From assembly GCA_951799445.1 (NCBI GenBank), contig OX637297.1:5704001-5768000 (forward strand): a DNA stretch of 64,000 bases. The letters run 5' to 3'. This document shows, in pieces, positions 1-64,000 of the stretch. The stretch is from Pseudisothecium myosuroides. Taxonomy: Eukaryota > Streptophyta > Bryopsida > Hypnales > Lembophyllaceae. The first letter of the stretch is position 1; the number at the start of each line of letters is the position of its first letter. A program made the translations under genes and the position numbers. Under the pieces are notes generated by a model, which saw nothing but the letters and a program-made list of their open reading frames with translations, made no database searches and had not been told where the DNA came from.

Positions 1-1667
1 ATCTAACATCTTGCCACTTCATGTTAAAAATAAATAAATTTCATTAGCAAATTATGAATCAATGACAAATATAGGACATCTTAATTAATATTTTTTTATC
101 ATTTCCAACAAGTGACTAAGAAAAAAATGAACATGATATGTGTTTGACATGCATTACCTGCAATATGCTGTAAAATAGAACCATTTGGGCCTACTAATTC
201 TTCCCAATGGGTACGCCATGCTGCTAGTAGAGATCTAGTAATACCAATGGACTCATTTGTCCAACCATTTGTTTGCGATTGGGAGAAAAATAATCGAGCA
301 ATTTCAATGAGAATCTGTCCGATTCCAAACAGCTTTTCTTTCTTTTGCACATTAATTTCTTCTATACAATATGGTAGACACCATTGTATAAAGAATTGGT
401 ACTCTTCTGCTCTCCAATATGAAAGCTTGTTTCATCAATCAGATGGCCATCTAACTCCAAGGTCCCTTGGCCTGTGTTTTGTGAACTTTACTAATGCATT
501 GTCTATTGCACCAGCTCTACCTTGGCTTACTAAATACTCTACAAAAAACTTAAAAACGTTCAATGGTAAAATATGCATAGGGTCATAAACCAAATCCAAG
601 CTCAAATTAAATACATAGAGATGATATAGTTTCCATAGCTTTGAATATGTTGTGACACTATTCTGCCTCTTAACAAGTGGAAGTGGATGGTGATTTCAGT
701 GCCAAAGCTTCTATATAGATGCTTTCAATGGTTCAAGAAACAAGTGGATTATATTGTGCTTGCTTTCTGTTGTCATAATATGTGACATTGCGTCCTATTA
801 ATTTCTCTACCATGTGGCAGGGACGACAAGCATGGTAATTTAAACCCGGCCACTTTGCATTGCGCTGGATGGTCACCTGTCCAATACATGAGCATTGCTC
901 TTGCCTTGAAGTTTTCAACTACACTTGTAGGGCTAACATTTACTGAAATATCCTCAAATGGAAAATTATAGTCAACATCAAATCCATGAATGAATATGGA
1001 TTCAAGTTCCCTTATAAAGGGTTGAAGAAACACCGTCATCACTTGTTCTTCAACATCTTTCAAGATTTTCTTCGATGATGCAGGAATGAATAAAACTAGC
1101 ATTGGTCATATAAGATTTTGAATTCCTCCATTCAATATTTCAATCTCAACAGCCCAACAATCCTTGTACTTTGTTGTTGCTGCTTGAAATCCATCCCAGT
1201 GAGCAGCAATAGCAAAGTTTCTTGGATCACCCTTCCAAATGAAATTACAAAATTAGTTTCTTCAAATACTTGTGAAACTGAAATTGAAATTCAAAGAAAA
1301 GACTTCAAATATACAATATCTTAAGAAATAGGTTTGCAGTTCTATTTTTTTTAAAGTTCCAAGATCAAGTACATACATTTATACACACACACACACAAAG
1401 ATCTATATATCCTTGTGTGTGTATACACTTCACCACTTTCACTAAGTGGGAACATCACTGTCCATAAACAACTTCATTTCAAAGTTGAATAAAATTTTTT
1501 GTAGCAACTTCAACATTTAATTATATTACACACATTCTATACTACAAGGATTGCAAAGTTAGATTTGAGTTGGTGACACATACTTTAATGAGTGAAGGTG
1601 ACTCTTTGATGTTTAAGCCACAATGTGGACATTGAAATTGATATATCCCAAGGTCACTGCTCCACCC
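1..1667 (-). pseudogene. Tnp2/CACTA-like transposase, C-terminal half (gene runs off the window)
   Basis: This is the 3' part of a transposase gene that starts near 7374. Reading leftwards, the minus strand gives a CPHCG zinc-binding stretch (about 1600-1660). Next comes HWDGFQAATTKYKDCWAVEIEILN (split here: HWDGFQAATT and KYKDCWAVEI, about 1130-1210). Then ARAMLMYWTGDHPAQC and an ACRPC motif (about 770-930), DPMHI (about 580), and a helical tail (160-350) that ends at a CAG/GTAATG splice donor. The order CPxCG, xGDHPAQC, CxxC, DPMHI resembles Tnp2-type (CACTA/Plavaka-related) DDE transposases. A reading-frame change is needed near 835-845, between AGF and the ACRPC part. An LTR-type element interrupts the gene at 1668. 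The superfamily assignment comes from remembered motif order; the exact family is unsure. Confidence 0.55.
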
Positions 1668-4600
1668 TGTGAGCCCCCAATTCGTCACTAGGGACTCACA
1701 GTTTTTTTTTTTCGATTTTTTCAAATTTAAGTATAGTTTTATATACAAAAAATCCAAAAAAGAGTGTAAAAACAAAATAGGTATGTCACGTACCAATATA
1801 GCATTTGGTCCCTTATAAGTTATTTTCCCCCAAATAAACCCCATTTCTACTTGTACATAGATTAAAATGTGGAAGTGCAGATAAATAGTAGAATTAAGGC
1901 TAACCCAGCCCAAACAGCCCAAACCTACAGTACATGTGACATCTTATAGCTAAAATTGGTCTAAGGGAACACCGTTGAGGTCCTAAGTCCATTTCCAAAG
2001 ATAGGTTTCACTTTCCCCATAATATTGAAGAAATAGCAAAAATCCCAATTATTGGCCTGTAGGAGTTACAAACTCAAGATGGACCTGTAAGAGGAATCTC
2101 CATGTGGAGTATGGTGTTCTAGGGTGGAAATCACATTTGGGACTCAATGGCAAAATTGACTTACCAAGATTCCCTTGTATGTGAAAGATTTCCTAGTTGC
2201 CGGAATTAAAAGGAAAAGACAGAATTTGATTTACCTCTGACTTTTGTGCAAAGTAAGAATATGAGCTTGCACATCATTTTTGGAATTTCATGAGAGGTTC
2301 CATAAAAAATTTCAGAATTTTCTGACTTGTAGAAGATGCCCTTCCGGACGGTCAACCGCCAAAACCTATGATGGGAAATTCCTAGAAATTACCCAGGTTG
2401 CGGTAAAATCTTACTAAAAATTAAATTATTTTTTTTATGCTAGTAAGATGCTCCACCAAGTTTCAAGACATTTCGATAGCTAGAAGTGCCCAAACCGGCG
2501 AGATTCCCCGATAATTGGCAAATTTGAAGTTTACGGTGGAGTTGACTTGTGTACCAGGAGCATACGAAATCGGAATGAGGTCAAAGCTAGGTCTTTTCTT
2601 ACTCCCCCATACCTACTAAAGAACCTAGGCTAGTTACTTTTCTCAAAAAAATCAACCTTCAAGATTTGGGTTTTTATCCCGTTTTGGTGTTCAGTTAGCG
2701 GTAGGTTATGTTGAGTTTTTTAGAGTTTGGTTAAGGGGTGAAGAATTCTTCAAAATTATAAATGGCCTTCTGAAGCCAACGGCGCAATCAATTTTCAATT
2801 TAGAGTTAATCTCCAAAAGTTAGAAGTTTGGACCAGCGTAGAAAGTCAAAATTGATTATTTAGGATGAAAATCTTAGATGATAAGATTATTACTAGGAAA
2901 AGAGAGGGGGTGAATGCCCTTGGAAATGTATACGAGGGGGCTCATTTCCCTCTCACAAACATCCCTTGTAGCCATATTTTGGCTCATTTTACACATTTGG
3001 GTCCATTTAGTTGGATTTTGGTCGTTTTAGGCCACGTTTCCAAAATTTTGTGTTTTTGAAGCATTTTAACTCTTTTGTTGGTGTTTTTGAAGCTTTCTTT
3101 GAAGAACATTGAGGTCCCTTCAAAGTTGCTCCTACTTGCCTTGTTGTAATCGTTGTATGTTTTTGTTGGTGGTTGTTGATATTTGTACTAATTTCAAAGT
3201 ATACCCCCCTCCGTACCTTGGCGATGCTGCTTAGAGGGGCCTTTAATGTTTGATTATTGAGTGTTTTGTACTACCATACTTGTTCTTACAATTGATTGTT
3301 CATCTAGCTTGTATTAACTTTTACACTAACAAATGTTGTAGTTTGGTATTTGTGCTAACTTTCTTATTCTAACGTGTTGGTACGGAGTGTTGGTGGAAGT
3401 AAATTTGGTGTAGAAGTGGATGGAGTGATAGTAGTATTAGACAAGGCGGCAAAGCTTTGACTTTGAAAGATTTGAAATTTGATAGCATTTAGAGTGTTAT
3501 TGAAATCACGGCGAAGCTCTAGCTTTGAGTGGTTAGAGTTTGGAGCTTTACTAAAAACACAACGAAGCTTTGAATCCTCCAAGTCAAATTAGCCATAGCG
3601 TTGAGTTTTTGTATCAAACCAAGTTTTTATTCAAACTTGAGCTAAATTAGAGTTCCAATTAAATTTTGGGCAAGAAACTAGCTCAAGCCTCCCTAAAGGT
3701 AAGGGGCCCTTTTGGTAGTAGGAAAAATATTCAAAGTTCAGTGAGTCCATCAAATCAGCATTTTAGTTTAAAAATCGTAGGTTCCAAAGAAATCCAAGTT
3801 TTAATTTAGAACTAGTGAATTTCTAAGTGCAAGAGCTGAAATTAGTGAAAAAATTAGTTAATTTCCAAAAATCAGAGTTTAGTTTGAAAACTAGTGAGTC
3901 ATAAAAAAATCCAGAGCTTTAGTCCAGAACTAGTAAGCCTCCTCAAAATCAAAATTTAGCTTGAAGGTTAGTGAATTTCCAATTAATGAGGAAATTAGTG
4001 AAGAAATTAGTAAGTCCCACAAATAATCAATGTTTCAGTTAAGTGAGTTTTAACTAGTGAGTTTTAAAAATCAGTGCTTTAACCCAGTGATACAGCCCTG
4101 GTGAACAAACAGCCCACCACACAGTTGAGATCTGGGAAGAGCCACGGTGACAGGCCCTTAAGCCGTGAGAACAGGTTGTCAAACCGTGGAAACAGGCTGT
4201 TAAGCCAGGAACGAGCTGCTAGGAACGAGAACTGCCTCAGGAACGCATGGTACCTTGGGGAATAAGCTGCTGCAACCAGGGGATGAGTTTGGTTGTTGTG
4301 CAAGGACAAGTTTGGCTGCTGCCTGTGCAAATCTCTGCTGTGAAGGCTGGGAGCTCAACTGTACCAGGTTTTGGATTGTAAAACAGTACAAAATAAATTC
4401 AAGTTGCTAGAAAGAGTATTGGAAGGAAAGAGAGATTCATCTCCTACTCTATGATGTAAGCTAATTAAATAGTTAGAACAAGTAGGAAGAAGTAATAGCA
4501 TTTATTAGGAGCTTGCTCATCAAATTAGGAACTTCACAATCAGAGGAGTCTAAGTAATGATTAATGGAGTTGCAATTGTGGAAATGTGGAATAGGAAGTG

Positions 4601-6106
4601 AGAGGAATGAGAAGGTGGCTTGGTTGTTGGCAAGTCTAGCAATCAAAGAGGATTAGGAAGAAATCCAAACAAATTCTATTAGCCATTAGAATTGAAGATT
4701 GGACAATTATTGACTTGGGATAGGGGGACAACAGTCTTGGACAAATTGGATAATTGACTTAGATAAGGGTCTACAATTATTGACTTTTAGAGTAGGGAGA
4801 CAAGATCTTAGAAGATTTGACTAATAGTCTCTAGTAGGGAATAATATCTTCTTTAGGCCAAGTCTATGATTTGACTTCAATAATTGAGGTAAGAAAGAGA
4901 TAGAGAGAAAGAAATCAAGTGAAGAAAGAAAAGGAGGTAGAAATTCTTTTGTTTAAATTTCAAAATCATAGCCTAAGTTACAAGTTAGGTTCAGACCTTT
5001 AAGAATAGTTTTTACTCTAAGTTTAGTTTCAGATTCTTGTAGAAATTATCTAGAGGTTTCCGAAAACATATGACACTTAGACAAAAGAATTAAAACGAGT
5101 AAGATATGAAGGGATGAAGTTTAACACCTAATTTGGATGAAAAACATTTAGGAGTATCCAAGAGGAACAAAATTAGAAAATTAGTAAGTAAAAATAATCT
5201 AGAATCTCAAAGTGAAATTAGAAGTTAGTTTTGGAATTAGGACTAGTAGTAATTAGTGGATGAAGTTTTAAACACCGATTGCGGTCAAACTTCATCCATC
5301 AATAACTCCTAGTATGAAGGTCTAATTAGCACGTGTCTTAGCATTCTAGAAAGCTAAAATTATTACCTACAAGTAAAAGTTAACAAAAATCTAAAAATAG
5401 TAAACTGCTAGAAATAGCACCGAACCACATAAGTATGATAAGGATAAAATAACTAATCCAAAAGGTAATCAAAGAAGGAAATTAGATTTAGAAGGGTGTA
5501 GAAGAAAATTAGGGGAGTCCAAAACTAGTTCAACTTTAGAAAAATACTTAGCCTTCTAAGAGTAAATGACGGATGAATTTTGGGTTAGGATATGGATGAA
5601 GTAGGACAAAAAATCACTCATCCAAGTCCAAACTTAGAACCTAGGTAGAAGTTGGTAGTCTAAAGTCAAAGTCTAAAAATCAAAGTAAATTGGAATAAGA
5701 AAGAGGTTTAAAATCATGGATGAAGTTTAGATAGACTTATAGAAGCTAAATCTTCATCTGTCCATAACTTTTGCTAAGAAGGTCGTATGATTTTGAGTTT
5801 TTATATTTTTAGAAATGGCATGAAATCTTCTCTCAACTTATGTGCCTAAATTTAGACTGTCTCAACTTTCACTTAAAAACCACAGCGGCCTAGTTAGTAT
5901 GCCTTAATTAGGATAAATATTGCAAATTGAGTTAGTTTTTCTTGGTTTTCTTGCAAGTTGTGTATGTTTAGGAGTTAGAAAAGATCCATTTCTAGGAAGG
6001 CACAATGGATTTACGCTAGGCATCCATAGGACAAAAATCAAACCTAAAACTCAAGAACCTGGTTGTGATCATTTGTTTACCAAGGGTGAGTAAATAAGTG
6101 CTCACA
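1668..6106. mobile_element. LTR-type insertion (solo-LTR-like), 4,439 bp, TSD CACCC
   Basis: The unit begins TGTGAG and ends CTCACA, the short inverted TG...CA ends of LTRs. It is bracketed by the 5-bp direct repeat CACCC (1663-1667 and 6107-6111). Removing it rejoins two parts of the Tnp2-like transposase gene, so the borders are well supported. I find no internal second TG...CA boundary, no long direct terminal repeats, and no gag/pol reading frame. It may therefore be an unusually long solo LTR or a non-coding LTR derivative. A GC-richer stretch at 4080-4370 has short repeats around an ACAGGCTGTT/ACAGGTTGTC theme but no convincing protein. A CA microsatellite (1384-1397) lies just outside. 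Confidence 0.7.
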
Positions 6107-6111
6107 CACCC

Positions 6112-7374
6112 AATACATTTCGTTGGAAATGCTTTGAATATAAAGTTGCAATTTGGGCCAAAACAACATACCGGTAACTCCCACTATTTTTCTGGATTCC
6201 AAAAATCTTGTACTTCTCTCATTTTTTCCCATGCCAAAATTGGGAAATAGAAGGGAGTTGGTGGTGCACCTCTCTTCTCAACCATTCATTTCATTTCCTC
6301 CAAACTTCCAGGAAATCATAACATGTGCTTCTACTTTTGCACATGAATGCAATGAGTGATCCAAAAGGCAAATAATCAAATGCCATTACATCTTTCCGTG
6401 GAATTTTGCATTCTGGGCATTTTGTACAACAATTTGTACAATCTTGTGCAAGTCTCGGAGTATTACCTGTACCACAAGTGCACTTGACAACATATGGCCT
6501 TCATAAAAGTCTTCATTACTTGGTTCCATAAATATAGGCGAATGTGGAATCCCTTCTTTTCCAATACACAACTGGTACCTTACTAGGCTTGTCATTCCAT
6601 AATCTTTGTAGAAACTCTCTATTTCATTCCAGCATGATGGTGCAAAATAATCCTGTGAATTGGTTTCTATTGGCAAACAACATCAACTTCTTTTAGGATG
6701 TGGTGTTATTTTATTCTCAAAAGCATTCAATGCAATCATTTAATTAACAAAAATTGAAGTCCTTGAATGATTTATAGATAGTCAAAGTTCATTAAATAAA
6801 TAAAAGCAAAAGATGCGTTTTCACATCCATAACAAACCTACTATATTCATTAATTGTCCAATGCCCATCTCTCCATAATCCGGTTGGTTTTCATATTGAC
6901 CTTGTTTTTTTCTTCTAAAAATCATTGAAGAATTTTCTCTTGGACACCAATAGGCACATCAACAGCATCTAAGTCTGCTTAAAGACCTAGTACTTTAATC
7001 TCAATTGATTGACGGAGATCTGGCTCTTGTGAGGGGTATTGAGGAATTCTACCATCTATAAATCCAACTCTTATTGACATATCCACTTCCTCAATATGAA
7101 ATTCAAAGTCTTCGGTTTCTCTTTGCGGAGAAAGTGTTGGAGACACATTGGATGCAATACCTTGCATCACCTTAGAAGGACTTCCAGGACTTCCCAACGC
7201 TGTCATTGGAGCTATAGAAGAAGGCGATGAAGAAGATGGAGATAGAGGCGATGCAGAGCCATCAGAACCACTTGTTTCTGAATGAATGACAATTCTATTT
7301 CTCCACAAGTGTCTATAATAGGTTGCCCTTGAAACTATTCGATTTTGAATTTGATATTGATGTTGGCAAGTCAT
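6112..7374 (-). pseudogene. Tnp2/CACTA-like transposase, N-terminal half
   Basis: Minus-strand frames here encode the start of the same transposase. At 6979-7374 a protein with a CQHQ...VSRATYYRHLWR opening is followed by a Ser/Pro-rich linker and an acidic stretch; this opening is typical of Tnp2-like proteins. At 6150-6680 lies a second coding block with a Cys-rich patch (CTNCCTKCPECKIPRK, about 6400-6450) and then ...DVMAFDYLPFGSLIAFMCK (about 6350-6400). The two blocks are separated by about 300 bp that may be an intron. Frame switches inside 6386-6676 suggest either introns or decay. The gene then runs into the LTR-type insertion at 6106 and resumes at 1667. Confidence 0.5.
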
Positions 7375-9952
7375 TTTGAAGAACTCAATCTATTGTTGTA
7401 TTTCAAACAAAATAATTATTACAATACTCAAATATCATATATTTGAATAGAACGATATTTAAAATATAAATTTGAAACATAGATTACATGTACAGCTAGT
7501 TCTATGTTTCAAAGGAATATATCTAAAATATTAAGTACAACAAGGACTACATGCAAAGCTAGAAGGAGTACTTGCAAAGCTCGAGGTGATGTTGTTGTGC
7601 TTCGGAAATATTTTCAGTAGGTAAAATTATATAGTTGTTTTTTGTTTTTTGTCTTTTCAAATTTACGCACGAAAAGATGAAATATGCCATCTGCACTTTC
7701 TGAGAACTCAAACAGGCTCTATTGACTTCATAATTTATGATTTGACTTCATTCTAATCTACATGTAAAGCTCTATTTATGATGTTCCTTCGATAAAAATT
7801 GCAAAAGTTAGAAGAGCTATTTTTACTTCAATGTAAAACCAAGTAGCAATAAATTAATTCTAAGAAATATGAACCTTTTCTTTGAGAACATAGAGATTGA
7901 TACGTACGCAAACAAATTTGAACCATTGAAATCCAAATAATGAGGTAAAAGTTATGAGGAATTCTATTTCCTGGGAATGAAGGTAGAAAAACACAATCAT
8001 TAAGTTGTCTTTTGCTCTCAATTTTGAAAATTTTCAAGTAAAGATAAATATAAAGGACATTAATTGTTTACTAAAGAATTTTAAATATTGGAATTAATGA
8101 TTCTAAAATTTTCCAAAAAAAGATTAGCATATTATTTATACCTTCTATTTTATAGTTTTTTATAAATGAATGTGAAATTTTTTTTAGTTTTTTTTAGTTT
8201 TTTTTTCCTTCAAAAAAATCTCAATCCGTTTCCAAATTCTTGACTATGAGATTATAGGACATAATTATGTTTTGTTTTTTTAAATTGTTGAAAGTCAGAA
8301 CTTCACCTTTTAGAAGGGCTAGAGAAGCCTATATTTTGAAGTTCAGGCACATTCAAATTGCAAGTAGTGGGGTCATTCCCTCTAAAATTTTGGAACAATG
8401 TACTTGAACAAAATAAGCAAAAGATCTTACAGTTAATAAATAACTATTGAGGAAGATTTTGACCTTGCTTTGGTGACAAGTATTGAGAAGCACTTTGGGC
8501 TTTTGAATATGAAGGAATTTCAGGAGTTTATATGATCCTTTTTAAATGCACTGCAATATTTTACAAAACTAATGAATTCAACATGTGGTCTATATTTAAT
8601 AATCCTAAAATTTATTAGGATATTAGTCAATGAAGTCATTTGGACAATCTTATTCATCCATTGATTACTTGTAAACTTTCATGCATATAATACTTGAAAA
8701 TAGTAAATTAAAATTTGATAAAGTATAATTTTGGTAACTTAATTCCTCTTGTGTTTCTTTTTTCTCTATTGTGAAGGAGGATGCACCAACAACCATGTTT
8801 GATAATGGCTCATATTTTCCCATAAAAATAATCTTTAATGACACTATTCATATTGAAGATTCACCACAAACATCATTGATAAGTTACTCATTCATTACCA
8901 AATAACTATAAGCATATCACAACATACAATAATGGAAGAAGTGAATGTGTTTAGGAATCACTCAACTCAAACAAGCTGGGGTATAAGCGTGTTTTGCCTC
9001 CAATTTGATACTAAGAAGCACTTGATTGAGTTCTTCCAAATCTTCATGAATCACTATAAATTACATTCGCTGAAGGCCACGAGCTCGGAATACATTCTAT
9101 TATATATAAAAGGCTAATAGTAGAGCACTTGTCACCTATAAACGAATTGCATTCAATACAAACTTCAAAATCTGCATCATTGCATGTGAAAAAGTTAATG
9201 ACTTGCCATTTTATTTATGCCATAAGTTGAATAGAATTGAAATACATGTGTTGTTAGGTAGTAGCATTGATGAACTCGAAGTGGATAAATAGCATAGGAA
9301 TGGTATTGGACTTCAAACCCCAAGGAACAAACTGAACAAAGTGCTAGGGGTACCTCCATGTAAAATTAGACATAGGAGAGAAGTACTCAAGAATGTTGTC
9401 CATTTGTCTTGCCAAAATGAACTTGAGAATCATATGTGAAATTTTGATTTGTAGCTTTTATTTTGAATTACTAATTTGTTGTGTTTCATAATTCAATTCA
9501 AAGTATAGGGAAAGAAAATCCGATATGTATATGTATACATGGAAAAATTATTTAGTAGAAGCAAGTTCAAGAATAAGGAGTAAGAACGTCATTAATAGTT
9601 CTAAGATGGATTTGGAAGACATGTATGAGATTGGTGTATGAAGAGATTGAAACTTTATGGACCTCTCTCTAGAACAATGGCTGAAATTAATATTTTGAAT
9701 GAATTGTACAAGTTCACATTCAAATGTATTGCAATGAACCTCTAAACAAGATTGTCCATTAAGTTTACATAACAAATCCTCATGCAATGAATAAGAGCTT
9801 TCTATGTACATGGAAAAATAATGTATGAAAATAGAATTCTTGGAATTCTCAACCCCTAAAGGACCATCATGTTTGGAGGCCAAAAATTGTTTCAAAATAC
9901 TTATCTCCAAAAGAAGGGCAAAATGTTCATCACTATTTACTTTTTAACAAAT
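7375..9952. other. AT-rich stretch with no recognisable gene
   Basis: The sequence is T- and A-rich with poly-T runs (8170-8215). Reading frames are short and have no recognisable domain. I see no terminal repeats, RNA genes or convincing exons. It could be upstream DNA of the transposase gene or old degraded repeats. Confidence 0.5.
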
Positions 9953-10753
9953 TTAACCATAGGACCTTCTAGTTGACTTATTCAGGTGCAATGTCCTAAA
10001 ATTTTAGAGCAAACATCCCCACCAATTGCAAATTCAACGTGCTTGCACTTCAAAACATAGGCCTTGCTAGCCCTTTCAAACAAAGTAATTCTATTTGTCA
10101 ACATTTTAAAAAAACAACCTCATATGTCTTATAACTTGTGCGTTTTATAGATGTGCTAGAAAATGGGTTGAAAACATTTGAAAAAAAAAGTAATCAAAGA
10201 AACTATCACATTCATGTTGAAGAAAATTACAAATTGGAAGGTGGTATTGACTAATAGAAAAAACTAATATGCTCATAACCTGTACAAAAACTTGGGAATT
10301 GCTAATTACAATGGTGAAAATGTTGTAGTAAAAAATTAGTACGCTACATTTTTATATTTATTTGAAATTTTTTAAAATTGAGAGCAAAACTCCTTGTTAT
10401 AATTATGTTTTTCTACCTTCATTGCCCGCAAAATAAAACTGCTCATAACTTGTATTGTATTATTTGGAATTGAATAGTTCAAATGTTCTTCAGTAGGTAT
10501 CAATCTATAAAACTCCAAAAAAATAATACAAATTTGTTTAGAAAATAATTTTGTAGCTTGATCTGACTTTGCAATAAAGAAAATCCTTCTAACTTTTACA
10601 ATACTTATTGGAATAATATCACACAAAACTTCACACGTACATTATAATGAGTAGCATCCATTCTAAAAAACTCATACCAAAATTCCAAATCAAATTTACA
10701 TGCCCAAGTTCTGAAAAGGCCAAAGTTGACTCATTGGTCCAATCGGGGGTTAT
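9953..10753. mobile_element. degraded TTAA-type (piggyBac-like) MITE
   Basis: The left border reads TTAACCATAGGACC and the right border GGTCCAATCGGGGGTTAT, a decayed form of the TTAA-CCCC...GGGG-TTAA ends seen elsewhere in the window. Its interior (10060-10740) is recognisably related to 43572-44273, including a shared tail with CAAGTTCTGAAAAGGCCAAA-like sequence before the right end. There is no coding capacity. Confidence 0.5.
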
Positions 10754-11765
10754 TTTAAGGATTTGTGAAATCTTTTTTGTTGGCCTATAAATAGAAGTTT
10801 GGTCTTATTGTCCCATAAATTTTTGGTTTTCATGCAACAATTAAAACAATAATTGTATTTCGCAAGTAGTATATTGGTGTTGTGTCTTTACAAAAAGTTT
10901 TAATGCCTAAAGAAAAACATTGATATCTTAAGAGCTTTTTGAGTATCCATTTGGTCGAGCAAGGGAACATTGGGAATAGTGCAATTAAAACCAAGTAGGA
11001 AAATTTTTGTTCATGTACCATCTAGGTTTTCATGTATTATCTAGGTTTCAGTTGCATGTCACCAAGTACCATAGGTGTATTGAAGAAGTTATTGGCTACT
11101 GGTTACTTGTGAGCCATGAAAAAATGATCATTGGTTTAGAAGGAAATTTGTGATTTATATTCCATTCCAAGGAAAAAAAACTTTAATTGTAATTTTCATT
11201 ATACTTATAAAAGTCAATTTAACTCTCAAGAAAGTTAGCATCGAGAGTGGATGATGATAATTTTTGAAAGTGTTTTTCTATAGCAAAAAGCTTATATCTA
11301 TTCAAGATAGGTGTGACTATCTTGATCACCTAGCGCTTGATCAAGTCATTTTGAAATGGGATAAAAGGAACCTTGTAGAAATGAAGGTCCTATGTTATGA
11401 GTCTTTACAACCTAGCATGATTTATTTTGCCTCGGGAGTTTCAAATCCATTCATTGAAACCATGCTCTTTAAGCGGGAAAATGAACACTTTCACTTACTT
11501 CTCACGTAACCTATAAAAACTCCCTATATCCAAGACTTAAAAGCACCTTGGTCAATCTTGATTGTAATAATCAAAATATTCATGCTTAGACAAAGAAATG
11601 AAATGAAGCTTAAAAAGTCTATTTTCTACTGTATATTCCTATTTTATTTCAAAAATGTAAAAAGTCAAAAAATTTCAATGTATTATGAATTGTTGCAATT
11701 GAAAATTCTATACGTAAGAATCAAAATTATACAATATTATACAATTTTCAACTATATTTTCTACA
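10754..11765. other. no clear gene; one weak ORF
   Basis: A plus-strand frame at 11264-11509 (about 80 codons) has fairly even amino-acid use (for example LDHLALDQVILKWDKRNLVEM) and might be a remnant exon, but it matches no family I recognise. Nothing else stands out. Confidence 0.3.
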
Positions 11766-12348
11766 TTAACCCCTTGAGGACCATGCGAGCAGATTTTGAG
11801 CAATGAATAAACAAAAACATATTCCAAACTCAAAGAAATGTTTTTTTTCATCCATTATTTTTTTTGGAAGATTCTTGATTTCTTGTTTTAGTTCTTCAAT
11901 ATTTATATAGTATAGATTATGAAGATTTTGCTTTGCAAATATTCTATAATTGAAGGAGTACTGGTAGGTCTAATCTGAAAAAGTATTCTCTTCAGTTCAA
12001 AAAATGACCTTTGAAGAACAACTTGAATAAAAAAATAAAATAAAATTCTTAAAAAATCACTATTATTAGAGCTTCACATTGTGAACTGGAAAAAAAATTA
12101 TTGTAAAAATCATGAGTATTCAATCTACAATTGATTTTAGAAAGAATTTTCAATTTATGGCTTCAAATTTTATTGTCAAAATATTGGTTTGTGTATTGGT
12201 TGCTCTAATCATGTGGATGTGACCTAGAAACCATATTTTACAAATATTGTTTGAGAATCATCATAAAAATATTGTTCTAAGTTGCATTTTATAATAGATC
12301 TTCACAATTTTGGAAATTTTGATGACTCCATGGTCCTTGAGGGCTTAA
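11766..12348. mobile_element. TTAA-type (piggyBac-like) MITE, 583 bp
   Basis: Both ends carry a TTAA (11766-11769, 12345-12348). The inverted repeats are CCCCTTGAGGACCATG at the left and GCCCTCAAGGACCATG read inward from the right. The interior is AT-rich and non-coding. The TTAA target and the CCC-type terminus are the signature of piggyBac-class elements. This copy is shorter than the ~940-bp relatives. Confidence 0.75.
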
Positions 12349-13139
12349 TAATTAACTTTTAATTTAAATTATAAAATTAAGTTTTTTTATTTGAATATCA
12401 TTTATATAATTGACTATTTTTTCATTTGACTTCCAAAAATCACATAAATTTCAATTTTTCTCCCATTTCTTTGAAGTAATTAATATCTATAGGAAAAACT
12501 TATTGCACATGTGAAATATATTAAAAGTTTATATATCAGCTAATGAAAGGGAAAATGTAGCTTAATAGTGGTAATTTTATTTGAAAACCATTTGGGCAAG
12601 ATATTTTGAGGTGTAAGAAATAAAATTATTAATTGAAAAAAGCTCACTCTATTCTTCATATTATATTTGAAAAACACTACATGTACAATGAAGCCAACAT
12701 GGAAACCACTTCCATAATGCATACCAAAAAAAAATATTTATGCAGTCACTCTTTGACTTCCATCCTCTGAAGCAAATAAATCATTGAATGTGAAGAAATT
12801 CCATATCAAATTTTTTAAGGGTCCACAAGGCCTCATATCATTCATTAATAAGTTGAAATATGACAATTATTTATAGAAATGACTTCATTTATGCCAAATC
12901 AAAACTTCACTCAGGGCACTATGGTGAAATTCGCCTCTAAAAAACACCGAAGCTTTTGTATTTGAGTTTCAACATCAATTGTTTTTTTATTCAAGAACTT
13001 ATTTAATTAGCTAATGAAATCTAATTATAGCCGCTAATAAAATATAATTAATTTTTTAATCACTCACCAATTAATCTTGATTAATTATCAGTTGTTCACT
13101 TGATTAACTAATTTGTCTTCACCACTATAATCCAGATCG
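12349..13139. other. no recognisable gene
   Basis: AT-rich sequence with only short frames; no terminal repeats or splice-bounded coding block that I can defend. Confidence 0.4.
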
Positions 13140-13153
13140 TTAAAAGTGAGAAA

Positions 13154-13400
13154 GCCCTAAAATGACAAAGGAAAAAGCGAGTGAAGATATGAACCTCTGG
13201 ATTTGCCTTGCTTGTTGTAGAAGATCGGATGGGTGGGCGCCGCCGCCTAAAGGCTCCCAAATTTGTTTAAGTTGATAAAGATAGCGTTGCATTAATGGCT
13301 TCGAACAGTTCGTCTGGCTTGTACGCAAATGAATGGTCCTCCCCTCCCAAGTGTTCTTCACGAAGTAAACACCCTATTCAGCTTGCATGCGGCGATGAGA
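13154..13400 (-). other. possible exon of an unidentified host gene
   Basis: This island is GC-richer than its surroundings. It has an open minus-strand frame (NTWEGRTIHLRTSQTNCSKP, then LYQLKQIWEPLGGGAHPSD and QQARQIQR) that ends next to a possible AG/GTTCAT splice donor. Upstream on the minus strand a stop lies just before the block, so an acceptor there would be needed. I do not recognise the protein. Confidence 0.25.
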
Positions 13401-13849
13401 GGCGAAGGTTTGCATCCCAAATTGCAACAGATGTCTCTAAATTCTTGGTATCCCTCAAGTTAGTCTTCTAATCGCTACCACAATAGATTTCTATTTCCAG
13501 GGGTCCTGCACTTGCAGAGGTCTGAGTCCATGCATGCGTTCCTCGGTAAAAAATACAAATACTCCATCCTAAGTTCTCTAGTGCTCCTATTCTAACCACT
13601 CAAATGAAAACATCGTGCATGAGAAGTAGCATATGAAAGGCAAAAGAAGTAGAGACAGGTACACTTCTCTTCCCAACCCTTGAAGTCTAACGAGGGCGGT
13701 GGACGTGGGGAACCTCTAATAATTGGACCAATAATTTTTTTTTCCTGTGTGTACAGAGAACAATGAACTCATTCATACATCACTATTTGCAACTTGCTTT
13801 CGAATAGGGTTAGTGCACTACCACTTTATGGCTACTAAGATGATTTTCA

Positions 13850-13978
13850 ACCGCTAGCATAATTTTAGCTTCCTCTTTGTGTCCTATCTTCTTGGCCGCA
13901 TTCTTGCTCAAGCTTTGCTCCTCCGCCGCCTTGCATCCTTACAGGTGTTCCAATTGAAGGTAGCTACTCGTAGCAGGT
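13850..13978 (+). other. possible exon upstream of the LRR segment
   Basis: An open plus-strand frame (YLLGRILAQALLLRRLASLQ, then FQLKVATRSR) ends at a good donor, AGCAG/GTACGTG, at about 13977. It is Leu-rich and lies 0.75 kb before the LRR-coding block, so both may belong to one gene; this is an inference from spacing and splice signals only. Confidence 0.25.
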
Positions 13979-14721
13979 ACGTGTATATTTTTAATGTTGT
14001 CGTTGAAAACTTGAAGGGTGACAATGAAACAAGATTTCTATTCCACATTTTTCTAGACTGACGCAGTGGCTGTATGTTTGTGGTGTTGAAACTTGAAAGT
14101 CACGAAAGTTGTTTGTTTTCAAGAGTGTCTCTTTTTCATTTCAGTTTCAAACATGATTAGTCCGAAGGCCAAGTGATCCACATTGTGATCCGTTTTGTTT
14201 TAGTAGGTTAGTATGTTCATTTTATTATATGACTCAAGAGAAAAGTTTTAGAATAATTTGTTTTCAAAACTGTGTAAGGAATAACTTTGTTGAAAGATTG
14301 ATAATTTGATACATTGAATTATAATATGAACTTGGCTACGGTAAATTTGTTTGTCAACAATCTTTCTGGTTGTCTTTCACCCTAGAATTTCACAAAACTT
14401 GGTACTATTGAAGAACTGTAACTTGCATTGCCTGTTCCACATAACGAAAGTTTTATGCTTGCTTGGACAAATCTTCATTTGCATTAGCTAGGGGTTCAAT
14501 AGTAATTGATTGTATGATGTGCACACTTTATGTATGTCTTGAAGTTATGATAAAATTATGAAAATTATGAAGATATATTGATGTTCAAGGAGTGGGCCAT
14601 ATCACATAATATAAAATTATAGTAATGCATGCAAACTAGTTTTGAAATGGATCACGTTGTCTAATAGAAATGCAGGTACCTACACAACAAAAGTATTTGA
14701 GGAGAACTACCACAATTATTA

Positions 14722-14907
14722 TTGAGGAGGTTGGGTTCTACTTCAACTAGGAAGCTGAAGGTGCTAAGTTTGAGGAGGAATAGAATCAGCCTTTATACTT
14801 CAACCAAGAAGCTCAGATTGCTCAATCTGTACTACAACGGAATTAGCCATTCTACTTCAACAAGAAAGCTTAATGTGCTCACTTTGAGGTACAGCAGAAT
14901 TAGCCAG
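14722..14907 (+). pseudogene. leucine-rich-repeat exon made of three 57-bp tandem repeats
   Basis: Three in-frame 57-bp units encode three 19-aa repeats of the form TSTRKLKVLSLRRNRIS / TSTKKLRLLNLYYNGIS / TSTRKLNVLTLRYSRIS, i.e. the LxxLxLxxNxI core of leucine-rich repeats. The block ends at CAG/GTAAAA, a plausible splice donor (14908). An LTR-type element is inserted only 18 bp downstream (14925), within the would-be intron. Upstream in the same frame there is a stop at 14698-14700, so a splice acceptor inside 14701-14726 or a broken gene is required. No further LRR exons were found beyond the insertion. Confidence 0.45.
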
Positions 14908-16125
14908 GTAAAATATGACCATTTTGTCGCAGCACAGAGTAAGTGAATTCCCTGTTATACTCCCCAAAACCACTCTAAAGCATAACAAAATGACTCTAAA
15001 GATCGAACCCACGAGATTCTGTGAAGTGTCTAGCTCTATTCCCAACTTAAGCTCAGCCAGTATCCAATTTCTACTTTCCGATCCTAGATCTAAAACCGGA
15101 AACAACAATACACTGAAAACAACGACCCGACCTCTCTCTATTTCTTTCGGCCTGTCAAGCTATTCGGTCCTGTAAAACTTCCACAACCCAGGATCCTTCA
15201 ACTTCAGATCCTGGAACTCCTCTGGACCGATCCGATCCGGTCCTCGCACACGTACTCTCACTCTACTCTGGTTTAGTTTTGCCTTTGTTTCACCATCAGA
15301 GGGTTCGCCGCTTGCTTTTGAGAGTGGCAAGCCCGCCACTCCTTCCGTGACTTATAGTGGCTGAAGACCCACTTCTCTAATCCACTACTTCCTACACTAG
15401 CGCGGATCCGGTTTGATCTCTCACAGCCACCCGGATAGCGATCTGGTTTGCAGGTCATACAAAGACCCCCCGTATGATCCTCTCATACTACAACGACCTT
15501 GATGCCAAGTTCCCTCCGTGCAAAGTTAGGTGGTTACAAGTGAACTCGTCCGTTCCAACATCAACTAAAGTTCTCCCGTTTACCAACTAGGGCAGCAAGA
15601 CCTCATGGGAGATTTGACACTCAACCGGATTTCCTATCCAGGAGTTCTAGCGCAACTAAGGACTCCTTCCCTATCCGCCTAGCCTAACAACGGCTTTTTC
15701 GCCTGGAATCGTGAACTGTAGAGGTGCTGAGGAACTGAAACCCACTCCCAACACTTAGAATACCCACTCACATGCACATAAGAGCAAAACAAACACACTA
15801 AGGGGAGAAATCTCTCTAGAATTTGCATACATCTTCCTAACTCCTCACCAAAATAGCCCTGCCACGCGCGGGAGAGACGTACAACAAGAAACTAATAGAA
15901 AATGCAAGAAAACTCCAAAGAAAAGACTCCCAGTCTCCTTCGTAGAGACTGACTAATATACACTTTAAAACTCAAAAGTCAACAAAAAGGGCCCCAGAAA
16001 GTCCGCGCGGAACTTTCGGTCCCTGCCGAGCCGGCCAGACCGGAGAAAACCCGATTCAGACCAGACACACCGGATCAAATCCGGTCCGGTCCTAACTAAC
16101 AAATATTTACAAAATTAATTCCTAT

Positions 16126-17769
16126 CTATCCTAACACAACCGGATCTACTCCTTGATCCGTTCCTTCGTCCATAACTTGGTCTCCGCCTTGGTCCACGCT
16201 CTGATCTAGACCTTGATCCGCACCCTGATTCGGGGTCAGATCCATACTTTGATCCTGTCCCTGGTTCAGTGTGGGACTCCTGGGCGTTTCCGTTCCAAGC
16301 TGTTCGAAGACGTCCGTTAGATTCCGGTTCCGCTCCCCGGTTTCACGTTCTGGAAGATCCGGTGACGAATCTAAGTTGATGGTGTTCGCGAGCTTCCTCC
16401 CACTCTTCTTTGACTGGGGAGTCCAATCCTTTCCTTCCGTCTGAATGCCTACGTTCGGAAAAGACCTTGGCATCAAAAGGTCGGAAAGATGGAACGACCG
16501 TGACAACGTCACTCCGTTCAGCTTTCGACTGCTCTCCTCCATCCGGTTTGCTGCTTCTCGCGCTTCCACCATCACCAATTCCACCTTCTCGGAGTAGTCC
16601 ATCAAGATCCGGACCAACCTGGTTCCGGATATCTTCTTATCCTTGAGTACTCCCTCGTCAAACAGCTTGGACTTGGTGACGGCCTCTCCAGTTGTCCCAA
16701 AAGTGGCCTTCACGTCCTCGGCTACTTTGCGGGTAGCCTCCGCCATCTCCCGTGTGGTAACCATGTCCTCCTTGAGGAGCAACAATTCCGTCTTCAACGA
16801 CTCGTTCTCCTCTTGGAGTCGTCGTATCTCCGCTTCTTGCTTCCGGATCTCATCCGGGCTGGAGATGAATTCTGCAACCACTCCTGCGAGGTTGCTATCC
16901 GCTGGTGCTCCCACCAGCTCGCTGATCTGGTTCAGAATCAGCTTCTTTACTGTCCAGTCTGCTCGCACATCGCTTAGGATGTTGATCAGTTGGTTGAACG
17001 GATCCGTCGGATCCGATCCGGAAGGACCCGGTTCTTCAGAAACCGGTTTCTTCCCAAAGTTGGAGGTCTCACCCGGAGGGGTTGGGGTTCCTCTCCGGTG
17101 AGGAGGCGTCGTCTTCTGCCGCTTGTGCTGCGGCCGGTGTTGCTCCTCCTCTTCTTCTTCTTCTTCCTCGGAACCGGATACTTCCTCCTGTTCTTCTTCT
17201 TCCGATTCCGATTCCCCATACTTCAGGAGTGACTCATGAGTCTTCCACTCCTTCTCCTCCGTATCCGTGAGGAGTTGATTGTGCTTGTAAAGATGGAAGA
17301 TGTAGGGACTCAACGGAGTCGGCCTACTTCCTCCGATCTTTGGAACCAGACGGCTGACTAGATCGGAAAAGATCTGGGCCCAGTCCACTTTCCGTTCCCC
17401 GCTCAGGGCTCCAAAAATCAGGTTCCCGATGGCTATCGTCACCCTCGTCGGCTTCTCCGGGTGGATGATCAGAACCAGGAACTGCAAAAGATTGCGATGC
17501 CGGTCGTCCAAACAATCTGCGACCGCATGCCCATCCTTCGAGTCCACCGTGCTTTGGAACTTCCTTCGAGTGTATCCTTCCTTTGAGGTGGCCATCCCTC
17601 GACCTCCTGACCGGAAGTCGTACACAAACCTCCACATCTCTTCCGTCCAACTATCCGGAATTCCGCGGATGGTCTTATCAAATTGATTCGAGAGTTTTCC
17701 CAACAGCTCTCGAATCATCCGTTCCTTTCTAAACCCCCAGGGTTTATCTATCAGTCCTCCGCATCCCAT
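16126..17769 (-). CDS. 547-aa acidic, coiled-coil protein of unknown function inside the LTR-type element
   Basis: This intact ORF opens at ATG 17769-17767 and has no recognised enzymatic motif. Residues 1-185 form a compact, Trp-containing region (for example WTEEMWRFVYDF near 41-52, and WAQIFSDLVSRLVPKIGG at 130-147) that could be a gag-like or DNA/RNA-binding fold. Residues 187-209 are almost all Glu/Ser, and 210-250 are basic and Pro-rich. Residues 306-352 form a predicted coiled coil (EIRRLQEENESLKTELLLLK). The C-terminus (505-545) is built of DQG/DQS-type repeats. A TATA box lies about 405 bp upstream. GC and codon use differ sharply from the neighbours, as expected for a mobile element gene. 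It may be an accessory or gag-like protein of the LTR element. Confidence 0.6.
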   Translation of the reverse strand: MGCGGLIDKPWGFRKERMIRELLGKLSNQFDKTIRGIPDSWTEEMWRFVYDFRSGGRGMATSKEGYTRRKFQSTVDSKDGHAVADCLDDRHRNLLQFLVLIIHPEKPTRVTIAIGNLIFGALSGERKVDWAQIFSDLVSRLVPKIGGSRPTPLSPYIFHLYKHNQLLTDTEEKEWKTHESLLKYGESESEEEEQEEVSGSEEEEEEEEEQHRPQHKRQKTTPPHRRGTPTPPGETSNFGKKPVSEEPGPSGSDPTDPFNQLINILSDVRADWTVKKLILNQISELVGAPADSNLAGVVAEFISSPDEIRKQEAEIRRLQEENESLKTELLLLKEDMVTTREMAEATRKVAEDVKATFGTTGEAVTKSKLFDEGVLKDKKISGTRLVRILMDYSEKVELVMVEAREAANRMEESSRKLNGVTLSRSFHLSDLLMPRSFPNVGIQTEGKDWTPQSKKSGRKLANTINLDSSPDLPERETGERNRNLTDVFEQLGTETPRSPTLNQGQDQSMDLTPNQGADQGLDQSVDQGGDQVMDEGTDQGVDPVVLG

Positions 17770-18173
17770 CTTGGCAAGATCCTCTATGAGGTTGTCCTTT
17801 TCCTTCTCTTATGCTGGAATAATCGGACACACCTTCCGGAGTTTAACTTCTATTGCGGAGGAACTGGACAGTCCTGCTCTACTCTTGCGGAGCTGAGGCA
17901 TGGACACGAGCTGTGCTAACCGGATTCTGACTGAGGCTACCTTTCCCTCTCCTAGCCGCACGTCTCGTTTCTCACCTTCGCTCTTCCGATCTCAACCGGA
18001 ATACCTGTAAACCTGCAACACACACTAAAGCGCTGCGCACTCTAACACACTAACACGCACACACAAACTCACACAACAAGAAAGCAAAGCGCTGGGAGGA
18101 AAGCTAAGTACAAGCTGGAGAGCCATTTCCACAAACAAAGTTTGAAAAAGAGTGGCAACTGGATTGGTCAGCC

Positions 18174-18181
18174 TATTTATA
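18174..18181 (-). promoter_or_regulatory. TATA box (TATAAATA) for the 547-aa ORF
   Basis: TATAAATA on the minus strand, inside the LTR-type unit and about 230 bp from its upstream end, in the position expected for an LTR promoter. About 400 bp of leader separate it from the ATG, containing several small upstream frames. Confidence 0.55.
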
Positions 18182-18417
18182 GTCTGATCTGTCATCATGA
18201 CCAAATCCGTTCCTGACCCAATCCGTTCTAACTCAGATCCGCTCCAACTCTAATCCGGTTTAGATTCAGATCAAATCCGGATTGTCACCTCTTCCGTTCC
18301 GTAGTTAATTTCCAGTTTTCCGTTACCTCTTGCTCAATTCCGGATCCCAGATCACGGTTTCCGTTCTAAGATTTAGATAACTTACAAAAAACCAAAAATT
18401 CACACTGCGACACATTT

Positions 18418-20519
18418 TCAATCGAATAACAGGAAAATTTTAGAGTTTCCATTGAAATTGCAACCTAAATTTATCCAGTTTGATGAATTTGGCGATTTGA
18501 TGAATTGAATTTATGTAGTAAAGAATGGGTGAAAATCACGACTCATGTACTCACAACGTCATCATAAGCTTAATCGTCATTTGGATATCCCTTGTCGATT
18601 TGAAAAATAAATAGGAGTAAATATCAGCCAATGCAGACATTCCCATAGAAAAGAGGAAAATGAATTAAAACGTAATGTCCTCAGAATGCCAAGCCGTAGA
18701 GGAGTAAAAGTAGCAATCACAGGATACCTTTACCATTCAACACCTTTACATTGAATTATCGACTTGAACTTCTATTAAGTTGTAAAAGGACAAGGCAATT
18801 TTAAATAGCTCTCAAAACCCCAGAGAAAAGTGAGTCCAAGACTCGCCCATTATATAATCTCCCATTTATGAGCTCACTAAAGAACTAAGGACCCACATAA
18901 GTATAGAGCTAAGAGCTAAGGGACACCTCTAGATAGCAGACCTCGGAGGATCTTAAAGGAAGTTTGAATTCTAGAGTGCCTTACAATGCAAGATTTACGT
19001 AAATCCAGCAAGTAATTGTTGAGTAACAAACCTTCTCTTCTTCACGTCTTTTGTTTTTGATCTCATGAAACATTTCCTTGTCACCCTATCCGTGTTACCA
19101 AGTAATAGTGGGTCAGAGATAACTTCAAGCCGAGATTTTTTGAGTTTATTATTGCCAAAAAGAGTTGCAGAACATCTGACAACAAGCTCACTGAAACGAT
19201 TGAATAAAAACTTGCCTTGAACAACATGATGTCATGGTACTTGACTCACTTAATATTTTTTTTTGAAACCCGGAGTTTATTCCAAGAGAACCAGAGTCTT
19301 TTGAGTTATAGTCCAGTGATTCCCTCAGCGATTCACATGCTACCCCTATTAATTCTGCACAGAGAACGAGCTCACCTTGGGGAATAATAAATATAATTGA
19401 AACAATGGGGGTTGTTGGGTGTTTCATCAAACCCTACTTGTCTTGAGCTTCTGTCCACATTTGTGTAATCCTATCGTTTGCTCTTGGCGTTTGAATAACT
19501 GAAACCAAGTTCAAGATTTTTGTGAACTATTTTGTGGCCAATAAACCAAATCCGATCAGAGTTGCGATCATTGAGTCAGAAAGACTTACTTCCTTCATTT
19601 CTCCCTAAGTCTTCATTGCAAATTGCTTGGTATACTCAGGATCATCTATAATTAGAATATTATCAAAAACTGATCCTGCCTTGACCTGGTGAGCATAACT
19701 TTAAGGTCACTCCTACAGCATGAAAATTTCTATTAGGTTTCAGAACTGCTAACAATGATTGAAGCTTAAGGAAACTGTACACCTGAAGACAATGAAAACC
19801 ATGCATACCTGCCATAGGTCCATATTGAAATACTAAGAGTGAAGAGATGTAGTATTTATCTAATTTTTTTATTAAATAACAGAAAGAATGAGGTTACTAT
19901 TAGCAATAGTTTGAGTTTTTTGTTTTGAGCTTTTTGTGGATAAATTATATTGGCATACTAAATGGAAATGTACATTGTGATGATTATGTCTTTAGAAATG
20001 ATCTCAAGAGATGGTTTGGTAACCAAATGAGCATTGTCATTGGCAAGTCAATATTAATTTAGTTGGCATTTGCCCTTGGTGTGCATTTGGGAGTGTCCTT
20101 CCATGCTCAAGAGTATTTGCTTACTCTAGGTCCAATAGCCAGCATTGTTTCTTGTAAGGTAGGTAAGGAACACATTTCAGTGGCTTTCACCTATTTGAAG
20201 TGGTTTCTTTTATTCTATATAATTTTTTATTTGTGGTTCAAATCCTCATTTCTGTAGAGATGATTTTCAATCCCTTATCATATATTGTTTATGTTGTGAA
20301 GGATGATTTCATAATGAATTGTTGAAATTTGAAAAAGCAAGAATGCAATGATGAGTATATGTTACTAGGTCTGTGTAGCGAAGTTGTTGACATCGCTTTG
20401 TTAGGAAGTTGTCTCCCAAGTTGTTTAGGGTTGAATTTTTTTTGACAAAGCGTTTCCAATGATAATAATTGGTGATCTAAATTCTTTTTTGTCTTTTGAA
20501 CAAAAATGGCATTTTGTGA
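18418..20519. other. mostly non-coding; one possible minus-strand exon
   Basis: Short frames only. A minus-strand stretch at about 19250-19385 (GELVLCAELIGVACESLRES, then LDYNSKDSGSLGINSGF) has coding-like composition but no recognised family and uncertain splice borders. The rest shows nothing I can assign. Confidence 0.3.
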
Positions 20520-21258
20520 TGGCTGAGGAGCGCAATTTCTAAGAGAATCATCAAAATGGTGCAGTGAATGTGGAGTTGCTAGAGGACTATAGGTTGTGGA
20601 GGCCAGAGGGGACGTTCCTAATGTAGGAGGGAATGAAGCTGTACAGGAATGTTCAAATTCCCGTTTGTGGTTATTGCCACAGCTTCTAGAGTTAACTCTT
20701 TATGATAGAGTGTATAGGCTAAGACCTAAAGGTCTTGTACAAGACATTAAATGGGAGAAAAGCATCTTATAGCAGCACTATTGTTTTAAGAAGCAGTATA
20801 AGACATTGAAAAAGAACCAAGAAGTTGTTTGCAATTGGTTTATGCCAGGTAAGAATGAATTTGTTGATGAATTTTTAAATTCTCCATCACTAAGATGGAA
20901 TCAACAATTCAGTAAGAGATTGCGTAGTTATTGTCGTGAAATGCAGTCGTCCATCGACATTGATGATAAAATTGTAGACATAAACTTTCCGGAAGACGGT
21001 ACCAAACTTTCTTGGAGAGGATGTGATATTTTGAAATATGCCTTTGAAATTAATCATTATAGAAGAAGTTCTAGAAGTATTCTAAAAGCTCAGAGATTGG
21101 CAGGGGGAGAATTCAACAATGAAACCTTAGCCATGCTGCCCACTAGTACGTTATTTGTAGCAAGTCTAGGAGAAGGGGCATGTTCTCTAGCAGCCCTACC
21201 TATTGCACCTCCTGATGCAAATGTAGGAGAAGGTGCCACTGGAGAGGTTGTTCTATAG
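20520..21258 (+). pseudogene. hypothetical coding block, 150-aa open end
   Basis: An open frame from about 20772 to 21258 encodes a polar protein (FVDEFLNSPSLRWNQQFSKR, then RGCDILKYAFEINHYRRSSR) with a Gly/Ala-rich tail of GEGA repeats. The upstream part (20520-20770) looks coding but needs frame changes and contains stops. No conserved domain is recognised. It lies on the same strand as the exons at 21857-24660 and could belong to the same gene or to a decayed insertion. Confidence 0.3.
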
Positions 21259-21856
21259 GGTTTGGGACGTAGGAGAAGACAACTACCAGCAAAATTGAGG
21301 GATACATAGAGCTCATTTATGTATTTCTGGTGAGTGCAATATTTTTAGGGGCATTTCTCATTTGAATTCCCTTCCTTATCAACATATTTTTCAGTGAAAT
21401 TAGTGTCCTTGTAATTTCTAGACCTCAATTATGGAGGATGCAATAGGGAGATGGAAATTAAGTATGCCAATGATGGAGGAGACATCCCCTTCACTTCATT
21501 GAATTTGTTGGGAAGTTTTGAGCTAAAAGTTTTGAACAGAGAGGTTGGAGATGCTTGTGCATTGACTTGTAGTGGTGATTTGTTTTCTCTGACTGCTTTG
21601 TTTTCACATCGTGTTTTTTTTTTATTACTCAAAGCCCATTGCTCAGGAGTTTGTAAGTAGAACTAAATCTGCAAGTAGCTAGGTTAATTTTCAGTCTCCG
21701 ATATGAGGCAACACCCATTGCACAGTATTCCCATTGTCTTTTCTGTATTTTGGTTTGATGACGATGCATATGCTTGTAATTTTTCATCTGCTGCAATTTA
21801 ATGGTTAATGTAGACATCATTCCATGCTTGTTTATTTTGTTACTATTGAATTGTAG

Positions 21857-21898
21857 GCACGCAGGTCTCCGGATTTTGAAGATATCGCAGCCTCCAAG
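21857..21898 (+). other. small candidate exon (14 codons)
   Basis: TTGTAG/G acceptor and AAG/GTAG donor bracket 42 bp reading ARRSPDFEDIAASK in frame. The length is a multiple of three. It is on the same strand as the better-supported exons at 23860 and 24542, with a TTAA-type MITE in the intervening sequence. Confidence 0.3.
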
Positions 21899-22301
21899 GT
21901 AGTCCAAGTTTTTTTTCTCAATGTGCTGCTTGATTTGATTGACACTTCTGTTGGAGTTGAGTCTTGAATGCCTAGTTACACATGTGATGAACATGGTATT
22001 TTCAATTAGCCTCTAATTTTGACTGGTGTTGCATTGTAGGTGTAATTTTAAGAGCATCATAAAATACTATATTGTGCAAACAGATGGGATTGCTATTGGA
22101 TTTCGGAACAAGTCCTGAATTGAAAAGACCTTTGTTTGTGGAGACTTTCTTTACCCAATTTTATTGTCTTCACTGATTAACACATGGTATGTTCTGAACT
22201 GATTTTGGTAATATAGACCACATCTGAAGTGTTCATTTCACATAATTTCTAATCAATGAACTTCCTCAATTCAGTACTGTGACCAATTAGTCTTTTAGTG
22301 T

Positions 22302-23244
22302 TTAACCCCTAAAGGACCGGCATGCGTTTTTTGGCCGTATAGAAATTTTGGGCAGGTCCGTGTGACTAGAGATTTCTATATTTTAAGCTGAAATTTTAAT
22401 AGAAGGTGGGCGCAAGGAATGTCTTTCATATACACTAAATTTCAAGACATTTGGAAATAGGAGTCAAAAGTTATGGCCAAATATGTTACTTTTTTTCGTA
22501 ATTGGGTAGTCCGGGCAGCAAGAAAAATTTGGCAAAAATTTGAATTTTTTTTTTTAATATTTTTTTTCTTGTAGATTATATTTTTGTCTATTTGGAAAGC
22601 TTTGATTCATTTCATTTGGATTTGTTATGAGAAAGTTATGAACATTCTTGTTTTTCGGGCAATTAGAGCATCTTCGTGAAAAAAATAACTTGTAGGATTC
22701 ATTTCTAAATGATATTTTTGCAATTTTTCAAAAATAAAAAATTCTCATGGTTTAGTTTACTTGCTAGAACAATCTCACCATTGGGAATAGTGTATTTTAA
22801 TTCCATCTAAAATATATTAATGTTTTAGGTTTTCCTTCTATCTCGTACCTGCTTCTACTTAATAATTTTTTTAGGAATGATAATTAAGTTTTTTTTAATG
22901 TTTTTTTTTTCCCTAGACTCTCAACCCAATTCTCCACTATAAAGATTTGAAGCACAAAACTCTATAGTGCAAAAAATTTAAGTTCAAAATGTTTAAAGTC
23001 AAAAAATCTAGTCGCGCAATGTGCTGAAATACTTGTTTTTTCCACTTTAAACGCAGATATCTTGCAATTTGAGCGGTCAAAAATTCTGAATTTTTTTTCA
23101 CACATTCTCATATTAGTTAGGTGCAAGATCCTACGGTTAGATGTGCAAAAAAAACATTCTTCATTTTTTTTTACTCCTTGCTATAGAAATGGCAATTTTG
23201 ATGGTTTTTTGGCAGAAAAAAGGCCTCAGGCCTTTAGGGGTTAA
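22302..23244. mobile_element. TTAA-type (piggyBac-like) MITE, 943 bp
   Basis: TTAA at both borders (22302-22305, 23241-23244). The ends are CCCCTAAAGG at left and the same read inward from right (CCCCTAAAGGCCTGAGG). The interior is AT-rich, non-coding and closely related to the copy at 38786-39728, which has exactly the same length. It sits between two candidate exons, so it is probably intronic. Confidence 0.85.
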
Positions 23245-23859
23245 ATAGTAAACTCTGTCCCGAAGCCTGAAGTTCATATCTATCGTTACAAGCACCAACA
23301 AAATGGCAATGGATGGTGGGTGTAGCTGGAGTCTCTGCAGTGTTGCAATGCATTTTCATGTTCTTCTTACCTAAATCTCCTCAATCGCTATTTTGGCAAG
23401 TGACGTACTTTTATAATGCCTTTGCAAAAATTTCTCAAGAATGAGTTCCTTATTTTCAATCCTGAAATGCCTGGCTTTTGTATTTGAAAATGCAGTAAGG
23501 GTCATGAAACCTCTAGACGTCTTTACCATGCTGAAGATTATATTGTCATGAAACCTCCAAATGTCGTTACCATGCTAAAAAGAGGATAGCATGAGTTGTG
23601 ATTTCTGGTTGCAATAATGGATAATCTCTACAAGTGAACCGTCTCAACATAATGCAAGGGTTCATCATGTTTTCCAACCAATCTCCAATTTGGTTATAGA
23701 ATATTTTACATGTATAAAAGGAAGGGTAGTGAAAACTCCCTAAATGATCATAGCTCCTGATAGGATACTTTATTAAATAAGATAATGTTTTTTTCCAATA
23801 GATGAGTATTTCTCGTGCTACTAATTTGAAGAGGATGGGTGATTCTTTAATGTTTGCAG

Positions 23860-23977
23860 AAAAGGGACGATGACGCCATCAAGTTACTCGAGAAAATTTA
23901 CCCGAAGCTTCTAGATTTGCAAGAGGAAGTGGAGGAGCTTCATGGTATAGTTGCAGTTGAAGAGGAACATCAGTCAG
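23860..23977 (+). CDS. exon of an unidentified gene (acidic amphipathic helix)
   Basis: A TTTGCAG acceptor and a CAG/GTTTGG donor enclose an open frame encoding KRDDDAIKLLEKIYPKLLDL followed by QEEVEELHGIVAVEEEHQS. The helix-forming acidic heptads suggest a coiled coil. The stretch superficially recalls the loop of plant inositol/sugar transporters, but the next exon does not continue as a transporter. The splice phase (one base carried over) matches the next exon. Confidence 0.4.
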
Positions 23978-24541
23978 GTTTGGCTTTGTGAGCAATCTTA
24001 CAACTAATCTCCTACAAACCCACTGGGCTGGCTCACTGCTGGAGTTGGCGAGTAGATAAAACTCTAAACTTTGAGCCTCGTATCATAATCTGAGTTGGTC
24101 AAACTGAGATAATTAATGTTTTTAATCAAGAGTATGGTCGAGAATTCATGTTCTCTAAGCTGCAGACTTGTTTTGATTTAAAATGACTTATAGCCAATGT
24201 AAATATTTCTTCACATTTTGTTCAAATTGCAAAATCAATTTCTTATACATGCGTAGGACGGATCAACTCTTTTTTGCATGTAAATCTGTGGACGACACTC
24301 TAAAAGCTATAAGAAATGACTTTCTGTTTTCTTGATATGTATCTAGGATCTCACCTGCCTTTCAACTTCCCAAATTATTTGATAGTATGAATGCATGATA
24401 ACTATTGTAAAATTGTGTCGTTCCTCTCAATGTGAGCGCCTGATTGACATGGAGTCCGTGAATAAGCTAGAAGTATGCTTGAATAACAAGCTTTCATGTT
24501 TTGTCAACTCATCCTCTCGTCAAATGAGCTCTTCCTTGCAG

Positions 24542-24660
24542 GATTAACAACTTTGTATCTGGAAGATGAATCGTCACTAGTAAAATACATGCGGCATGCG
24601 AGCAAGACTCTCATCCCCAACTGCATTGAGGACGTACATGAAGGAACATGTTGCTTTTGA
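24542..24660 (+). CDS. terminal exon of the same unidentified gene
   Basis: After a CTTCCTTGCAG acceptor the frame continues in phase from the exon at 23860: GLTTLYLEDESSLVKYMRHA, then SKTLIPNCIEDVHEGTCCF and a TGA stop. The matching phase and strong acceptor support a real gene. The function is not recognised. Confidence 0.4.
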
Positions 24661-24838
24661 AGTTCCGTTTCCTCCTAAGGAATTCAATTGATTTGGCAAC
24701 ATTCCTCTCGTAGATTGAGAGGTGATAAACTTAGGCTTTGTAGATGTCTGAGTGCCTGTGAATCTGTGATTGTTCTACTAGCAGTTGCAGAACTGCATGA
24801 ATATTACGATTCTATTCGATACAGTAGTCTAAAGCTAC

Positions 24839-25105
24839 GATGTTCATCCATCAAATATTGGAATATCAATCTATTTTTCATCACTGTTTGTCCATCAAAT
24901 ATTGCAATTGCATCCATCCAAAAAGCAATTTTTCATCCATTTACATCCATCCAAGTTAATAATTTCATCCATCCAAAGAACAAATTTTCATCCATTTTCA
25001 TCCATCCAAGTTGACAATTTCATCCATCCAAAAATCTACTTTTCATCCTCTTACATCCATCCAAGTTGATATTTCATCCATCCAAAAAACAATTTTTCAT
25101 CTTCA
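24839..25105. repeat. ~55-bp minisatellite built on CATCCATCCAA
   Basis: About four to five imperfect units of roughly 55 bp. Each contains two CATCCATCCAA words separated by AGTTGACAATTT-like and AAACAATTTTT-like spacers (word positions near 24914, 24945, 24967, 25000, 25021, 25054, 25076). Confidence 0.8.
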
Positions 25106-25110
25106 CTTCA

Positions 25111-25743
25111 TCATGGGGACACCCTCAGAATCCAAATAGAACTTGAATTGTTGCGCACATCCATGAAGGACTTCATGAGGGATGGGATGGTTGGAAAATT
25201 ATCTTTTTTCAATTGCATACTCCATCTCCCAAACAAGGCGTCAATGTTGTCATGCGTGTGACTAACCAGCGTGAAACTCATGTAAACCTCACGATAGACC
25301 TTCTTAGCAACAAGAAGGGACCAAAAGGCAGACACAAATCTATTCTTGTCCCCTGTGGCACTATCCATTTGGACGTTCAGAACCGAAGGAAGACGAGTTC
25401 TTGCAATTGCAACTTCTGGAGCAGGTCAAAGCAATGACTTGCACATATCAGCTCCTTGCAATACCTTGCAAAATAAAGGAGCAGAACCCTACCCAACAAA
25501 CAATTCCCGAGAGGAATACTTTGGAGACAACTCCAAGTCCTGCAGGAGCTTTGCTAATGATCCAACCATGTAGTTGGAGTCGTGAACAAAATATCAAGAC
25601 CATAATGGTTGTAACACACATCACTGTGCCCGTAGGCAATCATACCCGTCACAGAGACCGGTAGCTTTATGAGTCCATCAAGTTGCTTGCTCTTGTACAA
25701 GAAGACCGGAGAAGCCGGTTTAGAATGATCCATTTTGTCATGT
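25111..25743 (-). pseudogene. DUF7869-like protein remnant, C-terminal part
   Basis: The minus-strand frame at 25111-25368 reads ATGDKNRFVSAFWSLLVAKK, VYREVYMSFTLVSHTHDNID and ALFGRWSMQLKKDNFPTIP. This is the conserved GDNKNR...FWSLLVAK...GHTHDxIDxLFGRWS block of DUF7869-type proteins, found in many plant and oomycete repeat-derived genes. The adjoining part up to 25743 carries other coding frames (for example 25448-25639) with breaks. The gene is interrupted at 25743/26334 by a MITE. The biochemical function of the family is not established. Confidence 0.6.
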
Positions 25744-25750
25744 ATGATTG

Positions 25751-26326
25751 CTCAGGTGGGTCATTCTATGCATTTATGCAACCCACATGTGGCAAAGATT
25801 TTGGACCCCCTATTTACTTCTTAAAATTTAATTTAAAGAAAACAAAAAAAATTAGAATAGGTTTTACTAATTTGAAAGTTTATATTTTGAATTAATAATA
25901 TTTTTGTTTGTTGATAATAATTAGTTCCAAATTTTTGAAGAAAAAAGATACACTATAGAGCTGAAAATAACTTTGGACCCCCTATTTACTTTATAAAATA
26001 TTGTCTAAAAAATAAACTAAAAATTTCTAAAAATAACTCTCTATTGAAAGTTTGTTTTTCTTGAATATTGATGCAATAGTCATCCAAATGTATTCTCTAT
26101 AAATGTTTGAGTTGAGACATATGCCATTTTAGTTCATTTTTCAACCTATTTTAATAGTCATTTTATATGTTATTTGAGTTGAAATTTTTTGCCAATAGAA
26201 ATCTATAGTCATTATTAATCAAAGTTATAGGTTGAAATTATAGTTTATTAAAAAATAAATAGGGAGTCAAAAAATCACTTTGCCGCACGTGGTATACAAA
26301 ATCTCTATTGAGTGATCCACCCAGGC
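25751..26326. mobile_element. MITE copy 1 (576 bp) with 7-bp TSD ATGATTG
   Basis: It is bracketed by ATGATTG (25744-25750, 26327-26333). The ends are long imperfect inverted repeats, starting CTCAGGTGGGTCA and containing a CACRTG-x-GGCAAAG segment, then GGACCCCCTATTT. It is non-coding and AT-rich inside, and related along its length to 28045-28609. It inserted in the DUF7869-like gene. Confidence 0.75.
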
Positions 26327-26333
26327 ATGATTG

Positions 26334-27165
26334 TCAAACACTCATGAGGGTAGGCACTTGATGTGTAGCGATTGGCGTAGTATTGGTCCCGATGTGCTCG
26401 AGCTTTAGCCAATTTTTTCTCCAGGATTTGGGCCCACTTCTACTGTAAGCTAGCAACGGCGGTCCTCTTGAGAGTTTGCAATCTATCACATTTTGTAGAA
26501 TGTGCAAAATTATCTCCAGGCTTTTACGAAGTGTATTCAAGGAAGTTCAATTTTTTGATCTTGTCGATATTAGAAACAAAGACTTTTTTTAACCCAAATA
26601 TAGCGTTCGCTATGTTAACCTGAGAAATAGTTTCTTTCCACTTGAAGGTGGACAACAAAACCTTGGACACCACCTTCTTTCCTAAAGGAAGAGTGTGCGT
26701 GCGATGTGGCATATGGTCTGCCGACTTCTTGAGCACACACTTCAATGTTGTGGTGGCTTGCAACGTATGCTTCTGAGGCTTGTTCATGCCCAAGTTACCT
26801 TGATGCTGAGCTTGTTTACCTTTGGCAGCAAACCCTTGGAAATGATGGGAGGTGATCTCTGAGACACCCAAAATATGCCTCTATGCCGCCAAACAAACAT
26901 CTATCCCATCGACAGTGACCACTCTTTTCCAAGCACCGTTACGATGGACCTGTCGATGTGCATCCAACTTCATGTGGTCCCACAATTCAAACGTAGAGTT
27001 TTGATACATACATTCGCGGAATGCCCGAATCTTTTCCCTCGGAAAAGGTTCAACACAGTTGTTGGAGCAACAGGTTTGGCTCGAAATAGAATTAATCGAC
27101 GCTTGGATGAGCAATGTTTTGGACCTTACATAGGTCTGGGCTGGAGGATTTCTTACAGAGCTCAT
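26334..27165 (-). pseudogene. DUF7869-like protein remnant, N-terminal and central part
   Basis: Minus-strand frame 27165-26881 reads ...CCSNNCVEPFPREKIRAFRE...VTVDGIDVCLAA, then an in-frame TAG, then RHILGVSEITSHHFQGFAAK... down to 26524 in the same frame. The Cys-Cys-x3-Cys start, the VCxxxxRxILGVS block and the following basic linker match the N-terminal half of DUF7869-type proteins. Continuation at 26540-26334 requires another frame. The pattern is a degraded repeat-derived gene cut by the MITE at 26326. Confidence 0.5.
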
Positions 27166-27189
27166 TTACAATCTAGTTCTAGAAGATGA

Positions 27190-27899
27190 TGCCTAGGGTC
27201 ATTGCACGAAACACTTGTACTATATTCTGTCACATGATGCATGCTGATTAGTTTTTTGGCTATAACTTTTGCGATCTAGCTCCAAATGATTTGAAATTTA
27301 TAGACAAGGTACTGATGACTATTATACACCTTGCATGATTTTTTGGAATTTTTAAAAAATGTTTTACTATTTAAGAATAGCCCTCAATAATATGTCACAC
27401 TTGCCAATTTGGAGGTTTTTAGTACTATTTAGTACCCATAAAAACGAATTTGGAGCTGAAATTTGGTAGAGATGGTCTTCTAGTGGACTTGTGGCTATTT
27501 TCCAAAGGAATTCTAAAAATAATTAATTTTGTGTTGTGTGGAAGTCCACAAAGTGAGCTTCTTTTTGCTTGCATTTTAAAATACATAAAACATTATTTTG
27601 GTGTTTTTTTGGTGAATGACCATCTCCATAGAGTTGTTACAAATGGACAATTTTTTTTCTTTATTTAGTTTTATTTCCTATTTTTAACTAATTAAAACAT
27701 CAAAATATCTATTTTCTTGAGATTTGGCACTTTTCCAGTTTTCCAACTTAGAGAATTTTTCTATGCATTTCCTTTGGTGGTTACCTTCATCTTAAAGTTG
27801 TATACATTAGTCGTATTTTTTAAATTTTTTAGAAATTATTTTTCTATTTTTAAAGTACTCCAAAAAAAATCATGGGTACAGTTTAAAACGCAACAAAAT
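27190..27899. other. no recognisable gene
   Basis: AT-rich; a plus-strand frame at 27450-27668 has no recognisable domain. No terminal repeats found. Confidence 0.4.
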
Positions 27900-28037
27900 T
27901 GACAGGTGTTTTGTGCCATCACCTGATGGCTACAACAAGTTTGCTTGCCAACAGTTGTACTCATTGCGGAGGTCGTGATCACGTAGACTTGCACCATTCA
28001 CGTACACATGCTCGTAAAGAGTACCTCTAGTCGTCCA
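27900..28037 (-). pseudogene. short coding remnant downstream of MITE copy 2
   Basis: The minus strand has a frame reading WTTRGTLYEHVYVNGASLRD followed by HDLRNEYNCWQANLL and a stop. It lies immediately beyond the MITE that separates it from the coding block at 28617-28913. A one-base frame change is needed to join them, so this may be a broken continuation of that gene. Confidence 0.3.
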
Positions 28038-28044
28038 GATTGAC

Positions 28045-28609
28045 CTCGGGGGGGTCACTTAGAGTGTCCATTAGAAAACACGTGCGAACAAAACTTTGGA
28101 CCCCCTATATTATATCCTAAAATTTAAATAAAATGAAATAAAAAAAATATGACTAAATTTTCCTACTTCAAAAGTTTATGTTTTGAATTATTGATATTTT
28201 TATTTGTTAATGATAATTAGTTACAAATTTTTGAAGTAATTAGATACACTGTACAACTGAAAAATAACTTTCACACCCCTATATTATATCCTAAAAAATT
28301 GTCTAAAAAATGAACAAAAAATTCCTAAAAATAGCTCTCTATTGAAAGTTCATTTTGAGTTGAGTATTGATGCAATGGTCATCTAAATGTGATCTCTATA
28401 AATATTTGAGTTGAAAAACATGCCGTTTTAGGCCATTTTCAACCTCTTGTACAAATCATTTCAACTATTATTTTAGTTTGAAATTTTGGCAATAGAAACC
28501 TATAGTCATTATTAAGCAACCCTCAAAATTTTAAGTTGAAATTATAGTTCATTAGAAACCACTTGTTCGCACGTGGTTTGTAGTAAAATACTAGGTGCCC
28601 CCCCCGAGG
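28045..28609. mobile_element. MITE copy 2 (565 bp) with 7-bp TSD GATTGAC
   Basis: It is bracketed by GATTGAC (28038-28044, 28610-28616). Ends: CTCGGGGGGGTCAC at left and CCTCGGGGGGGGCAC read inward from the right, followed inward by a shared CACGTGCGAACAA. The interior is related to copy 1 at 25751-26326 (GGACCCCCTAT, TCTCTATTGAAAGTT and other shared words). It interrupts a minus-strand coding block. Confidence 0.75.
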
Positions 28610-28616
28610 GATTGAC

Positions 28617-28903
28617 TTCAGCAACCAAGGACTTTGAGATTTGAACGACAACAAGAGAATCTCCCAAGGGACCATCACAGCCAATGACAAGGTCATAGTT
28701 GACACTATGACAAATTCCCTCCGCCATTGGTATACCAACCGCGTTATGCAGGGTGACCACCTTTGTAATCCAGAGGCATCGTGGGATGCCTTCGCAATCA
28801 AGAATTTTGAGAACCTCTTCAGGCACATTGTAAACCTCCTCTTCATCAGAAGAGTATTCTTCTCTCGTTAGCCCTAAGTTGTCCATGAAGTCTACAAGCA
28901 CAA
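28617..28903 (-). pseudogene. hypothetical exon truncated by a MITE
   Basis: A GTGCTTGTAG acceptor opens a minus-strand frame: DFMDNLGLTREEYSSDEEEV, VPEEVLKILDCEGIPRCLW, ITKVVTLHNAVGIPMAEGIC and so on. It is acidic at the start and then a compact region with DCEG...HNAVGIP...IGCDGPLGDSL. The domain is not recognised. The MITE interrupts it after VAEV. It may be the upstream part of the DUF7869-like gene, given strand and order. Confidence 0.4.
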
Positions 28904-29139
28904 AACAACACAAAATGGTCAGTGATCTTCATGTCTACCATGGCAAATTGAATACTGTATTGCAAGGGAAGCAAAATATTTAGAACAAGCTAATGAACTT
29001 GAGTCAAGTTGAACCTACTTTGAATTACTAAATGACTTTGAAAGACTTGACTTGATTTTAACCTACTTTGAACCTACTTTTAAATCTGAGCTAGATTATT
29101 TTCAATCGCTGAGAAAAATAATTAATTACTTCCAAGACT

Positions 29140-29830
29140 TTCAAGTCGACTCTACTTGAAAAGACATCTCATTTTCATGAGTTATGTGAGTCAGAACACA
29201 TTAGTTCTACATTTGGACAGAATCAATCTTTACAAAAAACAATCATTTCAATTCAAGAATTTCCAAGTTGACTCTATTTGAAAGCTTCCAGAACTTCGAG
29301 GTCCAATATACTAGAATAGTAATATGTTTTGTATAGGATATGAACGTCACAGCCCATCAAGTACTTTCAATTTACAATAAATTTTATTAAATACTAACAG
29401 ACATTTAAATCGACTCTACTTGAATGTTGAGCTCATTTTCATAAGTCATGAGAGTTTGAAACCATAAGTTTCCATTTGAATTCTGTTCGTTTCTGAAAAA
29501 TCATCATATGTTTTCCGAAAATTCAAGTCGATTCTACTTGAATATTTATTTCCTTTGCATAGGATATGAGCTATACAACCTATCAGTTCTCTAATTGAGT
29601 ACTTCCAATTCACGATATCATTCATTATATCAGGACAGAACATTCAAGTCGACTCTACTTAAATGTTCGACTCATTTCATAAGTCATGAGAGTTAAATCC
29701 TTCAGTATTTTATTTGAATGTTTTCAATACACATAAAAGATATTAAATTTCCCAGGGAATTTAAGTCGACTCTACTTGATGATCTCATTTTGAGATTTTG
29801 AAAGTAATTTGAATATTTCTAAGACAAATT
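29140..29830. repeat. ~120-bp tandem repeat with a palindromic core
   Basis: Six spaced copies of TTCAAGTCGACTCTACTTGA, with substitutions, begin near 29140, 29261, 29404, 29522, 29643 and 29760, i.e. every ~120 bp. The arms TTCAAGT and ACTTGAA are inverted around CGACTCT. Much of the remaining unit (for example TCATTTTCATAAGTCATGAGAG) is also shared. Confidence 0.8.
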
Positions 29831-30109
29831 TCCAGAATTTCCAGCACATTTATTGGACCTTTCATTGTGCATACACATACATCATATAATTACTACATCT
29901 AAACTACGACTGACCTCCAAAAACGCACGACGGCAACAAAAAATTTCAAAGTCATGTACTTGTTGAAGATATCATAATACTATACTGTTAGAATCTTTGT
30001 TAGATAAATTCTAAGAGATGCAATCACCGTCACCGGTTTATGTTTGTAACATTTTGAAAAGATTGTACCAACCCATTTGTTCAAAATGAAGGAAAAAACG
30101 AAGAAGAAA

Positions 30110-31385
30110 AAGGACTAAGAAAATGAAGATGATAAAGGGAATTTTACTAAAACACCCCAAAACAGGGCTTTACTTTTCAAAAACCTAACTTTTTGCTAAA
30201 CTAAGAGTCTCATCAGCTTACATCAAATTAGATCTCAAATTTAAAAACTGTGGCTTTTTGTACAAACAAAGTCACATTGAAATAGATACTCCAAAAAGGT
30301 AACTTGGATACCTAATAGTCTTTAGACTATATATAAGAGTTTCACAAGTGCATTATAGCCCATCCATGTCTAAGAGTAAAATAACAGTACGTGAGAAGGA
30401 AGAATCCTAATATAAATCCATGTGCATGAAAGCAAATTGCTCCATGAATTCCAAATTGGAAGAGTCAAATTTGAAGGCTTAGCCTCACCTGTGTCCATTC
30501 CAAAACACAAAACAAACCAATGTTAAGTCAGTGAGGATGCACGAGGTGTCTTTAGCTGTAGCCAATTGTTATCTATGTCACAAATCCAGCAAATCAATAA
30601 AAAGAGATTTGATAGAACTAAATCACACGGCAGCACAAATAAGCAAAGTGCAACAAATCCCAAACAATCCACATAGCCAGTGACCTTTGCCATTCCCACT
30701 CAAGTTGGAAGCCCAAGAGTTGCACACAAATAATCCTCAAAACTTCCTCACACTCAAAACCACAGTGAACCGCCGTAGCCGCAACAAAAGAGATGTGGCA
30801 TATGAACAAGAAGGTCAATATAAGTTTAAGCTATGGAAGGGAAAACCCTAATTGGGCAATAATGAGGTTTTGTGGGCATTCACTACCCACCTCATGATTT
30901 AGAATGATTTTAATTTAAGGCACCACCCATAGTGGGTGGGTGGGTGGTCTCTGGTGCCATTCCCGCCTAATTCAGATCAATTTAAAAACTACCATGATGG
31001 AATTAGTCACCAATTAGTTAAAATTGGGCCATAGAGGTACTATAAGTCCAAATCAAATTGGAAAAGACCTTACTGAGTTATAGACTAGTTTGTAAAAATG
31101 CAAATCTATGAGATGCATACCTAGCATAATTTTAAAAACAAGGATAACAAGGTATATGTGCTATAAACAACAAATGGGATATTTTCATATCAAAATGGGA
31201 TTTTTTTATATACATTTAATTTTATGAAAAATTGGTTATTGATCATAAAATTATAAAATTATAGTGGTATAACCATACCATTAAGGCAAAAAAGGTCTAA
31301 AAGGCTACTTCATTTGGCACTATATAGTGTTTTAAACTTGGGATAAAACCCAAATTTGGAAATCATATACCATACAATTGCTAAA
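30110..31385. repeat. 1.27-kb tandem unit 1 (contains the unoccupied insertion site)
   Basis: This diverged copy of unit 2 aligns with 31386-31786 and continues without break into sequence homologous to 62504 onward. Shared landmarks: AACAGGGCTT near 30162 and 31425; GTGAGGATGCACRAGGTGTCTT near 30529 and 31762; CCAATTGYTATCTATGTCAC near 30561 and 62509; CATAGTGGGTGGGTGGG-like near 30931 and 62854. No convincing coding capacity is seen. Confidence 0.8.
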
Positions 31386-31786
31386 GAAGAAAGAGAAGGG
31401 ATTAAGACTGAAACACCTCTGAAACAGGGCTTCACCTTTGTCAAAACCTAACTTTATGCTTCACAGTGAATTACATCACTTTTTTAACATTATAAAATAT
31501 TGTTTTGGTAAACACAAGTATCAAATTAGATACTACCAAACAATGTATTGTGTCACTATAAGTCCTGAGACTATCAAGATTGCCATAGCCCACTCATGTC
31601 TATTCACAAGTTCCAAACATAAAACAAAGAACCCAAGCAGGATGAGTCCATGTGCTTGACTGATAAAATCTTGTACCAATCCCATATTAGAGAAATTGGA
31701 TTTGAAGGCTGAGCCTCACCTATGCCCGTCCCAAAATACAAAACAATCTAATGTTATGTTAGTGAGGATGCACAAGGTGTCTTCAG
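31386..31786. repeat. 1.27-kb tandem unit 2, left part, ending in TSD GTCTTCAG
   Basis: Left portion of the second unit, interrupted by the giant element. The last 8 bp (31779-31786, GTCTTCAG) are repeated at 62496-62503. The rest of this unit continues at 62504. Confidence 0.8.
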
Positions 31787-31809
31787 CAGGGTTGTCTTTC
31801 CTGACCTGT
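31787..31809 (+). repeat. left terminal inverted repeat of the giant element
   Basis: CAGGGTTGTCTTTCCTGACC and onward; fits the hAT terminal consensus YARNG. It differs from the right end at four of the first 23 positions. Confidence 0.75.
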
Positions 31810-31924
31810 CGACAACTCGACAAACACAACGTCACAGACAGACAAGAGTCCCTCCGTCCGTCTAGTAAAGTCAAGTTTTACCCTTGACTTTTTTTAAATA
31901 ACCCTCCATTTACCTTAGCCTAGA

Positions 31925-31944
31925 CGGACGCCATGTGGCGTCCG
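31925..31944. repeat. subterminal perfect palindrome
   Basis: CGGACGCCA-TG-TGGCGTCCG: 9-bp arms with a 2-bp centre, about 140 bp inside the left end. It may form a hairpin or a dimeric binding site. No equally perfect match was seen at the right end. Confidence 0.7.
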
Positions 31945-31969
31945 TGTGGCACAGTGCAAGGGCGCATGC

Positions 31970-32090
31970 GGGTGAAATGGGACTTCGGGTGGAGGGCGAC
32001 TGCGGGGGCAAGGCGACCGCGGGTAGGGCGACTTCTCCTCAAGGGCGACTTCGGATCAAGGGCGACTTTGGGTACAGGCTAGTCCAATTT
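31970..32090 (-). promoter_or_regulatory. left subterminal motif array, pointing outward
   Basis: Four to five copies of GGCGACYKCGGGT (minus strand ACCCGCGGTCGCC-type) face the left end. Orientation flips at about 32090, where the gene A promoter array starts. It mirrors the outward array at 62048-62310. Confidence 0.65.
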
Positions 32091-32094
32091 GGAC

Positions 32095-32356
32095 CAGAAG
32101 TCGCCCAAGTCGACCCGCGGTCTCCCAACAGCATCCGCACGCGCCCCGTACCCGCGGTCGCCAGCTCTCCCTGCGCGCGCCCTCCCGCACCCGCGATCTC
32201 CGGACGACCTACACGCGCCCCTCTCAGCCCGCGGTCTCCCTTTCGACCCGCACGCGCCCTTGGACCAGCGGTCGCCCACCCGACCCGTGTTCTCCTCTCA
32301 ACCTGCACGCGCCCCTTGGACCAGCGATCGCCACCCGCGGTCACTTTCCTATAAAT
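32095..32356 (+). promoter_or_regulatory. gene A promoter: ACCCGCGGTCGCC array and TATA box
   Basis: About eight GC-rich motifs alternate between ACCCGCGGTCKCC forms and GCACGCGCCCC forms, in the sense of gene A. TATAAA follows at 32350-32355, then about 165 bp of leader to ATG 32521. Same layout as genes C, D and E. Confidence 0.7.
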
Positions 32357-32520
32357 CCGTCGCCCGTGTTCTTTTTTGGTAACTTCCTTCTTCACTTGGG
32401 CTATACGGCTTGTACCCATTCGTGGCTACATGCGATACCTTAAGTAAAGAAAAATAACTATTTTTATTATCTACGGTTGCGGTCTTGGATTTTGGCGAGC
32501 CTCACGGTGGACATTTATTC

Positions 32521-35010
32521 ATGGCTAGCACAGGAAACACCAATGGGATAGTTCCCATTTTAGCTACTGCTCAAAATGCCGGGGCAGTGAGAAAGGCTGC
32601 TCTAGACAAGAATCGGAAGCGCAGAGGTACTATACATCAAAAACGGTTGCATGTGCTGAATAGTGCAAATCACCTTGCATTTAAAGGGTGGGGCGAGGAG
32701 CCGGAACCATGAACAATAAAAACCTGTGAAGATTATATTGAATGGTGCCACATCGACAAGTTATTTCCAGCATGGCGGCATTATCAAAACCGGCACACAA
32801 ACAAGGCAAACTTGAAGTACTGTGAAAGTCCAGCTTTCCTTCAAAGATGCTTCAAGTTGTGGCAAGTCCTTTACAAAACCGCCTTCGTAGAAAGAAATGA
32901 AGTCCCCCTCTTCCTTGCGAGAGGAGCATATGCTGAGGTGGCACTAAACAAAGAGGTTGATTGGAGCACGGTCAAGGAAAATACGTACATTACACGTCCA
33001 AAAAACGGTTCCATACCTAAAGGTGTTTTGACTTTTCCAGAGGGTGGACTTGGACCTATTCGAAGTACTCCTAAGAATCAACCCCCTGTTCAAATTGAGA
33101 GCGCGGAATCCAAAGAGGATGACGATTCGGATGGTACGCGTCTTCCCAGGACAACACAAGTTGTTGAGGAGTTTTTAGCCCCCATCGACATTCAAAATGG
33201 AAGTAACGAGGCAAGGGAAACCTCGCGAGGACGTCAGAACAGACCAGCACCAAGGGTGCGACATTCAATCAATCGAATTGGAACTGCATCGGTCTCTATG
33301 GCGGTTTCAAGACCAGCTGCACCACCACCATATGCGAGCAACGTCTTTGATTTTAGCCAAGACGAAGACATGGCGACGGAACGAACCGTCCACGTTCTTC
33401 TTCTGCAATCTCGAGTACAACCAACTGACGACGTGATGACCTTGGCAAAGGCCCTAGACCTCTTGAAGACGAAGGATGCCACCATAGCTTCTCTAGAATC
33501 TGATGTGAGCAAACTGTGGTCCGAGTGTGAACACAAAAAGGTCCTCATTTCACAACAGTCTGTAGAACTACAACGCCTCTGAGACAAAGAGCGGAAGACT
33601 TTCAGTTTGTCGGATATGGATGACACCTTCATTGACCACGATCCACTGCAGCTGGAGAAGGTAGTAGGGGACTTGACCAGTGACATCCTTCACCGTTCTC
33701 CGCCTTCCAAGCGTATCAAGCGTGCTTCATTAATTCCAAGTGCACTTCCTACTGCCACCATGATAGATACTACAAATGACACGACTGATCTCCATGGCAC
33801 CCAAGATTCACTCTCTTTTCCAACAGTACTACATTCCACACCATCAGATAAGGATAAGGAACTTCTTAAGGATAATGGATTGCTTAGAAAGCGTTTGGCT
33901 GAGCTGCTGGCAACATACTATTATTGGAAGGTCGCGTGCATTTTAACCGTGGACCAATCTCAACAAATCGCAATGGAATTGGATAAAGTTTCGAAGAACT
34001 TTCATGCAGATGCCCCGAAATGAGAGAATAGGCTCACGTCGTGGGCGTTGGTGGGAGACATGTTTCCCGATGACATGCCCATGATGGCCGCGCCGGCAAA
34101 AAATATAATAGATTGGGCGCAAAATGGTTGGGACCACGGAAATCAAATGTCCTCCCACGACGACATCGAAGGGCGGACGTTGCTTTGGCCGAAGCCTGCT
34201 TCTTTTGTCTTGGACCAAATCATGTGTCCTATATGTCAAAACCAATTTGGACCTGAAGGCAGTTGGGCTCTTGGATTCTGTGCCCATGTCTACCACCCTC
34301 AGTGCCTCATCACGCAATGTTTGATTAGACAACGTTGCGGTCTCTGCTCAGCACCATTCTATGATCGTCTGTATGCCATGTTCAATTTGATGACTTACAT
34401 GCCACCTTCTTGGGAACACAACGTTGACACAACGACAGAGCGGAGCTTATGGGGTCGAGACTTGGTTTGGAGTTGGCGATCGGCCCAGTATGACCTAGAA
34501 AAGGGACAACCTAGCGCGTAGTTGAATTGGGAAACTGACCCGGCCGAAATTGGTCAAGTTGCACCAAGGCTAATGAGAAAAGGCCCACAAAACAAAGGAA
34601 GGAGGGCATTCTTCTTCCAATGCCTTGGTGGATATTTTGATAAGAACTCCTCCACCTTCAAGTGGGGTCCTCATCCTGAAGGGCATCGTTGGAATTTCCA
34701 AGGGGAGAGGACGGCCAATACCGATGAAAATGCCTCGTTAAAAGAGTTGAATGATGCGCAGTACATGGACTCCACGTATGGACCTTATTACGTGAGTCAA
34801 GCACTAGACTATTTGTTGGAAGTACACTCTCCGGGGACAACAAGGACCCTCCAAGCTCTGAAAGACTCCAATGTCTTGGAATCCATATTGAATGCGGACG
34901 GACCAGCTTCACGAACTCGTGCCAGGAGGAAGCTTGGGGTTGAAGAGTCATCCAACTACAAACGTGGTGAAGGAAGTGGTACTCGAAATGACCTGAATGT
35001 TATCGTCTAA
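32521..35010 (+). pseudogene. gene A: WCHID-domain and RING-H2 protein, ~829 codons with four in-frame stops
   Basis: One reading frame runs from ATG 32521 to TAA/TAG-free ends at 35010, broken only by TGA 32710, TGA 33580, TGA 34021 and TAG 34519. There is no frameshift over 2.49 kb. Residues ~53-165 carry the novel domain (AFKGW..., EWCHIDKLFPAW, NKANLKYC, VDWSTVK). A short helical segment near 33430-33580 may be a coiled coil. Residues ~568-615 are a RING-H2 finger: CPIC...FCAHVYHPQC...RCGLC. A ~150-aa C-terminal region (FFQCLGGYFDKNSSTFKWG...) is unassigned. The first stop replaces a Trp conserved in B and D. RING proteins usually act as ubiquitin ligases; here that is inference. Read as a decayed gene, unless stops are read through. 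Confidence 0.65.
34224..34362 (+). other. RING-H2 zinc finger in gene A
   Basis: Spacing C-x2-C-xn-C-x-H-x2-H-x2-C-xn-C-x2-C with residues CPIC, FCAHVYHPQC and RCGLC: all eight zinc ligands are present. This order (C3H2C3) is the RING-H2 type found in E3 ubiquitin ligases. Confidence 0.7.
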
Positions 35011-35785
35011 GCATTTTCATTCTTCGGTTGCATTGACGTCGCTTCTCGTAATAGTATAAATTATGATAGGCCCCCAGCATGTGGTCATAGCATATCCACC
35101 TATCCACGCTTGTTATGTTGAGCTTTATTTTGTAATTTTGTTTTATCTCGGAAAATAGTCTTCTAAAGCTTCAAACTATAGTGATGTACTACAATTTTAT
35201 ATTTCTTTTATTTTGATTATATATTACAATACTTTTTTGTACCGGAATTTCAGTGTTTACCATCAATATTACTATGCGTTGCTCACTCGCTATTTAAGAA
35301 ATGAATTGTTCAAATCATCTGACCATTGATTTGAGGTTCACGTTGATTTTGCATTTCCTTCTGCATGAACGGATAAAGTACAGAAGGAGACTTCTCGTGT
35401 AATCTACCAATGGTTATGTTACTTGAACTTCATATAAGAATGTGATTTGATTCCAAATAAGTAAACCTCTAAAGGACCTTAGCCCTTCTTCCACCAAAAT
35501 ACACCAGGAATTGCCATTTCTAATTTTTATTTTCAAAATTGAAAGTTCTCGAAAGTATTCTCTATCAATGTCTCACCATGAGGATCAAATACCCAAAAAG
35601 GCAAAAAAAAAAGAACTATGCAAGGGAAAAAAATTTAGAATCCTAACCACAAAAATAGGTTAATATTAGCCAAATTGCCAATTACAATCTCACCATTGGG
35701 ATTAGTGATATCTTAATCCATCTTTGAGCTTCTGATATTTTCATTTTCTATTCATTATTGAAACGACTTCTCCTTCATAATTTTG
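35011..35785. other. no gene; 3' flank of gene A and a TTAA-type fragment
   Basis: Probable 3' UTR/terminator region of gene A up to about 35200. From about 35462 a truncated TTAA-type end (AACCTCTAAAGGACC) is visible. No protein is recognisable. Confidence 0.4.
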
Positions 35786-36770
35786 TAACCCCTAAAGGAC
35801 TGAGGTATTTTTTCTGCGAAAATCAAATGAAAACTACCAATTCAGTAGCTAAGAGTATAAAATTATTTCAATAGATTTTTTTCAGCATCTAACTGTAGGC
35901 TCTAAGTCCTCTAACACCTAACTAGTATGCAGAAGTATGGAGAAAATTTTTAAAATTCTTGATCGCATGCATTGCAAGATATTTGTGTTTAAACTTGAAA
36001 GTGGAAAACATAAGTTCTTCAACACATTGAGGCGGTAGATTTCTTGACTTTGAACATTTTTGAATTAAAATATTTGGACTATAGATTTTGAACTTCAAAT
36101 CTAGAATTCTTGATAAAGAAAAAAATTGAGAATCTTAGAGTGTCGAGAAAAAAAATTCCAGATAAATTCATTTTCAATCTAAAGAAATTGTTAAATAGAA
36201 GTAGATACAAGATTACGGAAAAATCTAGAATCTTTTTATCTTTTAGGATGAATTGAAATGCACTGATTCCAATGATAAGATTGTTTTAACAAATAAAGTA
36301 AACCATGCTAAATTTGTTTATTTGCAAAATTTTCCACATTGCATTCAAAATTGAATAAATGAATCCTACAAGTCATTTTCTTCAAGAAAATGCTGTAAGC
36401 CTGTAACTGCCCCCCCCAAAAAAGGATGTCCATAACTTTCTCATAACTAATCCAAATGAAATGAATCAAAACTTTCCATATAGACAAAAACATAATCTAT
36501 AAGAAAAGAAAAGAAAAAAGAAAAATGGTGTAAAAAATGTTGTTGCCCATTTGTCCCCCGTCCCCAATTGTGAGCTTGTTTGGTCATAACTCTTGTAAAA
36601 AAACACCGATTCTGGAAAAAATATATATTCCTGCAAAGCTTATTAGTTTTTCTATTTTCAAAAAACTTCTAAAAAATTATGACAAAAATTCAGCCCGTAG
36701 TAACTTGACCAAAATCCCATTTCGCCATTTGTTTCTCGAAGGGACAATGGTCCATTGGTGGAGGTTGTAA
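35785..36770 (-). mobile_element. TTAA-type MITE, reversed and degraded at one end
   Basis: Left border GTAACCCCTAAAGGAC; right border ...GTTTCTCGAAGGGACAATGG then a decayed GGAGGTTGTAA. It is the reverse of the 22302/38786 family: shared words include the CTTTCTCATAAC-type and CAGATTGT-like blocks and the GAAGGGACAAT subterminal word. Targets are GTAA rather than TTAA, presumably mutated. Confidence 0.6.
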
Positions 36771-36896
36771 TGAGTGAAAATTAAATGAATTTAAGTGAAA
36801 ATTTCTTTTGTGCTCTTTGAAGTGAAGTCTTGACCATTAAAAATTAGAAATTCAAAATGGGTAGTGCAAATCATCAAAGATGTGAATGTTCAAACT

Positions 36897-37848
36897 TTAA
36901 ATACCTAAAAAGCCATTGTCCCTTCAGTGGACAAATAGGATTTACAACAAGTACATACGAGCTACAAATTTCTTTTGATTTTATGAACCTTCTTTTCCAA
37001 ATACAAAAGTTGATTAGCGTTGTGGAAATATAAAATTTGTTTCAATCTGTGGGCGAGAACAACAGTTATGCCCGAATAACCTCAAAACAGGGGAGAGGGG
37101 GCAGCAAACATATTTGTTGCTAAATTTTTTACGAATCTGGTTTTCCTCTAAAATTTTTTTTTTTCATTTCTAAAGCTCAAATTTTTTTCATTTAGATTTG
37201 TCATGAGAATGTTTTTGTCTTTCGAACAATTTTGTTTTTTCCAGGCAATTAGAATTTAGAGCATGCACTTGAAAAAATAAAGTAGTAGGATTCATTTCTA
37301 AATGCAATTTTTGCATTTAAATAAAAAAGGGGCCATACAATTTAAGGTGCTTGCTAAAAGAATGTCACCATTGGTATTAGTGCATTTTAGTTCCACCTAA
37401 AAAATTATAATATTTTAGATTTTCCTTCTCACTCATATCTAATTACCTACTTCTATTAAACAAATTTTTGAATAATGAAAAACAAGTTTCCGGGAATTTT
37501 TTGGGGGTATAATAAACTCAGTTCTTCATTATAAAGATTTAAAGCCCTCCCACTTTGTACTGCAGGCAATTTAAGTTTAGAATGATCAAAGTTAGGAAAT
37601 CAAGTCCCGCGCCTCCGCAATGTGCTAAAAAATTCATTTTTTGCACTTCACACGCAGATGTGTTGCAATTTGTGTGGTTTTAGATTTTGTATTCTATCAA
37701 TGCATTTTCATACTAGTTAGGTATAAGATCCTACGGTTCGATGTGGAAAAAATAAATATTAAATTTCTTTAATTTTGCGTTAAATTTGACAAATGGCACT
37801 TTGAAGTTATTGTTTACACTAAAAAGACCTTTTTTTGCAAGGGGTTTA
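36897..37848 (+). mobile_element. TTAA-type MITE, diverged
   Basis: Starts TTAAATACCTAAAAAGCC and continues CATTGTCCCTTC, matching the left end of the 38786 copy. Right end is GCAAGGGGTTTA. Interior words (for example GATCCTACGGTT, TGTGCTAAAAAATTC) match the family. Non-coding. Confidence 0.6.
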
Positions 37849-38785
37849 GAATCTATTCAAACAAGGTGCATAAAATCAGATTTCATCACTTCAACTGCTA
37901 ATATCTTGCAATGCATTGAATAGAAGTTTTGGAAATGTTACATTGTTACCCACACGTTTTATTACTAGTCTTCTGGAAAATCCTACTGTCAAGTATGCAC
38001 AACAACCCTTTGGTAAACTTTTGTACTTTCTGAAAGAGAAATGGTAGTTGGATAAAGTTTCAGAATTTAAATCAACATGGTGGAGAATAGAATCTACAGT
38101 GTTAGGGGGAAAAAATTGGAAAGATAGAAAATTTCATTCTTTTTAAAATTGTTAAGTACATATTGAGACAAGATAGAGGCAAAAAAATCATATTCCCTTA
38201 GAACTATAGGGTTCTTCCATTTTTAATTAAGTATTACCAAAAGCATGACAAAATTTAAGACTCTACGTACCTGTCCGGATTTCCATTTGGGGGTCTACAT
38301 TCCTATGATGGTGGACAGTGGACCATTTTGTTAAAAAAACCTCTAAGCATGCTTTTCCAAAAAATAACATTGAAATTCTATTGTGCATGCCATTTCTACA
38401 ATTTTGGTGAATATATTCTTGATAGGTGAATCCTTGAAGTCACTAAGGCTCCAAACCATTCAAAAATCACAATTGGCATTGCTTTCCCCCTTTTGACAAA
38501 AAAATTTAGAATTTGTGTGTTTGGCATATTTAATTGTAGGATCTATCTAGGCACTAGTACATAAATGCCTCAAAGACAATTTATGAACTTTAAATGTGTG
38601 ATCTTTGCATTTCCTATGGAAAAAAATTAAATATAGAATGAACCTTGGTCGATTACATTTACAGGCTTCTAATCATTTGCCGGTTACAGAATTTCCACTG
38701 TGGACAACAAACTTCTATTTCTTCAAGTTCAAGAATTGGATTTATAGTCTATAATTACTACTTCTTTTTCAATTTCAAGTGCCTA

Positions 38786-39728
38786 TTAACTCCTAAAGAA
38801 CCGTTGTCCCTTCGGGGAACAAATGCATTTTTGGGCAGGAACCTACGAGGAGAAATTTTGTCGTGATTTCTTGGAAAAAAAATTTGAGATAGAAAAATTG
38901 ATAAGTTTTGTGGGAATGTCACTTTTTTCAAAATCGGTGCCCGCGAATTAAATATATGACCAAATAAGCTCAAAATAGGGGCCGGCGGCCGGCGGGAGCC
39001 CGGGCAGCAAAATATAAGTAGACAAAAATTTGAATTTTTTTTTTAATATTCTTTTGTTCATAGGATATATTTTTGTCTACCTTAAAAAGTTTGATTCATT
39101 TCATTTGGATTTGTAATGACAAAGTTATGGACATTCTTGTTTTTTGGGCAGTTAGAGCATCTTTTTGAAAAAAATTACTTGTATGATTCATTTTTGAATG
39201 CAATTTTTGCAATTTAAAAGAAAAAAATTTACATGGTCTGATTTATTTGCTAGAACAATCTCACCATTGAAATTAGTGCATTTTAATTCCATTTAAAATA
39301 TGTTAATATTTTAGATTTCCCCTCTATCTTGTACCCACTTCTATTTAGCAACTTTCTTAAGAATGATATTTAAGTTTTTTTGAATTTTTCTTTTTTCCTA
39401 GACTCTCATCTCAATTCTCCACTATAAAGATTTAAAGCTCAAAACTCTATAGTGAAAAAATTTTGAGTTAAAAATGTTCAAAGTAAAAAGATGTAGTCCC
39501 GCATTGTGTTGAAAAACTTGTTTTTTTCACTTTAAACGTTGATATCTTGCAATTTGTGCCGTCAAAAATTCCGAATTTTTTTCCACACTTGTTTATACTA
39601 GTTAGGTGTAAGATCCTATGGTTAGATCTGAAAAAAAAACAATTTTCAATTTTTTTGACTCTTTGCTATAGATATGGCAGTTTTGAGTGTTTTTGGCAAA
39701 AAAAAGGCCTTCGTCCTTTAGGGGTTAA
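38786..39728 (+). mobile_element. TTAA-type (piggyBac-like) MITE, 943 bp
   Basis: TTAA at 38786-38789 and 39725-39728; ends CTCCTAAAGAACC and CCCCTAAAGGACGAAGG (read inward). Same length as 22302-23244 and clearly related throughout (TTGATTCATTTCATTTGGAT, TCAATTCTCCACTATAAAG). No coding capacity. Confidence 0.85.
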
Positions 39729-40297
39729 TGGGACAAGAAATATAAAGTATAAAGTCCGACTTCCTGTACTATACATTGGAAGGATTCCTGAACATGATGC
39801 AAAATGTATTTATTCTTTTCATACCAAAAGAATTTTGCTTTCGAATTTAAGTTTTAAAGTTATCCATATCTCAAACTCATTTGAAAATTCATGGAGCATA
39901 TTACATTATAGGCAATTGTAAGATGTATGGGAGAAAACATCATATGCAAATTGACTGGCATCAGCTACCTATGTAACAATTCATATATTATATACAACAT
40001 AATATTTGCAAAAATCATATTCAATTCATGATTCATAGTACGTTCTACACTTCTACTAAAAGACTATACATGAAAATTCATAGAATCTAAGAAGTTCTAT
40101 GACCCAATATTGTTATAGTATTTCTACACTTCTACATAGGGCAACCCACAAATTTAATCTTCTTGTACGCACTGTATCAAGTGGAACCACAATGTACACG
40201 CTAATAAATGCCAAAATTTGAGATTTACGTACATAGTCACAATAGACAAGTGTCATCCAACAAAATTGTATTCACAACGTTTCTTTGTCATGTGTTC
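39729..40297. other. no gene; downstream flank of gene B
   Basis: AT-rich; would hold the 3' UTR of the minus-strand gene B. Nothing else seen. Confidence 0.4.
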
Positions 40298-41788
40298 CTA
40301 GGTTGTTTTTTTGCGTGGGAAGAAGTCACTCCACATAGGCTCCGGGCCTATTTCCTCTAATTCTGGACCACTCTTTCCTATGGTATCCTTACACCACCTG
40401 TACCACTTGAAACGATAATCATTCTCGGCCTTTAGATCAAGAAGCTCATTGGCCAATAAATGTACTCTCTGGTCACGCAATTGTACGTACTTTTGAAGCA
40501 TTGTTAATTCCTCAGGATTACAACCATACTCGGAGGCTGCAGCCTCAGCATCCACCTTCAAGATGTTATGGACAGCGGCATCAAAATATTCTTTTTCTTT
40601 CTCTTTTATTTCAAGATTTAAGCTTCGCTTCTTGTTCTCTGCTTGACGGCGTCTGCGTTGAAGGGTTTCTAGTTTAGATTGCCATAAAAGGTAGATGTCC
40701 ACTGTGAACTCTTTTCCACTTTCAAGTTCTTTCACATACAAATCTCGATTTCTCTTCAATTCAACAAAATCCTTCTCGTTTTGTTCAACGATGTTCACCA
40801 AAGCCTTCACCCGTTGCTTCAACACATCCACAGCGGTCGGATTCGCTTCACGTTGCTTTAAATTCTTCAATTGCTCAGTCTTGGCACGTTGAGGAAACCT
40901 TGTACTATCAATTTTTGCAATCAACAAAGTTCTATCATCTTCTGAATCGCTTTCACTACCACTCTGCAACTGCTCTTGTAAAGAGGGGTTCGCTTGTACA
41001 GCCTAGGCCACATCTTCCATGACTTCATCAGAGCAAGGGGTAACTACAATGGGATCTTCGACCCTTTTCTTCTTCTGGTGAACTCCCAAGTCGCCCTTGT
41101 CTAGTTCTTTCATGACAACATCTTCATCGTCACTATGGAAAGAGTAGCCATTGTACTCATGTGTGTACTCATCTGAGCTAGAAGTAGCTGACCACTGTAC
41201 CAAATCATCCGGAACGAATGACTTTCCACGCTTCACGGAGGTCAACATCTTTGTCAAATCAATTGGTTCGTCTCTCCCCAAAATTGATGCGTTCTCTGGA
41301 TGCACTCCAATGGGGACCCGCTTTAGTGTTGTCCAATCCACCTTCTTCTTCAATATAAGTTCAGCATACACCATTCTCACAAGATAGAAACAGAAATTAT
41401 CGTTTTGGTAAGTTTCAGACTCCAAGTACAATTGCTGCCATACCTCGCAGCATCTAATCATGAAGTCTTGGTCCTTGGCGTGTGCAAGATTTGCTTTGTT
41501 CTGCTTCACGTGTTGCTTATAACAACACAGAGGAAATAACTTGTCAATGTGGCACCAATCCACATATTTTTGAACCGTTGTGTAACTCCAAGGTTCAGGT
41601 TCAGTTCTCCAACCCTTGAAAGCCTTAATCTTAGGGTTGAGCAAGATGGGCACACGCTTCTTGTGGTTCTTTCCTTTCCGTTTTCGAAGCTTGTCGCGAA
41701 TGGCCTTCTTCTCTAAGGCAGTGAGTGGCTCACTTTTGGAAGGGGGCGATGGTTCGAGCTCATTCTCCATAGTGATCACTTTGTACAT
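40298..41788 (-). pseudogene. gene B: WCHID-domain coiled-coil protein, 496 codons with one in-frame stop
   Basis: ATG at 41788-41786. The frame runs to 40298 and is broken only by TAG at 41005-41003. The N-terminal basic region (KLRKRKGKNHKKR) could be a nuclear signal. It is followed by the novel domain: AFKGWRTEPEPW...VDWCHIDKLFP...QNKANL...RCCEVWQQLY...VYAELILKKKVDWTTLK, residues ~60-165. An acidic linker follows. Downstream of the stop, residues ~265-440 are strongly coiled-coil (LKNLKQREANPTAVDVLKQR, LQRRRRQAENKKRSLNLEIK). It lacks the RING of gene A and resembles gene D in layout. It is one CAG-to-TAG change away from an open gene. Function unknown. Confidence 0.65.
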
Positions 41789-41999
41789 TAAACGCTACTC
41801 TAGGTACTATGCCAAATGGAGATACAAGCACTTGTTCTACGAGAGTGACACTACAACCCCCTTGACCTTCACATTTACAAAATTACAATCATAAACATTT
41901 ACAACCACAATCTACTCTAAAAATAATCTCGCGTAATTTACGGTCTATGCATTGGAATGGAAGAACCTGAGTTGAAGAAGGACAAAATATCCCCCCCCG

Positions 42000-42370
42000 A
42001 ACTCTGAATCCTCCCCTCACGGGCGTGCAATCAACCACTTCGAGGTAGGTGACAGTCATCGCGCAGAGGGTACGACTAACGACCGCCAGTCCAGGAGACT
42101 CCTGAAGTACCCGAAGTCGCTGTGGGGCGAGTGCGGGTCCCGCCCAGCCGAAGTTGCCCGATTGGTACCCGCCTGATTGATACCCCAGGTCGTTGGGGCG
42201 AGTGCAGGTCGGGAGGTACCCGCGGTCTCCACTGATACCTGCATTCTCGAGGTCCGGGTCTTGGTCAACTGCGGGTCTCTGGCGACCGCGGGTCTATGGA
42301 CCATGTGGGACGAGTGCAAGAATGGGTCGACTGCGGGTCCGGGAGCTGCGACGGTGACCGCGGGTCCAAT
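42000..42370 (-). promoter_or_regulatory. gene B promoter array and conserved leader
   Basis: On the minus strand the array (ACCCGCGGTCGCC, ACCCGCAGTTGAC and similar; 42120-42370) leads to a degenerate TATA-like GGGTACTTCAG (about 42103-42113). A leader follows: TGCGCGATGACTGTCACC, CTACCTCGAAGTGGTTGA and CACGCCCGTG. The leaders of genes C and D show the same order of words at similar spacing. Confidence 0.65.
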
Positions 42371-42860
42371 AGAGGCGAATTATTTATTTTTTAATTTGGT
42401 CGATTTTAGAAAGGTTAAAGTACTCTGCTGTTCAAGTGACCAATTCAGAGAGGAGGTAGGAAGCTTAAAAATCGACCATCTAAGGGCTGGTCTTCCTTTT
42501 TTTACGTATTTTCTTGGATGAGAATAGTTTTAGTTCCTTTTTCAGACAAAGAGGAATAGATGAGAAAAGATTGATATATTGGCTTTGTATTTTTCCAAGC
42601 TTTTTTGAATCATTTGTGAATTTTCAAAGAAGTTGGGTCGTAGGTCCGTATTTCTGACCCTAGGATTGTTCATAGTCAATTCTAAAGAGAAGTGAGGAAA
42701 CCAAAGAGAATGACTGGCTCTAGCAATTTCACAGTGCTTTTTTCCTTCATCCTCTTAAAGACTATAAAGGTCAATTTTAGAACCACCCCATGTCAATTTC
42801 ACAACTATTTGTAGGGGCAGAGTTTGAGCCTAACAGAGTTTGAGCCTCCTACTTTAATTG
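42371..42860 (-). repeat. upstream segment shared with gene D
   Basis: Read on the minus strand this region matches 51290-51650 (for example GACATGGGGTGGTTCTAAAA against GACATGGAGTGGTTCTAAAA, then TTGACCTYTATAGT). So the homology of cassettes B and D extends well beyond the GC-rich array and indicates duplication of the whole cassette in opposite orientation. Confidence 0.65.
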
Positions 42861-43190
42861 CCTTTCCTAAGAAGCTGAATCCTTCAAAACAATTATCAGT
42901 AAATTTTCATAAGAATTAAAATTCAATTTGCATCTAACCCAAGTCGTTTCAAGGTGTTTTTATTGGGGGGTGAACAAACGGGAAACCAATTGCATAAAAA
43001 AAACTACAAGATAGCCTAGCCAGAAGCATAGACAATGAAGAGATTATAAGCAAAAAAGAAGAAGAGAAGCAGAGCAAGACTAAAGAGAAAGGCAGGGAGG
43101 AGGACCCTCCCTGGTCTAGCTGATCTAATTGCCTATACGAGTAGCTATAAGTGTATAACTGAAGAATCAAACTAGCCTTGGGTTGTTTTA

Positions 43191-44273
43191 GGGTTTAGGG
43201 ACCTTCATGGAATGAGTTCTAAATTTTGACCGGACAAATTGCAAGATATGTGCATTTGAAGTGGGAAAAAAACTTTTCCAGCACATTGCGGGACTAGCTT
43301 TTTGATTTTGAACATTTTTAACTTATATGTTTTCTATTATAAGCCTATAAGGCTTTGAACTTTAAATCTTAATAGTGAAGAACTCATTTGAGCCGACTTG
43401 AGCGTCTAGAGAAAGAATATATTCAAGAAAACTTAATTTTAATTCTCCAAAAAAATGTCAAGTACAAGTAGGTATGAGATAGAAGGAAAGTCTAAAATAT
43501 TAAAATCTGAAATATAGAATTAAAATGCACTAATACCAATGGTGACATTGCTCTAGCAAGCAAAACAAAATGTAGGCTTTTCTAGTCCTTCCAAAAGGTG
43601 AAGTTTTATCTTCCAACATCTTAGGAAAAAAACACGTATGTCCTATTACTTGTGCACTTTAGACAATCTGTCGGAAAATCGGTTGAAAACATATATAAAA
43701 AAATTACACCAAATTTTTTTTTGTATTCACTTGTAAATAACTTGTAAGGTTGAAGGTATTACTGAATGAAAGATAAAACTAATATGCTATTACTTTTTGG
43801 AAGAATTTGAAAATTGTTAATTTCAATGGGGAGAATCTTCTAATAGAAAATTAATATCTTTTATTTTCATTTTCATTTCAAAATTTCAAAATCAAGAGCA
43901 AAAGATGACTTCAAATGTTTTTTCTACCTTCTAAAACCGCAAAATAAAAGTCCTCATAACTCTTACCTCATTATTTGAAATTGAGTGGTTCAATTTTTTG
44001 GAGGTAGGGATCAATCTACAGAATTCCAAATAAATATTTTTTATTTTAAAAAAAATAAAATTTTGCTACTCTGTTTGACATTGAAATGGAAAAAAACCCT
44101 CTAACTTTTGCATTACTTATTGGAATGACACAAATCAAAGCTTCATATGTACATTATGATGAGTAGCATCCGTCCTAAAAGTTTCATGGAAAAATTCCAA
44201 ATTATAAAGTCAATAGAGCCTGCCTGAGTTCTCAAAAAGCCAAAAGTGGGCTCCTTGGTACTTGAGGGGTTAA
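43191..44273. mobile_element. two nested or abutting TTAA-type fragments
   Basis: 43191-43571 is a reversed fragment of the 22302/38786 family (TTGCAAGATAT..., GCACATTGCGGGACTAG). 43572-44273 matches the interior and right end of 9953-10753 and ends CTTGAGGGG-TTAA. The left border of the second piece is missing. Confidence 0.6.
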
Positions 44274-45210
44274 CCCCTAAAGGTTTTTGACTATGTTTTC
44301 ACCAAAACCGCTCCAAAACTGCCATTTCTAAAGCAAGTACCAAATTTTTTTTTAAAAACATTTTTGAATACATGTAACCGTAGGATCTTGTAGTAAACTG
44401 GATTAAGAAGATGTGACAAAATTTCAGAATTTTCCACCATGTAGATTGCAAGATATTAGTGTTTGAATTGACAAAACCCTTTTTTTTGTCCCTACGAAAA
44501 AACGGGCAGCTGCCCTTCACAAGGTTACATTTGTATGAAAAATGTCCAAAATGGTTGTTACTCTTTGCATTCATTTTTCAAGGCAAGTTGGCTACATGCT
44601 TGGAAATTTTCAGATTATTTGGAATTGTACAACATATAGGAAAAAAATAGTAAGTAGAAAGAGGTAGAGAATGACTCAAAATACTAAATTGTCAAGAATT
44701 TTGTTATGGAATTGAAAAATGCCAATTCCAACGGTTGGAATGTTGTAATAAACTATCTACACCCAGTGGTTTTATTTTTTTTCAAAAATATTGAAAATTG
44801 AGTCAAATAAAGGACTTCAAAGTTTATTTTAGAGTAGAGATTCCATAACTACGCTCAAACTAAGAATCCTCATAACTTTTGACTCATTAATCCAAGTAGA
44901 ATGATTCAAAGCTTCCCATGTATAAATAAATCTAAAGAACCAATTTCAAATTTTAATTTTTCAAAAAAGTAATTTTTAAAGAATTTTTTTCAGCTGCCCG
45001 GGCTGCCCGCCGAACGTGGAAAATTACATATCATGCAATAACTTTTTAGCCATGTAGTCAAAAGTTATGAAAATTGTTGGGCCTTGAAGCTACACATCGG
45101 GCTCATCTTGTGTGAAAATTTCAAAGAAAAATAGTAAAATTTCCATTTGTAGTGAGCTGCCCAAAATCGCTATGTTGCCAAAAAATGGTGTTTGGTCCTT
45201 TAGGGGTTAA
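44270..45210 (+). mobile_element. TTAA-type (piggyBac-like) MITE, 941 bp
   Basis: TTAA at 44270-44273 and 45207-45210; ends CCCCTAAAGGTTTTTGAC and CCCCTAAAGGACCAAACACC (inward). It shares its left TTAA with the right end of the preceding element. Closely related (roughly 85-90% by eye) to 48745-49680. Confidence 0.85.
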
Positions 45211-46431
45211 TGAAAAAACTACCTGTGTTGTAGTCAAGAACGCTAAGAACTGAGATGGACAATTTCATTAAAATGCCGGTATTCCAAGTGCCACTTTGAT
45301 GGTGTGCCATTTTCACCATCTAGGAGAGGTATAGATTTAGAACGGCTGTTTTGAACTATTTTCATGCCATTTTAAAATAATATGGCCATTTAAATGAAAT
45401 TGCCCATTTAGGTCTTGAAGACCTCATTATTATTATTATACTACTAAAATCATAACTCCCTTTGTAATATTACAAATGCTACCATTAATAATAGGGGCTC
45501 ATGCTTGCTATGCTACGCATTCATTGTATCACATATTAGTAAAATTTTGATATATTTGAATAGAATGCATAATAATGATTTCAATAAGTCTTTGAAATAA
45601 TTAATTTTAATATTTTGTAAAAATATTTTCAATCATGCGTATATAAAAATAATATTTTCACACAATGTTATATTACAGAAATAGAGTAGTAGTTTGCAAT
45701 CACCTCTGTAATATCACTTTTACAGCTTTTATGATTTCAAAATTCTATTGCTACTACCAAATGATTTGAGAAATTTATCCAATTGAAGCGATTTTGGATT
45801 TCACAACAATTAAGTTGTTCATGAAATTTACAAATTTTTCTTTTCAATTCACCAAGTTTCTGGATTGCCATTGTTCGTAACAATTGAGTCAACTTTTGAA
45901 TGCATTACAATAAATGTGTATCTTTTACAATATTCACCATTTCATATATTTCATTCATCATTCAATAAATTTCTCTTGTACGTTTCAATATATGCTTACT
46001 TATAAACAAAATTATACAAAGATTTTAGTAATTTTTATTTGAAGATTTATTGAGATTTTTGTTCTGCATTTTATCTAATATATAAAAATTCTAATAAAAT
46101 TCTAATGATGAATGCGTAGCACAGCAAGCGCCAACCGCTAATTAATGTTAAAAATGCAAAACTTTTAGTCATTAATAATAGAATTCAATCATTGGTAGCA
46201 AAAACACTCATGACATAAATTATACAATGTTTGTGCCTAAAATCAGAATTTGAGGTAGAACACATTGAACAACACAATTTGCACATACAATCATCCATAC
46301 TTTAAAAAAATTAGCACTTCATATAAAATGTAGTTTATGAATTCATAGTGCTATTCCGAAATGGGAGATGAACAACGTCCCCTACATTCCTGTTCTTGCT
46401 AAAAACAATAACATTGTATCCAACTACTCTA
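45211..46431. other. no gene; downstream flank of gene C
   Basis: AT-rich with short frames only. A tract at 45430-46140 has repeated words such as ATGCGTAGC(A)CAGCAAGC but no clear unit. Confidence 0.4.
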
Positions 46432-48018
46432 CTACACGACAGAATCCCGGAAAACTAATTTGGGAGGCTTCATCAACCACGGTTTACCCATGAGCATGTC
46501 CACCACTTCAGCGCATGTTCGTCTTTTTTCAACATCAGGCTCGGTAAGTTCGCATAGCTTTATCGCAAAGTATCGTTGTGTGTCAACATTTATGAATAAG
46601 TCCGCATCGAAGTCGTGTCCATTTCCAATTTTCATTGACTGGGCCAGCTTCCCTATAGAAAACGAATCCGACTTCACCGTATATTTGTGTGTTGCTTGCA
46701 TCATCTCTAGGCTCCTTTCCAGGTCTTCATTTGAATACATATAGAACAACTCTGGAGCCACCCACCATTTTCCTTCGAAGTAACGATCCTTGTCTTCTTC
46801 TCTTCTATATGCATAATGTGAGGCGTATCCTTCATGAATGCGACTAGCAAGTCCCCAATCACAAATCCCGATGTTGATAACGTCTTCCGAGTATCCCGGA
46901 AAATGGAACAATACGTTTTGAGGGGACAAGTCATTGTGTAGCACCCCTGCTTGGTGCACAAGACTTGTGACATACACCAAAGCCCAAGCCAACTTCACCT
47001 TGTGCCTTCGGAACAAGCTAATTATTTGTACCTCTTCCCCTGTAAGTTCCTTCACCAGCTTGATTTGATTCCATTCAGCATGTGGCACCACCTTGTCGTT
47101 GAGAATAATCATGTTCTTCAAATGACCACCATTCCACCACAATGTGTACGCCTCCATTGTATAGTCATGGACAACCAAGAATTTAATAATGGCTGGATGA
47201 TTCAATGGACAGGCAAGGGCCTCTATGGAACGACCCACCCTTGCCTCACGCGGGTTTGTTGCTTTTGACACTTTCCCTGCAAAATGTACATGTCGCGGGA
47301 TTATATCCATTCCTTCAATGTGTACTTTGTGCACCTTTCCGTATCCACCCAGGTTGTCGTATCCAGTGAGGGCAACAACTTGAGCCTCTCTAAAGATCCA
47401 CGTGACACATGATGCACCATCCTTAGACAATTGAGCCTTCAATGCAGTAGCAAGCCATCCGATACCCCTAGTTTGTTGTCTTGACAATCTTTTTGCTGCA
47501 TCTTGCCACCAATCCATCTTCTGGCGAAACTCCCTTGCCGCCTCCCCTTTTGGAAATCCGGGTACAAGAGGGCGCAACTCAAGCATCAATCTCTTAGTGT
47601 TGAATATGCAAACTTGCTGATAGTTTGATATCCAAGTGTGAATTTGGTTATGGTACACATCTTGCACGTCCTTATATTCCGCATTTTCATTGCACTTTTC
47701 CGTAATTAAAGCCAGGAAATCATCCTTCAACTTCTCCATGCCTGGCCCTTTATTTCTCAAGTACTTCTTCTCCAAATACTGGGTGCTTTCTTCCTCGTAC
47801 CATTGCGAAGCCATCCTGTATACGAAGGTCGTATATCTTGGCGGAGGATAATCCAGATCCTTCTCGTTTGCTGTCCTTGGCTTTTTTGGTTTTGATGGAC
47901 CCGCGCCCCCCATTTGCCCACTTGCAAATATATCCGGAAGAAACTGACTAGGATGGTCAAGGTCCCTATCCCAAATAGAGATCCATAATGTATTGCTCCC
48001 TTCCCGTGGATCAGACAT
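46432..48018 (-). CDS. gene C: intact divergent protein kinase, 528 aa
   Basis: ATG at 48018. Single uninterrupted frame. Residues 1-200 form an unfamiliar N-terminal region with Trp-rich patches (YRMASQWYEEES, KMDWWQDAAKRL). The kinase domain spans ~218-520: glycine loop LGGYGKV (223-229), Lys249, candidate helix-C Glu266, catalytic loop HNDLSPQN (361-368, an HND variant of HRD with Asp363 and Asn368 kept), metal-binding DWG (387-389) in place of DFG, APE (421-423) and a late Arg near 499. All catalytic residues are retained, so it may be active. It is the only one of the five cargo genes without a stop. It has the same promoter array and leader as B and D. Substrate unknown; cytoplasmic or nuclear, no signal peptide or membrane segment. 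Confidence 0.85.
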   Translation of the reverse strand: MSDPREGSNTLWISIWDRDLDHPSQFLPDIFASGQMGGAGPSKPKKPRTANEKDLDYPPPRYTTFVYRMASQWYEEESTQYLEKKYLRNKGPGMEKLKDDFLALITEKCNENAEYKDVQDVYHNQIHTWISNYQQVCIFNTKRLMLELRPLVPGFPKGEAAREFRQKMDWWQDAAKRLSRQQTRGIGWLATALKAQLSKDGASCVTWIFREAQVVALTGYDNLGGYGKVHKVHIEGMDIIPRHVHFAGKVSKATNPREARVGRSIEALACPLNHPAIIKFLVVHDYTMEAYTLWWNGGHLKNMIILNDKVVPHAEWNQIKLVKELTGEEVQIISLFRRHKVKLAWALVYVTSLVHQAGVLHNDLSPQNVLFHFPGYSEDVINIGICDWGLASRIHEGYASHYAYRREEDKDRYFEGKWWVAPELFYMYSNEDLERSLEMMQATHKYTVKSDSFSIGKLAQSMKIGNGHDFDADLFINVDTQRYFAIKLCELTEPDVEKRRTCAEVVDMLMGKPWLMKPPKLVFRDSVV

Positions 48019-48059
48019 GGTTGTTGTTAGTGATAGTGATTGCTTTCTTCAACTTCGGG

Positions 48060-48400
48060 CGTAGAAACTGCAAAACCTCTCCCCCCCAACTCCCCCCTTG
48101 GCCCACGGGCACACATTCAGCCACTTCGAGGTGGGTGAAAGCCGTTGCGCAGGGCCAAGAGTGGCGACTCCGGGTCCAGGCGACCGCTTAAATACCCGAG
48201 TTCGCACTGGGGCGCGTGCAGGTCTGATGGCGACCGCGGGTTTGGGCGACCACGGGTTCCCGCACCAAGGGGCGTCTGCGGGTTTCGGCGGAGACTGGGC
48301 AACTTCAACTGCGACTAGGCAACCTCGGGTGCGGCAGCAGGCGACTTCGGGAAGGGAGACTTCGGGTACGGAGACCTCTGGTACTGGAGGGCCTTTTCTC
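48060..48400 (-). promoter_or_regulatory. gene C promoter array, TATA-like box and conserved leader
   Basis: Minus-strand motifs ACCCGCGGTCGCC, ACCCGTGGTCGCC, ACCCGAAGTCTCC and CACGCGCCCC (48190-48400) precede GGGTATTTAAGC (TATTTAAG at 48194-48187). The leader contains TGCGCAACGGCTTTCACCC, CACCTCGAAGTGGCTGA and GTGCCCGTG, shared with genes B and D. Confidence 0.7.
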
Positions 48401-48744
48401 ATTTTTTAACTTCATGCCAAAGTGGCGATATAAAATGTTAGAGTGGTGCTCCAAATTTCAACATTAATCCCCATATTGGAAAGAAAATATCAAATTTGCA
48501 CATATTACATGTCTATAACTCTATATTCATCCACCACTTGGCAATTTCGTACAATAATTTTTTGTAGGTCGGAGTTTCCAGGTGAAAAAATCTCCAATCG
48601 GCCGAATACATTGAGCAAACTACTTAAAAAAAGGCTAACAAGTGCGCAAATTCCAGAAGGATCAATTTACCACCTCAAGCAATGACTCCCACTTTTAGTC
48701 TCGGGTTAGATAAGACCTCCAGCTTGTCGCCTGTCATTAAATAT

Positions 48745-49680
48745 TTAACCCCTAAAGGTCACAGACTATGTTTTCACCAAAACCACTCTAAAACTGCCAT
48801 TTCTAATATAAGTACCAAACTTTAGAAAAAAAACATTTTTGGACACATGTAACCGTAAGAGCTTATAGAACACTGGTTTGAGAAGATGTGGAACAAATTT
48901 TAGAATTTTCCGCCGTTGGAAAATATTAGCGTTTGAATTGACAAAACCCCTTTTTTGGTCCCTTCAAAAATCCGGGCAGTTGCATTTCACAAGGTCACAT
49001 TTGTATGAAAGAATGCCCAAAATGGCGGTCACTCTTTGGATTCATTCTTCTAGGCAAGTTGGCTACATGCTTGCAAAATTTGAGATCATTTGGAATTGCA
49101 CAACATATAGGAAAAAAATAGTAAGTAGAAAGAAGTAGAGAATGATTCAAAACACTAAATTGTTAAGAATTTATTTATGGAATTGAAAAATGCCAATCCC
49201 AACGGTTATAATGTTGTAATAAAAAATCTAAATCCTATTTTGTTAATTTTTTTCAAAAATATTGGAAATTGAGTGAAATAAAGGACTTCAAAGTTTATTT
49301 TAGAGTAGAGATTCCATAACTACCCTCAAACTAAGAATCCTCATAACTTTTGACTCATTAATCCAAATGGAATGATTTGAAGCTTTCTACGTACATATAA
49401 ATCTAAAGAATCAATTTCAAATTTTTATTTTAAAAAAAAATGATTTTTAAAGAATTTTTTGAGTTGCTCGGATTGCCCGCCATACACAAAAAATTATATA
49501 TCATACAATAACTTTTTAACCATGTAGTCAAAAGTTATGAAAATTGTTGGGCCTTAAAGCTACTCCTTGGGAACATCTTGTGTGAAAATTTCAAAGAAAA
49601 AAAATAAAAAATCCACTCGTAATGAGCTGCCCAAAATCACTATGTTGTCAAAAAACGGTGTTTGGACCTTTAGGGGTTAA
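48745..49680 (+). mobile_element. TTAA-type (piggyBac-like) MITE, 936 bp
   Basis: TTAA at 48745-48748 and 49677-49680; ends CCCCTAAAGGTCACAGAC and CCCCTAAAGGTCCAAACACC (inward). Sister of 44270-45210. It lies upstream of gene C, about 350 bp beyond the promoter array. Confidence 0.85.
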
Positions 49681-50480
49681 GGTGAAAGTGAGTTAGTCAC
49701 ATTTGTCGGGGCCTAGGTTTTTGAAGCTCTACGTTTTTTTTCCTTTCCTAAATTTTGAGGGGTGAAAGTCAATCACTCCCATTTTCAAGATTCCCCCATA
49801 AAATAATTCTACATTTTTATGTCAATAATGTTCGCTAAACCACTAGTATGTCAAATTTCCCGAGCTTATTAGTCTACATGTGAAATGATTACTAAAAGAA
49901 CTAAAATCCCATTCACTATTCCACCACCTTGATGATAAAACCTTATAATAAATCATAAACCCATAAGTGAAATTGTTGTTGTTCTTCATCCTTTGTGGGT
50001 TCTAACATTTCAAGTTCGAATTCCTAAGGTTAAGAATTATAAGAAGTGGGACCACGTATCAAAGTTTAGGTTCTTCATGAATTTTCTAAAATTCCTACAA
50101 ACTTAAAAGAGGCTTTTGGCATTTAGAAGAAAAGGCACCATTCCACAATACTTTGAAGTGAAAAGAACCGTAATCAAATTCTGGTTTGCAGTAGTTTATG
50201 TTTCTCCTAAAGTTGCCCTCACCGAGGAACGAATTGTGGGCACATTCTGTGGCACTTTCTGTAGTAGCGGTCGACAAGGACCCGCACTCGCCCTTGGTCC
50301 ACCAAGCCAGCCAGTAAGGTAACAGCTGCAGGATTCCCTAATCCGAGGGTGTGTGGGTGCTCCCTATTCCATAGTTCTGTAAAGGAATTTTGCATTAAAT
50401 GATCGCTGTGAATTCCTTGTGAAGGAATATTGTGTCAAAAATGAACTACAATTTAGTTACAATTTAGTTTAAAGTATAAA
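49681..50480. other. no recognisable gene
   Basis: Short frames at 50095-50322 on both strands have no domain. Contains CTTGTCGACCGC-type GC-richer words near 50265-50300 but no array. Confidence 0.35.
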
Positions 50481-50492
50481 GTCCTCCCAAAT

Positions 50493-50529
50493 CCTAAACC
50501 CTAAACCCTATACCCTAAACCTTAAAACC
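50493..50529. repeat. interstitial telomere-like CCCTAAA units
   Basis: CCTAAACCCTAAACCCTATA and CCCTAAACC: four to five units of the plant-type telomere heptamer, imperfect. Too short for a chromosome end; adjacent to a tandem repeat. Confidence 0.75.
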
Positions 50530-50543
50530 ATAACCTTTAAACA

Positions 50544-51200
50544 AGAAGTAGGAGGGCTTTGTTACAATTTTTTTAAAGATTTAACATAGAACCTCCTTTT
50601 TAATTCCACTTCCTCAAGCGTGCCTCGGTGTCTTGAATTTAATTGGGAGTGCAAAAATTGGGATGGAGAATTCCTAATGCCTATGGCCTCTTCGTTTTAT
50701 TTTTATTCTTGAAATGACCGTGGTAATTGGAATTTGTGGCACGTGATAAGTGTAGAGGATGAAACCCAAAAAAATGGGGAGGGAATTAAAAAAGAAGAAG
50801 TGGGAGGGCTTTGTTACAATTTTTTTAAAGATTTAACATAGAACCTCCTTTTTTATTCCACTTCCTCAAATGTGCCTCGTTGTCTTGATTTTAATTGGGA
50901 GTGCAAAAATTGGGATGGAGAATTCCTAATGCCCATGGCCTCTTCGTTTTATTTTTATTCTTGAAATGACCGTGGTAATTGGAATTTGTGGCACGTGATA
51001 AGTGTAGAGGATGAAACCCAAAAAAATGGGAAGGGACTTAAAAAAGAAGAAGTGGGAGGGCTTTGTTACAATTTTTTTAAAGATTTAACATAGAACCTCC
51101 TTTTTAATTCCACTTCCTCAAGCGTGCCTCAGTGTCTTGATTTTAATTGGGAGTGCAAAAACTAGGAGGGAGACTTCCTAATGCCCATGGCCTCCTTCTC
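50544..51200. repeat. 252-bp tandem repeat, ~2.6 copies
   Basis: Units start at AGAAGTRGGAGGGCTTTG near 50544, 50796 and 51048, i.e. a 252-bp period with few differences; the third copy stops near 51200. Each has GGCACGTGATAAGTG and poly-T/poly-A tracts. No long frame. High identity suggests a recent expansion within the giant element. Confidence 0.85.
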
Positions 51201-51289
51201 AAATAATTATTACAATTCATAGCAAGCAGGTTTTTGTTTATTTTAATTTGAAGTATGATGTGTACAAAAATTGGGTGCCTAAGGTAGGA

Positions 51290-51650
51290 GGCCGGAGCTG
51301 TGTTAAGGCGTTTTTAACCGCTGCTATAAATAGTTGCAATACGGACATGGAGTGGTTCTAAAATTGACCTCTATAGTCCTTGAAAGAATTGAAGGAAAAA
51401 AGTATTATTAATTGAAAGAGCCAATCATTCTCTTTGCTTTCTCCATCATTCTTTAGAATTGCAAGTGAAGAGTTCATGGAAAACTTGGGGTCTTAAATGC
51501 TTGGAAAAATACAAAAGCACTTGTGTTACATTCGTCATGTATTTTTCTTTGTCTGAAACATTAGTTAAAAATATTTTCATCCAAGGAAATACGTGAAAAA
51601 GGAGGACTAGCCCTTCCTACCTTAATGCATTTATGGATTGTTGACGAACC
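51290..51650 (+). repeat. upstream segment of gene D shared with gene B
   Basis: Matches the reverse strand of 42371-42860. Contains its own TATAAATAG at about 51324, roughly 900 bp before the ATG, so a second, distal promoter is possible. Confidence 0.6.
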
Positions 51651-51717
51651 AACGCCAACTGCCCTCTGATGTAGATGCTGGTGTTAGAGTGCCTGTGATT
51701 TTCAAGTAAACAGACTC

Positions 51718-52130
51718 TGACCCGCAGTTGCCCCAGACCCGCGGTCTCCGTTGCCCGCGTTGGACGTCACCCGACTTGCACGCGCCCTCGGACCCGCCGT
51801 CGCCCCAGACCCGCGGTCTCCGTTGCCCGCGTTGGACACACCCGACTTGTACGCACCCTCAGACCCACGGTCGCCCAAGACCTATGCACGCGCCCTTTGG
51901 CGACCTCGGGTTGTTGCTGATTGGAGGTCGTTGCCCCGACGTGCACGCGCCCCGAGAACCTCAAGTTAGTGTCAGACCCGCGGTCTCCATCACCCGCACT
52001 CGCCCCAGGGCGACCTCGGGTACTTAAGAATTGACTGGCCCTCATTCTGCATACTTTCTGCGCTGTGCAACGTCTTCCAACCGCCTTGAAGCGTCTGGAT
52101 GCGTGCCCGTGTGTGGGAGGTTGGGGTCGG
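51718..52130 (+). promoter_or_regulatory. gene D promoter array, TATA-like box and leader
   Basis: Motifs GACCCGCGGTCTCCG (three copies), ACCCGCCGTCGCCCC and GCACGCGCCC (51718-52020) are followed by GGGTACTTAAG (TACTTAAG 52021-52028). The leader has TGCGCTGTGCAACGTCTTCC, GCCTTGAAGCGTCTGGATG and GTGCCCGTG, related to genes B and C. ATG is at 52234. Confidence 0.7.
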
Positions 52131-52233
52131 AACTCTTGCAATTTTTTTTCGTGGGCTTACACTCTACTGTTTTATTGTACTTTGGATACAACTCTATTCT
52201 AATTGACTACGTGCATAACCAAAAACATTCACA

Positions 52234-53775
52234 ATGGATCCGAGCTTGAAGAAGAAAAAACCAAAAGGAGATCGCCACCATAGGCGTCGTTTCATCCTTA
52301 TAGACCCAACGGTGGTGGCATTCCAAGGTTGGCGTAGCATCCAAGCAGATTGGACCTTGACAACTTGCAAGGCATTTGTGGGATGGTGCCATATCGACGA
52401 GTTGTTCCCTTACCATCGGCACAGGCGCCATTTGAACCAGAACTATGCAAACCTACATTATTGCAGAGATGACGCATTCGTGCAACAATGTATTGAGGTA
52501 TATAGATTTTTATACGGAACACAAAAAATTCCGCGAAGCGAAGTTGGGTTGAACATATGCCAAATGGTGTACGCAGAACTATAGTTGAATTGGACGGTGG
52601 ATTGGAGTACCATAAAGGCATCGAAGAAAATCTCCATTCCAACAACCAAAGACATCCCAAGGGCGGGCCCTTCTATTAATCCACGGCAGGGGCTAGGGCC
52701 AAAGAAGAATATCAAAGACCTAGTGGCTGATGTAAACTATCAGTGGTCAAATTCATCTAACGCAGACAGCTCGGATGATGAGGTTGGTCCCGACCCCGTG
52801 GACAGGATGGAAGACCCACCAGTGGAAGGAAATTTATCACTAGTAGTACCGAAAGAAGGGGCCATGGGAGGTGCCCTAGCGGTTTACGTGGAACCACTCG
52901 TAGCAGTTGAACGAGTGCAAGGCACTCAAGCAAGTTTGGACGAAGTACCTCGGGATGTGCATGCACAGATGCATGAAAATGTGGAGGATAGATTTGAGGG
53001 TGAGATTATAACGCAATAAAGGATTGTGCCTTCCTTGCTACAAGAACGTGATGTTGTACTTCCGGAAAACAATATTCGGCGAACAAAAAAGTCTTATAAA
53101 GAGGTGCTGAAGAAGCTTCTAAAAGACTTAGATGAAGAACAACAAGAGTGTGAGATATTGCAAGACCGGATGGCGGAGGATGTTGAGGTCGACGATGTCC
53201 ACGCTCTTGAAGCACTAATTCAAAGCGGGCAAATTCATTTGTCGGTCCAGCAAAAGGAGATGGAAGAGTTGGAAGAATTTTACCTTAAATTCAAGAAGGG
53301 GCAAGATGGAGGGTCAAGCTCAAATGCCAACCCACTAGTGGAGGAACGTCTTCACAAAATTATGGACGACTGCAGAATGGAAGAGGATCGAGGAATCGAA
53401 GAAAGGAAAAGTGTGGAGGAGGCACAATTAAGGTTGAATCACCTCAAAGAAATGAAGGATCATGCAACCATTGACTGGGCTTTGCATTTGAATGCGGTGT
53501 ATGGGGATGTGCAACATCAAATATCTGCATTAGAGGTAGCTGACTTGAAAAAGAAGTTAGCTTCTTTGAAGAGATTGGAAGCAAAGTATGAGGAAAGCAT
53601 ATCACAAGAGAAGCAAAAGATCACTATACGGAAATTACACAAGAAAGTATGGCTCCAGAATAAACTGTGGACCTATGGCCCCTACCATGAGAATATAGCG
53701 GAGGAGGAGAAAGTGGTTGAAGCCGAGTTAGCAAAGAAGAAAAGAGAAGAAGAGGGCCATATGGATGTTGCATGA
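52234..53775 (+). pseudogene. gene D: WCHID-domain coiled-coil protein, 513 codons with two in-frame stops
   Basis: ATG 52234 opens a frame to 53775 that is interrupted only by TAG 52582 and TAA 53017. A basic N-terminus (KKKKPKGDRHHRRRF) precedes the novel domain (AFQGW...DWTLTTC...GWCHIDELFPYH...QNYANLHYC...MVYAEL...VDWSTIK). An acidic middle follows. Downstream of the second stop, residues ~265-510 are almost entirely coiled coil (KSYKEVLKKLLKDLDEEQQE, LEVADLKKKLASLKRLEAKY). Layout is the same as gene B, in opposite orientation, with a duplicated upstream region. No RING. Probably a duplicate of the B cassette that decayed by point changes. Function unknown. Confidence 0.65.
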
Positions 53776-55111
53776 TTTCAGGGACTACAATTTTTTGTAG
53801 AGGTGTATATGTGGTTCTCTGTACATATGTGTATGAAAAGTTTTTTTCTATATTTTAAACTTTCCAATGCAATTATTGTGAATTCTATGTTGCTTGTATA
53901 TGAATGAAAATCTAAATTCTTATAAATGCCATCCTTGGATTCATTGCCATGTTTGGAAGTTGTGATGATTTGCAAATTCTATTGACTTGAGAATTAAGAG
54001 TTTTGGAGCCATTTTTTGTAGGATGGACGGTACTCACCATAATGTGGATAGAAGCTTTGTTTATGTCATTCCTATGAGTATTGCATAAATTAGCAGTGTT
54101 TTTCTAATTATTTTGTTCACGGGAAGGTCACTTAGTGCGTATATTAGAAACTATGTGAGATCTAATATAGAGTACTATTTATTCCTTGTATCTAAAATTT
54201 TAAAAATCATTATATCTAATATAGAGTGTGTAAAATTACATGTACGGTATTATAACTATTATAGGATTATGTTTACTATCATGTATTATATTTGATGTAG
54301 TTCAAATATAGGGGGGCAATAATAAGTGTAAAAAATAATTTTGTAAAGTGGGTATTTGATGTCCTTAAAGAAGAGATGTATGAAAAATGACACATTATTT
54401 GTCTCAAATTATCCATGAACCTTGTTAGAGGGACTGTAGTTGTTTGAAGAATTATCTATAAAGTTTTTTGAAGTCACTTAGAATTTAAATTTTGCTTTAT
54501 TATACTCTTATTTGTTCACTCCAATTTGTAGATGATTAGCAGTAAGTTGTTTGACACAATTAGAGTCCATTGTTTATTATAGTGTACGAATGTATTTGTT
54601 TGGCCGTAGTACATTTTTCCAAACATATTGTACTAGTCGTTTAAGTACCATAAAAAAATAGTTTGAAAGAGAAGGGACATAGGAGAAAGAAGAAAGGATA
54701 AAAAAAAATAATAGAACCAAAAATCATACAACACCTAATAAATTTAAATCTTAAATCTAATATAGGGGCCAAAATATTGGACTCAAAAGTGTATTATAAA
54801 TAATATAGGGTGCTATAATAAATGGCAATTTATAATTAATTTTAATAATAGGGTATATTAAATTATAAAATATTAGAAAATTAGCCCCCCATAAAATATC
54901 CCCCGATCTCACGTATATACTAAACTTCTAAACTAGTGACCTTCCAGAGATTGTGTTCAGAGAGGCGATAGAAATGAAGTCAATGAAGAAATAAATCATA
55001 ATTTGTTTGGAATTGTGTAGAGTAATACGTCTTTTTCAAAGTAGTTGAATTCTGCAGGCATTAAAGGTAGAAGAAATATGTAAAGTAGCCAGGTACGTTC
55101 AATTTTTAGAA
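53776..55111. other. no gene; AT-rich downstream region of gene D
   Basis: Likely 3' UTR to about 53950, then AT-rich DNA with short repeated words (TCTAATATAGAGT at 54170 and 54218, related AATATAGGG forms near 54780-54850). No terminal repeats defined. AGGTCACTTAGTGCGTATAT (54125) and TATATACTAAACTTCTAAAC (54914), followed by AGTGACCTTCC, are partly inverted and could be the ends of a ~840-bp AT-rich MITE. Confidence 0.4.
54124..54950. mobile_element. possible AT-rich MITE with GGAAGGTCACT ends
   Basis: GGGAAGGTCACTTAGTGCGTA at the left, followed by GAGATCTAATATAG, faces CCCCCGATCTCACGTATATA and then CTAGTGACCTTCC at the right, i.e. an inverted pair GGAAGGTCACTAG/TTAGT about 830 bp apart. 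The interior is AT-rich and full of TAATATAG words. No target duplication was defined. Confidence 0.45.
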
Positions 55112-55870
55112 TTGACCCCTAAAAGTCCAAACAACATTTTGTGGCAATATAGCAATCTTGAGGGGCTCCCTAATAATGAAATTATCATATTTCTTTGAAA
55201 TTTTGCCTCAACATGCGCCCAAGGAAGAGCTTAAATGCACAACAATTTTTAAAACTTTTGACTATATGAATAAGAAGGTGTTCTCATGATATATAACTTT
55301 CATTGGTTAGTGGGCAACTCAAAGACTGAAAGAGTTATTTTTTTTTCTCCCTAAGAAATAAAAATTGAAATTGGTTTCCTCGATTTCTAGATACATGGAA
55401 AGTTTAGGATCATACCATTTTGATTAATGAGATGAAATTTAAATTTTCTAGGTAGTCATCGACTTTCTATTAAAAAATAAACTTTGAAGTCCTTTATTTG
55501 GCTTGATTTCAATATTTTGGAAGAAAAATGAAACCATTAGGTGTAGATTGTTTATTACAAGTTTACAACATTATAACCATCGGAATTGTCATTTTCCAAT
55601 ATCAAAACTGAATTTAGAAAAGTTCAGTGTTTTGAATCATAAGCTATTTCTTCCTCTTTATTATTTTATTCCTACATGTTGTACAATTCCAAAGATCTAA
55701 TTTTTTTTTCAAGAATGTAGCCAACTTGCTTTGAAAAATGAATCCATACCTAAACCACTTTTTTTCATATAAATGTGAGCTTATAAATTGCAGCTGCCTG
55801 CTTTTTCGAAAGGCCATGAAGAGGGGTTCTATGAATTCACCCGCTATTATCTTGCAAGGTACAGTATTGG
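55112..55870 (-). mobile_element. truncated TTAA-type MITE, reversed
   Basis: Starts TTGACCCCTAAAAGTCCAAA and, read on the minus strand, follows the right-hand three quarters of the 44270/48745 family (including AGCCAACTTGC, TGTTGTACAATTCC). Homology fades at about 55870, where the foldback region begins. Confidence 0.6.
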
Positions 55871-55879
55871 ATTGTAATC

Positions 55880-56720
55880 TTACAACCGGCCAATTTGAAC
55901 CATTCACATTTTTCTGGGCAATGTGCAATATAAATTTTTTTTTGGCTTGCATAATTTTCACTCCATTATTATCCAATCCCAATGAAGCATACAAAATTTC
56001 AGTTTCAGAATTGCAAAATTGGATTTTTGGTAAGTTTTTGAAGTCAATTTTTGTAATTTAACATAATGTTTTATTGAAAACAATTGATGGTGACTTCTCT
56101 TAATTTGATTGCATGGATACATAGGGAACATCCGTACGCACATCTTTCATATTAAAAAACACCCCCTTAAGTAACAAAAATATAATCTATTAAGAATTCA
56201 ATATGAAGTGTCATATGTCCTAACTTTGTGAAATAGATATCTTTGTATTTTAACTAGATTTTGGCAAGTAATTATACCATCATGTTGAAATGTACAAAAT
56301 TAGTTATAGTGTGAGAGTGAAATGCCAAAATGTAGTTAAAATATAGAGATATCCATTTCTTCAAAGTATGGTCATACAACACTTTTCTTTGAACTCTTCG
56401 TTGATTTTGATTTTATTACGTAAAGGGGTGTTTTTTAATATGAAAAGTGAGCGTATGGATATTCCCTACGTATCCATGCAATTAAATTAAGAGAAGTCAC
56501 CATCAATTGTTTTCAATAAAATATAATGTTAAAGTACAAAAATTGACTTCAAAAACTCACCCAAAATCCAATTTTGCATTTTTGACACTGAAATTTCGTA
56601 TGCTTCATTGGGATTGGGTAATAATTGAGTAAAAATTATGCAAGCTTAAAAAAAGCCTATTTCATTCTATATTATGTACAAATCTTTGAATGGATAAAAA
56701 ATGCAGTTTGTAAGCTTTCA
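55880..56720. repeat. long foldback (inverted repeat) centred near 56297
   Basis: The two arms (55935-56290 and 56305-56658, possibly extending to 55880 and 56720) are imperfect reverse complements. Examples: CTTGCATAATTTT and AAAATTATGCAAG; CAATCCCAATGAAGCATAC and GTATGCTTCATTGGGATTG; ATGGTGACTTCTCTTAATTT and AAATTAAGAGAAGTCACCAT. There is almost no spacer. A transcript would form a ~350-bp hairpin. Confidence 0.8.
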
Positions 56721-57369
56721 GTACCCAAGAGTATACATTAAAAAATCTGAACCCGTGTCCATATTTGAACCCGTAAATGCCAAAGGCCTTTTTTGAGCCT
56801 CTAGGAATTTCCTCTAAATTGAAGAAAAGGTCAACATTTTGATAAATTGTATCATTTTTTTAAAAATTGTAACTGTACAAATTCAAACTAGACATGTTAG
56901 AGATCACATAGGAAAAGAAAACACAACAATATCACTTATGAATAGAAAGATTAAAATGTTTGAATATGAGGGTGGTAAAACTAAGAAATTATTTCAATCC
57001 TCTTTTCACATATCAAATCTAAAAAGTTGATCACCAAAAAAATATGAGGTCAAAGGGCCTAACATGCATAACCCCAATCAATTTATGGCTTCTGAAAATG
57101 TACTCTACCATTTTTTAAATGAACTTCTAGTGTGATTTTTTCTTCAAGATCTAGTGTATTTGAAGCTCATTTTCAAGAGCTCTCAACACAATGGAAAGTC
57201 AAGAATACACTGGGTACCCTTGCACAAAATCTTGAATAGAAAAATCATAATCAATCATTTTCAAAATCGGATTTTTGATACTAAAACTAGACTTCAGAAA
57301 GAATTTAACAAAAATATAAACTATTAAAAATAGCAACTTGGTTAGATTTTATTTAACTTCAAAGTATTG

Positions 57370-57409
57370 TCGACACCAAAATTTGGTGCCTCGAGCATTT
57401 AGGGGTTAA
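57370..57409. mobile_element. right end of a TTAA-type element
   Basis: ...GCATTTAGGGG-TTAA at 57396-57409. The partner end was not located with confidence; the reversed end at 55112 (TTGA) could be its partner in a 2.3-kb composite that includes the foldback. An A-rich tract (57430-57475) follows. Confidence 0.45.
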
Positions 57410-57477
57410 GGGGAAGGGGGCGGAAACAGGAAAAAAATAAAAAAAAATAAAAAAATAAAAATAAAAAATAAAAATGA

Positions 57478-57694
57478 AGGACCCGCGGTTGCCCTCTTCG
57501 TACCCGAGGTCGCCCTTGTTGGACCGCCGGTCCCTTTCCCTGACCCGAAGTCGCCCCCTTCCTGACCCGAAGTCACCCTATTCGACGCGCTCCCGAGTGC
57601 GGCCAGTGTAAGACTGTTGGTGTTTTGAGGTCGCTTGTAGTGACCCGCAGTCGCTGATTGGGCAACCTCTGGTGCAAGTAAGAGTAACTATAAA
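57478..57694 (+). promoter_or_regulatory. gene E promoter array and TATA box
   Basis: Motifs GACCCGCGGTTGCCC, TACCCGAGGTCGCCC, GACCCGAAGTCGCCCC, GACCCGAAGTCACCC and GACCCGCAGTCGC (57480-57652), in gene orientation, then TATAAA at 57689-57694. About 230 bp of leader to ATG 57923. Confidence 0.7.
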
Positions 57695-57922
57695 GCCTAG
57701 AGGGCCACCATTTCCTTCCCACCGTGCTCCGTTGACGAACTCATGACTTGAAACTTCTAAAGAGGCTTCCTACGGACTTCAGATCTTCGGAGGGCAACAA
57801 CCTTGCTTTGAGGGGTTTGAAAGATCCCTTGAAGTGGGTGGCTTTGTCATTACTTTTTTCGATACTACACGTTGCTGGATTATATTTTTTTTGAGTGAAA
57901 GACCTTGTGGACAATCACCAAT

Positions 57923-60618
57923 ATGGCTAATCGAGTTGTTGGGAGGACCAATGGTAACGATACACGGAGGGCTACAAGGGAATGGGACCCTTAGTTGGTT
58001 TTGGAAATTGATCCTAATAAAGCCGCAAATTCGAGGACATGCGTTTTTTGTGGATGGAACAATGTCTTTGTACGGAAGAGGGCTCTCATGCACTTTGGAT
58101 ATGGCGGCAACCCTTCATCAGATCGTTGTAAACGTGCTCCGAGGTTAATATTGGAGAAGTTCAGGAATTGTGAGGGGATTGTCCCAAAAGAAATGCTCTA
58201 TGAAGAGATGTTTGGGGTGATTGAGGAAGGTGAGTCCGTTGCTACGCCTGTTGCTGTGCCCGTTGTTGCGCCCGTTGTTGAGCATATTGTGGCCTTGTCA
58301 GCAAAAGAATCCGCAGATCCTGTCGACACGAGCGAAATGCGGCCTTCTAATCCAGATTCGGTTGATTCTACTCCAGCAACGGTTGCGAGAAGGAGGAATA
58401 CTTCTTCCATTTCTCGCCAAATGAGCATGGATGAGGCATTACAGGTGGGTGTCAGACAAAAGTTGGATACAATGTGGGCCTCTTTTTTCTATGAGGCCAA
58501 CATTGCTTTCAACGTCGTGCGTCATCCAGCCTTTGTAAAAGCAGTGAAGGAAATGGCGGCAGCTGGATTAGTGTATCAACCGCCATCATACAATGCGGTG
58601 CACACCAAAATGATAGATGTGAAGAAGGTTGCAGCTTCGAAGATGGTGTCAGAGTGAATGGTCAAGTGGTCAAAATGCGAGCACGTAAAGCTTGAGAAGA
58701 CATCCATTCGGGAGCATTTTGGCAGGAATGTGCCAATTATCAGTACTTGATGAAGCCCGCTCTCTTAGCCCTTCGAGTGTTTGATAGAAAAGTTTCGGCA
58801 ATGCCCCAAGCTTGGATGGTAATGCACGCCTTGAAGCTCCATGTTTACTCTCTCCATAATGAGCCGTATTTTCTAGATGATGCAACAACGGCAAAGTTCA
58901 GAAAGCAATTTGATGCTCGATGGAAATTGATGCATACTGACCTCTATTTTGCTGGGGCACTACTTAACCCGTATTTGGCCGAAGTAGCAGTCATTCACAA
59001 CAAAGGCGAGGCCAAGCGAGCCTTGAATCGAGTTATACAAAAACTAAGGGAGCCATTGGGAGTGTCGGAGGATGATGCAATGAGCAAGTTGACGGAATTT
59101 GAAGAAAAGACAGGCCCATTCGACCCCTTACAGGAGGCTTCCGATATCACCCGTTGTAAACTACTGCCTCATCAGTGGTGGAATCGTGTGGGTGGCAATG
59201 CTCTTCCAAAAATTGCTAGGAGAATTTTGTCTTTAACATGTTTAGCATCATCATGCAAAAGGAATTGGAGCATGTTTTCGTTTGTGCACAGTAAAGTGCA
59301 AAACCGTTTGACTGCATCTAAGGCTGAAGCATTGGTGTATATCTACACCAATAGCAAACTAGGATGGAAGAAACGTGGAAAAAATCCTGCTGAATTTTAC
59401 GAAAAGTATTTGGAAGATGCAGATACAGTCGAAGAGAACGAGGAGCCATTGTCCTCAGGATCCGAAGATGAAGTTGTGCGAACGGCAGCACGACAGGCTC
59501 AAAATCGTAGGGAGGTAGAGGAGCGTTTGCATGGAAATAGATGGGCTGGATTGGTTCCTCCACGAGACAGTCCTCCACGATGACGACGACCTTATGCAAA
59601 CACATTTGTGGGTGGTGCTGATGAGAACAGTTCGTTAGAGGAGGAAGATCGACGCACACCTGACCGGCCCCATGTCTCTGCTTGGGATGCATTTCCAGTA
59701 ATAAATTCACCGCCATTGAGGGCAAGAACTCCTGAGGACAACAATGAAGGTGTAGATATTCCAATGTCACAGGAAGTGGAACATGCCACGTCTTCTATAT
59801 CAACTCTTCCGTCCTTCAGCAGACCAGTGACTCGTCAGGCCGTTGCAGCAATTACTATGCCAGTTACCGTAGAAAGTGAAGGGCAAGAGGAGGCAACACA
59901 CGAAGAAGAGGTTTTGCCTGCAGGTTGTCCAATTTCTGCAGCACATAGCACTCCAGCAACAGTAGATGCAGACGACGATGATGATTTGCCATTGGGAACT
60001 CTCTTGAACAGGAATCGTAACGTGTCTTCTAATCGAGGAGCAACCAGAGACGTTGCTAGGGCCAGGAGGTCTATTCCAACCCTTCCGACAAGGTCGGATC
60101 TGAGTCAAGGTCTAGTGCAGAGCGTTGATGAGGAAGTTCGAGGCTCAGCTCCTCAAGCCACTCAGCCTTCATCAAGGTCTGGCCCTGGAGAATCGTCATT
60201 GGGAACGCGTGCACGTAAATCAAAGAAACGTTTTAGGAAGACGGATGACAAGAGACAGCGCAATCCTAAACGGCCCAACCAAATTGTCTAGCGGTTTATT
60301 ATAGGCGCAAGTAATTCCACCCTAAACCTTGGACAACCAAGCGGAGAAGCTGTGCGACACCCTGCATCTAACATTGATGGAATCACTGATACATTGAGTC
60401 TGGTGAAACATTTGGTGTCCACTCAAGTACCCGGTGGTATAGACACTCAGGTGCGAAACCTAAACTCCGAGGTAGAATGTGAGCTACAACAAATACCAGT
60501 ACCACGAGAAGAGGACGAGAATGAGAGCTCTGGCGATTACGAGCACACGGATTCACCGCGTGAAGACACGGATCCTGAAGCTGATGAAGTGTCTAGCGAT
60601 GATACATTCACCCTATAA
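57923..60618 (+). pseudogene. gene E: hAT transposase-like (BED, DUF659 start, hAT dimerisation), catalytic core deleted
   Basis: ATG 57923 is followed by a TAG (57992) and then a BED zinc finger, C40-x2-C43-x13-H57-x11-C69, of the plant hAT type. Next is the start of a DUF659-like region (WASFFYEANIAFNVVRHPAF, then YQPPSYNAVHTKMID). After TGA 58655 the frame shifts and coding resumes at about 58697 with EDIHSGAFWQECANYQYLMK. It continues to the hAT dimerisation block ASSCKRNWSMFSFVHSKVQN, RLTASKAEALVYIYTNSKL (about 59247-59360). The roughly 250 residues that hold the first catalytic Asp residues in intact relatives are missing. A long acidic, Ser/Thr-rich tail with a basic patch continues in the same frame past TGA 59581 and TAG 60289 to 60618. 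It cannot be catalytically competent, but could still bind DNA if expressed. Confidence 0.75.
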
Positions 60619-62047
60619 TTAATAGAATTATAACATTATACATGTAGAGGCAGTAAGTAGTATTGTTAGTATCAACAATTTTTTTTCCAATGCATATATA
60701 CTTATAGCTGAAGTGTACAGCCAAATAGCTTATGGTTGGGTTTTGTGTAGTGTCTACTTAGACATGGCAATGTCTTAATTACATAGCAATGTCTCAAGTT
60801 TGGTGTGGTGACTTTCACAAGTGTTGGAGTGTTGAATATAACGGAGATGTGGAAGTTCATGTAAGTGTTGAAATCCACCTTTTGCCTCCTAATATGTACG
60901 AGTTATTATTGTTTTTATAAATATTTCTATTTCTATTTCTATAATTTCTATTGATATTATTGAATTGCATCGTTATATTAGTTCTGGGCTATAAATTGGA
61001 CCAGAAGAAAAAAGTGAACATTTTCTAAACTTTATCAAGGTGATTGTACCAAATAACTGTATAATTTAAGAGGACTCTACTCGTGCTTTTTTGTATTTGG
61101 AATACTTGGAACTTAGAAAAAGAGCCTTTAACTTTTTCAAATATTGTATTTTGGACTGTTGGAAAAAAATAGCAAAGCCAAATTCCACAATAATATAAAG
61201 ATTGGTATTATGGCTAGAGAAAAAAGCAAAAAAAGGAATTAAAGGATTGAAGAAGGTCATTTGTAATTGCTTTATGAAATGATGGTCAATTACCAAGTAA
61301 AGCACTAAAACAATTATTTGCATTCTTTGAAATGGAAATTCTCCTAAACTCACTTTTTGGACTTGTATACAACACTTTATTACTTTTTTTTAGAAATCCT
61401 CTTAAGAATAGCTAAAAGTGAACCACTTCTTCCAAACTTCATTTCCAAATTTATTTCTTTGAATAATGCTATATTGCTATGTATCCTAAAGTCCTAAACC
61501 CCATAATTGGAATTCGGAAAGTCTAACATTAAATCTAGGGCTCATTTTACAAAGTGAAACCATCTTTAAAAATAAATAAAAATTCTCTTCATTGTCCAGC
61601 CTTAGGGCATGGCCGCTTTGTATTTTTCTTTTAAAGGAGTGGGGTTACCGTTTGTTTAAAATATATAAATAAAAATATATATATATATATATTTCAAAGA
61701 TATTAAGCACGGACAACAGTAAGGTAGGAGGTTCTTAAATCGCCCACGCTACTCAAATGTACACTGCTCGTACATGTTGCTTTTTCATAGCCTTCACTAG
61801 TGTTCAAATAGTGTACATTTTAGGGAGTGGGCGAATTTAGAGCCTTATGCCACTTAAACTTCAAATTCTCACAAGTAATTCCAAAAAGCTCCAAAACATA
61901 TGAAACGACTTGGGTTACATGTCAATTCTTCTTGTTTTTCAAAGAAAATTTACTGAAAAATATTTTGAGATGTTTCACCTCCCCAATATTCAATTTCAGC
62001 TCTTAAATTAGCGATTTTTGGACCTCCTACCTTAGTTCAGTGGTCGA
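60619..62047. other. no gene; AT-rich stretch with an AT microsatellite
   Basis: 3' flank of gene E. An (AT)n tract lies at about 61672-61692. Minus frame 61066-61353 is low-complexity and unconvincing. GTAGGAGGTTCTTAAATCGC and CCTCCTACCTTAGTTCAG (61726, 62021) recall flank words around arrays B and D. Confidence 0.4.
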
Positions 62048-62310
62048 GTCTAAACCCGCAGTCGTCCCGGACGTGGGACCCGCAGTCGCCCTTGTATGTG
62101 CGACCCGCAGTCACCCGGATGTGGGACCCGCAGTCGCCTTGAACCCTGGGACCCGCAGTCGTCCACGGATTTGGTACCCGCAGTTGCCCAGTGTTTTTTA
62201 CCCACGGTCGCCCTCAATTTCAAACCCGCGGTCGCCTTCATTTTAAAAGCCACAGTCACCCAGGCAGCACCCGCACGCGCCCTGACCCAAAGTCGCCCTT
62301 CATGACGTGG
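62048..62310 (+). promoter_or_regulatory. right subterminal motif array, pointing outward, without a downstream gene
   Basis: About nine copies of GGGACCCGCAGTCGCCC-type motifs spaced ~22-30 bp, oriented toward the right end, plus one CACGCGCCC. No TATA box and no ORF follow before the end at 62495. It is the mirror image of the left outward array, the arrangement of subterminal transposase-binding repeats in hAT elements. Confidence 0.7.
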
Positions 62311-62472
62311 ACATGGCAATCTTGGGAGCCAGCCACGTAAGACAATTTTTTACCGAGGGGTAAAAAAAACCAAAACCCTAAAACCTTACTCGATGACTTT
62401 GTCGCCCACACTTGATATTTGTCATATGCGACATTGGACGTCAGACGAACAACACGACGACCAAACCCCAAA

Positions 62473-62495
62473 ACATGTCAGACAAGACAACCATG
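62473..62495 (-). repeat. right terminal inverted repeat of the giant element
   Basis: Read inward: CATGGTTGTCTTGTCTGACA; pairs with the left end at 31787. Followed outside by GTCTTCAG (62496-62503). Confidence 0.75.
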
Positions 62496-62503
62496 GTCTT
62501 CAG

Positions 62504-63301
62504 CTACAGCCAATTGCTATCTATGTCACAAATCCATTATTTAAAAAAGCAAGAACTAGTAAAGTAGGTCATGAGGTAGAAAACATCAAAGTCACAGCAA
62601 GTAACTAACTCAAATCACAACACACAAGCAAAAAGGACCTTTGCCATTCTTAAGAAGATCAAGAGTCGTCACATAAATGCTCCGCACCAAAGCAAATTGC
62701 AAAAGCCAATGCTCAAACAATGTGAGACAATGTGAGCGGGCGCCTATTTCATGCTCACAAAACTGGGGGGAAAAGGATTTCAAAAAAATCATAATGGGGT
62801 AGTTGGCTAACTACTTGCCATAGTGGTGGCATGATTTTAATTTAAAGCCATACCCATAGTGGGTGGTGTGGGTGGTATCCATACCATAAGGCCTGATTAC
62901 ACCTATTTGGCCAACCCATAATAGGTTTAGTGTTAAACTGGGCCATTGCAAAATTAAATTAATGCATAGGTTTACAAATCTATGGAGTGAATTCTCATAG
63001 AAAAAAGTCCCCTATTCCAAATTAAATAGTGAAAGCATGTGTAAATAATAGAAGTCCTACTCCATAAAATAATTAGAGAGCTAAAATTCAGAGATTAAAA
63101 ATTAAAATTAAAATCAAAAGTGGATACATGTGCAAAGATATGACAATTAGGGCTTACAAATAAACAAAGGGATTATGATTTTAAACAAAACTTTTAATAA
63201 CCATTTTTCAAAGGCAAAAGGACCTAGCTTGCCTTCACTTGGCAATTTTTAATGTCCACAAATTGGGATAGTTTTAAAAACTATCACATGATTAATTGCC
63301 A

Positions 63302-63333
<32 letters not shown>

Positions 63334-63335
63334 GA
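62504..63335. repeat. 1.27-kb tandem unit 2, right part
   Basis: Continues unit 2 beyond the giant element; parallels 30556-31385 (CTRYAGCCAATTGYTATCTA, CCTTTGCCATTC, ATGATTTTAATTTAARGC, CATAGTGGGTGG). Ends at an AAGAAG microsatellite (63303-63331), as unit 1 ends at AAGAAGAAAGAGAAGGG. Confidence 0.75.
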
Positions 63336-64000
63336 CCGTACCAACGTGTGCGATACTCGTGATTGTGATTTGCTAAGGTCGGGCACAGAATTTATGTATC
63401 TACGTAACTATTGATTACAAAGGAGTGCATGTTACTAAACTCAAGAAACCAATGCAGTGATGCGCAAAACAGAAGGCGCAACAATCGGCGGGAAAAAACA
63501 AATTCCACAATCAACAACGTGGAGAGGAGGGATAAGAGAACCTTGAAGAATCAAATGCCTGGACTGAGAGATGAATGCAACACACACCAAGGTGGAGCAC
63601 TTTGGGCTAGAAGGCCAAAAGAATTGGAGGAAGTTTTAAACGCCCACTTCATGCACGCAAATTTCAAGGGGTTTTGGGTTGACTCTTAAGCTTTCTAAAT
63701 TCCGAATTATTTCTTGATTATGCTGACAAAGTGACTAGCAGACCTATTTTCAGGAGAATAAGTGAGCGGAAAAGGAAGCATCGCTGCCAACGACTACTTT
63801 ATTTTAAAAAGAGACTAGCTTTTGGGGGGGGGAATGGTATTAACTTTTTGGAAATTGCTCTTCAAGTTCAGTTTTAGCATCTCAAATCACCCTTCGAATA
63901 TGAATGACCAAAAATTGATTCCTTCACAATAAACCAAACAAAAAGCTAACGTCTTTTCATTTTTCAGGGGTATTAACTTTTTGGATTATTTTCTTCTAGC
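63336..64000. other. no clear gene; one weak ORF
   Basis: A plus frame at 63411-63689 (NSRNQCSDAQNRRRNNRREK ... NAHFMHANFKGFWVDS) is basic and 92 codons long, GC-richer than its flanks, but not recognised. G-run at 63823-63831. Repeated words TTTTTGGAAATT / TATTAACTTTTTGGA flank 63838-64000 (63838 and 63971). Confidence 0.3.

Follow-up and report, generated by a model that had tools for sequence, protein, structure and literature searches.

The interval 31787-62495 of the DNA studied here is very probably one copy of a family of giant DNA transposons of the hAT superfamily, whose long copies transpose as whole units and carry a kit of accessory genes, perhaps co-regulated. The window, meaning the whole 64,000-nucleotide stretch that was analysed, corresponds to C11:5704001-5768000 in the genome of Pseudisothecium myosuroides (388 Mb, 222 contigs). 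Judged by its target-site duplication (TSD), its ends and the family of its transposase, the interval is confirmed as a hAT-type element. The first-pass annotation had proposed that one transposition event moved the whole gene-carrying element. This proposal is upheld by an empty site, by TSDs and by dispersed collinear copies; past mobility of the whole unit is read from this footprint. The features, in positions of the window, are these.

30126..31032, plus strand: paralogous uninterrupted target repeat (empty site), from alignment to the joined flanks
31779..31786: left TSD GTCTTCAG, read directly; single copy in the empty-site repeats
31787-62495: hAT-type element, 30,709 bp, between two copies of GTCTTCAG
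31787..31809, plus strand: left terminal inverted repeat (TIR) CAGGGTTGTCTTTCCTGACCTGT, from the shared-end search and genomic left-end matches
31960..32360, plus strand: left subterminal array followed by the motif array upstream of GW-C; 9 matches, the two outermost on the minus strand
32521..35010, plus strand: GW-C gene in a single frame, with four in-frame stops and a RING-like domain (34024-34518)
40298..41770, minus strand: GW-A gene; one in-frame stop; 56% identity to P0055 over 487 aa
42030..42380, minus strand: motif array 5' of GW-A; 5 matches, 4 on the gene's strand; CpG o/e 1.00
44270..45215: nested MITE with TTAACCCCTAAAGG ends, in the window copy only; absent from the four other copies examined
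46432..48015, minus strand: protein kinase gene, intact, 527 aa from Met; Pkinase E 9e-12
48150..48400, minus strand: motif array and TATTTAA 5' of the kinase; 6 of 6 matches on the gene's strand
48745..49687: nested MITE of the TTAACCCCTAAAGG family, present in all four other copies examined
51700..52060, plus strand: motif array and TACTTAA 5' of GW-B; 9 matches, 7 on the gene's strand
52234..53775, plus strand: GW-B gene; two in-frame stops; 49% identity to P0067 over about 477 aa
57470..57700, plus strand: motif array and CTATAA 5' of the transposase gene; 4 of 4 matches on the gene's strand
57920..60616, plus strand: hAT transposase gene, inactivated; Dimer_Tnp_hAT E 2.8e-6, above the Pfam cut-off
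61720..62034: nested MITE, TAAGGTAGGAGG ends; the collinear alignments of the C1, C3 and C11 copies run across it
62040..62320, plus strand: right subterminal motif array; 8 of 8 matches on the plus strand; CpG o/e 1.01
62473..62495, minus strand: right TIR CATGGTTGTCTTGTCTGACATGT, from the shared-end search and genomic right-end matches
62496..62503: right TSD GTCTTCAG, read directly

The first-pass annotation started from an 8-bp direct repeat at both borders and from inverted ends that are related to each other. Both are there: GTCTTCAG stands at 31779-31786 and again at 62496-62503, and the two ends, imperfect inverted repeats with 3 mismatches, have CAKGGTTGTCNTNNCTGACNTGT in common. With up to 3 mismatches allowed, CAKGGTTGTCNTNNCTGACNTGT occurs in the window at these 2 places only, where 0.03 are expected; a looser scan of the window for ends gives 1 place at 5 mismatches and 5 at 6, which is about the shuffle level. 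The ends had also been called YARNG ends. This is correct for the left end, CAGGG, and incorrect for the right end of the window copy, which reads CATGG; CAGGG stands at 12 of the 16 other right ends. Of the marks by which hAT elements are recognised, short inverted ends of the YARNG type are seen at the left end and in most other copies, and the 8-bp TSD is seen in the window copy and in most of 16 other end pairs.

A blind scan of the window for TSDs combined with TIRs returned 27 candidate pairs; ten shuffles gave 10-19. Among the other pairs, two have 2 and 3 TIR mismatches, where the pair of the element has 3. Such a scan was rejected as proof on its own; it is too weak, and its result could be chance in 64 kb. 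For this reason, it is the empty site that decides for an insertion. Scans inside the element for the internal ends of composite elements found none beyond chance.

The joined flanks of the element align continuously to the repeat at 30126-31032 (625 identical positions in 1006 columns, 259 of which are gap columns), and that repeat holds one copy of the target, GTCTTTAG, at 30548-30555. The paralogous uninterrupted target thus lies where the first-pass annotation had put it. A closer empty site is the genomic repeat C4:23298900-23301500, which has a single GTCTTCAG. As aligned, the collinear empty site in the window and that on C4 cannot be explained by chance. Empty-site relatives are many because the target itself (31700-31786) is a dispersed repeat; 13 of the left-end query matches (best 40 of 166) consist of the flank repeat alone.

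The rest of these 40 left-end matches are the window itself and 26 other left ends, which begin at query positions 82-89, the element starting at 88. The right-end query (best 40 of 174) returned the window and 39 others, 35 of which stop at query positions 195-203, the element ending at 200. From the matches listed, 16 further pairs of left and right ends, consistently oriented and separated by 9.2 to 90 kb, were assembled by hand; the other ends among these matches stayed unpaired. TSDs are identical over 8 bp in 10 of the 16 pairs and agree at 7/8 in 4. In the remaining two, one agrees at 7/8 only with a 3-bp offset, and one (C11 984640-952286) has no TSD. The two ends are thus not confined to separate places, nor do other copies go without the 8-bp duplication, and these were two doubts that had been raised about the element. 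The third, that the interval might be an assembly join, is answered by copies on C1, C3, C7 and C11, which are collinear with it over 18.8-27.5 kb at 94.5-95.4% identity.

These four copies, of 31 kb (C11), 33 kb (C3), 33 kb (C7) and 60 kb (C1), were examined whole. They cover 26.3, 27.5, 25.8 and 18.8 kb of the window element, respectively. The C11, C3 and C7 copies have the gene order and orientation of the window (GW-C, GW-A, kinase, GW-B, hAT transposase); in the C1 copy GW-A is absent and the transposase gene is split by an insertion. The C1 copy (C1:6951677-7012073) contains five insertions, each 3.4-3.7 kb long, which may belong to one further mobile family. Kinase and GW-B matches (best 82 of 405 and best 82 of 493 candidates) fall in 7 of the 16 pairs, 31-90 kb long, all of them 31 kb or more. 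Of the nine other pairs, eight are 9-17 kb long and the ninth 45.7 kb; they show neither gene among the matches listed. The kit is therefore not in every member of the family, and the pairs without kinase and GW-B may be deletion derivatives. Also among the matches listed, C11 (16.9 Mb, 4.4% of the genome) holds 14 of the 26 left ends and 10 of the 14 kinases of the family; it is possibly a sex chromosome or one otherwise silenced.

Two accounts would dispense with transposition of the whole unit. Under one of these, the insertion at 31787/62496 was that of a short hAT element, into which the kinase and GW genes later came as separate nested insertions. The presence of nested MITEs and of end pairs only 9-17 kb apart is what might be expected of such accretion in place. 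It is nevertheless very improbable, given that the same genes are found in the same order between the same ends at other, unlinked loci, that at least one nested MITE is common to the window and four copies, and that no internal TIR rises above chance. Indeed, transposition of the whole unit came after the arrival of the MITE at 48745-49687, because the four other copies share that MITE. Under the other account, the copies were spread by segmental duplication. This process does occur in the family: the pairs near 11.35 and 11.38 Mb on C7 have common flanks and TSD, and so represent one duplicated insertion. (The region C7:11.34-11.39 Mb holds two short copies in opposite orientation with shared TSD and flanks, a duplicated inverted segment.) Most remaining TSD-matched pairs, however, differ in target and flanks, and their similarity stops at the terminal bases of the element, which makes segmental duplication an extremely improbable source of the copies as a whole. 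Whole-unit transposition is the reading that is kept here.

Repeats make up part of the element. The TTAACCCCTAAAGG MITE family, whose TTAA start we take to suggest a piggyBac-like origin, also has a copy outside the element at 22302-23244; partial copies lie at 35785, 39728 and 57409. The second nested family, TAAGGTAGGAGG, is also at 51280-51624 and partially near 42482-42856. At 50539-51194 a 252-bp tandem unit is repeated 2.6 times at 95%. Sequence that recurs elsewhere in the window accounts for 9,738 of the 30,709 bp; about 21 kb is left, in agreement with the earlier figure of more than 20 kb of non-repeat DNA.

The earlier count of at least five genes inside the element also stands, these being GW-C, GW-A, the kinase, GW-B and the hAT transposase. 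The transposase lies between the ends, as is expected of a hAT element. In the window copy, a 590-bp core that is present in all four copies examined whole is absent at 58654/58656, in-frame stops are present, and CERN, whose Glu is presumably a catalytic residue, reads CKRN. The other copies match hAT relatives across the missing core, and the DUF659 core is present in those relatives. The window protein has thus lost its catalytic acidic residues (with the DUF659 core, and in CKRN), while its relatives keep both. From its sequence, the window copy is without a working transposase.

The kinase has 54 database relatives, in which the expected catalytic residues Lys, Asp, Asn, Asp and Glu are conserved; among these are the HxD-type Asp, the DFG-type Asp and the APE Glu. 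The three GW proteins are members of one family, sharing an N-terminal region with conserved Trp, Cys and His. Two have a C-terminal half predicted to be coiled coil, and the third, GW-C, has the RING-like domain, whose zf-RING_2 match is below the Pfam cut-off. In the members scanned, no Pfam family was found above the cut-off and no PHROG, and comparison with solved structures gave nothing convincing, with weak coiled-coil matches only. In a weak structure model of P0055, a relative of GW-A, the N-terminal part is helical and the C-terminal half forms a long coiled coil (pLDDT 63.9, pTM 0.33). In a tree of the GW proteins (14 of 15, P0061 being dropped as it has no N-terminus), GW-A, GW-B and GW-C group with three different relatives from outside, with support of 0.73, 0.99 and 0.92, respectively. 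When 129 database relatives were compared with the window by tblastn, every match fell inside the element.

GW-C of the window copy is decayed; in the C7 copy the gene has an 850-aa open frame. An alternative genetic code was considered for the in-frame stops and rejected. Gene decay is the better reading because the stops are a mixture of TGA, TAG and TAA and because some of them are missing in other copies. A viral or prokaryotic origin of the cargo was likewise set aside, no relative being found in viral_contigs or genome_contigs. Linkage of P0003 and P0056, suggested by an equal contig size of 6460, was also discarded; P0007 and P0062 are equal as well (2045), which is too short for both genes.

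All five genes are preceded by arrays of one short motif. With up to 2 mismatches, CCCGCGGTCGCC has 42 matches in the element and 0 in the rest of the window. The arrays lie 5' of each gene and at the right terminus, and each of the six regions stands above 200 shuffles matched in composition. In the five gene arrays, counted from the motif list, 28 of 33 matches are on the strand of the gene. Here, then, are dense same-orientation motif arrays such as characterise VANDAL elements and their VANC proteins, with all 42 matches in the window inside the element. A TATA-like box directly follows the array in four of the five genes (CTATAA at -172 in GW-C), GW-A having no TATA match. In six of the ten pairs of promoters the similarity surpasses that of all 200 shuffles, though the kinase and GW genes are unrelated; the pairs that do not exceed shuffles are GW-C/GW-A and three of the four with the transposase gene. 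The promoter of the hAT gene therefore resembles the others weakly, with 1 of 4 comparisons beyond all shuffles.

The arrays are also distinguished by their CpG content. CpG o/e is 0.94-1.11 in the six arrays (1.11 in that of GW-C) and 0.66-0.77 in the genes, against 0.41-0.52 in the intergenic DNA of the element and 0.40-0.47 in the flanks. With the motif copies masked, the arrays still have 0.75-1.06. CpG richness is not unique to the element; CpG-rich DNA is also found outside it, at 15.1-18.1 kb. There, at 16126-17808 on the minus strand, is a 560-aa open frame with CpG o/e 0.91 and no Pfam family above the cut-off.

Comparisons among copies indicate purifying selection on the kit. In all 30 comparisons, made with a simple script of our own and not independent of one another, dN/dS is below 1 (0.21-0.77), the highest value, 0.77, being reached with the window copy. 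The arrangement of the genes is conserved as well. Among the matches listed, GW-B lies within 30 kb of the kinase, head to head, in 10 of the 14 members of the window's own kinase family and in 32 of 40 kinases at 48-55% identity, with one more otherwise arranged; at 29-32% identity, 0 of 23 are linked to GW-B. These counts omit, of 83 kinase rows, 6 that are second fragments of broken genes and, of 82 GW-B rows, 27 (25 weaker ones, mostly other GW members, and 2 second fragments). Many of the 23 distant kinases have 559-aa open frames, and they are perhaps another mobile family. At one locus with a 55% kinase, a GW-A fragment, a transposase and motif arrays accompany the kinase, though the transposase is in the opposite orientation. 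The stretch C2:36228500-36248499 (L071/L072), a divergent relative, has kinase, transposase and motif arrays, with a 12-bp CAGGGTTGTCTT inside and a 647-aa open frame that is unassigned.

These results bear on what the cargo is for. The kinase and GW genes might be captured host genes with no role in the element, which would then be a giant hAT with passengers, a large relative of the Pack-type elements. Plant hAT elements do pick up host DNA, according to the available part of one report (PMC8903248), the 23 host-genome kinases at 29-32% identity among the matches listed are unlinked to GW-B, and kinase and GW-B are apparently absent from the short pairs. Against this stand the purifying selection in 30 of 30 comparisons, the kinase-GW-B arrangement conserved at 48-55% identity, and shared promoter arrays that are confined, within the window, to the element. 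Pack-type cargo is host-derived and not selected as element genes; dN/dS of 0.21-0.77 and conserved linkage are not what such cargo displays, and the passenger reading is unlikely. Less easily dismissed is the idea that the arrays are only subterminal repeats for binding by the transposase, which also autoregulates the genes, with no separate anti-silencing factor. hAT transposases bind short subterminal repeats, and the arrays are found at both subtermini as well as upstream of the transposase gene. Autoregulation would, however, leave three conserved GW genes and a kinase unexplained, and we regard it as possible, if rather doubtful. The comparisons support the view that the cargo of the long copies is a conserved kit with related promoters, and not a random load.

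hAT transposases cut and paste with 8-bp duplications. By this biology, a transposase supplied in trans, or made by the window copy before it lost its 590-bp core, would have bound the inverted ends and the subterminal motif arrays, and the whole 30-kb unit would have been excised and pasted elsewhere. An element-encoded DNA-binding protein, either the N-terminal finger of the transposase or a GW protein, could also bind the CCCGCGGTCGCC arrays. By analogy with VANC, this binding would switch on all five genes together and keep the arrays unmethylated; binding and effect, taken jointly, are offered tentatively, as somewhat short of probable. The kinase, in this scheme, would act on the host or on partners within the element. 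On such an analogy, the accessory kit is perhaps an anti-silencing system.

Usual hAT elements are a few kb long. The present family resembles the hAT superfamily (Ac/Tam3-like, DUF659-bearing) in its C-terminal dimerisation domain, in the DUF659 core of its relatives, in its 8-bp TSDs and in short inverted ends that start with CAGGG in most copies. It departs from the usual hAT in its length (31-90 kb in the seven kinase/GW-B pairs), its four accessory genes and its array promoters. Giant elements are known elsewhere, of course. Starships are mobilised by a tyrosine recombinase and not by a hAT transposase. These fungal transposons are likewise giant and carry cargo, as the available parts of two accounts describe (PMC11623301, PMC12289983). 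Nearer is ToxhAT, a fungal hAT-like unit of 14.3 kb, or up to 25.6 kb with an insertion, which also combines large size, non-transposase genes and nested elements (PMC6737239, in the part available). That part gives it 74-bp TIRs and no identifiable TSD (PMC6737239), whereas the present element has TSDs, an empty site and many copies; the genes of the present element are, as far as examined, unrelated to the ToxA cargo.

Giant algal KDZ/EnSpm elements, in the portion of their description consulted, reach 30.3 kb, carry accessory genes, share nested insertions between copies and often have a pseudogenised transposase gene (PMC12477816). They belong to other transposase superfamilies, and shared promoter arrays are not mentioned in that portion (PMC12477816). 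For VANDAL21, a Mutator-like element, the available text has VANC binding dense same-orientation motif arrays (PMC5735166). There, as here, arrays of one short motif lie in non-coding regions and the motif is rare elsewhere; superfamily, motif and proteins are different (PMC5735166, same text). As to demethylation, what the present element displays is CpG retention in its arrays. The present element is not itself a VANDAL, having a hAT domain and 8-bp TSDs in place of a Mutator-type transposase and 9-bp TSD. A literature search, mostly of freely readable papers, found no giant multi-gene hAT of this kind, which is not proof of absence; in the available part of the giant-transposon review by Arkhipova and Yushenova, the term "hAT" does not occur (PMC6431247).

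It is a nearly balanced question whether these copies represent a distinct class of giant multi-gene hAT elements with its own regulon. Such a class would have five genes, one type of array promoter and a kinase and GW system for anti-silencing or activation. It would be long-lived, the kinase-GW-B module having persisted down to about 50% kinase identity, and most of its copies would be on one chromosome-sized contig of 16.9 Mb. If this is true, hAT elements would be counted with the few groups of eukaryotic transposons that extend to tens of kb and have stable accessory genes. They would offer a case in which target duplications and empty sites accompany many dated-looking copies. The VANDAL anti-silencing systems would also gain a parallel among hAT elements, and one that can be tested directly, as the same motif array precedes each of the genes. 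A transposon family that carries a conserved protein kinase, in turn, raises the question of what its substrate in the host may be.
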